Source: Halichondria panicea
Lineage: Eukaryota > Porifera > Demospongiae > Suberitida > Halichondriidae
Reading direction: 5' to 3'
Assembly: GCF_963675165.1 (NCBI RefSeq)
Contig: NC_087377.1
Span: forward strand, 14,938,198-15,002,197
DNA: 64,000 nt
A model generated the notes under the pieces. That model was not told where the DNA came from and searched no databases. It was given only the letters and a program-made list of their open reading frames with translations. Numbering within the stretch: position 1 is the first letter of the stretch; the number at the start of each line of letters is the position of its first letter. Made by a program: the position numbers and the translations under genes. This document shows, one piece after another, positions 1-64,000 of the stretch.

Positions 1-2
1 GA

Positions 3-946
3 CAAACACCACTGGCTGATTTGCAATTAATCAAAGACCTCTACATTCGATCTGAAGATAGCTTCACTGTGACGTATCTCGATCGAGCCAATGTCAAGAC
101 GATCGGATACTTTGCAACAGAATGTCTTAAACCTCTAGTAGCGAAACTTAATACCATATCTCTCGAGAACAAACATGATGTCGGCTCTTTCGTTGAAGCA
201 AACACCAGAAAACTAAGTAACCTATGCCATATGTACAATACTGTCACATATGATAATTTTCTGATGCCATGGAGTGGACTAACAACAGTGGAAGCCAACC
301 GTCAATTCTTAGTTCAAGAGAAGGCTATCGATAATACAATCAAACTTCTTTCAACTCTACTCGATGTTCCCATGGAAAGCAAGCATGAAATGTTTGATGA
401 CTTGGTGGAGAGTTGCCTAGGTTTGCTATGGAATTTTGCGGAAACTCGACAATCGAGGTTGCATGTTGTGAAGCGTGGTGGATATCAGTTGATGCTCCGA
501 ACACTTGAATTGTGCTCCCGTAGTGAAACAGATGGGAAGCGACCTTATGACATGTACGGGCTGTTTGACAGATCTGTTGGATGTGTCTCCAAGTAAGGTT
601 TCTGTTGTGGTTATAATTATAGACTCCGTACTCATAAAGTTGCAGCTGCACTCGATCCCCTGTATATATAGTGATGCATGTACGTGGTAGTGCCGACCTC
701 TTGTATAAACTTACAACCTCAATTAATTAAGACATATGGCTCTATGTCCATTTTGCTATTTCTGTATTATAGACTTTAAAAAAGCCTTGTCCCCATAATC
801 CGAATAGAGCAGGACCAGACCCATCCGAATACCTTAATGTTACTATATGTATGCATGGGTACTAATTTTGGCAGATTTGCAGTACATTTATTAACATAAT
901 TATTATTATTTAGTCAAAGCCTCAGTCTGTATTCAACATTTAATTT

Positions 947-977
<31 letters not shown>

Positions 978-2148
978 AGCTATAGTGAGATCTCTCAATG
1001 TCAGATCCCACTGGCCAGCAACAAACGTGTTATGAATAGCCTCCTAGACTTCTGCCTGGAGGGTCCCTCTCTGAATGTAATCACTAAACTGCTCATAGCC
1101 AACTGTCTCTTTCGACTATCGCACAACATTAACACGCACAAGTACTTGCTAGAAGCTGACATACTGAGGAAAGTGCTGCTGTTCTTCTCAAAATTTAAGG
1201 ACAATTTGACGTACAGAACAAGTATGGTTGTTTGGTAAGTATAGATTGCATTTCGAATGTTTTGCGAGCTTAAACTTTTGCGGGTGTGTATGCACTTATC
1301 AAAAATCTCTGCCGGTATTTTTTTTATGACATCACAATTTTTGCTAGTATATTTCGGCTCATTTGCGCACTCACAAAACATTCTAAGGAATACGTACATA
1401 ATTATATAAAGCTGCCTGTATACGTTGTACAGATCTATGACATTATTAATTGACCATTGTACACAGTTGTCTCAAGATCATAATTATTATGCCCCAGTGT
1501 ACTGTGCTTATAAGTATCTATAATTATACACCAAATACAACAGTGTGAGTGCATGGTTTCTATTCTTGTATGATACTTTGTAATTATCATTGCTCTTCCC
1601 ATGCACTGTGCAGCTACGCTCTGGCGGTGACATTGTCTCGTCTGCTCTCATTTTCACCCTCTCAAGTCCCCCATCACTTAATGGTCGAGTCTCTTTCCTC
1701 ACTTAAATTATTCCTCGCTTCCGTAAAAAGAGAAAATATGACGCCAGCTTTGGAAGAATACCAGTGCAATTGGATCACTGTTGCTCCATTTGTGGACGTC
1801 TTTTTTTCGCCAATTCATAATCGTACTAACGAACAGGAGTCTACCCCTTCCCAAGAAGTTGATCTACGTGCACTGTGTATGCAGACTAGCTTGATGGCAC
1901 TGAGTGTGGAGATGAATCGACCTTGCCACAGGAGACTGGCTCTAAACCAAGGCCTACTAGATACTCTGATTTGCTTATCATGGGCGGTGGAAGTCAAGTG
2001 GCGTCATCAAGTGTGTGCGATTGTTGAACTATTTAGAAAGGACAATGAATCACTTCATCTACCTGTGCCAAAGTTGCATACACTAGCTGCAGTTTGTCTG
2101 GCTAGAGATAATTTGTTTTCAATCAGAGACACTTTCAACTTTTCATAA
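3..2148 (+). CDS. ARM-like repeat protein, 3' part of gene (5' end outside window)
   Basis: Three exons join in phase: 3-592 (open to the window edge), 986-1234 and 1614-2148, with stop TAA at 2146-2148. Donors are GTAAGG at 593 and GTAAGT at 1235. Acceptors end in TATAG (985) and TGCAG (1613). Both introns interrupt a codon after its second base. The visible protein is about 457 residues of leucine-rich alpha-helical segments, for example around LLWNFAETRQSRLHVV and ITKLLIANCLFRLS, which look like armadillo/HEAT repeats. No catalytic motif, signal peptide or TM segment is seen. A ZYG11-type ARM protein is one possibility but I do not recognise the family with confidence. The gene ends 238 bp from the stop codon of the convergent giant gene. 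The first intron holds a (TC)n tract just before its acceptor and a transposon fragment. Confidence 0.7.
796..832 (+). repeat. Fragment of the pogo/Tigger-like MITE
   Basis: This stretch in intron 1 of the first gene is nearly identical to the left subterminal part of the intact element at 11925-12305 (TAATCCGAATAGAG...CATCCGAATAC). Neither terminal end is kept, so it is a relic. Confidence 0.6.
951..977 (+). repeat. (TC)n microsatellite
   Basis: A pure TC run directly upstream of the acceptor at 985. It doubles as the polypyrimidine tract of that intron. Confidence 0.9.
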
Positions 2149-2385
2149 GGCTATAAATAAGCTCATGCAACACAGTTGCACAAATCATTAATAATTATTA
2201 TTGTTTCTGTAACTATAAGTTAATATGTACATTGATGAATTTATAAAGTGACCAGGTTGTTATTAGAGTCCTTAAATTTTGTCTGAATATTAATATTGTA
2301 ATCTAGCTTCAGGTTATCAATCTGCATGGAAATACTGACTAATTAATTGGTATTGCATTAATTATTATAGATAAATTTGAAAGTA

Positions 2386-5300
2386 CTAAACCTCCAGCCA
2401 ATTTGAGTTGGGTACCACCACTCTCGTCACAGTCCCATCACTGGACGACACTCTCCTGTGATCAGTGGCAACTCTTTCACTGACTTCCTGAAGTGGAACA
2501 TGCGTGTGCGTGTGGTATGACGTATATTTATTAGTGAAGTGCATAATTATATGCAGCTTATTATTGTGGTATTTTTATATGGACCATTATCAGTCGCTCA
2601 TCTACATGCACAGTTCTCTAAAATCACAGTCTATAGGCTTGGCAGATTATGCTTAGGTTCTCCCGAACATTGAGAATAATGCTGGGAAAAATAGGAGGGA
2701 AAAACTGTCAGCAATTTGTTTTCTTAACTGCATGTTTTCATATTCTACATGTAGAAGACTACCTACTTTATAATACGACATTGATGATGTATTAATACGT
2801 CCAACTATTATGTATATAGCTATTGGGTTGATACTGCCACTCACCTCTTTAGTCTTTTGTGACGGCACTTCCAAATCGACCAATTCCCTGACTGTCCGCT
2901 CACGGTCCTCCCAAGAAGTAGCTCGCCCCACTATTGTCTCCAGACTCCTCCTTTCTCCTCCCACTATGGGTTGGGTCGCTCGAGATAAAAACAGCTCCTG
3001 GCAAATTGTTTGAATGGCCTGTACAATACACGTGTGTATACCATTATAATGATATGCTGAGAGTTAATACAACGATATAATTATATAAAAACACTGTTAC
3101 AGGAATCATAAATTATAATTATTATGCACATGCATACTATTATACATGCATGCAGGTAAGAGGTACGGGTACGTATGATTAGCTATAGAAATAACTCACA
3201 GAGTAAAACTCCCTGAGAAAGAGAGGATTGTTGTCATCAGTGATGTCTCTACACTTGAGATGGGCCAGGCAGTGAAGCATAACTAAAACAAACTCTCCAA
3301 TACTTTCCAGACGCTGCTTTCTAATATAAAGAATCATAGTCGAGTGTTCGTAGTAGAAAGATTTTCGGAAACAGTTTCGAGCGTAGTTATTGGGTGGTAG
3401 ATTGCTTGCAATGAGAATTGTGACTTCTGGCAGATGATTTTGAATGTGAAGGAGCTTGGAACAAAATAATCCAAATCGATACACCACAAAATCGACCGGT
3501 TCCAGTGACTGTACTTCAGTAGGTACTAGTTCTCCATTGCATTCCCACTGTGCATCACGTACATCAATGTAGGGGGTGGAGTTATCGGCCGGAGGGGGAT
3601 TACCAATCGAGAACATTTGCGTTTGAAGGAGCTTCTCTATCTCTGTGAGCTGATTGAAGAGAGGTGTGGCCATGATCAACTTCGTGATTTCAGACTCTTC
3701 ACTGAGCACATTCTGAGGCACTGCGAGCACATTTTGAGGTACTGCTAACGTACTAACTTGATTGACAATATTCTCAGGTATAGATTCCATCCTAGTTGGA
3801 GCGGCCAGATTCTTGGTCGGTAGAGTCACTACCATTGGGGTACTGGGTCGTCTAGTTTGAGCCAGTTTAACTTGCAGCTGTTTCGCCTCTTCTGTATTGA
3901 CCTCGTCCACTCTCTGTTGCTCTTCCTCGTCATCGGCGTGCACTGCTATGGCCTCTTCTACCTCTAACTGCTCGCGTCGCCGCTGTTCCTTTCTCTCCCG
4001 TCGGCGCTTTATCTCCCCCTCTAGACGGTCGACTTGTCTCCTCTTCTCTTTTTCCATGCCCTCAAGCATCTTTCTCATTGTCTCCTTGTGCTCAGCTATT
4101 AGTTTCTGTGTGTAAATTAGTACACTTGTTACTATTGGTCAACAGGTGTAGGATACATATATAGATAATATACAGCCCCAAGACATGCACGTGAAATGCA
4201 AGCTTTTTCATTGGTTCAAGAAAGCACGAAAGAATACCACAAATGTGTGAGTATAAATTATAGTTGTAATTGTATAAAGATCAAAGAAACCACTGTGCAA
4301 ATAATTATATGGTATATTGCACAGTGATGGTACATCAAAGCTATAGTTACCAAGTCCACAGTGCAATTAGCCTCCTTCACCGGCCTTCATAGAAAAGAAG
4401 GCCTGCTATCGACTGCTTGCGCATGCGCTAAATTATTGGATATTTTTTCCCGTAAAATTGCCTATAATACAGAATTCATCAGAGAAAATATCCTAAAAGT
4501 CATACACAGAGCTATATAGCTAGCTAGCTAGAGACAGAGCTGTGTAGGTTTGTTGTACAGCTATTTTCTTCTGATAGAATCAGTAGCAGTAGTATAGTAG
4601 ACTTTCACCAAAGTTAATGTTAAATGGGCGTGGCCTGTCCATATAGGCTCTTGTCAGCTTTCACTCCATTCAAACGATTGTCATCCACGCTGTTGCAGGC
4701 TGTGAGTCTTTTGTTAACATAGCAGGCTAAGGGTAGCTATCAGAGAATGCTATCGGATGGGCTAGAAACCTTCAATCGAACTTTCTATTCTACTTCCTTC
4801 AATCCACTTCCGTTTGTTGTGATGTCATAGTTTTACTGAGCATATACGATGTTATCCAAAGCCCCCAGATACCGGGGGGATATTAGCGTATGCACAAGCA
4901 GTCGATACCAGGCCCACTTCCCTAAGTGAAGTGGGGCGGCTACAGTGCAATATGCTATATTTTTGCATTCCTTATATTTTGCATTCCTTATATCAAAATA
5001 AGGAATGCAGAATGTATGAATCTCATTATAACTATGCCGCTTCTCCCACGCAACAAATCAGTTATTGCATAATCACTCGTGCAATATGCCTGATATTGGC
5101 TCAGTAGCATGGTTGAGGGCTGTATGCACTCGTGCTCATGCAATAACTATAATACATATCTTATGATTGGAACATTTCTGCTGATACCGTACCAATGTCA
5201 ATGTGTAGGTGAATGAACAAGCTACAACATATATCCAAAAATGTTTCCATAAGGTGGTGGGTTCGTGGTGATTAATAAACAATTGTTATAGTGGGTAAAT

Positions 5301-8300
5301 CGGTTAGGGAGAGAAAAGACCAACGGTTTCCGGCTAAGATTTGGCTTTGTCACAACATCTACAGGGTCGTAGACAGCGGGGGGGGTAGGGGGGAAGTTGC
5401 CCCCCCTGACATTCTAGATCTGCCAAAATTACTGATCATGCCCAATGCTTTCATCGATTAGAATGATGTAATGAAATTGAGATATGGGCAGGGCTATCTG
5501 ATGCGCATGGCTGACTGTTGAGAACGAGTGATGACCTTTTTTTAGGTAAAATTCTGAGCTCCACTGCGCCTCTGGAAGCAGGAGTACCTTTCTAGCTCAA
5601 GTTTAGTTGGTCTAAGTTGTGCCACAGCAAGTTGGAAGTTGCCATACTCAGAGGATATGAAATAAAACAGTTGACCTTTTTTTAGGAAAAATTTTCAGCT
5701 GTTATTTTGCCACCCCTGCAAACCTAAGCTATCTACGGCCCTGATCTATATAGATTTAGTTTGGTTATCTTATGAAAGGACCATGCATGCAACTTGGAAG
5801 TGGGAGGGTCAGGATAAAGATTATAATATTCATTGACCTATAACAGTCACACAACACAACCTCTAACAAAATTCATAAGATGCGTCTCTATGCCAATAGA
5901 ATCACCCTCTAACAAAATTCATAAGATGCGTCTCTATGCCAATAGAATCACCCCATGCATGCACATGCACAGCAGTACATTTAAATTCTATCTTGTAACA
6001 GTAAACAGTATAGTTATAGTACACTGCCTAAAACTAAGCTTTTGGCCTGTAATCTCACAGAAAAGTACATTAATGATGGCTACTGGCGGAGTTGGAATAT
6101 CAGACACTTATAGACAAAGTGGAAATCCAAAACACAAAGCCCTCAAGAAGTCACATATCATTCTTGTGAGTTGTATAAAACAATCGCCACAAACTATTGT
6201 TGGGAGACTGATTCAACTCGATGTACTCTCGAGAGATAATAGAACCGAACTTACAGATATGAACGACAGAACCGCTAAAGCCACAAAGATTGTGGACATT
6301 ATAACAGACAGAGTAGAACAAGAGCCTTCTTTCTTTAATACATTTATCAGTGAGGTAATGGAGAAGGAACCATGGATGGAACGGTGCTTAGAAAAAGTGA
6401 ATAAAAACTTTGAATATGCCCGAGCAAAAAGCAGTCACAACTCCAACGATAACTCTGATATAGAATCTGAAAGCTCAAGTTATGTCTCTGCTGTTTCAAC
6501 ACAACCTGTTGGCCTGTACAAACACTTAAATGAAGCAGAATCTGATCAAACAGTTATTATTACGAAATTTAGTGAGGTCCACTTGGAAAACATGACTATT
6601 GATATACAGCGAAAGTTTGTTTCTCTGGAAACGCGCGTAGCTGATGCCTTGGAAAAGAATGGGGTCACCTCTCGTAGCCTCATATTCTATTTGAAAGGTT
6701 TAGAGGCTGTTAAGTCTGATAAAATTAAAGTGAAAAGAGCATGCCTATATTTTGATGAAAACTTTATCAGAAACGTAAAAAGAAAATGTTTAGATGTGTA
6801 TGATGTTTTCGAAATGATCAGAGATTATTATTCTTGGGTTAATTATGGACTTCTTGAAGATATTATAGATACTTTCTTGTGTGAGAATGATGCGATACAG
6901 AAAAAACTACGAAAATATGAAGATCAATACAAGAAATATTGCGAAAATAGAGTTTGTGATATCCCAAGAAATGGATTCATGCGACTTAGTAAACGACGTA
7001 AAGGTATTGAAAAAGTTTTCAAGATAGACTACAAGTGGGATGAAATAAGAATGGATAGGATAGAAACAATCCGAGACAGAATCAACACAGTTTTAAATTT
7101 TAATTCTCATACACTCGGTCTCAAAGTGTTACGAAATGGATGTGTAGAAGTCACGTTTGAAATCCCCGAGCATGTTGCAGATGCGGTGTTTCCATTGACA
7201 GAAGACCAGGTCCAAATACTCAAGCAACATTCTATTAAATTCCTTGGTGAGTTAATGTATATTAAGTTGTGACTAAAACAGTTGTTGCTTTTGACCTCTG
7301 AGATCAAAGGAATAGCAGTGCCAATATAACTAGAGCACTAAAGTGCAAACCCTCAGCTGGTGACATGATTACAAAGAAACCAGAAGAACTAGGTACCAGA
7401 AGAACTAGGTAGTGACTGAGCTGTCTAGCACAGCAACTCAGAACTAAACCAGACTACAGCAGAGAGAGAGACATGCTGAAACATTAGGCTGATTAGAGAA
7501 CAGAGTTTTAGTGGTACATATATGAACTGTGGACTAGGATCAAAGAAGCCTGGAGTCTCAGAGAAGTATAATAGTATGGCTCCTGGAGTAGGATCCCAGA
7601 GTCAGCTATCAAGAGAGGAGACAACATCCAGTTACAATTCTAGCTTTCTATTGTAGTGACCCTTTTCCATTGTGCCTGGTACAGGATCACTTCATCTGTA
7701 AGTAATAAAGGCCACAGCAGAGGAGCAGAGGAGATTGGTCACGATTGTTAATTAATCTTCTAATTTTCTTTGTAACCTCCAATTCCGTGGAAACTTGAGA
7801 GAAAGTAGCTATACTATATACTAGCTAAGCCAAAAGGCTGAAACGATCATAGCCTTTTATACTAGATCTAGTAGGAAATGATGCTAACAATACTCAGTGA
7901 TACTAGAAAGTGAGTAGCATAGTCATACTCGAAGTAATAAGCCAGAAACTAAGATTAGTCACAAAGTTCCAGTTGTTGCTGCACTTTCCTTATTTCTTTG
8001 ACTCCTGTCTTAATATAGCAGGTGTAGCAACGATAGTTTTAAACTACTACGACTCCTAGACTAACAGGAGACGTAATACAAGACAGATAAACGCTCAAGA
8101 ATGCCAAAATAAGATAAAAGTGCTAACTCAGCGGGTTGGGGTTCTTTCAATGGCTTCTGTGCATTACTGTAGGAATTGGAGGTTACAAAAAAATTAAAAG
8201 ATTAATTAGCAATCGTGACCAACCTCCTCTGAGGCCACAGTGTAGCTTAGACTCGCAAGCCACTCCCTTTTCTCTGATTGGATGGGGGCGGGAGAAAAGG

Positions 8301-11300
8301 GACTGGTGACTCTGGGCTACAGCTTGTGTAAATCAGGAATGCTATTAAATATCAGGCCACTCCAAATGAGACTGTAGTTTTCCGTCAGAGACTCCAGTAA
8401 ATTATAAGCGGATGTGAGCAGTATTATCATTATTCATTGCTATGAATATCATTATAAATTGATACGTCATTAATTAATTAGCCACAATAATTCAGCCAAC
8501 CATGCGCTTAGAGGCCAACAAAGAACAAGAAAAATTTTATTTCAATATTTCATTGGATAATTAGAGAAATACTGGCAATGACTATTATGAGGTAGCTAAA
8601 GCAGGAAGTGCGAGTTGGACGGGAAACTACAGTCTCATTTGTAGTGGCACGTGCAAATTATCCAATGTGTCAAAGCAGAGTCAAAGCTAAAGACAAGTAC
8701 ATGTACACAGATCTATCTAGCCAGCCTTTTGATATTAGGCCACTGTTAGTTGCATACTTGTATCAGATCAACCTCCCTCCCCGTTTTGCTCACCTCCTCA
8801 ATTAAGTCATTATTGCTGATGTCAGCCATTATTTGAGGTCAAAGTTCTTTTTTTGGCTGACATTGCATTATTTTACCATGTACCATGTGCAAGTTGCATT
8901 CTTCCTGCACATGCATGCATGCAGCAAAATTAAAAATGTTCATCATGATATAATGTGTGTATAAGCTATATGTAACTTTGGCACCTCCACCGAGGCATCA
9001 GCACCAGCGGTGCTTTCATTCGCTGCATATGTACAGAGCCACTTAGCACATTACAAACGAGGAAATGCGGTTAAGACAATAGTGAATCCGCAATACTATG
9101 CATAGTAAGACACATACTCCTGCCAATACAATAGAGCTCCGCTCCGTATTATAGCTGGTAAATTTGATAACAAATAATTAATTTTAGTGATTCGAATCAA
9201 GGTAAGGGTTGCCAAAATCAATATTTTAGCTTGCAGTATGTGACATGCAACATGATTGTATACTAGTCTTGATCAGAGGCCGTGGCTACTATTATGTTTC
9301 ATTTTGCTGGCAGACGAGGCTACTATTCGAGAGAGGCCATTGTTCGAGAACCCACCACAAAAGACAATATAAGTACCTTTAATTATATGGAGATATTTGG
9401 TCAAACCACTTAGACAACAGCTCTAGCTTGTACACAGTTATAGATGCCTGCTCTTTTGCTCAATTAAGTCCTTATGTGCTCCTGCCGGGCCATTATAGTT
9501 ATTGAAGATTTGAGGATTCATGTATAACAATTATGTGTCCTTACAGAAACCAGGCCTGGATACAAAACAAGCACTAATTTGACTCCTATAAATCAAGATT
9601 ATAAGCATGAAGCTGTAACAAATTGGCTTGCACAATATTTTCAAAGAATGGGAATCAACGACGTTGAGGATGACTCAGATTCCATCTCTGAGATGAAAAC
9701 GGTTATTGAATTCAAAGCCCCTAAGCGTCAATCAGACCACAAACAGCCTGATACACTAAACTGGAAAATAGTAGCATTTGGTCAACAAAACGCAAATAAA
9801 TCTAGTATCATAAATGGGATACTTGGTCAAAAACTAATCAGCTATCCAGCTGCTCAAGATTATTTTAAGAAAGAAATTAACGGAGTTAAAGTTGAAGTTT
9901 GGGATATCGATAGTTCTATCAGTATCAAGCACTATGAAACGGTACGCAATGCAGACACCATAATCTGTTTTCTGTCCATGGTAACTACAATGGAAGACCA
10001 TACGCAAACAATAAAAACTCTATCAAGGCAATTTGGTCAGAGCTTTTGGGAGAGGTGCGTTATTGTATTGTACGATTCATATATACTTCAGGAACAAAAA
10101 TCCACCCAAAAAAATAATTCAGAAGCTTTTGAAAAAGAAATGATGAAGTACAGTTTGTGCATTAGGAAAGCCCTTCTTAGCTTCAACATCACAATGGAAG
10201 TGACCGAGAGAATTCAAATAGTCCCGAGTGGCAAACTTGGCTGTCGGGACTGGTTTTCTAACATATGCTGGCAAGTACTAAGAGTTAGCTCATCACAAAA
10301 GCAAATCGCTGAAATTTTTAAGCCAAGGATAAAGATGAAGACACTTGGAAAGTCTGATAAATGTGCAGGTGAGCTGTACTCCCAATCCATTTATATATCC
10401 ATTGCAAAACTAAAAACATACAATCAAGGTCTGAGAAAGCACAGTAGCGATTTCAGTGTGTATCTTGCGGTGATAACAGCTTTAATTTTTACTATTTGTG
10501 GTTTTGCTGCTGCCGTATTTGGTCGTATTCCAGTTCTTGATGTAGCTGTGATCATTGCTTCTGGATTTATGATATTATTTGTATATATGTTTATAATACC
10601 GAGTTCCATGAGGAGAGAGACACTGGAGATGTATGATGTATGATGATCGTGTTGAGCTACATGGGGTTATACCTTGCAAAACGAATACCAAGAAAACATT
10701 TTTGGGCCAAATTTAGTATTTTGTTTATTATGGTTCATGTTCTTATTGGCATTGTCCGACTCCTTGCTGTTCATCTTGTTTTTAACGGTGTTTTACTTAT
10801 AAATTATACTGTTGTTCTTGTTTGTGATGTTGCGGTTCTTGCTGTTTTTGTTTTCGCTGTTGTTATAATAATTGTTTCGACTAGATTTTTCAAAGTATTG
10901 TTTTCGACATGATGATAAATTTTTACGCTCATACTTTTCTAATCATCTCTTATAAAAGTGTTTTTTTTCTACTTTTTCTCCTACTACCGCTGTGTTTTTT
11001 CAGTCCTTGTGTGGATTTTAATGTTGTTGTTTTGATTTTTTGGATGCTGTGCTCGATCCTGTTGATGCTATTTTTTTGCTGTAAAATTATTGTTTTTGCT
11101 GTAATTGATTTACTGTCGAAGACTGTTGTACAGGACATAACGAGTGTTGCAAGCGTGCGCTTGCTAATGCCTCTCGCCATGTTATGCTTTCGCTCTAGTG
11201 TTATAGTAGTTTCTATAATGAAGTTAGCTTATCTATATAAAGTCACTGAGAAGAAAATGCTTATTTACATGCATCTAATATGGCTTACCAGAAAGGATCT

Positions 11301-14300
11301 GTAGTTCAGTGTATATGATATCTAAGAAGAAAAGACTTGTGTACATGCATAATAATTATTGTAATATCTAATTATGGTAGTGTTTTGTGGCTTACCAGGC
11401 CCTCAGTCAAGAAAAATATGATTCTGCCAGGTGGATCTGGATCTGGATCTTGGATATTATTTTCTCACACATGAGGAATGAGCGCGCATGCGCACTACAT
11501 CCACAGGAATAATTAATGGGTGTGTCCAAAGAGATCAATTTCACAAATGGCCGGCTACTGCTAGCTAGCTGTTTTAACAGATATTTTCTGAGTCTTGTAG
11601 CTAACAAAAAGCTAGCGCTTTAGTGCAAGGCTAACTCATTATGTTGAATAGAAAGTTTGTGCGAACAGATGATACTATGAAAAATTCTGAAGAGACTGCA
11701 ACAGCGTTCAATGTGAGTCAAACTAGCCATAACTCAAGAAAGAAGCTTTAGTTTGCTAATCCACGAATCAAAATCCAAGAGAACGTGGCTAGAAGCCTAT
11801 AGAAGCTGTTAGCTTTCGTCGCATTGCAACCGTTGAGCAATTACAACTGGAACAGACACACACAGTCTGCTTTACCGTATCCCTCGTGCGGCTACGCCTC
11901 GAGGCATAATTATAGTTCTCAATACAGTAGAACCTCGCTAATCCGAATAGAGTGGGACCAGACCCCATCCGAATACATGAAATTTCCGGATTAACAGATG
12001 TCATTAATTGATTATGAATATCGATCATTAACGAATACACTTTTGTACATGTATTATAATATTACTGTGGCCAGAAGGGAAGCTGCTAGTGAGTCTTGGA
12101 GCTCTCTCTTTGTTTTCTTTGCAGTGGCCATTGTCTTAATTGAGCAGTTTATCAATAAAATTATTGCTGATTTAGCTAAGCAATTTACATTGCGCATGCG
12201 CAGTACTCTATTCTACTGACAGCCCCTCCTCTTTTTCAGTTTGCCATTTTGTCCGGATTTGCGAGGTTTCGGATTAAAGGGGTCTGGATTAGCGAGGTTC
12301 TACTGTAACAACTTAATTTTACATCAGTACCTAATTCTATACATTGTTTTTTGTAGTTGTAACTATAATTATAGACAATTGAAAAGACACGTACAGTTAT
12401 TACATGCACCTTTATACATAATTATACTATGAATACAATTTCTTCACCTATAGATATGTACATGCTGCTAGTATACACATGGTACGGATACAGCAAGAGC
12501 AATTAAAACAATTATTGCTCCAAACACCATGCAAATTAACTAGGACTCGATTGTAAACCTCACACTATAGCTTTAGGATATACTTGAGCCTATATACTTG
12601 TCTCTAAACAATAATTATTATGACTGTACAAATACGTATAATACGAAGATCTTACCATTGTATGAAGCTATAATTATACATGTCTACGAAGCTATGTTCG
12701 TTGTCTAACTGATTACCCTACAGTGCTAGAGAAATATATTATGGGAGCATAAAGCTATGCATTTTGAAAAGTTTTAAGGATCCAATTTTACATCATTATG
12801 CAATTAACTTATTTCCTCAACTAAACACCGCGATTTTTTAATTAATTGTACACACAAATTATGCAAATGATAGCCGTTCGCATATAAATAGCATTAGTTT
12901 TACCATGCACACATTATTTTATAGTGCTATAAACGGCAAAATGTAATCAGATGTATGTATTAGTTCTCACCTGTCTCTCTTGCTCTGAAATCCCTGCGTT
13001 CCCATCCAGGGCCCTCTTATGTATGGCCTCTTGCTGAGCAATCCTCTGCTCCTGCATCACCTGATACCGCTCCGACAGCTGCTCCTGTCTCTGCACGTCT
13101 CTCGTCTTCTCATGCTCAATCTCTGCCTCTAGCTCTCGTAATTTCGCCTCTCTTTCTTTCTTTCTAGCTTCTTCTTTTTGACGCCGCTCTTCCTTCAATA
13201 CGGCAAATTTTTTTACACGTGATTCGATAATGTCTTTACGGAATCGCTCAGCCTCCACAGCGGCTCTCTCAGCTTCTATCTCATAGCTCTTGACCAGTGC
13301 TTGCTCTGGTGAATACACGCTAATGACTTGAGCTAGTTCTTTGATCTGCCTCTCCCGTAGTGCAAGTACTTGAGAGTTGTACTGAAGCTCCTTCTCAGGA
13401 TTTGGCTTATTGGTGGTCTTGTCTATAGATTCTTGCGTAGCTTTGTCAAACTCAGTTAACTGTTTCTTGTGCTGTTTTTTCAGTTCTAGCTTCTTCTTAG
13501 AGAGGTCAGCATTGGACAAAGACATCACATTCGATACCACTTCCATCATATCTTTTCTTTGCTCGGCTAGTAATGTTTCCTTTGCTTCCTGCCTAGTTGA
13601 AGTAACTGCACTGATTTTCTCACTGATGGTAAGTTCTTTTTCCCTCTCATATTGAGCGGCTAGTTGCACGGTCTCCTCGAAGTGGCGCTGCTTCAAAACT
13701 TGGTAGACAATTGATTCTATTTTTTCAGGGTTCTTGTCTTTCAATAGCTTATCGAGCGTTTCCTTCTCATCATCTCTTTTCTGTGGGCAGAACACGTATA
13801 TCGTACGTACGTCAGCATGCATGTTAAAATAAGGAATTGTTTTGTTAGCTATATTGTATTTGTACTTTCTCCCAGCTAATTTCCTACCAGTTGTATTACG
13901 GACTCTGTATACTGCAACTATATCGTATAATTAGTGCTAAGGAGCTTTGTGACTATAATGATACTGCCCACCTGTTCCAGTTCCAGTTGTGTGCGAGCGG
14001 TTGATTGGTCCAATAGCAATTTGTCCATCTCAAGTTTCTGTTTCTCTTCCAACTTTTCTCCTTTTTTATGCTTTCGTTCAGCTATCTTATTGCTCAGGGC
14101 CTGCAAGAGAGGGTAAATAATAGCAGCTATGAACGAAAACGAAGCTTTAAGTTGTCAATTAATGCTTGGCCTGGTATATAGGGAAGCTGCAATACAGGAG
14201 TTCATTTGGAACTGTAGCATCTATTCAGCACCTTCTTTTGTTGATCCTCCTCTGCCTTCATATTATCCCTCAGAGCTGCCATTTCCCTTTGATGTTCGGA

Positions 14301-17300
14301 AATAAGCTTATTGCTCTCCTCTAGCGACAGCTGCTGACTCACTAGCTGCTCCTTAAAATCCGCCTCTTTCTTACGCAGTGAGGTCTCTATCAACTGTCTA
14401 GTTTCATCACTGTGTTTTGCTAGCGTGTCGACTTGCTCGTCTTGTGATTCAAGCTCTAACGCGGACAGTTCCTTCCTGTGTTTGAGGTCGACCTCAACCT
14501 GTGTGTATATATGGCAGGGATGAGATAATCTACTTAACTGAGTGTTTAGGTTGTGGTTCAAAAGTTACATGTATGGTGTGTGAGTATAGGTGTGTATGCG
14601 CAATAATAGGGTATATAGGAAGCATAAATTATGTGAATGTGTTACCAGGTCAGATGTGGATATCCATTATTAGGTATGCAGGGAGTGTGACTTTTATGCT
14701 GGGAAATGTCTTAAGCTACCCGCTACACTAAAACATTTCCAGCTTGCCTGATCTTTGATCTGTTCATCCAGCAGTCCCTGCTTCTTCTCCCGGTATACGC
14801 TAGTATCCATAGAAACATTGGGTATACTCGTCACTGTATCACTATAGCCACCAAGAGCTACCTACAGAAATGAACAATACGGCTAGTCTTGCTGCATGGC
14901 CAGGAGCGATAATTATATTAACTGTTATTTATTCACATGTTGTGTAGAATAAACGACTGTAACAGAATGCAAGAAGTACTAAGTATACTGTTGTATCGTG
15001 TAGAAACATGTAAGCAAAGTAGAAGTAATATGAAAGTGTATGCGCAGTAGGTTGTTAAAAGCTAAGCAGTAACATAAAGACAGCACCTGTTTAGACAGAG
15101 ACAACTTCAACTGTTCCTTCTGCTGTTTTTCCTTCTTTATCTCCAGCTGCAATCTCCACTGGGCAGCCTTCATAGCAACAATAGCCTCACTCCTATCCAC
15201 ATCAGTCATCACTGCATCGTCTCCTAATCCTTCTTGATCATACTCATCGAGGATCTCAACAAAATTTGGTCTATTTCCACCGATGCTTATCAAAGCGTCC
15301 CGGCCAAATATTTTCTTGGTTTTAAGCCCTTCTTTTCGGGCTATTTTAGACATGGCTACTTGTATGAGTGCACTGTTAGCTTTCTGTTGTATAGAGGAGG
15401 CAGAACTGCGGTTCTTGCCTAGAGAACGCCCACGCTCTTTAAAAATTGAGCTGACTCGATTCTTTAGGTTGTTTTGTCGTTCAGAGAGAGTGGTGTCAAG
15501 CTGTTGTGGGTAAGAAGTGTTAAAGATTATAGCAAACCGTTCGTTTTATTGTATACAATTCAATCTGTATACATGAATATGCCAGGTCTATGCACACATT
15601 TACATATGGATGATATAATGCACTATCCAAGAAGTACAAAGGTATATAGCTTATGCACAGTTCCATTTGTTTCTCTTACATTGTTTAATTCTTTGTGCTG
15701 TTGTTTGAGGTCGTCTTGACCCGCGTCCAGAGAGGTTAGCCGCCTTATGATGTGTCTGCTCAGAGAGGCTGCACGAAGCACCTCATCTTTCTTAACACGC
15801 TCCTCCTCTTCTCTTGCCATTTCTAAACTGTATAATTATACGTACGTATAGGGCGATAGTTGCACTTGATATTGAGAAGTTGTGTAGTAAACTATAGAGA
15901 TGACTTACTAGCTAGAATAAAACTACGCATATCCAGTTATAAAACAAAGTTAAAGAGACACATTCTTATACACAAATCCTTTCATCTTCTGTTGATTCAT
16001 GCTCTGTCCCATGCAATGGAATATCAAGCTATCAACCCTCTCACACAGTGGTATCCTCACCTGATCTCTGCTCTGAGTCTCTCCTCTTGCTGAGCCAGTA
16101 GATTCATCTCCCGCAACAGGTGCTCCGAGGGAGGAGGGGGCGTGGTCACTAGGTGGGACACAGACACACTCTTGTCCCTGGCCTCGTTATGATGGGCTCT
16201 GCAGGGAGTTGTTAGTATAGCTTATACAAATGTGAGTTACAATTTCAAAGTATAGCGCTGCTCTAGGTTACACACATCAAGAATTGACCTCCTAGAACGA
16301 ACAAAGGGTATGGTTTATATAATTAGATCCGCAAAAATGGTTCAACAATAACATGCCAAGAGTCTGTAATACAGCAACACTGTTATGTTAACTAACAGGA
16401 CTACAAAACAACAGTTTCCTCACTTAATTAGTTTCTCTTTCTCTTTCAATCTCTCCTCTACTAGCCTAGCCACGATTGACTCAATCATTTCATTCTTTTC
16501 TACCTCCAGCGTCTCCAGCTTGTCATTCAGCTCTTTCATTCCCTCCAGTATGACACTTTCATTGGACTGTGGCTCTACAGTGGTGAGGGCATCTTCCAGA
16601 CCAACTTTGGAGTCATTTATTAACTGGAGGGGATGCATGAATTATGGTGCAAGTATTAATTTTGAATCATGTGCTTGAATATAGAATTCGAGCACAAACC
16701 TTCGCTTTTCTTTCTTCAATCCTTGTGTACAGTTTCTTGAGAGCAGTGCTTTCTTTCTCCCTCAGTCGGTTTTCCAATGTCATGTTCTCAATCGTGTGTT
16801 TCTCAATCAGTTGCTTAGCAACTCGTTTCAAGTCAGGAGACATCACAGGTACACCAAGGGAACTCATGGTAGATGGCTTGTCTTCAAACCATCCCACTTT
16901 AGGGGTCTGTGATGGTTCCACCTCCTCCACAATGACCTCTAGGATGGTGGGTGAGTGTAACTGTACGGGGTGTGGTCTTACAGACTGGGAAAGCAGAGAT
17001 GTTTGACTGGACTCAGCAAACTCTGTAGTGACATAATTGTATAGTAACAACAAGTGCCGATAGAATTCAGCGATTATCGTGCATGGTTTCATTAGCTGGA
17101 CATTCTTGCTAAGAATGAGGCAGTTTAATACCTTCACTCTCTGAGTCTCCCCCTTCGTCCATTAACCCTTCAGTTCCTCGCTGCTCCACCAGTTGTACAA
17201 GCTTCTCAAGTAAAGGGACCAGAGCACCATTCTCCTCACTCTCACCTTTAGCGACACTGTAGCCGACACCAGTCATTGCATCTTCTCCTGTCAAAACACT

Positions 17301-20300
17301 CTATAGGGTACCAAGAAAATCAATGCATGGTCATTTTTTATGTACTTATACACTAGATTATGGATTTATTATTATTATTCAATTCATTTACGGATTTCCT
17401 TGAAAATTGACCTAGCTAGCTACACAAATTATGCGTAACAATTGTTGTAGAGCAACAGAGTGACTGTATTGAATTGAATACAATCTCACCTTTGCCAGTT
17501 GAAATGACAGCTCAGTTTTGCTCCTAAGGTAATGCAGTAATGTGTGACTCTTGTAGAGCAGTTGTCTCTGTGAGAGTAGTTGCTTTTTCAGCTCGCCAAT
17601 GAGAGTGATCATCTTGTCATTGTAGTTCTGGGTGAGCTGTCTCTTTGCTTCCGGATTTTTGACCTCCTGCATGTTGTGCGTATATGTTGTGTGTAATTGT
17701 GTGTGCTCATTGCGTATATATATGCATGGTGAACTTGCAGGCTACTTATTTTAATTGCAGCTGGTATGATTACCCTAAGGTCTTTACTGAAAATGTATAC
17801 AAGCCAGGGGAATCGTTGTGTATAGGTACATTGTGTACATCAATAATTATGTATCATAATAAGTTGTATACACCAATTAACATTCTCAGCACATACCACA
17901 GCTTGTTGTACTTTTGCTTGGTAACTCTTCTTTTCATTGCTTATTCTGTCAATCAGTTTCTCAGCCACTTCCACAAATCTTTCATTAGCAGAGGTGTGTA
18001 CTTCAGTAGCCGCTAACTCATCCTCTGTCGGCATGGTTACCAGCTGGTGGACACCAGAGCAGAGTTTGGTCACCAGCTCTGAGCGACACGACTGGAAACG
18101 TTGCTTCTCGGCATGTGACATCTGCACACACACACGCACTCATTTGAATGGGAAGGCTTGAGATTTGCTTCAATACGTCATCATGTAAAGGTATAATTAT
18201 AAGCGATACGAATTCACTAAATAGCTATCTGATGTAAAAAGTGAATATCTGTAAAAGATTAATTAAGCAAATGCATGCATGCACGTGCTGTATTGATGGC
18301 TCAGTGTGCACATGCATACCAATTGTAGCTCTCTGCTCGACATTGAGACTGCTTGCAACTGTTGCCTGCTGCTCTCACAGTCAAAGTCTGCCCCTGAGCT
18401 CTGGACATAGCGACAGACAGTCTCCAGATGTGAGGTCATGTCTCCCATGAACTGTGTAGAACGTCTCCAATAGCTACCCCTACTCACCACCTCCCTCTCA
18501 AGCAACTGAACCTGAGGGAGAGAGCACATGCACCGTCATACGCATTATCCAGTGCATCACACAAACATGTATTACAGTAAACTGATTGGGAGAAATAATC
18601 GATTCAAATGTATTGAACACATGCAATAATAGTTGTAAGGCTCATGCAGATTGTATGTATTGGAAGCAGTATATAGGCTAAACCTTATAGCAACAACATA
18701 ACAGCAAGCTTAAGCATTGTATAGTTTTTCCACGAATGGCACACATGCAGTTGACTCACCATTCCACTGTCCACACGTCCCCCTTCTCTCCCTGTAAACA
18801 CGGCCGCGTCCTGAGGCACTGGCACCACCACGCCATTCTCCGAGCTCCTCTTGGCCCCCACCACAGGGACCAGCCCACCCCCCTCAGAGTTGTACATCCT
18901 ACTCCCCACTGTGATGGGTATCCTCCCACCACCATCCACTGACTCCATGGTACCAGCAAAGGGCTCTCCAATACCTGCGAAAGATGTGATAGACAAGTAA
19001 TAAAAATAGAATACGCATATTATATGACTGACTAAACGATTACTGTGTGTAGGTACAAGTACGAATTTAAATTTACGTTTTTCTGTACCATGCATACGCA
19101 ACATACCAGTAATAGAAGAGATCTCATAGTCCAGTACAGGGACACATGTATTATCTAATGGATCTACGATAGGGTAGCCTAGCAAAAGAGGAAGGGGTTG
19201 ACCAGTTGCTTTGTGCTCCATGTAACAAGGACTGGCTCCATTTTGAGTAAGTTCATAACAAGAATCAATTCGCTGTTGTGTATCGTGAAGTAACTTCATA
19301 CTATGTGCCCGAGAAATTGATTGAGTGCGAGTTAGCTTCGAGTGGATTGTTTCAACTTCCTCAAACTTTTCAGCAAGTTGAGATTCATGTTGCTCATTTG
19401 GAGGAGTTTCTGTAATAGTGTGAAGAACGGTCAGATTATCGAAAAGTCTTGTCTGCCAGTCAAGCTCAGTGGAGTCGAGGAAGGTTTGATAATTTCCTGC
19501 CACCGGAGTCAACTCAATTTCATCAGTACTCAACGCAGCCGATGCTACTATAGCAGGCAGTTCAGAAAGTGGATCGATGAAGTTCTCTCCAACCAGCAAA
19601 GTTTTCCGTTCCCCTTGTAGACTTGTACTACCTCCAATTGGTACGATTTTACCAGTTTGGGGATGAATATCGATACCTAGTATCGGTACAGGCTTCATTG
19701 TATGGGAATCAATCGTGATTGCTCCAATCTGAATAGGAACGAGTAGTCCAGTCACAGGATCACTACAAGTGCCTCCTATTGGTAGTAAGGATTTCGTGTG
19801 CGGGTGTACAGTGACTGCACAAATGGGTACACAGAGGTCAGAAGTGGGGTCCTTCATAGCTCCGCCTAGTTTTAATTGAGAGGCGTACTCTAGTGGTTCT
19901 AGTCCGATGTCAAGTGCTTCACTAGTCTCAGCATTGAGGGGATACGGAATAAACGGAATGAGGGATTGCATTTTCTCTGGCGAGGTATTGGGGAGGTTAT
20001 ACATTGTAACAATTTTTAGGGATACAGGATCAAAGAAAACATTTCCACGAATTGGGAGCACAGATCCAGTATTTAAATCAATGAAATTGTTAGGAAGAAC
20101 CTCTTTTGTGCTTCCAGAAGGTAGACTGATTTTAGTCGATGTACCCGGTTTCACAAGGCCAGTGGTAACGTCTCTAATAGCTACCGATTCGTTACTGTTA
20201 GCGAGTGCTTCTTGTATCTGTTGTACGCTGACTAATTGTCCAGTTTCCATAGAGACAAGCCTCGCTCCTGCATTGTTTTGAGAGACGCGAGTCAGTCCAA

Positions 20301-23300
20301 ATTGAGAATCTATGATTGTCTTTAGCTGATTAAAGAGAGCCCCTACATGTGAGTCAAGTCTGTGGGGGGTGAACTTAGTATGATAATAGACTGCTGTACG
20401 TACGTAATGATGACATCGTGTGCCCTTATTTATATATAGTTACAACACAATGGATTTCGACCAAGTAATTGGAGCAGAAATCAAGTTGATGTGCTAGTAT
20501 GTAGTTTGTCAAGTATATCACACTATTGTATGAACTGCTCACTGCAAGCATGGCTAGGAAAGTAACAAACATTCACCTCTCAATCTCCTCAGCATTGCTC
20601 CCACTGTGCGATAGCTTCAGTTCCCTGAGCCAGGTGAGCATTGTCCTGATCTCCATGACAATGGAGTCGCAGCCCACCCTCTGTTGTTGTCGTTGATCCT
20701 CCAGACCCTGTAGTAGACTCAACTGTTGCTGTAGCACGTTACCAAACTGCTGACCAAGCGCCTTCCTTCTCTCAAGCTCCACATAATACTATAAATTGAA
20801 GAAGATAAATGCTACAACAACTTAAGTGCTTGGATCAAATTCTTCCTATCACTATAAACTAACAGTTTAGGAACAGTCAAAGTGAATGGCTCACAATTAA
20901 GGGTATTATTATTATCACTAGCTATTTGCAGAAAAATTATAACAAGCCTTATTATTTCATCTATTCCCCACTCTTCTTCCCTACTCTTCACACAATTAAT
21001 CTCCAATTTATGATGAAAAATGTGGGTCCGAAATCAATCGCTGATAAAATAATGGTGTTATAACACTATCAAGGAACTACTATACAATCATATATAAATC
21101 GTATATGCATCTTTTAGTATTGAAAATGGACGTTCCTAACTCGATTAAGATGCCCACTCCAAACAACAGCAAGCCAAAACAAAGCCATGCCCAATTCCAT
21201 GTTTGCACATACAGATAGACACATTTCAGTTTGACGAACAGTACCAATGTAATTAGATGTTTTTGTGGGGTCAAAATAATTAAATAGCAATCAATTAATG
21301 AAAACAGTTTAGGCTCACAAGTCCCATATTTTGGCTAATTACCTTATCCCTGATGACCTCATAAGCTCTTAGTTCCTCGGGAGAAGCCAGCTCTGCCCTC
21401 CCCCGAAGGTTGAGCTTGGCCACCCACAGCCCTTTCAAACTGTCAGCCTCTCTCTGAAGTTTCTGGTACAGCGCCTTAGCCTGAGGAGAGGACCAGTGAT
21501 GCAAAACACAATTTTGTGCTAATACTCTACACACATACAAGTGTATTCTGCTTTCGCTTAAGGTCTATATACAACTTGTAATGTACAGCTCTCCTATGAC
21601 TGTGTATGTACATTATTATTATTATTAGGCTCACCTCCTCTTTTTGACCTCCAATAGTGGCCACGACGTGATGTGATTGGTCGGCCAGTTTACTGTACAG
21701 CTGTTTAGTGGAGAATGCCTCTAAGTCCATTTGATCATCATAGTCCCAGAAATCATCATTCCTAACAACTTCCGATACTGCAACACCACCTGAAGCATAA
21801 GATGTTACGTAAATGCAAGGTTACAACTAATAACCTTATATAACCATGTACATTGCACGCCTAGCTTCCTATTACACATTTCTTTATAGTTATACATGGC
21901 AATTTGAGTGAGTGATGATATCGACCTATTCTGCATTGAGATGCTATAATAATAGCTGTGTTGTATAAAGTAGTTACATAATAACAGGCCAAAACAAAGT
22001 GTCATGTTTGTTATGTTCACATACAGATAGACACACTTCAGCTTTCGTTTACTCTTTTAAGTTTAAACTAGTAGCTACAGGTATAAATAGCTGCTATATC
22101 ACAATAAAATTCGTTGTCCATGAATGAAGGTGATGAATTCTACAAACTATAGCATTGTCGAACCAGGCACAGTCTACATTGCCAGTGGAGTCGCTCACAT
22201 TCTGCTTGTGATAATCCCCACTATAATTCTCGGGTCTATTGTCCTCGCCATTTTCATCTCCAACAAGAAACTAAGAGACCCCGTGTCTGTTGTGTTCATA
22301 TTCAGCAGTGCCTGGAGCATTGCCGGTCCACTCAGCTATGGCTTACTAATGGACGTCAGTCTAATTACCGACCGCGAAGTAATTGGATCCTGCCAAAATT
22401 ACAGCTCGAGAATCTTTTGGATTGCCTTTGCCACCTTTCAAGCTGGTTTACTTGTCATCAACGCGTACATGTCTATCGTTCATTATCTAACTATACGATG
22501 GGGAATTAACAAAGTTTCTCTTCGAGTCACTGCAGCAGTATTGTTCATATCTTTGACGGTCACCCTACTAATTTGCATGGTGAATTTCGTTGGACTTTCC
22601 AGTCCGCTGAAAGTAAGAGGATCTTTATGCTTACATCCAAGCAGCTTCACGGACACAATGGTAATCGGAGGATCTGCATTGATATTCTTATCTTTACCGA
22701 TTTGCATAGTTGTTGGAGTGTTTTTCTCTCTCACAATAAGGTACGTTAAGAAAAACACGATAGCAAATACAAATCTTGTCAAGAGTGTTACCAAGATTAT
22801 TGTCTCCTGGACGATATTTGTAATTGCCTCTCAATCAGTTCCTGTAACTGCATTTTTAATACGCACCCACTCAAAAGGAAGCATAGTTGTTTACAATGTC
22901 GCCTGGTTCTTCATATACTCCGTGGAGATAAGCTACCCTTCGTATCTGCTACTTGTACTGTTCCTACACAAGACTGTTCGAGAAACATTCATTGGAAAGT
23001 GCAAAAAAATAAGAGACAAAATGTGTCGTAGAAAGCAGCCAAAAACTATTGAAGTCAAACAGCAGGTATTTGATATCAATATTATCTGACATCCCACATA
23101 TACACATGCATGTAATACACTGTTGATGTTTGATTTGGTTACACCTACATTATAACTTTATTGTCCTCGTATCATAAGAGTTATAAACTTTATATAGTCA
23201 TGCTCAATGTGTATTGACTAGCTCCTATTGTTAAAACATTAATAAATGTAGTCAAAACAGGATATTGAAATTGCAAGCTAAAGCCATAAAAGTATTTGCA

Positions 23301-26300
23301 TGAAAAATAGAGCACTTAATTATGAGGGGCAAGGGTTACATGTACACCATGCAGAGCAATGGGCTGAAATAATATGAGGTATATACAACTTCTGTATACG
23401 TATATATGGTCTTAATACATTAGGCTTGAACTTTGAATCTTAAGAACAAAAGCTGATGATTTGTATAATTATAACAAGTAAGGAGGCTATATTCGTTCTT
23501 ACTATTGAGAGATTCGAATTGTACCCTTTCAATGTACTTTCCTATCAAAAAGAATTAACTTGGGAAACATCACACCATAATTGAGCTGCACAAAAATCCT
23601 TGGGCTTCTCTACTTGTGGCTGGGTAAGTAAGAGGTTTCACTATATAATTTATAGCCATATTTTTTTTAGTGCCCATTATTACAGTATGCAGTTTCACAC
23701 TTGTAAATTAATACAAACATTTGCATTAATGAAAATTACACGCTAGACAGTAACATTGACCTTGAAGAGGCCTACCTCTGTCCAACTCTTGCATGGGGTG
23801 TGTCCTCTTCTTAGAGACAAGAGACGAGCCCTTAGAAGAATAGTGGGCCATGTTGAGACGTTTGTTGGACTTTCGGTACTTGGGCTTGTGGAGGACTGGC
23901 TTCGACCAACCATACCTCCGGAATAGAAGCTGTATAGAGTAAGGGTGTACAGTATATGTACTAACTGTAATACTACGGCACTTTGGAAGGAATTTGGCTA
24001 CAAACGGAATTTCAAAGTAGTTTAGAGAGTAATGATTAAGAACTTCTAACAGAGTATACCGGTATAGTATCTAGATTAAATTAAATGAATGATTTGGTAT
24101 AAGTAGCTTAATTAATAGGACGGCATGCATTATGTCATTCCAAACAACTATAATTATAAACAATAATTATAAACTCACCAATGCAATCACTATCCCAACC
24201 ATGACAGCCACTCCCCCTCCGAGCAGTCCACCAATCAGAGCCCAGTTTGGATCCTGTATAATATTACTGCTACGTACCATACCCAGTTGAACGGCTCGTG
24301 AGGGACTTGCAGGATAAAAAGGACCAACTTCCGGACACTGGGAACTTGGCTCAACGACACGCACGTACATGTACCTCTCAGTGGCATCGCTCAAATAGAA
24401 GGAAAACACTCCACTCTGGGTGAACCTGAATGCAAAGAATAAGTTGTCTCCAGTAAGAAGTTGGTCTTCCACGAGTTGGTTGAATAGCCCCAGGTCATAA
24501 TCAGCGTTTATATTGAGCAGATTGGTCTCATCGTAGACTGGGTAAGAAGAGTTTGAAAGAAAGAAGAACAGTAATTGGTCGACTTCAAGGCACACTAGGG
24601 GGTCATCGATGCCATCAAATTGTGGTTGATTTGCAGGATTGCTGGTTGCTTGTCTTCTTCTTCTGGTGGTGATATTGGCTGGTTGGTTGATGGGAGGGGA
24701 GAGGAGAAGGACGAGGGAAACAGGGTTCGGCAGGTAGTTACCACGGAAACCATTGCCTGCACGAGCAAGAAACAGTGGCAGTAGTTATTATTACTCGCAA
24801 TACCTGAGCCTTATACAACAGCATCAAATTCAAGTACGCTTTTTTCAACACATAATCTTATTTATTAAAAGAAAATATTCTTGCAATTTTTATGCACATG
24901 CATTAGTACTCCATGCATGTACATAATTATACGTATAAAGTGCACACTGTTCTAAGTTCTGCTCACCTGCTGTGTCCACAGTGAAAGCTGCAAATGTCCT
25001 GCCGTCCAAAGACGTACACAAATCAGTGGAAAAGAGACCAGGGATATCCGACAGTGCTATCAGTGTCTGCAATTGTGCAGGGAAGGTGAAGTACAAGTAA
25101 TTTCACAATCCCTATAGATCTAGGACCAATTCAAGGGCATAGCGATTACTTTTTCTTTATACGCCCTTGCTAGGATACCTTCATATAATTTGGAAAACTA
25201 AAATGGTTGTATGGCCATGAAACACTGTTTGATTCCGCTAAATGTTCATACTGCGTATAGTTTCACAAAGTGACCCAATAAATAAATTGGTACCACCTTA
25301 TACTTATCAACTCTAATAATGCATATACGTACCTCATTTCCGTTGTTGTCAGTGACAACAGCCGCTGGAGGAGCAAAGCACCTAATCTGGAGTCTGTTGA
25401 CGTTCCTCTGCTGACAGTTGGCATTGCACACATCTGCCAGCACTTGAGTCTGTATACGTGCATGATCAGATGTTACACATAAATAACATTATTTTGTCTC
25501 ACATCATACAGATTTTTATACTGATCTAAGTACTTATATATACTTCCTATTTGAGTACAAAGATCTGCGAATGAATCAAATGTAGTCCAGATAATATAGC
25601 TACTACCCTAAAAAGTCAACAAAAAGTGCCACAAATAAATAATTTCTTTTGCACACAAAATAAAGAACGGAGAAAATTATGTTAGCTTTTAGATGTTGCC
25701 TCAATTAAAGTGACGGCCTCATTTAAATTGCAGGACAATATCTTTAATGGCTTCATTTGAGGCACGATTAGAGCCTATAGGCTTTTCAAGTTCTAAGATT
25801 AGAGTGACACCTTTGTTAGATTTTAACGGCAAGCATGTAAAACAGATCCTTACTTACACACATGCACACTATACACACATGCAGACCACACGCACACACT
25901 GACTCACCCGGCACACACAGATGCCTCTGTTCCTATCCAGTTCCACGTACAGCTCAGGACTCCTGCACCCAAGGCTGGTACAGAACTCTTCCCACTCACT
26001 GAGGGTACGACACACCCCGTCATGTGACCTGATCTGATCTTCCCCACACAGGGGATAGATGATAAGCTGACAGTCTCCGGCAGTGCGTCCCTCATACTGT
26101 GTGAACCCAGCTCTGCACGGGCACCGTCCATCACTCGGCTGTACATGTGTGTGTGTGGAAGGAGGAGGAAAGAATGGACTCCTTAACCGAGTGCATGTGA
26201 CTAAATCCCAACACACAATTTATACAACCATGTATGCAAGCAAGTACACAAATGCATATTTTATAGCATGCTTTCCCTAATACATGAACTTCAAAAATAA

Positions 26301-29300
26301 TGCAGTCATGCAACAATCAGCTGGAAATCTTATTTTACCACACAGTCTATTTAGGGCTGCTACAAGCAATTCAATTCGAAAAATACAATTATTACGTACA
26401 TTATACAACTGCTTATTTTATTGTCTAATACACTACACTGATATAGTCTCACCTGAAATCTCCTGTTGTTTCCGCTGCATACACACTCCACCGACCCCTC
26501 GGCTATTGTACTGGCCTCAATCGAGCAGTTGAAGCATGCTCTCTGACCAACAAGATGGCTGAAGCTACTCAGAGGACAAGGCATACACACAGACGAATTG
26601 CTCTGCCCCTCAAGAGAATTGAACATGCCCATTTCACAAGGAGACGGAGATAAACTACCAGCTTCACAATAATGACCAGCCGGGCATATGGAAGCATTGA
26701 AAAACGGCAAAATTCCAGGATCACCAAAAATAGAACCTCCAACACAATAGTACCCCTCAGGACATGTTAGACAAATCCTCTCTTCTGTTAGTGACGATGC
26801 ATTGCTGTATGTTCCCCCGGGACAAGGTTCACAAGTGACATAAAGTGAACTTCTGGTAAAGTTGTCACCCAAATTAACAATCTCTCTGTAGCCAATTGGA
26901 CATATTTCAGGCCGAATAGCTCCAGCTCCGATGATGAATGCACCCTCACAACCAGGTTGCTCGCAGTAATGATCTCTAGGACATTCAATAAACCATGCCA
27001 ATCCTTCAGGGCAATAGTAACCAGAAGGACACGGCAATTGCAGGTCCGTCCGTGGGCAGTAGAATCCGGCTGGGCAAGGTGTAGGGGTGACAGTGCCCTC
27101 AAGGCATATATCCGATACGTTACAAGGAATGCCGTGTATGGTAGCATTGTCAGGACAATAAAACTGCGCAGGGCACAGATAGCAGTCATTGGAAGTAGCA
27201 GCCGCAGTTTCATTTCTGTGGGTGCCCTGAGGGCAAGGAGTGGGTGTAATCGACCCACCTAAGCAATAATGACCCAATGGACACGGATCATGTAGGAAAG
27301 TCACCATTGATTCGTTAGGGCAGAGATATCCAGGCTCGCAAGATATACATTCGCTGATGAGAGAAGCACCTTCTAAAGGATTGTAGGTACTTGGTGGGCA
27401 TGCCATTGCAGTGCCTGACAGACAATAGAATCCAGGAAAGCACAAAGTGGCAACACTTCCCGAACACATTCGACCAGCAGGGCAGTCGGTACAGTCTTCA
27501 ACTTGTCTACCTCCTCTGAGAACGTTAAAAAGGCCCAGGGGGCAACTAGTTCCGTTTACAGCACCCTGAAGACAGTAGAATCCCTCAGGGCAAAGTTCAC
27601 CAACACTTAAATCGGTACCGTCTGGATTAGGTACAGCAGAGCCTTGATAACAGAGATAACCAGCTATGCATTCACCGACTATTGCACCAGCAATACAAAA
27701 GTGGCCTGGTATACACGGTGTACATTGCTCTGGCAATGATAACCCATTTGTTTCACTGTTTGTAAAGGTACCATTCGGGCAAAATATCGGCTCAAAACTT
27801 CCTTCAGGACAAAAATGTTGTGGAGGACATATTTCGGGTTCAATGGTACCTATAGTACAAATATGGCCTGCCGGACAAATGGTGCAATTACTAGCACCAA
27901 ACAGACTTGAAAACGATCCTTTCGCGCAAGGTGTCGGGATGATAGTACCTTCAGAGCAAAAATGACCCAATGGGCATGCAAAGTCACTCGGATTCGGCAC
28001 AGATATCGAAGAATTGTGTGGGCAATAGTAGCCAGAGTTACATGGACCAGTAGGTAGCGTGGAATTGAGATAACCACAGTAGAAGCCTCCAACACAAGGA
28101 ACGCAATCACTTTCACTTTCAAGTCTCAGGGCAGGTATCGGAGAAAGTGTGGTGTTCAACTCGCAAACAAATTCTAAGAGATATGAAGTTTCATTAGCGG
28201 GTATTGCATTGCTGAATGGGGCTGTAGTTCCAAGCGGGCATGGTTGAGGATTTGAAGTTCCTTCCGTACAGTAGAAACCTGCCGGACAGGGGGTATTGAT
28301 ACCATCAAAGGGAGCTCTGCTTGCAGACCCAGCCACACATACAAATCCTGCACTGCACGTTCCTGTTGGAGATAGGAGACCAGTTGTCTCACAATACATA
28401 CCACTCGGACAAGGCAAGCAATCTGTGACATTTGTATTACCAGAAGAATTTGAATACGAGCCAATTGGACACGCAATTCCATCGGTCGACCCTTCCGTAG
28501 GACAATAGTGCCCCAGGGGGCACATGGTAAAATGGATTTGTGCAATAGACTCACAAATTGCTCCTGCTGGGCAGACAATACATTCACTCTGGCCTGCATT
28601 AGGCTGATAACTTCGAGGTAGACAAGTCTCTTCTGACAATGCACCACTTACACAAAAATGACCAGCAGGGCATGAGTAGCCAGTCACATTGTCGACAGGG
28701 TTCGCCACAAAAGCTCCAAACAGACAGACAAAACCCGGATCACATACTAGAGCAGTTCCGTTGACAGACGCCTGAGGACAGTAATGACCCGGGGTGCATG
28801 CTATGCAGAAGGTCACGTTGTGGTTGAGTATAGAAGCAGAGTATGTACCAGCAGGACAAGGTATTGGGTTAGTACCACCTATAGGACAGTAGTGGCCAGC
28901 CGGACACATTGTATCTTGTGGCGAAGGGGTAATACTTCCTGATAGACAAAAGTAGCCGGCAAAACACAGTCCACTTGTCTCAGTAATACCAGGCTGATTG
29001 CAGTAGTGACCAGGTGTGCATGGTGTACATTCTGTTGAGTCAGTTAGTCCTGTGAGATTGCTGAATGTTCCATTTGGGCACGGAAACTCTGTCGCAAATG
29101 ATGTACCGTTAGGACAATAGTAGCCCTGAGGACAAATTGAATTGTTGAGGAGTACAACTGGTTCGAAACGATTATCACAGTGGAAAGAAGCTGGGCATAT
29201 TTTACAGTCTGTCTGTCCGATTTCATCTTGGTAAGTACCTGACACACATCTCATCGGCTGTAGTACACCCGCAGTGCAGAAGTGGCCTTGAGGGCAGATA

Positions 29301-32300
29301 AAATCAAACGGATTGCTCACTCTCTGTCCAGGGGGGCAATAATAGCCCCCATCACATACTCCACTCGGAGACGACAGTCCGTAGTCACAGCAATACATCG
29401 TAGCAGGACATAATTCACAGCCTTCCGATTCGTTTCGAGCTTGCAAGACTTGTCCGAATGTTCCCGGTGGACAAGCAGTGAAATTTATACTTCCTTCCGT
29501 ACAATAGTGCCCTGTTGGACAGACATCTCCAATCATTCCATCAGTAGGCTGGGGACTACTTGCTCCACTAATACAATAATAGCCATTATTACATAATCCC
29601 GTTGGTGCGATATTTGCGAATCCAGCACAGTACATTCCAGGGGGGCAGGAGAGTGGAGAATTCGCATCAGGAGGGCAATAGAATCCAGGCTCGCATGGCT
29701 CTCCTGTCGGTGAAATAGAACCGGGAGCACAAAACGAGCCTGCATTGCAAATACCACTTGGAGCATCAAGTCCAGTACCATTGCAAAACAACCCTGCTGG
29801 GCACATTAGGCAGACAGACGAATCAATGGATGTTGTGCTTGGATTGTACGTTGACAAAGGGCATGGAAATTCGAATGCAAATCGTGTTCCAAGAGGGCAA
29901 TAGTAGCCTGAGGGACAAGGGTTCAGTGCTGGATCTTCAGTGGAACCTTCACAGTAGAATCCCGCTAGACAATTTGAGCAGACACCACTGCCAGTGCTAT
30001 TAGTGTAGGTACCAGGTAAGCATTGCATAGGAGCAGAGGAGCCTTCAAGACAAAAGTGCCCCTTTGGGCAAGTATCTCCGCTTGGTATATTCAATGGGAA
30101 AGAAGTTGAACTGCCATTAATACAGAAGTAACCTTCAGCACACAATCCAGATGGAGAAGTGAGACCTGACTCATTGCAATGTCTACCGGGATCACACAAT
30201 AAACAGTTCCCTTCTTCGATATTGAACATACTTGGGGAGTAGGTGCCGGGTGGGCAGGGGGTGGGCGATGAAGAGTTCAAAGGACAATAAAACCCTGCTG
30301 GACACGGTCCGTTTGCCACAGAATCCAAAGGTCGAGGGTTAGTACTTCCTGATGAGCAGAAATAACCAGGATCACATGGTCCAGATGGTGTGGTTAGTGC
30401 GTCAGAATTGCAATAATAACCAGCAGGGCATGATATACATTGAGACTCATCAGCCAAACCTTCTCTAGTTCCTAGTGTACTAATCGGACAAGCGCTGTAG
30501 TCAAGACTATTGCCACCAGGGCAGTAAAAACCTGCCAGACAAATTGCAGGTTGAGTCGTCGAGCTGAGATGACAAAAATGACCTGGGGGGCAGGTTAAAC
30601 AAACGCTAAAACCGGTAGAGTTGGAATATGTTCCAGATTCACATGGAATTGGAATCGAGGTTCCAACAGTGCAAAAATGACCAATAGGGCACGCATCACC
30701 CATTTCTCCGTCACTTGGAGAGCCAATTATGGCCCCGCCAATACAAAAATAACCAGAGTCACACATACCACTCGGAGCAGTTAGCCCGCTAGTATTGCAA
30801 TGCATGCCTGGAGGACATGGTATACAGTCTCTTTCGGTAGCAAGACCTCGAGATGAGGAAAATGTACCCGCAGGACAGGGAAATCCTCCTCCAGATCCCT
30901 CAGGGCAAAAATGACCGGCCATACATAGATCACCAAACGTGACTTCATCAGATTCAATCGGATTTGGTAGATTAGAATTTCCAAAACACGCAAAACCGGC
31001 TAGACACAAACCCTCAGGCTTGGTAAGTCCTCCGCTAGCACAGAAGTACCCAGGGGGGCATGAGAGACATTCGGCCAGTGAGGATATTCCAGTCTGATTG
31101 TTATAGGTACCTGGAGGGCACGGGGCTGGATCAAATGAACCTTCTTCGCAGTAGTGACCTATCAAACAGAGAGTGACATTTGTACTGCCATGATCGGGAC
31201 AGTAGTGTCCAGGGGTGCAAGGGTAACATTCACCAGCTGCAGTACGAGGCATCCACGTTCCTACATCACAGGGTATAGGTGCTGCAGATCCCACGGGGGT
31301 GTAGTGACCAGCCATTGTGACAGTATCGTTAGGAGTTTTAGCGCCCCCAGGGCAATAGTAGCCGGCATTACATGGGCCAGTAGGTTCAGGAGTGCGAGCA
31401 TTCGAGCAGTAGAAACCGGGTGTACATTCGGTACAGTCGAAGGTATTCGTCGATCCAGACGTGTTACTAAAGGTGCCTGGTGGACATGGCAAGCTGACGC
31501 TTGAGCCTAAAGGACAGTAGCCTCCAGCAGGGCAAATTTCTCCAGAACTTCCATCGGTGGGTGTCGAAGTATTTGCTCCAAGATAACAGACAAAGCCGGG
31601 ATCGCAGGGAGCTCTTGGACTAGTTAAACCTGGTGAATCGCAATACTGGCCAGTAGGACATGGTACACATTGTAGTACATCAACAAGACCAGTATCAATA
31701 CCAATAGTTCCTACAGGGCATGGAATAGGAGCTTTAAGCCCAGCTACGCAATAAAATCCCATTGGACATACGGCTGGATTCGCCGACCCTTCGACGCAGA
31801 AACTTCCCTCAGGACATTCAACACAATCACTTAACTCGGCACTTGTGAAATTGTCTTGATAGGTTCCCCCAGGGCATGGTATTTGGGTTGGCCCGTACGA
31901 GCCAATATTCCTGGATAGTTGACCGTTGCTGATATTAGTGGGACAGTAAAAACCCGGCTGGCACGGCCCTGTGGGAAGAGTGGCGTTCTCGAGGCAGTAA
32001 TAGCCAGCTGTACACGAGAGACAGTCGGAGAGAGAGGATTGACCTTCGAGGGGATTGTACGTACCGGGAGTACAGGAAAATTCCCGGGGGGTGCCTATGA
32101 GGGGCGGGACAGAAGCAATGATTTCAAGAAAACATACAGAGTACAATGTTTCACTCACTTTATGCATATCAAATTATAAGGAGACATGGTATAAACTTTA
32201 CAAAACATAAGACAATGGGATGTATTATCCTGAAACTGTGTACAGAAACAATCATGCTTCCATGCAAACATTCAGTCATCAACATAGTTGTAATTGACAA

Positions 32301-35300
32301 TGAAGTAGTCAAAACAATTATTAGGCCCTCTATATAGCTAGCTCTGAATAATGAACGCTGTATAATTATACTTGTAAACGATTATAATTATTTCTGTCCT
32401 CAACTTTACTTTTCTACACAAAACATAATATAGACTAATTATTATGTCATTATGATAACATAACGTATATAGACTAATTATTATGTCATTATGATAACAT
32501 AACGTACGTATATACATGCAGTAACATTAATTTTAACCATTGCGATTGTGATCCATCAGCTCACCTTGTGGGCAGTAGAATCCAGTAGCACACAGTACAC
32601 TCTCTGCAACGTCACTCAGACCGGCAACGCAATAGTTTCCAGGTGGACACTGTTTATTCACTCTCATATTTTCTTCAGACGTTGTATTCTCATCGCAATA
32701 ATGGCCCACCAAACAATCGAAACAAAATACCGATCTTGGTGGTGAAAACAAACCAAGACCGCAATCAACTGGAAAAATACTACCCTCCACACAAAATTGA
32801 CCTCCTGGGCACACCAAACAGTCACTCTTGTTTCCGATAGGATCGCCAATGGTTGAGTCTGACACGGCGTCATAGCCATGGGGATTATATGTGCCAGCAG
32901 GGCAGGCCTCAGGGGTTGCAAATCCACGTTCGCAGAAATGTCCTATAGTACAGTTTAGGCAACTAGACGTCGAGTTTTGACCAAATAGGGGGTTATAAGT
33001 TGTTTTCGAACATGGGAATTGGTGCGGTAGTGAAGTATCCTCCGGGCAATAGTGACCCCTTGGACATACGTCCGTGGGGCCACCTCCTCCCCCTATACAA
33101 TAGTGACCAGCTGGACAAATCGAGCACTCGATTGCTGAAGTGAGATCGGAAGATTCTGTGAAAGTTCCTGAGGGACAAGGGTACTTGTTAGGGGCGGGCG
33201 TGCCCATAGGACAATAATGGCCCGGTGCACATGGTAAAGGCTCGGAGAAGTTGAATCCAGTCGCAAAACCACAAGCCTGGCCTGCCGGGCAAATATCACA
33301 TTGTTCAGGACTTTGCAGGTCAATTCTGAAAGTGACAGTTCCTGGAGGACATGGGTACTGATTCGGATAAATAGTTCCATTTGGACAATAGTGACCCTCA
33401 TTACAAGTGTGTGAAGGTTCTGTGAGAGCGATGGTTGGACACGACATTCCAGCAGTGCATAAAATACAGTTAAATTCGTGGCCAGTTCCGTTCAGAGGAT
33501 TGTACGTACCTGGTCGGCATGGCAATGGAGACACAGTCGAATGAGAGCTATTTCCCGATGGACAATAATGGCCGACAGGGCATTCTATACACTGGCTGGC
33601 TTCGTGGAAACTTGACCCTGGTCCATAAGTGCCGAGGGGACAGGGAGTGTGATAAGGGGTGGGTGTGCCTTCAGCGCAGTAGAATCCTGCCGGACATTCA
33701 AGACCTCTGCTACTACCCTGAGGACAGTACATGCTGGCCGGGCATATTGCAGTGCATCCAGTCTCTACGCTTGTCTGCATCGTCCGATTGTTGAAGGTGC
33801 CCGCGGGGCATGGGAATTCTTGTGCAAATGTCGTACCAGCAGGGCAATAATAGCCCTCGGGGCATGTATTGGAATCGAACGAAATGGAACCCGGATTCGG
33901 ACAGTAATATCCCGGAGGACATAGTGTACAACCTTCTTCTTGGCTTCCGGCTCCGGTAACATTACCATAGAAACCGACGGGACAGAGGAATAAGTCTTGA
34001 CCGTCACACCACGCACCGATTGGACAAATTTGATCAAGTGGAGTGGGGGTAGTTGATGTTTCGAGGCATTGGTAACCATGGTTGCAGGGCAAACAGATAA
34101 GGCTGGCAGGTTGACTCCAGGTACCCAGAGAACAAGCCAGCGGTAAAACTGGAGAGGGGTGAATTAGTGATTAAAATACGCATGTGTACAGTAATGCTAT
34201 AAATATGCATACCACATTGAGCATAAATTATAGGTTTTACGTTGATTCTATATTTATATGACATCTTGAGCCTTCCCTTATCATCACAATTATCATTGTC
34301 AATTTGTCTGCTAACTTGTCACATCGGCACATTTGCAATGGTTTTTCACTTGCTAAACGCTTCAGTACAATATAATTTTACTCCACATTCATGCAAAACG
34401 CGATCATGCATACACTCACTGGTAGGATCCTGACACGTGTATCCAGCATCACAGAGCGTGCAGTTAATAGACCCGTCTAAACTGTACGTCCCTGGAGAGC
34501 ATGGAGTGGGTGTGGCTTCAGGAACGGGGCAAGCAAAGCCTCGGGAACACATGAAACAAGAGGCAGAACTACCAGGAGAGTAGTAGCCAGTAGGACATTG
34601 GGTTCTGGGGAATGAGGAGTACTTTGAATGAACTGTGAATGAAGCATAATTTATAGAGCACAAAACCACTATAATTATGCTCTGTAAATGGTACTACAAA
34701 GCTATATTGGAGTAAAACAGGGTGCATGTATATATATATATGGTGACATTTCACAGTACACAATGAGCTTATAGTGTGCATGCATTACATGCACACACAG
34801 CGCTCAACCACTCACTACCATGAAGCTAATCAGAAAGCTTCACACTAATAGTAGTGTATATAGCGCTCACCTGGTATCCATAGTGGTGGATGGGCACTCA
34901 TAGCCGGGAGGACACTGTGTGCAGGAGCTCTGATTGCCAAGAGAGTATGTGCCTGGGGAACAGTCTATCATTGTGGCTCGATCAACAAAAGGACACTCCC
35001 TGGGAAAAATATTGTTGCTGCATAATTTTTAACTTACTTTTTTTGATACATAATAATTTATTACAAAATGCAGCAATATACACACTATAGTATTACATTT
35101 GAACATTCACATGCTCAGTGATATACTTACATTCCAGCCGGACACATTGTACACTCAGTCTGCACCCCAGTAGAGAATGATCCAGGCACACATGGCAATT
35201 CCAAAGCCTGATCAGAGAGAGGACAAGCAAAGCCAGGGGGACAAGACACGCAGATTTCACTCCTAACCCTACTGTAGGTGCCTGACGAACAGACGAGGTT

Positions 35301-38300
35301 TGAGGAACCATCGCTAGCTGAGCAGGCCATTCCAGGTGGGCAGGGCGTGCAAGACGTCTGGTTACCGAGGGAGAAGCTGCCAGGCTCGCAAGGAAACTCA
35401 ATGGCTGAGCTATAATGAAAAGCAGAGTTTGAAAGATACTATAAACACAACTCAATAATTAAAGTCATAATTATAGAAATCGACTTTCAACAGATAATCA
35501 CACTCCTTTTCCAAAGTGTAGCGTTCACCCCTGACGAAAAGTCAGGCACCCATGTCCCAAATAATAACAGTTCACAAGGTAACCTCTGTAGAATGGCCAA
35601 CATTTATTTTCCAAAAGTTTATAAAGAGGCAACTAGACACGTACTATTTTGATTTAGTTTATAGTCTTGGTTGCTACCAATAGCTTAAGTTTCGATGTTT
35701 AGAAATTGTTCGGCGAACGTAGCTAACGTGCATTGACATAATTATCTTAAACGGGCAATTTATTCAGTTTTAGAGGCAATTCCACAAAAGTTAAATGCCT
35801 CAAAAATGTCGCGTATACTACATACTCACCATGCATCAGGACAGTACATTCCAGGAGGACAGCTAGTGCAGGTCACCTGACCTCCAGGGGAGTAGGTGCC
35901 GGGAGTACAAGGGGTCATAGTGACAGAGGTAGTGGTGTCTGGACAGGAGTGACCCGAGGGACAAACAGTACAGTTTGTAGACCCTCCATCACTTACATAG
36001 CCTGAATGGAATGAATTATACAAAAAGTTTCATCTGTTACTGTTTGTAACAAAGTAATACACATGCAAAATGAACCTATTTGGCTTGCACACTTAGTCTA
36101 GTAGAACGTCAAGCAATATTCTTACAAAACGTTCACCCCACATAATCAGCTCACCAGGTGGACAAGGGCTGGGAAACCGACTCGTGAGCGGACATTCAAA
36201 TCCAGCAGGACATAATGTACACACCTCGTCACCAGCAGCACTGTAGTAGCCATGGTCACAGGGTAGAGGCTCCAGGGCAGGACCAAGGCAGGAAAAACCA
36301 GCCTCACACAGAGAACAAAAAGTGGCATTCTCAACAGAATAGGTACCTGGAGGTAAGTTTTTGCTAGCTATACATAATGAACCTTTGAGTGGATATAAAA
36401 TCCATGTACTGCCAATTTTGCTAACCAACTTTGAGGGCCATATAAAAACTTCACCTGCTGGACAGGAGAGTGGGGGGTTGGTGGTGGTGGGGCAATGATT
36501 TCCAGGCGGGCAAAGAATACACGTAATGCTAGACTCATTGGAGTAGGTGCCACTAGGACAGGGAGAGGGCAGATCGTAGGTCGTCAGACAATAGGATCCG
36601 GAAGGACAAGTAGTGCAAAGTGGATCTAGAGGGTATAATATGATTGTGATTTTGTGCATTCGAGGGGACTATTATACCTCAAGCAAATAAAATGTAGCAA
36701 AAGAAAGCAAATCGTATAATACATGGTTCATTAGCCTGATAATTAACAAAGCATTTCTAGGATTTTGCTGACGAAATTATCTTACTCAATTTTTCCTTTT
36801 CAAATTTCAAATTTCAGGAGTATTATACCCTCAACAGGACACGTCGTGTATATATATATGTATATAACTATACCTCCTTGCAAGCTGTACTCTCCGGACA
36901 CACAGGGCATTGGAAGACTTCCATTGGAACATGCAGCACCAGCTGGGCAGAGCAGACACTCTACACTCCCTAACGGTGAGTAACTCCCAACAGAGCACAA
37001 TAGTGGCAGAGCATCTTGAACGTGGCACGCATAGCCCTGAGGGCAAACGATACATTGTGTATTTTGGCCTGGTAGGGTGTAGGTGCCGTTGGAGCAGGGT
37101 AGTGGTGGTTGTCGGGGGTCAGGACAATAGTGACCCGCTGGACAGGCAGTACAGATGCTGTGAGTGGAGTCAGGAATTGTTCCTGTATGGAGAATTAGCA
37201 ATATAATTATACTTCACACAATTATACAACGTATGTGTCAGTGTCTCCTTAACAATATTATATGTGTGAGCTTATTAATTATGTGTATATCATTTAAAGT
37301 AGGTCATTCAATGTAGCTATACATTGACCTAATATTTAAGCGAGAACATGCATACATGCAGGTACAACAACTATAATTGTATATAGACACTCATGATAAT
37401 TGGCAATAATTGCATGCACTCACCACTATCACACAGTGTGCAATTGTCCTGTCCTCCCACTGCAATGTATCCAGCTTGACAAGGCAGTGGTACAGATGCA
37501 GGACTGCTGCAGTAATGACCCGGTGGACACACGATACACTCACCAGCACCCTCAGTACTATAAGTCCCAGTATTACAAGGAGTGCAGTCTACTTGTAGCT
37601 CCAGGCTGAATGTACCAACCGGACAAGGTAACGATTGTATTCCATTCAAGCACTGGCGTCCTATTTCACACAATGTGCAATTCAATTGTCCAGTCACATT
37701 GTTGTAAGTACCAGAAGGGCAAAGTGTAGGTACGAGAGAAGGATCAGTGCAGAAATGGCCAACTGGGCACAGAGAGCAATTACAAGATCCGTTGATGGCG
37801 TACTGACCCTCTGAGCAGTCTTGAGGGATAGTAGTGGCTGCCTGAGGGCAAGAGGTACCCACAGGACATTGAGTACAACTTACAGAGCCAGCTGCAGCGA
37901 AAGAGCCGGGGTTACAGGGGTCAGGAGAAAAGGATGGATCAGGACATCTGTGACCACCAGGACATTCTGTACAATTTGTTGATTCAGTTTCATTCGAATA
38001 GAATCCCGACGGACAAGGTATTGGAACAGAGAATGAAAAAGGACATTTAGCTCCAACCGGACATTCCATACAGTTTATTGCCCCTGTGTCTCCACTGACG
38101 ACAGCGTACAACCCACTGATGCAGGGTGTGGGTGCGGAGGTACTGATGTTGGGGCAAGCTGTCCCACTCGGACAAGAGAGACAACTAATTGAACCTGTTT
38201 GTCTAGCATATGTGCCAGGCTGGCATGGCTGCAATAGAGAGCATTTCTTAACAGTATAATGCAAAATGTTTACCACAAAACCACAGTCATGCAATGATAA

Positions 38301-39222
38301 ACATCAATATAATTATATATACTGTTCTTTGGACGCAAGCAAGTAAAACTCCCCTCTATATATGCAGGGGCGGATACAGGAATATTGGAAGGGGGGGCTA
38401 ATCACCAGAACATTTTCCTAAAAGAAAGAGGTCAATCGTTTTTCCAGTATAGCAATTTTGAACCGTTTTTTGGTATCGTATATATGCCCTTTGGAAGAGT
38501 ATAGACTATATAGCTAGCAGTGTTGTTGCATGCACAATAGGACGTGCACTGATACATGCAGACTTGCATGCAGCCAGCTTGCTCCACCTGGGACAACTGC
38601 CCTGCATTCAATGGCTAGCTATTAATTAACCTTGTTTTTGCAGCATAGCAAGCACATTCTCTTCCTGCACCTCCATGAGTTTATAATTATAGTGTACTCC
38701 CATTGTATTATAACTCTTTGCTATTGGATCAGCACAATATTAAAAGCTGCATGCATGGAGTTAGGGCTGAAAATCAGCACTCACTTGACAAGCGGAGCTG
38801 TTGATCTGTCCTGTGATTTTATTGGCTGTTCCAGGGAGGCAGGATTGAGGTGCTGATTGGGAGCCTTCACAGCTAGAAAGGAACCAAGTTGATATTAAGG
38901 TGATAACCAACTAATACAAAGATTGCACAAAGCTGTCAAAACACAAAAAGTACACATTACTCAGCACGCAATCGATTTTAAAATTCCTTGCATTGTGCAA
39001 GCAAGCGCAAGCGCTGTGTGCAGTGATTGCTAACTTAACTTACTAGAATCCGGATGGGCATTCTACACATTGTCCAGTACCATTCCCATTCACCAGTACC
39101 AGATACTCTCCGGGATTGCAAGTATTACTGCATACAGTGGAGCTACTACAACCCACATACAACACAAGCATCAGCAGAAGTGACAATGGCAGTACTACCT
39201 CGTTAGAGGAGAGTAATGCCAT
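2386..39222 (-). CDS. Giant single-pass membrane protein: GCC2/GCC3 ectodomain, TM, cytoplasmic repeat and coiled coils
   Basis: I assembled 38 exons (minus strand, 5' to 3'): 39222-39044, 38872-38785, 38228-37424, 37182-36874, 36625-36455, 36346-36155, 36001-35830, 35409-35131, 34999-34871, 34604-34420, 34148-32565, 32094-26453, 26138-25908, 25449-25333, 25066-24967, 24756-24179, 23929-23776, 21789-21635, 21480-21343, 20788-20577, 20359-19107, 18974-18760, 18511-18320, 18121-17897, 17666-17490, 17300-17132, 17022-16700, 16623-16424, 16198-16061, 15827-15680, 15500-15087, 14861-14748, 14498-14232, 14100-13972, 13780-12971, 4105-3200, 3018-2845, 2487-2386 (stop TAG). They total 17,376 nt, divisible by three, giving 5,791 residues, and every junction agrees in phase. 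Order: signal peptide (hydrophobic core VVLPLSLLLMLVL), GCC2/GCC3 cysteine modules to about residue 3245, membrane-proximal region, TM at about 3565-3590, then a basic stop-transfer, a DPxTG repeat and coiled coils. Extracellular ligand or matrix binding with cytoskeletal attachment is inferred. The architecture matches no named protein I know. One intron uses a GC donor (14747). A small exon could have been missed. Confidence 0.8.
4368..4942. mobile_element. MULE-like foldback MITE, 9-bp target duplication (copy 1)
   Basis: 575-bp element starting TAGCCTC and ending in an imperfect inverted copy (GGCGGCTA), with arms of about 70 bp. Each arm contains a GGCC-loop-GGCC mini-palindrome followed by TATCGACTGCTTG and a GC-rich TGCGCATGCGC-type motif. 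It is flanked by a perfect direct repeat CAGTGCAAT (4359-4367 and 4943-4951). There is no transposase ORF. It is related to the elements at 54371 and 59039. Confidence 0.8.
5362..5743. mobile_element. hAT-like MITE with 5-bp target duplication
   Basis: 382-bp element with ends CAGGGTCGTAGA and TCTACGGCCCTG. It is flanked by ATCTA on both sides (5357-5361 and 5744-5748). Inside, a segment around GACCTTTTTTTAGG occurs twice (near 5535 and 5675). It is non-coding and lies in the 8.9-kb intron of the giant gene, upstream of the nested CARD gene. Confidence 0.7.
5860..5951 (+). repeat. 46-bp perfect tandem duplication
   Basis: Two identical adjacent units (5860-5905 and 5906-5951) just upstream of the nested CARD-protein ORF. 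It creates a spurious N-terminal extension of that reading frame. Confidence 0.9.
6073..7272 (+). CDS. CARD (death-fold) protein with second helical domain, nested antisense in giant gene intron
   Basis: Uninterrupted frame of about 399 residues from ATGATG at 6073/6076 (MMATGGVG or MATGGVG) to TGA at 7272. The frame is open upstream to 5833 but only through the 46-bp duplication and non-ATG sequence, so I place the start here. The N-terminal ~95 residues (HKALKKSHIILVSC, ...LDVLSRDNRTEL, ...FFNTFISEV) have the six-helix spacing of a CARD-like death fold. After a Ser/Asn/Glu linker comes a second helical unit containing the sequence YSWVNYGLLEDIIDTF and a basic end (LSKRRKG). From memory, a similar unit accompanies death domains and NLRs in sponges and cnidarians. 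A role as adaptor in innate immune or cell-death signalling is inferred. A weak acceptor (TCTCACAG, just before 6061) leaves room for an upstream exon. It lies on the strand opposite the host gene. Confidence 0.65.
   Translation: MMATGGVGISDTYRQSGNPKHKALKKSHIILVSCIKQSPQTIVGRLIQLDVLSRDNRTELTDMNDRTAKATKIVDIITDRVEQEPSFFNTFISEVMEKEPWMERCLEKVNKNFEYARAKSSHNSNDNSDIESESSSYVSAVSTQPVGLYKHLNEAESDQTVIITKFSEVHLENMTIDIQRKFVSLETRVADALEKNGVTSRSLIFYLKGLEAVKSDKIKVKRACLYFDENFIRNVKRKCLDVYDVFEMIRDYYSWVNYGLLEDIIDTFLCENDAIQKKLRKYEDQYKKYCENRVCDIPRNGFMRLSKRRKGIEKVFKIDYKWDEIRMDRIETIRDRINTVLNFNSHTLGLKVLRNGCVEVTFEIPEHVADAVFPLTEDQVQILKQHSIKFLGELMYIKL
7718..8231. mobile_element. MITE with CAGAGGAG termini and 9-bp (or 8-bp) target duplication
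   Basis: 514-bp element with inverted arms of about 65-70 bp (left 7718-7790, right about 8171-8231), both containing TTGGTCACGATTG and CCTCCAATTCC in opposite orientation. Its ends read CAGAGGAG and CTCCTCTG. Flanks AGGCCACAG are at 7709-7717 and 8232-8240. The CAG ends suggest hAT, but a hAT duplication would be 8 bp. Non-coding. Confidence 0.7.
8242..8326. repeat. Imperfect palindrome sharing a core with the 50.6-kb hairpin
   Basis: Left arm TGTAGCTTAGACTCGC...CCCTTTTCTC pairs imperfectly with GAGAAAAGGG...GGGCTACA across a G-rich loop. The core AGCTTAGACTCGCAAGCC is identical to the arm of the perfect hairpin at 50610-50670. It sits directly beside the MITE at 7718-8231. Confidence 0.6.
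9547..10643 (+). CDS. GTPase-like membrane protein with degenerate P-loop, nested antisense in giant gene intron
   Basis: The frame opens after acceptor CCTTACAG (9546) and ends TGA at 10643. The first in-frame ATG is only at 9648, so an upstream exon is likely, or translation starts at 9648. The frame from 9547 encodes about 365 residues. An acidic N-terminal segment is followed by a Ras-like core: beta strand WKIVAFG, then GQQNANKS (about 9780-9803). This P-loop reads GxxxxNKS instead of GxxxxGKS. A G3-like strand (VEVWDID) lacks the usual DxxG glycine, and no clear NKxD/TKxD motif is visible. AIG1/IMAP-like or another TRAFAC descendant is possible, with nucleotide binding doubtful. Two C-terminal TM helices (about FSVYLAVITALIFTI and LDVAVIIASGFMILF) anchor it. 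Two further hydrophobic ORFs follow immediately. Confidence 0.55.
10640..11304 (+). CDS. Two overlapping hydrophobic ORFs downstream of the GTPase-like gene (possibly its frameshifted tail)
   Basis: ORF B (10640-10912, 90 residues) begins in an ATGA overlap with the GTPase-like stop. ORF C (10909-11304, 131 residues) begins in a second ATGA overlap with the stop of ORF B. Each predicts several hydrophobic helices (LLINYTVVLVCDVAVLA; FFLLFLLLPLCFF). The region is T-rich, which alone tends to keep frames open and hydrophobic, so chance is possible. The alternatives are a multi-TM C-terminal domain broken by two frameshifts, or 3' UTR. I cannot assign a function. Confidence 0.3.
11925..12305. 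mobile_element. pogo/Tigger-like MITE with TA target duplication
   Basis: 381-bp element with near-perfect terminal inverted repeats CAGTAGAACCTCGCTAATCC and its reverse complement. It is flanked by TA at 11923-11924 and 12306-12307. CAGT ends with a TA duplication are typical of pogo/Tigger Tc1-mariner relatives. There is no transposase ORF. It lies in the 8.9-kb intron of the giant gene. Confidence 0.85.
18760..20359 (-). other. Cytoplasmic 15-18-residue DPxTGxxVPIxG repeat region
   Basis: Exons 20359-19107 and 18974-18760. Short units recur: IDLNTGSVLPIRG, DPTSDLCVPI, HPHTKSLLPIGG, DPVTGLLVPI, DSHTMKPVPILG, HPQTGKIVPIGG, DPLDNTCVPVL, then glycine-rich variants. I count about a dozen. The period and the alternation of an acidic/His-Pro turn with V/L-P-I suggest a beta-hairpin or solenoid repeat. 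I do not recognise it as a named domain. It lies between a helical juxtamembrane segment (exons 21789-20577) and the coiled coils. Confidence 0.75.
22124..23089 (+). CDS. Single-exon seven-transmembrane receptor (rhodopsin-like GPCR), nested antisense in giant gene intron
   Basis: 321-residue uninterrupted frame with ATG at 22124 and TGA at 23087-23089. The N-terminus is short and has two glycosylation sites (NST, NYS). Seven hydrophobic helices lie at about residues 20-46, 54-77, 96-121, 134-156, 178-206, 222-247 and 254-280. Cys90 before TM3 and Cys169 in loop 2 can form the conserved disulfide. The DRY position is degenerate (MSIVHYLTIRW) and NPxxY is replaced by YPSYLLL. A basic, Cys-containing tail follows (GKCKKIRDKMCRRK). 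It is a plasma-membrane receptor by topology with ligand unknown, and it probably belongs to a lineage-specific intronless GPCR family. It lies in the giant gene's 21790-23775 intron on the other strand. Confidence 0.8.
   Translation: MKVMNSTNYSIVEPGTVYIASGVAHILLVIIPTIILGSIVLAIFISNKKLRDPVSVVFIFSSAWSIAGPLSYGLLMDVSLITDREVIGSCQNYSSRIFWIAFATFQAGLLVINAYMSIVHYLTIRWGINKVSLRVTAAVLFISLTVTLLICMVNFVGLSSPLKVRGSLCLHPSSFTDTMVIGGSALIFLSLPICIVVGVFFSLTIRYVKKNTIANTNLVKSVTKIIVSWTIFVIASQSVPVTAFLIRTHSKGSIVVYNVAWFFIYSVEISYPSYLLLVLFLHKTVRETFIGKCKKIRDKMCRRKQPKTIEVKQQVFDINII
23776..24756 (-). other. Membrane-proximal region, RRRR site and transmembrane segment
   Basis: Two exons, 24756-24179 and 23929-23776. The first contains RRRRQ about 140 residues outside the membrane, a plausible furin-type cleavage site (inference). 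It ends in NWALIGGLLGGGVAVMVG followed by IVIAL. The next exon starts LLFRRYGWSKP, so the intron splits the membrane helix and a strongly basic cytoplasmic stop-transfer follows. This fixes type I topology. Confidence 0.85.
26453..32094 (-). other. 5.6-kb single exon encoding about 1,880 residues of GCC2/GCC3 repeats
   Basis: One uninterrupted reading frame from acceptor CTCATAG (just above 32094) to donor GTGAGA (below 26453). It is internal to a gene whose other ectodomain exons are mostly 90-800 nt. The exon at 32565-34148 (1,584 nt) has the same texture. Repeats share the motifs CPxGHFC, CxPGTY and TGPCxxGYYC but have diverged, so this is not a recent tandem expansion. Confidence 0.85.
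32429..32506 (+). repeat. 39-bp tandem duplication in intron
   Basis: Two identical copies starting TATAGACTAATTATTATG, period 39, in the giant gene intron between the exons ending at 32565 and starting at 32094. Confidence 0.85.
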
Positions 39223-39426
39223 CTTTATATCTTGAGTATTAATGATCCTAGTCTCGAATTCCAGCCAATTGGGGAGGGCGTGGCACTACTACCGACGGCC
39301 GGAAGTAAGATGATTTCCTGCTACAGCCACACCTATATAATTTTCCAAGCACAATAAGTATGGGCGGGGCTCAACACCGCTTGCACGTGACCTAGTGTAA
39401 CATTGGACTGACCCTGACCTTGTCAA
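39223..39426. promoter_or_regulatory. Divergent (bidirectional) promoter interval
   Basis: Only 204 bp separate the start codons of the giant membrane-protein gene (minus) and ATP synthase subunit g (plus). The interval is more GC-rich than its surroundings (GGGGAGGGCGTGG, CTACCGACGGCCGG, GGGCGGGGC) and has no clear TATA box in a useful place. It must hold the promoters and 5' UTRs of both genes. Confidence 0.65.
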
Positions 39427-39760
39427 ATGGCTGGTAGATTAGCCTCTCTGGGAACCAAACTGGTCTCAAAGACCACATCTACAGCATCAAGTAAGTGTTG
39501 AGGAGTGCGTGACAGTTTCTGTGAGCTTTTAGCTATTCCTTGAAAAATGTGGGCAGCTTTAATTAGAAAATTCCTCAGTTAACTGTAAACTTTTCATTGA
39601 CCTAGCCATTTTATACCTTTAGCACACACACACACACACACACACCTAATGCTATTGCCTTGAATACCTGTTGATTGAGTACCTCTTGACTACTTGTACT
39701 CCACACACACACCCTCTGCTATTGCCTTGAATACCTGTTGATTGAGTACCTCTTGACTAC

Positions 39761-39791
<31 letters not shown>

Positions 39792-40059
39792 ACATACAGC
39801 TGTCCTCAGAACAGCCCAGCCACACTTACAGACGTTCTGGGGTCATGCTCGAGTGGAGTTAGGCCCACCCACCCCCGGACAATGGCCACAAATAAAGACC
39901 GGCCTCTCTAAGCTCTGGAATTCCACACTAGCAGGACGATTCCTAGATGTGTCAGTGTCCGAGGCAACAAGAAATACACTTATTGCTGTTGAAACAGGTT
40001 GCTGGTTCTATGTAGGACAAATAATTGGCAGGAAGAGCTTGATCGGTTACAAAGTGTGA
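39427..40059 (+). CDS. ATP5MG: ATP synthase subunit g, mitochondrial (F1Fo, Fo sector)
   Basis: Two exons, 39427-39490 and 39800-40059, give 107 residues. Donor GTAAGT follows a single codon base (A) and acceptor ACATACAG is at 39792-39799. Residues from QTFWGHARVELGPPTP through WFYVGQIIGRKSLIGYKV match the conserved core of metazoan subunit g (FW..A+VEL.PPTP, WFYVGEIIGKR.IIGY.V). The start MAGRLASLGTKLV is a plausible amphipathic mitochondrial N-terminus. Subunit g sits in the membrane arm at the ATP synthase dimer interface. It shares a 204-bp head-to-head promoter with the giant gene, and its intron is full of simple repeats. Confidence 0.92.
39622..39795 (+). repeat. Intronic (CA)n, C18 tract and 43-bp duplication
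   Basis: Inside the subunit g intron: (CA)n at about 39622-39645 and 39776-39794, a run of 18 C at 39760-39777, and two identical 43-bp copies starting GCTATTGCCTTGAATACC (39651-39693 and 39718-39760). Confidence 0.85.
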
Positions 40060-40326
40060 ACTGTGGAACACTGGTTGTAGATCTAGCATTATCATTCTAT
40101 TAGAGGTGTAATGACTCTATGTTCATGTTAGTCTGATAGTAATATTTTGTCTAAAACCTCAAAATGTGTAGAATGTGAAGAGGCAATCAACATTACCTCG
40201 AGTCTAGGCCGCTTTTGGGATATTGTTTTATTATAGAAGGCGGCGTAAATCAGGTAAAAGTCTGCACAACATTGAAGGTGTGGCTCGTTCAACTATATAC
40301 TAGTGTACACTGAACATCATGCATGA

Positions 40327-42330
40327 AAATGGACTACAAGTTGTTCTTTGTACACTCTGCAAAGCATCTGGGGCTGAATAATAAGGATCCAAACGTCACC
40401 ACCATTTATTTGATCTCATTTTGCCATCTAGACGTTGAATTTGCCAACACTGCACAGAACATTGTCAAAGAGTACGGCTTCGATAAATATTTTCCAGATG
40501 CTATAAAAATAGCTCGAGATCTCAGAAACCTAGGAGGAGAGGAATGCCTTGTCTTCACCACTCATCCCTACCTAGTCTACCTTTACACCAACTGCCTTGT
40601 AGCCTCAAAGCTTGGCTTGCACTGCCCCAGTGAGACTCAGCTTCAAGATTTCACTGATGCTGTAAAGAGAGGAGATATCGTCTGGCATGTTTTCCCCTTC
40701 AATGCTCAGATGGAGTTCTACGATAAGACCCTGGCGATGGCTGATTTTGGTTTCCAACTGACACATAAATTGGATGCTAAATTTGGACGCAATGCAACTG
40801 TTACTATGAGCCATGCAGAGAGATATTCCTGGGACTACCAGATCGATTATCCCCATCATGAAAAGGAACGGAGTCAAAGCTATTACAGTAGGTGTAAATA
40901 CTGCCTCAATGCCTCCTGCTGTTCCCAGTGTGATCAACTGGAAAGATTCAGTAACAGGAGATCAGATAATTGGGATGTGGCACCCTCACGGCTACGGAGG
41001 ACAGCACGGCCCTTCCCTCGTGATTGTTCCGGGATTAACGGAAGCACTGGCTTTTGCTATAAGGAGAGACAACATGCAGTGGACCACCCTCTGTCATTGA
41101 AGTGTTTAAGAATTATGCAACACTTAGGAAGCTATTCCCAGGTGCAAAGATAGTTGCCGCTGCATGCTTATGATATATTCATTGAGAAACTGTTAACTGT
41201 AGTTGACAAGCTACCAACTTATAGTCAAGAAATTGGAGACATTTGGATTCATGGTATTGCCTCTGACCCTTTTAAGACAGCGGCTACACGTGTCTTTATG
41301 ATAGCTACTTCAAAATGCTCTCTAGACAACCCCGATATTGTAAACTTTGCTGCTCTTTTCTAAGAATGGAGAACATACATGGGGTAAGGACATCAAGAAA
41401 TACCTCCATGATACTACACACTGGTTGAATAATGAATTTCATTCACAGCCTAATTTTCAAGACATTGTGAACTCCTGGATAGAACAAAGTAATTGGGGGC
41501 TTAATTATGCTCTTGATAATTATGCTTGAAGATAGTAATCCTCTTAAAATGGACATTGTGGCTGAGCTCAATCAACTGTTATTCAATGGTCACATTGATA
41601 CAACTTCTTTCAACCGGTTGATATTTCTACACTAGTGACTTGTGGCACTCTTAAGATTGGATTGTCATCTCAAACTGGCCATCTGTAGTACCTAAACTCC
41701 AAAACATTTGCAACAGATGCTAACCCCATCGCTCAGATTATCTATGAAACTTACACTGCAGAGGATTTTAAATACTTTCTTGGATGAGTACGTGTACAAT
41801 TTTGGGCAAGGCCACATATTTTTGGACACTTACTGGACTTAAAGGTACAGAGAAATTTAACTTGTCTCCTAGTGCTAAATCACTGTGGTTAGAGGAAACT
41901 GACAAATCTTGTGAACTTCTGCTGGAATCGAGCTTTGAGAGACCAATCTTGTTTCAGATTATGGTGCTCCTCAAGTGATTTGGACTCGGGTCGAAATTCC
42001 TAAGATTAGCAAAAATCCAGAGCTATTCTTCACTCTTTAACTTGTTAACAAGACGATTCCAGAGTCTCTATCCTTGTACTTCAACCCCACTGGCGTGGAC
42101 CCTAAAAGCATGATGATGAGTAAGCTAGGTCAACATGTTTCAGCACTATAGATGTGGTTAAAAACGGAAGCGATGTGAATGGCATATCATACAGCAATAC
42201 AAGCATGAAGATTCAAAGTAATTACACTGCTCTCGTATGCATCGGCTATCCCACCCCATTTCCTGGAAACACCCGACGTTAATAAGGGGTTCTCGTTCAA
42301 TATTGTGAACAATATCTGGGGCACTATAAC
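40327..42330 (+). pseudogene. GH38-like (DUF5054-type) glycosidase pseudogene
   Basis: One homology track runs through several frames without introns. Frame one (from ATG 40327) gives MDYKLFFVHSAKH...IYLISFCHLDVEFANTA, with the HxDxxF signature near the N-terminus of GH38-like DUF5054 proteins. At about 40840-40870 the sense frame shifts to one reading KAITVGVNTASMPPAVPSV...MWHPHGYGG, ending at 41100. Later pieces continue in other frames: 41154-41363 (DIFIEKLLTVVDKLPTY), 41347-41529, 41784-41978 and on to about 42300 (VIWTRVEIPKI; NIVNNIWGT). At least four disruptions make a functional product unlikely. The family assignment is from memory of motif order. A piece of its 3' end is duplicated near 61.3 kb. 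Confidence 0.6.
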
Positions 42331-42730
42331 TACGTTATAATTATGGTATCCATATCTTAACAAAGAAGCTTCAACAAAGTATCAATTCCATATGACTGTA
42401 TATACAACCATAATTATAGCTAAACTGTCGATTTAGTTGTCCGTACACAGCACAATAATAACATTGTAACTTTATACCCAAACAAGTATACAAAATTGAT
42501 TTGTTAGAATTAAAGATGTAATTTGAGTTAAACTATACCTGCATTAGTGACATGCCTTATGCACCTTGCAGGCTCTAGGTACAGTTATTCTCTACAGTTC
42601 TAGTCATAAGAAAAGTATATACCAAAAATGTTCTGTGCTTGACTAAATTAGTGTACTGTAGCTAGCTAGCTAAGCATAATTTTTATAGTGAGTATATCAT
42701 TTGTCTCACAGTCAGTACAGTTGCTATATA

Positions 42731-45700
42731 ATGATGAGCTACAGAATTGCTATTTTGACCCTGACAATATTCATAATCACATCTGCTCAAAAGAAAGTAC
42801 TTTGTGATGCAGGTATTATAATTATCTGAATTCATTCTTGCATGTATATATAACACCTGTGAATTGTCCTAGATGTGACCTCATCAAGTGTTGGTAACAT
42901 GTTTGTCGTTGGTTTCCCGATAAATTCTGGTCAAGAAAAAAAGAACCAGTTGTTCTTGTTCATTACAAAACCAGATTCAAGTGATGTTAGTTTCACAGTA
43001 TCTCCAATCAATCTTAGCAGGAACATTTCTAACTCTTCAACTGTGGTAGTCATCCCGCCCAGTTTTGAAGTTTTTTCTATCAATGAAAGGAATAAGGGGA
43101 TCCTTGTTGAAGCTGACAGAAACATTAATGTGTATGGAATGTCATATAATGCTAGGACTACAGATGCTTATTTAGCATTACCATGTATAAGAATGGCAGT
43201 GGATGAATACGAATATTATGGAATCTCGTACGATATACTTGGTAGTAGCTTTCCTAGCGTGATTTTGTTGGTGGCTTGTGAAAATGAAACTGTTGTCAAA
43301 TTCGATTCCTCAACAATAATACTCAATAGTATGGAAACATATCAGATGAAAAGCAGTGTTAATGATCTCACAGGAACAAGAATAACTAGCTCCAAACCCT
43401 TGTCTGTGTTTAGTGGATCTGATTGTGCTAACGTACCACAACATATAGCCACTTGTGACCACCTGGTTGAACAAGTGCCTCCGACTGTGACATGGGGCTC
43501 AAAATTCCTCGTGGCATCTCTCGAGGGTAGATCATCTGGTGAACGTATTCGTGTTCTTAGTGCCCGAACAGCAAGTGTAGCTGTGAATTGCAACACTGTG
43601 GTATCAGTCAGTGAATTCCAGTTACAGAGTGGAGGGAGCTACCGAGAATTTGAAATTCCTATTAACAGTTCCTGTAGCATTGAATCCACCTCACCAGTAC
43701 TGGTCGCCCAGTATGCATATGGTAGCGAGAGTGATGGCATAGGAGACCCATTCATGATGATAATCCCTCCAATTGAGCAGTTTACAAACAACTATTCAGT
43801 TGCAGTGCTTCCTGATTTTGCATCCAACTATGTCACGATATATGTTGCTTCTGAGTTTTTTCAAGCTGCACAAATATTGTTAGACATGTCTTCCATTGTT
43901 ACTGAATGGCAGAACGTTACATGTTCAAGTGGAGAGGTTTGTGGCCACATAAGTAAAACGAGTGTGTCTTCTGGAGCACGTTCTGTCTGTCATCAAAACA
44001 GATCAGCTGTTCTAGGTGTTTCAGTGTATGGATTCGACTCAGACAATTCTTATGGTTTCCCTGGAGGCATGAGATTATCTCCCATACAATGCAACTGTGG
44101 TCAAAATTCTACTTGTATGCAACAATTCAACTGTAGCTGCTTGAATGGATTTGGTGCTTTATTATCTGGAACCGGTGAAGTCGTCTGTAACGGTAAGTCA
44201 AATTAAGTAGAAGGTCATTATGCTAATTATTGTACCATAGCTATAACCTGTCCCCCCTCAACTGCTCCTAATAATGGATCTGTGGCATACAATTCTATGG
44301 CTGATGAAAACGGCACCTATGCCTTTGACACAGTAGCTATTTACAGCTGTGACACTGGGTTTTCTCTGGTCGGTGACAACTCAACAACTTGCACTGGATT
44401 TGATACTGATAGTGGCACAAGTGGTGCTTTTGAAGGAGAACCACCAACTTGTGAAGGTGAGTTGCTTTTATATTTTAATAATACGTTTTACTCCATCACA
44501 CTTTATACAGTGATTACCTGCCCTCCGCTGAATGATCCTACCAATGGAACTGTGACTTACAATGTTGAGAGTGATCATTTGGAATTTGGAAAGCAAGCTA
44601 TCTACAATTGTAGCACTGGGTTTGCTCTGGTTGGTAACACAACTAGGACATGTACTGGAGATGGTAGTAGCATTACTGGTTTTTTTGAGGGAGAAATTCC
44701 AACATGTGAAAGTGAGTGCATGAGATCTAAGCTCTTATTAAGATCGTTATAATTTATACAGTGATTACCTGCCCTCCGCTGAATGATCCTACCAATGGAA
44801 CTGTGACTTACAATGTTGAGAGTGATCATTTGGAATTTGGAAAGCAAGCTATCTACAATTGTAGCACTGGGTTTGCTCTGGTTGGTAACACAACTAGGAC
44901 ATGTACTGGAGATGGTAGTAGCATTACTGGTTTTTTTGAGGGAGAAATTCCAATATGTAAAGGTAAGTGCATGAGATCTAAGCTCTTATTAAGATCGTTA
45001 TAATTTCTACAGTGATTACCTGCCCTCCGCTGAATGATCCTACCAATGGAACTGTGACTTACAATGTGAAGAGTAGTAATTTGGAATTTGGAAAGCAAGC
45101 TATCTACAATTGTAACACTGGGTTTGCTCTGGTTGGTAACACAACCAGGACGTGTACTGGAGATGGTAGTAGCACTACTGGTGCTTTTGATGGAGGAACA
45201 TCAACTTGTGAAGGTGAGTCTCCAATTTGCATCCTATTCCCAGGAAAAGACTGTGGGCTATAAGTGTCTTGTGACTCAAAGTACACTCCATTCTTTTGAC
45301 CATTCCTTGCAGCCATAATCTGCCCTGCTCTAAGTGAACCAATGAATGGTCAAGTGAATTATAGTAATGCAAGTTCTTCTGTAATAATAGTTAACAACCA
45401 ATTTCGAATTAAATTTGGTACGACGGCCACCTACACTTGTGTCAAAGGGTTTTCTCTTGTTGGTGTCAACACAAAAAATTGCACTGGTGATGGCAGTAGC
45501 ACCATTGGTGCCTTTAGTGGAATTGATAATCCAACTTGTGAATGTGAGTGAGACCAACGTACGTATGTTTTGTTTCAATACACTAAACCATCACTATTAT
45601 GCAGCCATAACCTGTTCTCCGTTGATGAGCCCAACCAATGGCACTGTGTCTTATGGCGGAGTCGCTACTGATGTAAATGGCAACTTGTTGTTCAATGTAA

Positions 45701-48700
45701 TGGCTGCCTACAGTTGTGACACTGGGTTTGCTCTGGTTGATAACAGCTCAAGGACTTGCACCGGAGATGGGATGAGTGTAAATGGTAGCTTTAATGGAAC
45801 AGCTCCAACTTGTGACCGTGAGTGCTCTTCACACACTTAACTTGCATCTGTAAACCCTCTCTCCTCTCCAACTGTCTACAGCTATAACCTGCCCTGCTGT
45901 GGCAGCGCCGAGTAGTGGTAGTGTTGACTTTGGTGGAGCCTCATCTGATGGAAACAGCAACTATGCCTTTGATGTGGTAACTAATTACAATTGTGATAAT
46001 GGATTTTCTCTGGTTGGTAATAGCTCGAGGACGTGTACTGGAGATGGCAGTAGCAATACTGGTGCTTTTGATGGAGCAGCTCCAACTTGTGAACGTAAGT
46101 GCATAATTATGCTTCTGTTATTGGACATTTTAACTCCCCTCCCATTCCACTCCACCCACCAGCTATAACTTGCCCTGGTGTTCCCACACCAAACAACGGC
46201 AATATTGACTTTGGTGGAGCCTCACTTGATGAAAATGGCACATATATTTTTGCTGTGGTGGCTACCTACATATGTGACACTGGGTTTTATCTGGTTGGTA
46301 ACGACTCAAGGATTTGTACCGGAGATGGGATGAGTGTCAATGGTAGCTTTAATGGAACAGCTCCAACTTGTGACCGTGAGTGCTCTTCACACACAATGTT
46401 TAATTTGTAACTGTCAACCCTTTCCCCTCTCCAGCCATTACCTGCTCAACTGTAGCCATTCCGAACAACGGCAGTCTGGACTTTGGTGGAGCCTCACCTG
46501 ATGTAAGGAACAACTATGCATAAAATGTAGTGGCTACCTACAACTGTGACACTGGGTTTTATCTGGTTGGTAACGACTCAAGGACTTGCACCGGAGATGG
46601 GATGAGTGTAAATGGTAGCTTTAATGGAACAGCTCCAACTTGTGACCGTGAGTGCTATTCACACACAACGTTTAATTTGTAACTGCCAACCCTTTCCCCT
46701 CTCCAGCCATTACATGCTCAACTGTAGCCATTCCGAACAATGGCAGTCTGGACTTTGGTGGAGCCTCACCTGATGTAAGGAACAACTATGCATTAAATGT
46801 AGTGGCTACCTACAACTGTGACAATGGATTTTCTCTGGTTGGGGACCGAACAAGGATGTGCACTGGAGAAGGCAGTAGCAGCTCCATTGGTACATTTGAT
46901 GGGGTGGATCCAACTTGTGAACGTAAATGCATCATTATTTTGATAGTAATTGTGTTAAATTCAAAGGATATTTCCTCTTTTAACTCCCCCTCCAGCTATA
47001 ACTTGCCCCAGTATTCCCTCAACAAACAACGGCAGTATTGATTTTGGTAGAGCCTCGCCTAATGAAAACAGCACCTATGCGTTTAATGTGGTGGCTACCT
47101 ACAACTGTGACACTGGGTTTTCTCTGGTTGGGGACAACACAAGAAATTGCACTGGAGATGGCAACAGCATTATTGGTGCCTTTGATGGGTCAGCTCCGAA
47201 TTGTCAGCGTGAGTTATAGGGCTATTATATTATATCGCTAAACCACTTTTATTCTCTTTTTAACAGTGATTACCTGTTTTCCGTTGACTGATCCTTTCAA
47301 TGGTTTTGTAACATACAGTTCTACTGTAAATAGCAATTACGTCTTTGATGTGGTGGCTACCTACAGTTGTGACACTGGCTTTTTTCTGGTTGGTAACGAC
47401 TCAAGGACTTGCACTGGAGATGGCAGCAGCATTACTGGTGCCTTTGATGGCCTAGTTCCAAGCTGCGAAGGTAGACTGTAATTAAAAAAATATTGTGTTT
47501 TAAGATTTGGATTATCATTTACGCTACAGCTATAACATGCCCATCACTTTCCAATCCAACCAACGGCTCTGTTTCTTATTCGAATGTGCCTGATCAAAAC
47601 AACAGATACTCTTTCAATGTAACAGCTACCTACAGCTGCAACTCTGGGTTTACTCTGGTTGGTAACAAGATAAGGAATTGCTTTGGAGATGGCAGTAGTA
47701 CTACTGGTTTATTTGATGGGTTGGCTCCAGCATGCAAAGGTATACTATATATAATTATACATGCACTTCTAATGAAACCACTTACTTGTATTTACAGCAA
47801 CAACTTGTTCTCCTCTTGCCGACCTACTTAACGGGACTATATCTTATTCTGCTGCCGCTGATGGTTTGGGAAATTATGTATTCAATGTGACGGCTAACCA
47901 CAGTTGTGACACTGGGTTTGATCTGGTTGGTAACAACCCAAGGACTTGCAGTGGAGATGGCAGTATTATTACGGGTACTTTTGACGGAGAAGCTCCATCT
48001 TGTGAACGTGAGAATAATTAATGCATGATGGCATTATCTACAAAAACCAATCTCTCACTGACAAGATTATAGTCGATACGCCCTCGATAATAGTTAAATT
48101 ACGAGCATGCATGAGATATGTTTTTGGTGTTAATATTATAGTGTCCCAATGGACCCCTTAATTGAGGGTAATCCGTATAGCCCTGAGTCAGAAGGAAAAC
48201 TATAACATTAGTGCTGGCACATGATCTCTAACCAATAAAGTTAGTCACATGACCATGCTTTAAGTGTGTCTTACGTTAATATTTCCTGCAATACAAACAA
48301 ACTGAGACATTGATAAAATGGATTCAAACGTAGCCAGGTACAAGCTGCATAAATGGCAGGCTGTGCAAGGCTAGAGGTCACATGACTAGCACTGATCCTT
48401 TATAGAATACACCTAGCCAAGATCATGTGTTTTAATGCTGGTGTAGCTATATACTTGAATAGATTATGTGGTGCACAGGCAAACACAGATTACAATACCT
48501 AATCTTATAGTGTGTTCTAATAATTATTATGCCTAGAGCTTTGGCTAAATTTATAGAGGTAGCTAGCTAGCAAAATGTGTTATAGTTTCAAAACAACTGA
48601 TATATATGTTACTGTACCTATTTTCATCACAGCTGCAGTTGCCTCATCTTCATCACTTATCCGAGATGTTGTCGTACCTGTTGTGAGTGTGATGGCTGTA

Positions 48701-48805
48701 CTAGCTCTAGTTGTACTGGGTGGAGCTGTTTATGGATACATTAAAGTGATAAGCCATCTGTTCAAGTTACAAAAGGCTGAAACTGGGACTGCTAAACTGT
48801 TGTAA
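42731..48805 (+). CDS. Type I receptor: signal peptide, IgGFc-binding domain, EGF-like module, 14 sushi (CCP) exons, TM
   Basis: Exons: 42731-42812 (signal peptide), 42873-44192 (IgGFc-binding N-terminal type domain, ending in a cysteine-rich EGF-like CNCGQNSTC...CSCLNGFG), then one sushi module per exon: 44241-44456, 44511-44711, 44762-44962, 45013-45213, 45313-45543, 45605-45817, 45882-46094, 46163-46375, 46435-46647, 46707-46922, 46996-47208, 47267-47470, 47530-47739, 47798-48007. The last exon, 48633-48805, encodes a TM helix (VSVMAVLALVVLGGAV) and a short tail ending KLL. All introns are phase 1, so sushi exons can be gained, lost or skipped without frameshift. Full splicing gives 1,509 residues but exon 46435-46647 has an in-frame TAA (46521). 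Skipping it gives 1,438. Pathogen recognition or self-recognition at the cell surface is inferred. A paralogue starts at 62484. Confidence 0.85.
44511..45213 (+). repeat. 251-bp tandem triplication of a sushi exon with its intron
   Basis: Exons 44511-44711, 44762-44962 and 45013-45213, with the two 50-bp introns between them, are near identical at a 251-bp period. The first two copies differ at very few sites (for example ACATGTGAAA versus ATATGTAAAG at the exon end). Confidence 0.9.
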
Positions 48806-49369
48806 TCAAAACTTTATGTGCATCTGATTACAATCAACTGCAAGCTAGCCATTTTGATATAAGTCACCAGTTTCAGTGATGCTAATAATTATATGTTTTA
48901 TCAGTAATTGCTTAAGATAAAAGCTTCTTCTATACGTAAGTAGCTAGTTGACAACATAATTGTAATATAGAGTCTACTATAGTCGACATAATAACACTTC
49001 ATTGATGTTATATTTTAATTATAAGTTGTATGGTACAGTAGAGTTAGCATTGATCAAGTTCTTTTGTTTGTATTTAGTAGGGGGGCACAGCTGATAAATG
49101 GTATTCATTCAGAGGGGGGGTGTTCTCCCCCGCCAGAGACGAACTTTTTTTATATTCTCAGAGATTATTTTTAGTGAAAGATACATATTAAACTGCATGT
49201 CTGCATCACTGGGCCAAAAATTGAATTTCCTATACTTCTTGAAATACAGGATCTGTGTATGGCATATAGGTTGTCGTTTCCTGCTGATTTCCTCTCAAGT
49301 AAAGTTGACATTTCGTCATGAATTTCATAGTAATGGAAATGCTATGTATAATGCTGCTTTTTGGTAGTG
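48806..49369. other. Intergenic, no gene seen
   Basis: The 3' flank of the receptor gene. AT-rich with a G-run (GGGGGGG) near 49118; no coding signal recognised. Confidence 0.5.
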
Positions 49370-49760
49370 GACATGTCATATGGCCTACACATACCCTGTA
49401 CTACACTGAAGATGGCATGTCGGTCTATATTTCATCTACTTGACATGTCATATGGCCTACACATACCCTGTACTACACTGCAGATGGCATGTCGGTCTAT
49501 ATTTCATCTACTTGACATGTCATATGGCCTACACATACCCTGTACTACACTGCAGATGGCATGTCCGTCTATATTTCATCTACTTGACATGTCATATGGC
49601 CTATACATGTACTGTACTGCAGTACAGATAGTCTGTTGTCCTATATTTACTTCACTTTACATGTCACATAGCCTATACATACACTGTACTGTAGTGCAGG
49701 TGGCCTGTTGTTCAACATTTTATCTACATGTACTTGACATGCTATATACATGTACAGCAC
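49370..49760 (+). repeat. 72-bp minisatellite
   Basis: Units start GACATGTCATATGGCCTA at 49370, 49442, 49514 and 49586, followed by about one and a half diverged copies. The period is exactly 72 bp, a multiple of three, which keeps a false ORF open through it. Confidence 0.9.
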
Positions 49761-50103
49761 TGCACGCAGACCATCTATACTTGATGTGTCGTGATTTTAT
49801 GTGCCTGACTCAGCGCTGTCAGAAAGCAAACGTAAATTTAAATTGTTAAAGAACATAATAGTGTATAATAACAATGTAAAGTGTCCACAATAATTATTTT
49901 TGATACACATATTCCAGGCATGCAGACTTTTGACGTCCCGACCGGTGTGACAATTCGTTCCATTATACAAACTGTAGAAAAGAAACACTATAAGCACTGT
50001 TCATTTACAAAGCCAGTCATAATATTACTAGGACACTGCTAAAGTCGACTAGCCATGCAGCTAGAGCTGATATATATATAGTATATACTCACAATGCTCT
50101 GTA

Positions 50104-50486
50104 CACACACACACCCACTGCCAAAGTCGACCAGCTAGAGCTGATTTAACTGACACGGGGACACATAATGCTCACTATAACTATAGTACACACACCCACT
50201 GCCGAAGTCGACCAGCCAGAGCTGATTTAACTGACACGGGGACACATAATGCTCACTATAACTATAGTACACACACCCACTGCCGAAGTCGACCAGCCAG
50301 AGCTGATTTAACTGACACGGGGACACATAATGCTCACTATAACTATAGTACACACCCACTGCCGAAGTCGACCAGCCAGAGCTGATTTAATTGACACGGG
50401 GACACAATGCTCACTATAACTATAGTACACACACCCACTGCCAAAGTCGACCAGCCAGAGCTGATTTAACTGACACCAGGGACACA
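50104..50486 (+). repeat. About 80-bp tandem array, five copies
   Basis: Units contain CACTGCCGAAGTCGACC...GCTGATTTAACTGACAC, with spacing 79-81 bp. A diverged sixth copy lies just upstream (about 50030-50080). Confidence 0.9.
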
Positions 50487-50609
50487 TAATTATTAATTGT
50501 ACAAAGCTAATTTACTGTACAACACAGTACAATGACAGTATTACACCTAAATCTAACATGTACAACATCTTATCTTATATAGTCCATCCAATAATGCATC
50601 TCCAGAGCT

Positions 50610-50670
50610 AGCTTAGACTCGCAAGCCGTCACTGTTGCAGGCGAACAGTGACGGCTTGCGAGTCTAAGCT
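50610..50670. repeat. Perfect 27-bp-arm hairpin
   Basis: Left arm 50610-50636 (AGCTTAGACTCGCAAGCC...) and right arm 50644-50670 are exact inverted copies around the 7-nt loop GCAGGCG. It immediately precedes the inverted terminal region of the 50.7-57.2 kb repeat block. Confidence 0.95.
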
Positions 50671-50840
50671 TATGGAGCGCCATTCAGGTCAAAAATGCAT
50701 GACAGAATCATCGATCCAATCGGTTTGTCGATCACATCAATCGGTTTGTCGATCATTGCCAATCGGTTTGTCGATCATTTCCAATCGGTTTGTCGATCAC
50801 CACCGAGGAGGTCGGACATCACTTGAACTTTCACTAATTA
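50668..50840. repeat. Left inverted arm with AATCGGTTTGTCGATCA subterminal repeats
   Basis: Starts TTATGGAGCGCCATTCAGG and is followed by four direct copies of AATCGGTTTGTCGATCA spaced about 19-20 bp (50708-50796). The inverse arrangement occurs at 57136-57245 (CTGAGTGGCGCTCCATA) and around 56212-56328. The last 36 bp (50805-50840) recur inverted at 55132-55167. It looks like the end of a large, now fragmented DNA transposon. Confidence 0.65.
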
Positions 50841-53656
50841 TGACCTTTTAATGACATTCCAGGCCAAATTGCTTTTCGTTTTTTGTTGACTCAGCAGTAG
50901 CGTCTATGTACTTCTGCTAGTCTCTATTTTAGCCGCCCTCTAAAAGTTGGGCGGCCTTTTTTTTTTTTTTTTCTTTAAAATTTTTGATGCAAAAAAGCAT
51001 ACAGGGTTTACAACAAATAGTGCTAGGCTAATAACGTTGTCTACCTGGGAACGAACAGACGAACAAGGCAGTAAAAAACAAAAAAAAACAAAAATGAAAT
51101 GTTAATTATAGGTTTGTTCAGAGCATGCAGTAACTACGGAGTGCAGGTATACAAACGGTGCAGGTGGTTTTTAAAAATGAGCGGGGTCTGTGCCGAGACA
51201 ATTTCATCAGGCAAGGCATTCCAATGTTTGATGACATCTATGAAATATGAAAATTTATGTGCATCTGTTGGTACAAACAGGGTGAAGAGTTGGACTGAGT
51301 TTAAACTTCTTGGAGATGGTTGTGGGTGGGGAGTGAAGGCTGTTGGAGGGATGCATGATTCTTTTCTTAGGATTTTAAAGCAAAGCTTCAACTTTTGCAT
51401 GCGTCTTCGGATAGACAGTGGCTTTAGGTCCATGCAGGGAGGAGCACAGAAACGGGTAGCTTGATGACCAGTCTTGGGTTATAACTCTTCCCGCAAATTT
51501 CTGAACGTTTTCCAGTAATTTTGTGGATTTGAGTTGGTGGGGGTCCCAAACTGCCCCACAGTAGTCTAGCTTCGGGAGTACAGTGGTTTGATATATCTTG
51601 TGGCGAAGGTGTTTTGGGGTGTCACGAAAGTTCCTATGTATTCTACCTAGCAGTTGTTTGGAAGACTTGGAGATGTTCTCAATGTGGGTAGACCACGATA
51701 AATTTGGTGTTAAGGTGACTCCAAGGTATTTAACTTCACTTGATGGGTTGATAGTCTGACCATTTAAGGAGATGGTGAGCCTTGGGCCGTTTTTGGATCG
51801 AGAGATTGGGAGGTACTGAGTTTTCTGATGGTTAGGGGTGAGACCGTGTCTTTGTATCCAGTTTGTAACCTGGTGAAGGTCTCCCTGAAAATCCTCCAGC
51901 TTGGCGTTTGTGTTGATCGGTTTAAAGAGTAAGATGTCGTCGGCATAAAGCATGAGGTGGCAGTCTCTCGAAAGCGATAGTTTTGAAATGGAGTTCATGA
52001 AGAGGTTGAACATGAGGGGTCCCAGAATGGACCCTTGAGGGACGCCTGAGGTCACAGGCACAGTGGATGATGATTTACCGTCAAGGACTACTTGTTGGGA
52101 TCTCGAGGTGAGATAGTCCCTGAACCAATTCAGTAGTGGTCCCTGGATTCCAAACGAGTGGAGTGCTTTGATGAGTTGGTTGTGCGGTACCGAGTCGAAA
52201 GCTTTCCTGACATCAAGAAATACCGCAGCAATTTGGGAGTGTTTTGCAAGCATGGAGTGCCAGGTGTTAGTGACTTTTAGGAGAGCTTCTTGAGTGGATG
52301 ACCTGGGACGGAATCCAAACTGGATGTTTGAGAGCAAGCTGTGCTTGGTTATGAACTTGGAGACATGGACATGAATTAGTCTTTCTAAGATTTTCGAGGG
52401 AAGGGACAGGAGAGATATAGGTCTGTAGTTTGAGCATTTGTCCATGTCTTTAGATTTGGGGATGGGGTTGATGTTCGATACTTTCCAGGCATGAGGGACT
52501 TTTTGATGAGTGAGCGACAACTGGAAGATTTTGGTGAGGTCACGAGAAATGGATGATGCAGTGCCTCTAAGCATGTGACCAGAGTTTCCATCTGGGCTAG
52601 TTGCAGTGTTGGTTTTTTGCTGAGACAGGAGTTTGTGCACTTCAGTTTCTTCAGGAGTAATGACAGTTAGTGTAGGATGACCAGGTGATGTTTTGATGGG
52701 GGATTTGGTTGAGGTGGCAGTTGTGAAACAGGAAGCGAAAAAGCGGTTTAGAAGATTTGCTTTGCCTAGAGAGGTGGATTCCGAATCAGTGCCAAAAGTG
52801 AGATCAACTGGGATTCGACTTCTTTTTGGAGAGAGTTTGTGAAACGACTTCCAGAAGTCCTGGGGGGATTTTAGTTTGGATGTGAGAGAGTCTAGGAAGC
52901 GGGAGTGAGCAGCTTTGAGTACTGCAGTGGTGTGGTTTCGGATGATTTTGTACTTGGACCAAGCTTTGTCGGTTGCAAGGTGACTGGCTTTCTTGAAGGT
53001 TTGGTGTTTCTTACGAATGAGCTTTAGCACTTCAGATGTGAGGTAGGGGAGGTTGTTTGTACGCTTCACAAGTCTTGAGGGGATGGAGTCAGACATAACA
53101 GACATAAAATGTGTATGCCAGTCTTTCCAGGCCGAGTCGATTGGTGAAGATTTGTCTAGAGAAAAGTTGGTTAGACTGTCATTCGCTGATTTGAAGTCAG
53201 CTCTTTGGTAAAGCCACATTTTTCTTTTAGGGGTTTTAGCAGGGGGGGACTACATTAGTGAGAGTTAGAAGGATGCATGAGTGGTCAGATATGAGGAGAG
53301 GGGTGACAGAATTGAGTAGGAGTGTGATAGACAGTTTGAGAGGTAAATATGATCAATTGTGGATGAGGTTGATTTTGAAGACCTGGTAGGATGGGAAACC
53401 ACTTGGGACATATCGTGTCCTAATCGCGAGTCTATGTTATAGAGGGCGACTGATTCATGAGACAATATTTAGGCACGGTTTCTGTCGCTGATTCTGTTGA
53501 CAACTATAGTTGTGTTTGGTGTCTGTGATGATTACTGGACCTAACCCTATCAGCACATAATACCTATACTAGCTAGATCCGCCTAGATCCAGTCAGTTCT
53601 GCTGCTGATCAGCAAAAACGAAAAGCAATTTGGCCTGGAATGTCATTAAAAGGTCA
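50841..53656. mobile_element. TA-flanked terminal-inverted-repeat element carrying a LINE
   Basis: Perfect 45-bp inverted repeats occupy 50839-50883 and 53614-53658 (TGACCTTTTAATGACATTCC inward), including flanking TA dinucleotides at 50839-50840 and 53657-53658. Similarity extends imperfectly about 20 bp further inward. This is a Tc1/mariner-like signature. No transposase is left. Most of the interior is the CR1/L2-type LINE described separately. Confidence 0.75.
50958..53470 (-). mobile_element. CR1/L2-type non-LTR retrotransposon, 5'-truncated and frameshifted
   Basis: On the minus strand a 614-residue frame (53219-51375) encodes a reverse transcriptase with YRPISLL, FLDVRKAFDSVPH, SGVPQGSILGP and the catalytic LYADDILLF (YADD codons at 51936-51947). 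It is preceded by the end of an APE-type endonuclease in another frame (53465-53265, STIDHIYLSN), with a disruption near 53240-53265. The C-terminal part after about 51430 continues in a third frame (51433-51134, DVIKHWNALPDEIVSA). The element ends in a poly-A tail, seen as the T-run near 50960-50977 on the plus strand. Two frame breaks and loss of the 5' end make it inactive. Confidence 0.85.
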
Positions 53657-53658
53657 TA

Positions 53659-54361
53659 TTTCCCACCTACTACACTTTTGCCATGTAGTCTAGTGGGGTT
53701 TAACTGTCATAAATTGGCACCTCAGGGCTACAAGGGAAAATATGGCTCATAAATTGGCACCTCAAGCATATGCAACTAAAATTAAAATAATGGTGTTTTC
53801 GATGAATGAAGATGAATGAAATGTCTTGCAAGAGAAACAAAATATCATAAATAAAACACATAGAGTCGGGTGTAGTCTGTAAGACTAGTTCATCAAAAAT
53901 TCTGCTGTGTGCTTGCAGAAGGAGCTGCTTTAGAGAGACTCTGGGAGACTAGCTGGCTCAGGCAGACTTGCTCACTAGCACTAGTACTGCACGCACTGCA
54001 CTAGGCCTGTTCAGCTTCTGTATTCAAAGAAAAAGAAGCCAGTTTAATAATAATATAGGAGTGGCTAATTTAAGCTTACCTTTGCTTGCTTACTAGCCTG
54101 GCATAGCCAAAGAGAGCTAGCTGTGTTGTTTTTTCTGGCTGGTTCAGTGCTGCAGCACTAGATGGAGGGAGGGGCTGACTAATTGCACAGAGCTGTACCG
54201 GTCGCTTGGAGGGAGGGGCTGGCTGCTCATAATATTATTCTGTCGCAAGGCTTTGAGTGTGGACAGGAGCCCTGGTGTGGACGAGCTCTCTTTTTCCTAG
54301 TTGTCTTCTTGTTTGAATAGTGTTGCTATGTGGTATCCATGCAAGCTTATATAGCTGGATG
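53659..54361. other. Repeat-block interior, no gene seen
   Basis: Two copies of ATAAATTGGCACCTCA (about 53710 and 53748) and two of GGAGGGAGGGGCTG (about 54166 and 54210). No coding signal recognised. Confidence 0.5.
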
Positions 54362-54370
54362 CATAGCAAC

Positions 54371-54970
54371 TAGCCTCGATTCCAGGCCGATTAAAATACG
54401 GCCTGGTACCTATTGCAGGGGTGATAGTGCGCATGCGTTAGTTTATTCTCCAGAATCTGGGGAATCCCCTTTTTCTTTCTCTCATCTCTTTTCTATCTTT
54501 GTACATCAGCTTAGCTCTCTATTGCGTTGTTCCAGAAGGCTTTCACACTAGTCTGAAGCCAGAAGAGGCTCTCATCTACCTCTATGACGGTTGTATGGTC
54601 AGGATGTCTTACCTTGGATCTGTACAGGCTATGGGAAGTGCATGGTGCCTCAAACTGCTACTTGCGAAGACAACCCGGCTATAGGACCATCCTAGACGTA
54701 GATGAGAGCCTCTTCTGTCTTAAAACTAGTGTTCAAGCCTTCTAGACCAACGCAATAGACGGCATAAGCCACAGCTTTACAGAACTCAGTCATAGAGATA
54801 AAGTATTACGGAACATATTTTTAGTAAACGGACTAATTTCCTGTGTAATTTACTAAGGTTTTACGTTCGTAGTACGATTACCCATATTCTGGGTAATTTG
54901 AAGCGCATGCGCACTATCACCCCTGCAATAGGTACCAGGCCGTATTTTAATCGGCCTTGAATCGAGGCTA
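54371..54970. mobile_element. MULE-like foldback element, 9-bp target duplication (copy 2)
   Basis: 600-bp element beginning TAGCCTCGATTCCAGGCCG and ending with its inverse (ATCGAGGCTA). It is flanked by CATAGCAAC (54362-54370 and 54971-54979). The first ~70 bp of each arm are nearly identical in inverse and contain CAGGCCG-loop-CGGCCTG and GCGCATGCG. Pairing continues far inward (54520-54595 with 54685-54760), so most of the element is one long foldback. Short ORFs in it are shadows of the arms. Confidence 0.9.
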
Positions 54971-55028
54971 CATAGCAACCAGTCAGCCAATCAGATGAGA
55001 CATATATCAGTTAATGCACAGTGCCTCG

Positions 55029-55115
55029 GGGTTTATGTGACAGTAAACCACACCTCCCCCTCGGGCTTACGCCCTCGTAGTCGGGAGGTTTACTGTCATA
55101 AACCCCTCTACACTG
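55029..55115. repeat. Palindrome
   Basis: GGGTTTATGTGACAGTAAACC...CCTCCC pairs with GGGAGG...GTTTACTGTCATAAACCC around a GC-rich centre. GGGGTTTAACTGTCATAAA at about 53696 is a related single arm. Confidence 0.65.
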
Positions 55116-55167
55116 TACATTAACTAATACATAATTAGTGAAAGTTCAAGTGATGTCCGACCTCCTC

Positions 55168-56211
55168 TGGATCACCACACCAATCGGTTTGACCCTTGAC
55201 CTTTCAACTTTAAAGTTTCGCTAGAAACTTGTATTGTATGTGCGCATGTCAATTGATATATAATGCTGGAATACAGAAAACAGTGTGAGACAATACTGGA
55301 TGAATAAGTGACGCAAATTACATGATAACACGCATGAAAACATGGTCCGAAGAGGTTAAATACAGAAAACATGTTCTGGCATAATAAATGAAAGTGTGTT
55401 TACAGAGTTATGAGTTATGAGCAACACTTAGCGCTTCCCAAAACCTCCATGGTTCTTGAGGCCATACAGCATTTTTCTTTGAAAAGAGCTGTCTGGTTGT
55501 GGTACTGTGTTGGTAGTGTAAGGTGGAGTGCACAGGTTGATGATGTGGGGAACATTCCTTTTGGGCAGAATGCGAGTACAGGCGACAAGTCTAACCCCAA
55601 TGGAGGCACTGACTCTGCCCCAGTGAAGAAAGCCAGCTCAAAGTGACGACATCACTTCCTGCATAAACACAAATACCAAGGATAAAAGAAGAGAGGGCAT
55701 GCAACTTGGGAAACATCAGAATTCATAATACGACTGGCCCTCTTGGAGCTTCACTTCTGTCTTGATCTTTAATAGCTAGCTATAGATACGTAATACGTAA
55801 GTAGTCGAGTTCCGGTCTAGTCTAAGGCCATGCAAAGTCAATTTGTAGTTTCTCAGGCCCTCGCGCTTGGAAATTGGCAGCTTTACAAAAAAGTTAAATA
55901 TCACGTGACCTCAAATTAAAGGCACTAAAAGAAAAGAAAAGGATAAATTTGTATGGTTTTTTGGTCATGAATATAATTATGACTAAAATTAATAAGTAAA
56001 AATTATGCACTTCCGCTTATTGAGGAAGTTAGGGGTGTGTTTTCAATTAAAATTCTATGAATATCATTATTATTAAATGCCTCAATCCGCTTGCTATTTT
56101 AGGAATAATATATAGCCTGAGAAACTACAAATTGACTTTGCTTGGCCTAATATAGTGTCAAGGTGAAGGTTAGGAGCTCAGGTCAAGGGTCAAGCATAGA
56201 GGCGGCATGGC
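55168..56211. other. Repeat-block interior, one doubtful ORF
   Basis: A 78-codon plus-strand frame (55410-55646) and a minus-strand shadow are present. Neither has a recognisable motif or splice support, so I do not call a gene. Confidence 0.4.
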
Positions 56212-56328
56212 AAAGCGACAAACCGATTGGAAATGATCGATGAACCGATTGGTGTGATCGACAAACCGATTGGAAATGATCGATGAACCGATTGGTGACA
56301 ATGGTGTGATTGACAAACCGATTGGAAA
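56212..56328. repeat. Inverted subterminal repeats (TGATCGACAAACCGATT)
   Basis: Five copies of ACCGATTGG with alternating GATCGATGA or GATCGACAA spacers, the reverse complement of the array at 50708-50796. A hAT-like insertion interrupts the array; the remainder resumes at 57136. Confidence 0.75.
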
Positions 56329-57135
56329 CAGGGGCGTTTCTAGAGATTGAAGCAGGAGGGTGCTCAAAAGTACAGAAAAAAAAATGAAGCCGCGCGCATA
56401 GCGCGCGCGATTTTACGCCCCCGCATTTATTGCGGCATATCTTTCATACATCCAGCTCCTCCCCCATGCAGCCTTGCAGCAAAAAAGTACAGCACACTGC
56501 CCAAGAAAAGAGCGGCTCCTACTATTCTCCTCTAGAGCTTCTCTCTTCCATTCTAGTTCTGTTACTATGTTACTAGTCAAAGCATCTAGCTACAATAATT
56601 TTTCTGTGTATCTTCTTGTAAATGACAATATAATGTATAATGTTGTAGTTTGTAGCCCAGAGTAATCTATAGTACCGGTACTATAGCTCATAGTTCCCTG
56701 CTAAATACACTCAAATGGGATCTAATGCATGCATAGCGTGATAATAAGACGTAATTATGAGTCAGTCATCTTGTAGGATCTCCATGCACTATTCTTCTGG
56801 GGTACATCCTAGCAAACTGGTCAATCACAATGGGGATGTCCAGTCATTCTAGTGTTAGTCATTGCTTCTCAGTATCTCTCAGTGGAGCAAGAGGTGACTG
56901 AGATAGTGCAGAGGATCTATTATGCATGCAATTAGCATTACATAACAACATTGGAATGGCAATACTGATTGCACATGCTCAATTGGGCGTGGTCATGACT
57001 TGTAATCGTTGTGTCAATGAGATAGAGCTGCACAGTTAGCTAGCTAGCTACTGAGTGATACGATTAGTTTCATGGTTGTCTGGGAGGACAGGGGGGTGCT
57101 CAAGCCCCCAAAGCCCCCCATTGTACACGCCACTG
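56329..57135. mobile_element. hAT-like insertion with 5-bp target duplication
   Basis: 807-bp insertion with ends CAGGGGCGTTTCTAG and GTACACGCCACTG. Beside both ends lies GGAAA (56324-56328 and 57136-57140). Removing it restores ATTGGAAATGATCGATGAAC, exactly the repeat unit of the host array, so the borders are well supported. The subterminal GGGTGCTCAA motif is near both ends in the same orientation. There is no transposase ORF. Confidence 0.75.
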
Positions 57136-57245
57136 GGAAATGATCGATGAACAGATTGGTGTGATCGACAAACCGATTGGCAATGATTGATGATTGACCT
57201 GCCATCCCCATTCTGTCATGCCTGAGTGGCGCTCCATATAAGCAG
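57136..57245. repeat. Right inverted arm of the 50.7-57.2 kb repeat block
   Basis: Continues the ACCGATTGG array and ends GTCATGCCTGAGTGGCGCTCCATATAAG, the imperfect inverse of 50665-50705. Confidence 0.7.
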
Positions 57246-57967
57246 AGATTGAAGAGAGAGGGATATGAAACTTGATGACGTGTACATACAATCTGTGTTG
57301 CCCAAAATGGGCGTGGCACATTGTCTCTTTACTGCAAGTTCTATGTAAAATCATGTAAAATACTTTGTGGGACTGTATCTCTGGACTTGCTGCTACATAT
57401 AGAACAAAGTTGATATTAAATGCAAGAGTGGACCTTTGGGAAGTGCAACAGCTCATCAACTAAGAGCCAAGAGACAGCTTGTTCGATCACTTCAACTTTT
57501 TTGACCTCTTGTACTTGTCCTGGAGCAAAATTTTGCAAAATTGTACACTAAAAATCAATTATACTTTCAGCATCAGAGCGATCTAGCCTTTGAGACAGGC
57601 ACAAGTACATAGAATACATAGCTAACATTAAAACTCATCACTGAACCATCTTATGAAAACCAACTTGCTTTCTGCTACAGTCCCACAAAGGCTAGTATAG
57701 CCAATAAACCAGGGAATCTGGCGTTCTGGATTTTATTGCCACCAAATATATTTTAAAACAATCTGTGGCTAGTCAATTATATGATAATAATTCTTCAAGT
57801 GAGTCATCCAGCTTCCCATGGGCCTGTTTTGTTTTATTTACAAATTAAACCGCCATTTTTATAGCAACACGGAGTGCCTAAACTTTTTACTCTGATTTAC
57901 ATTGAGCACATAAGCTCACGTGACTAGTTTCATATCCCCTTCTCTTCAATCTCTGATGAGTAAGCTA

Positions 57968-58608
57968 CAGAGTTTTTCAGGTTGCTTGCAAAAGTTGAAT
58001 TGTGGAAATTTGACTCGCGTGTGTTTTGCTCACGTGCCTCAGCCTTATAAGTCAAAATTAAAGTGGGCAGGGAGTACAGGCATTGTAGCTCGATTGTAGC
58101 TAGCTAGCTGAACAACACACATTCAAAGCTTTGTACTAGACTTTAAGTTGCTAGACCCTCAGAGAAGAAGTGAGTGGGATCTTAGATCTGTAGTGTAGTA
58201 TTACTTGCTGGAGAGCATAATTCACCAGCATACATACAATAATAATTGAATTGTGTGTATGCTGGAGAAATCCTATATGCTCTCCAATAATATATACTGC
58301 AATCCTAGAATCCTATAGGCTGGCTCCCAATTCTTCTGTTTTACTGCTGAGTTGAGTATTTTCTGGGGATCTGTCTTTAAAAAGTCTAGACGAACCTGTA
58401 TGAATTTGACAAAATATATTACAGTGTCAGATTATCACTCCCTTCATTTGTATGAACACTGAACAACTTCTAAAATTGTGCTGTTTTTTGCTATCATTTC
58501 TCTCCCCCACCCACTCTTATAAGCTAATTAAGGCTAAGGCACGTGAGCAAAACATCACGTGAGTTAAATTTCCACAATTAATTGTTGCAAAAACTCTGAA
58601 AAACTCTG
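57968..58608. mobile_element. TA-flanked MITE with ~110-bp inverted arms
   Basis: 641-bp element with ends CAGAGTTTTTCAGG and AAAAACTCTG flanked by TA (57966-57967 and 58609-58610). Arms contain GTGGAAATTTGACTC and GTTTTGCTCACGTGCC in inverse orientation. A second palindrome (GGAGAGCATA...TATGCTCTCC, about 58211-58288) is nested inside. Non-coding. Confidence 0.8.
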
Positions 58609-59038
58609 TAGCTAGCTAGTGAGCCAGCCAACAAACTATTCCATGTGGTGATCACTCAACTCCAAATAAAGATCACCATTAGGTCATTGAGATAAGAGCC
58701 ATGTGCTTCCAGAGATGTGCTTCAGCTAGCCATGTGCTTTTATAGAAAAGAAGTTGAACTTTTGTCTGGATGTAGGTACCTAGTACCTAGTTTGGAGAAA
58801 AATAGAGGTGCATTCAGGGCCACAAAAAATGCTGCAGATTTCAGGTGGGAAGATCGGATTTAGCTGTTGCTACAATACTGAATTATTCTCTTTTATGTCA
58901 GATGGTGGTGTTTCGAGCAATGACTATTTGTAGACACCAAAACGACTAGAAAGAGGAGGAAAAACATAGTGTGAGCCATGCAGTATGATGTTGATGTATT
59001 TTTAAACGTTTGTTTTTATAAATACGTAGTGTCTCCCC

Positions 59039-60100
59039 TAGCCTCGACTCCAGCCCCTTGAATAGTGGGCCTGGTATTTACTGTTGGCGCGTGGGTGGAC
59101 AATTAATTTATTATTTACCGTATTTTATCTCATTGAACGTTAAAACAGTATTTTATCTTATTGTGATAAAGAACAAAAAGGAGAGGCTACCTCTCTGTAT
59201 ATACTGTAGACAGAGACAGCTAAGTAAAACATCAGCTCTGTAGATTTATTCATTAACTTGAGGCTCGGATCGGATACACACTCAGGCGACAAGTTAATCT
59301 TAGTTAAACCTGTGGGTAAAAAATAAATGTGGATAAGTACAGTGGCTGTGACGTAACATAATGTGAGGACTACTTATTGATTTACACAATAGATTTACCA
59401 TTGAAAGCACTATCCATTAATACACACTCAAGCAACAAGTCCCTCGGATCGGATACACACAAGTCCCTCGGATTGTAAACACATTCAGGCCACACAGTTC
59501 TCGGACCAGATACCACGTACTTACTCTGTGACCAATTTTCGGCAAATGTCACAACAATACTGCCTTCCAGAGAGAATGGCACTGAACGTCGAACAGACAC
59601 ACCAACACTTTGAAGATGGCTTCACTCAGAGAAACAAGAGGAGAAATCACCATCACAACACTTCTTTCAGAGAGAGGTGCACTGGTCCTGTCAAGCTTCA
59701 CATCAATCAAGAAAGGGAGTGTCTGGAAAGCAGATGGACTTGCTCTGGGACTTGCCATAGCCTAGCCGGTCGGTACGGTACCCACATAAACACCAGCGTA
59801 CAGACACTTCAACGCCTCCAGCTGCTTGTCTTTCAAGACTAGACCTGGTTTTCCAACACAGGATAACACGTACGCGAGAGCAGAAGAGAAGGTAGCAGCC
59901 ATTACACAACTTGGACTAGATTTCTTTTTTCAATGACATCATTATAAATGAAACGGATATCAATGTTTTACAAACTAATGCGGAATAAGAATACTGATAA
60001 ATATACTGCAATTTACGATTACCCAGATTCTGGGTAATTCTGGCGCATGCGTAAACAGTGTATACAGGCCGTCTTTCTCAGCGGCTTGGAATCGAGGCTA
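59039..60100. mobile_element. MULE-like foldback element, 9-bp target duplication (copy 3)
   Basis: 1,062-bp element starting TAGCCTCGACTCCAGCC and ending GGAATCGAGGCTA, flanked by TGTCTCCCC (59030-59038 and 60101-60109). The right arm has GGCGCATGCG and ATTACCCAGAATCTGGG-like sequence shared with copy 2. No recognisable transposase is present; the ORFs at 59382-59842 are short and unlike known proteins. Confidence 0.85.
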
Positions 60101-60679
60101 TGTCTCCCCCATCTCTAGCTATAGCTCCTGTCCAGAAGTAACACCCTCGCTCGAAGAGTCTCTCAGGATAAGTTTTCTTTTTTTATGCCAATAGTACACT
60201 TATTAAGGTAGCTTCAGTGTTACGGATTCACTATAATTATTTCGGCACAAATTGTTTTCTTAGTCTAATTATTCGCATATAACTTAGGTAATTTCACAGT
60301 TTTGATTTTCTAATTAATGCTCTAAACACGAAAAATGTGTAACACACCAAATAATTTGTAAGAAATTGTTGTCCTAACCGTTGATTTCTCCCTTACAGTT
60401 GGATAGGGATCAATTGGATCTGGTCACCTATATACAAGCACTCATCACAGCCACAGGACCGTGCAGTGGGTATATACAGATCAAGATGTCTTCTCTGCCA
60501 ATTCCATATGGTATGCCTACTTTGACTCAACTCTTGTGTTTTGTATAATTTTCTGTCACGCATATAGATTTTGTGTTTATGATTATCAATGCAAACATTT
60601 TTGCGAAAAGAGAGGAGGGGGTGTACTGCATGCGTGCATGGTATTTTCAATGGGTTGGAAGTCATGTAACCTATATGTT

Positions 60680-60965
60680 TTATGCACATGAAAGGTGGAA
60701 CCAACTGGTAGAATGTCTGCTACATGAAACATGATATATTGTCTTATAGATTTCATGTGCATGAAAGGTAAAACAATTGGTAGAATGTCTGCTGCATGAA
60801 ACATGATATTGTCTTATAGATTTCATGTGCATGAAAGGTAAAACAACTGGTAGAATGTCTGCTGCATGAAACATGATATTGTCTTAGAGATTTCATGTAC
60901 ATGAAAGGTGAAACAACTGGTAGAGTTTCTGCTGCATGAAACATGATATTGTGTAGGTGTTTCCT
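60680..60965 (+). repeat. About 70-bp tandem array, four copies
   Basis: Units contain CATGAAAGGTAAAACAACTGG...GCTGCATGAAACATGATATTG. The false minus-strand ORFs here are this array in different frames. Confidence 0.9.
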
Positions 60966-61255
60966 GTACATGCATGGGATTTAGCCCTATCTTGTACCTG
61001 TCACACAGCATGAAATTCTATGTTTCTTGTAGGCAGAAAATGTAATTGAGACACTATGTGTCATCCACATTTCTTTTAAAACCCACAGAATGAAATGTCA
61101 TTTTTGGTCCAGTGCATGAAATAATCTGTAGGTTAGTTTGAGCAGGTGAGCCCCCTAGCCTCCCTGGTTCTTACGGCTATGTTAAAGGTACAGATAAAAT
61201 TCAACGTGTGTTTTGTGCTCTGCGCATGGTATGTATGAGTATAGATAAACGTTTA

Positions 61256-61345
61256 TATGGTATAAGGTTTCCCTCTCCTGTTCCATGAAAACAAGCAAAG
61301 TTAATAAGGGGTTTTCTTAGAAGTATTGTGGACAATCATAATCAT
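61256..61345 (+). pseudogene. Decayed duplicate of the GH38-like pseudogene 3' end
   Basis: GTTAATAAGGGGTTTTCTTAG...ATTGTGGACAATCAT matches about 42278-42316 (GTTAATAAGGGGTTCTCG...ATTGTGAACAATATC). It keeps the same position relative to a downstream IgGFc/sushi gene as the original. Confidence 0.55.
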
Positions 61346-62015
61346 TAGTGAATAAAGGAAGTCAGGGCTTGTACAAATGTACTTTGTTTATATCACTTGT
61401 TAGGACTCAGGAAACCTTGTAGAAGCAACTACCTAGAATGAAGCTAATGAGGTGTGTATTATGCGGCAACGTGGTCATTACTATATACCTGTGCATTCTT
61501 ATTGGGCACCTTCCTGTGAGACTGAGTGACTGAGTGTTGTACACAATTTTATAGTGCTGATTGCTATCTTTTAAATCTGGGCTGCTGTAAATTGTATTGT
61601 GTACATCATCATGAACACCATGGAAGAGGAGTAAAGATCTATAGGTAAAGCCTGTAAACGATTAACTTCATGCATGTATGCATGCATGTGGTGCCCTAAA
61701 TTAACACAAGCACAAAATAGATCACACCGACTGGTACAGCCACAGCCTAACTCTGCTTTAGCCGTAGTCTGTAGCAAATTGTGATAATTAATAATTATTG
61801 ATCTCACAACCTTTTCTTTGGCATCATACTATCTAAAACATGCATTAATAGCTTTTATGGTTGGCTCCTTGGTCTTGTTTACTTTGATGGGCTCAAGAAA
61901 CCTTATACCCTTATTGGATGTGTTAGTGATTTGGAACAAAGTCACTCCTACCTACATAATAGCATATGGCTCGCATACCTTGCACAGGTGTATGTATGAA
62001 TTTAATGAGCTATTT

Positions 62016-62060
62016 AATGAGCTACAGAATTGCTACTCTGGACCATGACATAATCACGAT
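62016..62060 (+). pseudogene. Dead copy of receptor exon 1
   Basis: AATGAGCTACAGAATTGC...ATAATCACG is close to the signal-peptide exon at 42734-42779 and to 62484-62530, but carries indels and has no following donor or IgGFc exon. Confidence 0.6.
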
Positions 62061-62129
62061 ATAAAAGTGTGCATTCGAACCATACCAATATCAAACCATA
62101 AAACATCAAAGCCAACCAATCTTGTTTTC

Positions 62130-62149
62130 GTGTGTGTGTGTGTGTGTGT
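62130..62149 (+). repeat. (GT)n microsatellite
   Basis: Short pure GT run between the dead exon 1 copy and the second receptor gene. Confidence 0.9.
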
Positions 62150-62483
62150 TTCCCCACTTTGAACCAACTAATTGCATGGATACAAACATTTTCAAGCAGT
62201 TTCATCTTTATTGCTATCTAGTCAGACACATTCAGCTTGTACCATTAGCTAGGCCTCAGGAAACCTACACTCTAATGCAAGTACCTAAAATGAAGATGAA
62301 GTGTGTTATTGTCACTCCTACTTGTATTGAGTGACATGCCTCACATACCTTCCAGGAACTAGCTATCATTTATTATTGCATGTGGTAGACCTCTACAAGA
62401 AACTGTAATTTATAGCTCATCTAGTGAGTATTGTTTGTCTCACTGAATAGACAGTTAATCAGTAACTAGATCTAGCTGCTAAA

Positions 62484-64000
62484 ATGAGACACAGAATTGC
62501 TACTCTGATCCTGACAATAATCGTAATCACATTTGTTCACAAGAAAGCATCCTGCAATACCCAAATCACAGGTAGGACGAAAAACAAATAGGCCTTAAAT
62601 TTAAATTTGAATTGTCTATTGATCCTATAGATGTGACCCCATCAAGTGCTGGCAATAGATTTGTGGTCGGTTTCCCCATAAATTTTGCTCTTGCAGAACA
62701 GTTGTTCTTATTCATCACAAATCCAGAGTCAAGTGCTGTTAGCTTCACAATCACTCCAATTGATTTTAGCGGTAGTGTTTCAGCATCTTCTGCTACTGTA
62801 AACATCCCATCCAGTTTTGAAGTTGTATCTATTAATGAAAGGGACAAGGGGATCCTTGTTGAAGCTAACGGAAACATCAATGTGTATGGGCTGTCTTATG
62901 ATTCAGGTTCTGCAGATGCCTATTTAGCATTACCATGTACTGTAATGGCAGTGGATGAATACGAATATTATGGAATCTCCTATGGAACCTTTTGTAGTAT
63001 TATTTTGGTGGTGGCTTGTGAAAATGAAACTGTTATCAAATTCAATTCCTCAACAATAACACTCAATAGTATGGAAACCTATCAGATGGAAAGTAGTGAT
63101 AATGATCTCACAGGAACAAGAATAACAAGCTCCAAACCTTTGTCTGTATTTAGCGGACATGATTGTGCTAATATTCCTCAAGGTAACCAAGCTTGTGATC
63201 ACCTGGTTGAACAAGTGCCTCCGACTGTGACATGGGGCTCAAAATTCTTCGTAGCATCTCTTGAGGGTAGATCTTCTGGTGAACGTATTCGTGTTCTTAG
63301 TGCCCGAGCAGCAAGTGTAGCTGTGAATTGCAACACTAATGTATCAGTCAGTCAATTCCAGTTACAGAGTGGAGGGAGCTACCGAGAATTTGAAATACTT
63401 ATTAACAGTTTCTGTAGCATTGAATCCACTTCACCAGTACTGGTCGCACAGTATGCATATGGTGGTGCGAGTGATGGCGTGGGAGACCCATTCATGATGA
63501 TAATCCCTCCAATTGAGCAGTTTACAAATAACTATTTAGTCGAGAGTTTCACTAATTTCATATCCAACTATGTCACGGTGTATGTTTCTTCTGAGTTTTT
63601 TCAAACTGAACAGATATTATTAGACAATTCCATTGTTACTGGGTGGCAGAATGTTGTCTGTTCAAATGGAGAAGTTTGTGGCCACATAAGTAGAACAAAT
63701 GTGTCTACTGGAGCTCATTCTATCCGCCATCAAAACAGCTCAGCCGTTTTAGGTGTTTCAGTGTACGGATTCAACTCTCTTAACTCTCATGGTTACCCTG
63801 GAGGCATGAGGTTGTCTCCCATACAATGTAACTGTGGTCAAAATTCTATTTGTTTGAATAACATGGGACAGTTTAATTGTAGCTGCTTGATTGGATTTGG
63901 TGCTAAATTGACTGGAACTGATGGATTCACCTGTAATGGTAAGTTGAGTGTTTCTATAGTAATAGAAGAGGTCATGTCACTGTTTCTTTCTTTTCATTGC
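62484..64000 (+). CDS. Second IgGFc-binding receptor gene (paralogue), 3' end outside window
   Basis: Exon 1 is 62484-62571 (MRHRIATLILTIIVITF, signal peptide). Exon 2 is 62631-63938, ending AATG before GTAAGT, with the same phases as the gene at 42731. Exon 2 encodes an intact IgGFc-binding type domain of about 436 residues closely matching its paralogue (for example VEQVPPTVTWGSKF and GERIRVLSA) and the same EGF-like end (CNCGQNSIC...CSCLIGFG). No stop interrupts it; the frame is open to the window end. Sushi exons are expected just downstream. Differences are scattered, and the region around GVGDPFMMIIPPIEQF is almost unchanged. Tandem duplication of the upstream receptor locus is the likely origin. 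Confidence 0.85.

Follow-up and report, generated by a model that had tools for sequence, protein, structure and literature searches.

A predicted giant single-pass membrane protein of Halichondria panicea with a GCC2/GCC3-type arm, a long helical cytoplasmic part, and a diverged paralog

Eph receptors combine a GCC2/GCC3 module with a single transmembrane (TM) helix. SVEP1 and SCUBE, which are also animal GCC2/GCC3 proteins, are secreted or peripheral and have no TM plus helical rod, and the ELAPOR1/ELAPOR2-type proteins are type I proteins with a short tail that are several times shorter than the protein described here. Adhesion is linked to the cytoskeleton by, among others, the desmosomal cadherin-plakin and integrin-talin systems. 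In apicomplexans, CRMPs are large cysteine-rich proteins, some of which have Ephrin-receptor-like modules and coiled coils according to a figure legend in PMC9815656, and a passage of the same article gives nine TM domains for the two Toxoplasma CRMPs. Choanoflagellate Glutamate-class receptors, as described in a section of PMC12716839, carry Ephrin_rec-like modules outside the cell and are 7TM proteins.

Here, we describe a gene on the minus strand of a 64,000-nt window (the whole stretch of DNA analyzed; G000:C1:14938198-15002197, from a genome of 131 Mb in 39 contigs). Its predicted protein shares the GCC2/GCC3 (Ephrin_rec_like, PF07699) module and the single TM with Eph receptors but has an array of thousands of residues outside and a helical rod inside. 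Ephrin_lbd (PF01404), fn3, kinase, and SAM were not listed in any of its 38 exons scanned singly, a kind of scan that does find PF01404 in an open reading frame (ORF) elsewhere in this genome (on C3, see below), and identity as an Eph receptor was rejected on the lack of these four parts. The type I arrangement recalls ELAPOR1/ELAPOR2-type proteins, as does a match of exon 8 to TNFR_ELAPOR1_6th, which at 29.3 bits against a cut-off of 33.2 falls short of ELAPOR membership. Compared with SVEP1 and SCUBE, the protein adds a TM and a helical rod to GCC2/GCC3 modules. It may work in a way similar to the cadherin-plakin and integrin-talin systems, with an arm outside and a rod inside, but no sequence relation to them was found, and here both arms would belong to one polypeptide. 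CRMPs are likewise large and cysteine-rich, some with Ephrin-receptor-like modules, but this identity was rejected because the window protein has one predicted TM against the nine given in that part of PMC9815656, together with a long cytoplasmic rod. The choanoflagellate receptors have similar modules, but are 7TM in the cited section of PMC12716839, whereas the window protein is predicted to be single-pass.

Novelty was judged against Pfam, NCBIfam (five exon stretches), PDB by sequence, and the literature searched. The intracellular exons, scanned singly, contain no Pfam family above cut-off, in agreement with an earlier reading of this DNA from its letters only (the sequence-only reading), which had put forward no named family with this domain order. 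NCBIfam gave nothing above cut-off on the five stretches, and PDB gave no sequence match for the repeat exon (E up to 10) or for one rod exon (E up to 0.01). Among the literature matches listed, from a search with subscription journals and preprints outside its scope, we recognized no description of this order, and the portions of PMC4224354, PMC3447736, and PMC6019070 consulted contain nothing on it. Uncharacterized orthologs in other animals are likely, which is our expectation.

Gene model and paralog

Stop-to-stop reading of the minus strand, a home-made gene finder, and hand curation together gave a curated model that runs from an ATG at 39222 to a stop at 2386 with all exon phases compatible. 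The first curation comprised 38 exons and 5,781 aa without internal stops, and 36 of its 37 introns are GT-AG, the remaining one being GC-AG (donor after 14748). Because it completes a cysteine unit, an exon 4 donor at 36874, likewise a GT, was adopted in place of 36904. The resulting length equals that of the sequence-only reading, whose giant gene at 39222-2386, with 38 exons and 5,791 residues, was in this way rebuilt as one open frame. Several splice donors in the helical part of the curated model are weak, and a small exon may be absent between exons 2 and 3, because a cysteine unit is truncated there. The gene finder, whose first training set partly included exons of this gene, scored 1,824 on the gene strand, 212 on the opposite strand, and 106-116 on three shuffles; when trained on paralog exons only, it scored 1,062, 114, and, on two shuffles, 14 and 53. 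In this held-out form it overlapped all 38 curated exons (22 of them exactly) and split the gene into 67 automatic exons.

We found that the window gene is one of two paralogs, a point that refines the earlier reading. A genome search with the membrane-proximal exon matched one other place, C9:3716021-3716503 (E 3.5e-10), and the 60 kb examined there hold a gene of 4,911 aa in a hand-trimmed model, or ~4,930 aa with a probable first exon. In trimming, the automatic first exon and exons 7-9, which overlay an opposite-strand ORF, were dropped, and exons 24 and 25 were merged. The order of parts is that of the window gene, namely a signal-peptide-like start, a cysteine array, RRRRR, a TM, charged helices, and a C-terminal domain, after which the paralog ends in an extra helical tail. 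BLASTP aligned window residues 161-3797 with paralog residues 16-3637 across the TM (34.9% identity over 3,852 columns, 1,855 bits) and window residues 4433-5764 with paralog residues 3437-4734 (22.4% over 1,400 columns, 4e-101), the second alignment overlapping the first by ~200 paralog residues and being helped by low-complexity helices. In the array, the longest matched stretches are 44-46% identical, and the largest paralog exon nevertheless scores 18.8 bits against PF07699, below the 23.1 cut-off; the array has therefore drifted from the Pfam model. The cysteine-dense stretch ends near residue 3,400 in the window protein and 3,200 in the paralog (200-residue bins).

The cytoplasmic parts were aligned after removal of the repeat exons 21-22, because BLASTP gave these no partner. 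Four of the 26 junctions listed lie within 2 residues of each other and in the same phase in both genes, with three unmapped; these common intron positions are only suggestive, given a weak alignment of the rod in which the 24 exons are each 12-50% identical. Genome queries with the ectodomain (26/26), the C9 membrane-proximal domain (2/2), and the C9 C-terminal domain (2/2) matched these two loci only, and repeat-exon and rod-exon queries matched in the window alone. Since the genome searches score the best candidates only, two members here means two found. At the level of sequence, the diverged paralog supports the domain order of the window protein.

The sequence-only reading had allowed for two genes with a break near 24.2-21.8 kb, which is contradicted by a single paralog exon (L015:5595-7118) that spans this junction. 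Its matches are window exon 16, which precedes the TM (30% identity, E 1e-15), and window exon 18, which follows the TM (41% over 34 residues, E 6e-7); both E-values are for single comparisons. Because the paralog exon is uninterrupted, we take it as the main evidence that the locus, as judged by this comparison, is one gene and not two. An erroneous joining of two adjacent genes between 24.2 and 21.8 kb might draw on the length of the interval 24178-21790, on the one AATAAA and one ATTAAA within it, and on the 886 bases 3′ of the proposed stop at 2386, which hold neither signal. However, both sides of the junction are covered by one paralog exon, the BLASTP alignment is continuous through it, the single AATAAA compares with 2.4 expected, and the splice phases fit through exon 17, so that this reading is very improbable and was rejected on the paralog evidence. 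Much the same applies to a decayed gene or a prediction artefact, which we consider highly improbable. The model is a prediction from genomic sequence, contains several weak splice sites, and was recovered exactly by the held-out gene finder in only 22 of 38 exons, but its 5,791 codons contain no internal stop, the gene-finder controls (opposite strand, shuffles) score far lower, and comparison with the paralog points to protein-level constraint. The open frame, the controls, and this constraint led us to reject decay.

Parts of the predicted protein

The features of the gene are collected in Table 1. Pfam was searched with each of the 38 exons, or its ORF, on its own, so that a domain interrupted by an intron could escape notice.

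Table 1. Features of the giant gene in the window
Feature	Position	Strand	Evidence
Whole coding span, 38 exons, 5,791 aa	2386..39222	-	Curated splice model, 0 internal stops; paralog alignment
Exon 1: signal-peptide-like segment (residues 9-27) and first cysteine unit	39044..39222	-	Hydropathy
Exons 1-12: GCC2/GCC3-type cysteine-rich array, residues ~28-3245	26453..39222	-	PF07699, Cys counts
Exons 13-15: post-array region, cysteine-containing	24967..26138	-	No Pfam match at E 0.1
RRRR, furin-type R-x-[KR]-R site, residue 3426	24653..24664	-	Sole such match in ectodomain
Membrane-proximal domain, ~residues 3447-3553	24281..24601	-	29% identical in paralog
Predicted TM helix, residues 3572-3590, into first three codons of exon 17 at 23929	24179..24226	-	Hydropathy 2.71
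Exon 17: basic juxtamembrane segment (inside)	23776..23929	-	Phase-compatible splice; paralog alignment weak, 7/40 identical
Exons 18-20: first cytoplasmic helical segment, common to paralog	20577..21789	-	Exon 18 E 6e-7
Exons 21-22: proline-rich block, DPxTGxxVPI-like units, residues 3807-4296	18760..20359	-	No paralog match
Exons 23-36 (part): long charged helical rod, residues ~4297-5480	3860..18511	-	Periodicity, ion pairs
Conserved C-terminal domain, from residue ~5530, continues in exon 37	3200..3712	-	42% identical to paralog over 125 residues
End of C-terminal domain, exon 37	2968..3018	-	Paralog alignment

The hydrophobic stretch that follows the ATG resembles a signal peptide, as had been proposed, and by hydropathy this stretch and one TM helix make the protein a type I single-pass protein, with ~3,571 residues outside and 2,201 inside, in line with the sizes given earlier; the topology is otherwise predicted. 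A third hydrophobic segment (residues 2477-2495, score 1.68) lies inside the cysteine-rich region and was not taken as a TM. Residues 1-3320 hold 364 Cys, and C-x2-C-x5/6-C motifs number 57, compared with a mean of 7.8 and a maximum of 16 in 200 shuffles. PF07699, the only Pfam family above cut-off in the singly scanned exons, places the protein among GCC2/GCC3 (Ephrin_rec_like) proteins and bears out the ectodomain assignment of the sequence-only reading: it exceeds the curated cut-off in exons 3 (ORF, E 6.4e-19), 4, 7, and 12 (ORF, E 2.3e-16 with 14 stretches; this exon alone has 5,642 bp), falls below it in exons 5, 6, 8, and 10, and is unlisted in exons 1, 2, 9, and 11, the last with a 545-aa ORF in which it was not listed at E 1.

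Three parts absent from the earlier reading are a furin-type site, a membrane-proximal domain, and a conserved C-terminal domain. The paralog has RRRRR at the position aligned to the window RRRR, with R-x-[KR]-R nowhere else in either ectodomain, and this motif suggests cleavage by furin. Between the basic site and the TM lies the membrane-proximal domain (~107 residues), which had no Pfam match and no PDB sequence match at E up to 10; its strand pattern gives the impression of a cupredoxin-like fold. Over 156 codons of this stretch, the differences from the paralog at the three codon positions are 0.60, 0.44, and 0.63, and 11 of 16 fourfold sites differ, a pattern that protein-level constraint would produce.

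For the inside, the sequence-only reading had proposed a repeat plus a coiled coil. The repeat is present in exons 21-22 (11 loose regular-expression matches to the DPxTGxxVPI-like unit) but has no partner in the paralog, so the block was probably gained by this copy or lost from the paralog. The long helical part is also supported, with a rod of ~1,180 residues of charged helix, but its description as a coiled coil less so, as periodicity lies nearer 3.67 than 3.5. Specifically, hydrophobic periodicity in residues 4297-5480 peaks at 3.67 (z 7.3, versus 4.9 at 3.5), and the paralog rod (residues 3634-4480) gives z 5.5 at 3.67 versus 2.3 at 3.5. The peak lies at 3.67 in five of the six segments of the window rod, residues 4830-5000 have no helical periodicity, and a peak at 3.6 occurs in segment 3640-3806, before the repeat block, and in the paralog tail (4750-4911). 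Among controls, the repeat block is flat, the ectodomain reaches z 3.5 at 3.4 but has no excess at 3.5 or above, and a synthetic heptad behaves as intended, with 34.6 at 3.5 and 19.6 at 3.67. A fixed-phase 3.5 signal is found in residues 3640-3806 (p 0.04), 4297-4550 (p 0.004), and, marginally, 5399-5480 (p 0.05), and in none of the four segments of 4600-5398. Ion pairs are enriched (i,i+4: 98 versus 75.9, z 3.1; i,i+3: z 2.1). These data support a long helical rod. As most of it has a period nearer 3.67 than the 3.5 of a heptad, "coiled coil" is too specific a term, and a simple heptad coiled coil along the whole rod lacks support.

The C-terminal domain matches the paralog at E 1.5e-24 on its own. 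Over 160 codons, differences at the three codon positions are 0.50, 0.39, and 0.63, with 17 of 27 fourfold sites differing, and these values therefore suggest an old duplication with constraint at the protein level. Both copies contain HxxxH (HCLAH/HTLAH), which gives the impression of a degenerate zincin-like, SprT- or YgjP-like fold. Neither Pfam nor PDB by sequence gave a match at E up to 10, a genome-wide YgjP profile search listed two other places and not the window and C9 loci, and a search with the C-terminal alignment gave 123 pattern matches in viral contigs and 65 in prokaryote genomes, of which none was confirmed.

Possible functions

We tentatively read the product of the single gene, a giant protein of type I topology, as a furin-processed adhesion tether. 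Its ~3,200-residue GCC2/GCC3-type arm would reach outward, perhaps for 100-200 nm (by rules of thumb), and attach to matrix, to another cell, or to a partner arm. Cleavage by furin at the single basic site that immediately precedes the membrane-proximal domain would make the mature receptor two-part or allow the arm to be shed, and the rod and C-terminal domain would hold an intracellular partner, probably cytoskeletal. The open 38-exon frame, the order kept in the paralog, the aligned basic site, and the constraint are consistent with such a tether, and we would also count for it the lack of a known signaling domain above cut-off in the singly scanned exons and the distribution of N-glycosylation sequons (73 outside, 9 inside). 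Against it, most rod segments have no clear heptad signal and one has no helical periodicity. The partners named are guesses, as the Pfam scan of the 38 single exons gave no known cytoskeleton-binding domain. The earlier suggestion of a possible mechanical linker or giant adhesion receptor seems reasonable.

The arm might instead bind a ligand or microbe, with cleavage or shedding and signaling by the C-terminal domain. GCC2/GCC3 modules occur in receptors too, both copies carry a single furin-type site near the membrane, and the 42% identity of the C-terminal domain is high, but a signaling or capture receptor of this kind is somewhat unlikely, given that no kinase, other known signaling domain, or catalytic domain stood above cut-off in the 38 singly scanned exons and that a simple receptor would not be expected to have an arm and a rod of such length. 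A structural role in a specialization of the cell surface (e.g., microvillar or ciliary links), as a spacer or coat protein for which distance and not binding specificity would count, could account for the similar length of the cysteine-dense stretch in both copies despite ~35% identity. This reading is quite unlikely, as the C-terminal domain is conserved more than the rod and specific binding there is therefore suggested. The adhesion tether might, in a wider and more doubtful version that we hold to be unlikely, represent an undescribed animal family of giant one-piece, furin-split tethers that run from the exterior to an intracellular partner, contain two uncharacterized conserved domains, and form a junction or surface link independent of cadherins, integrins, and plakins.

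If expressed as modeled, the product would be a very large single-pass membrane protein. The paralog marks the arm, basic site, membrane-proximal domain, TM, rod, and C-terminal domain as the core and the proline-rich repeats as optional. The comparison provides target domains short enough to clone for localization and pull-down, and the two conserved domains that Pfam does not name could be sought in other animals.

Other loci and features of the window

Five of eight matches in the genome search for GCC2/GCC3 fell in C3. These places were rejected as further members, since the ORFs tested carry PF01404 (E 3.5e-7, above cut-off) in one case and fn3 in another; they were also unmatched by the window ectodomain, membrane-proximal, and C9 C-terminal queries. 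By eye, among the matches listed, G000:C3:6.67-6.73 and 6.78-6.83 Mb (L021-L031) hold many similar ORFs with Eph ligand-binding-like, fn3, and Sushi-like parts, in an apparent tandem array. Ephrin (PF00812) had no match in the genome but none in control genomes either, which is not evidence of absence. The Ephrin_lbd and fn3 matches in C3 ORFs would suit the genome of an animal or of a near relative of animals: passages of PMC6993872 place Ephrin_lbd in Metazoa and note distantly homologous sequences in choanoflagellates and filastereans. PMC6485061 in part describes Eph-like architectures that lack the kinase, from cnidarians, sponges, and ctenophores, as well as a cupredoxin origin of ephrins. 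That part of PMC6485061 bears on the C3 array and not on the window gene.

A 368-residue ORF on the opposite strand in a paralog intron (L014:2897-4000, minus) looks by eye like a 7TM receptor and had no Pfam match at E 0.01. In the window, a bacterial-code scan gave no tRNA, and no Rfam match reached the gathering score. The 8.9-kb intron at 12970-4106 holds plus-strand ORFs at 5827-7272 and 9528-10643 whose matches to CARD (E 0.0023) and AIG1 GTPase (E 7.4e-4) are weak and below threshold, possibly a nested immune-type gene. At 42863-46842 (+), an IgGFc_binding ORF (E 5.7e-52) is followed by a Sushi ORF (44207-44752, E 2.5e-17), and by tandem repeats with a 251-bp unit (94% matches) and a 272-bp unit (77%); this is probably a recently expanded Sushi array. 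A reverse-transcriptase ORF (RVT_1, E 6.5e-43) lies at 51375-53249 (-), and around it, ~5.4 kb apart, opposite-orientation copies of a 22/43-bp unit of the CCAATCGGTTTGTCGATCA type at 50716-50799 and 56216-56297 are possibly the ends of a mobile element.
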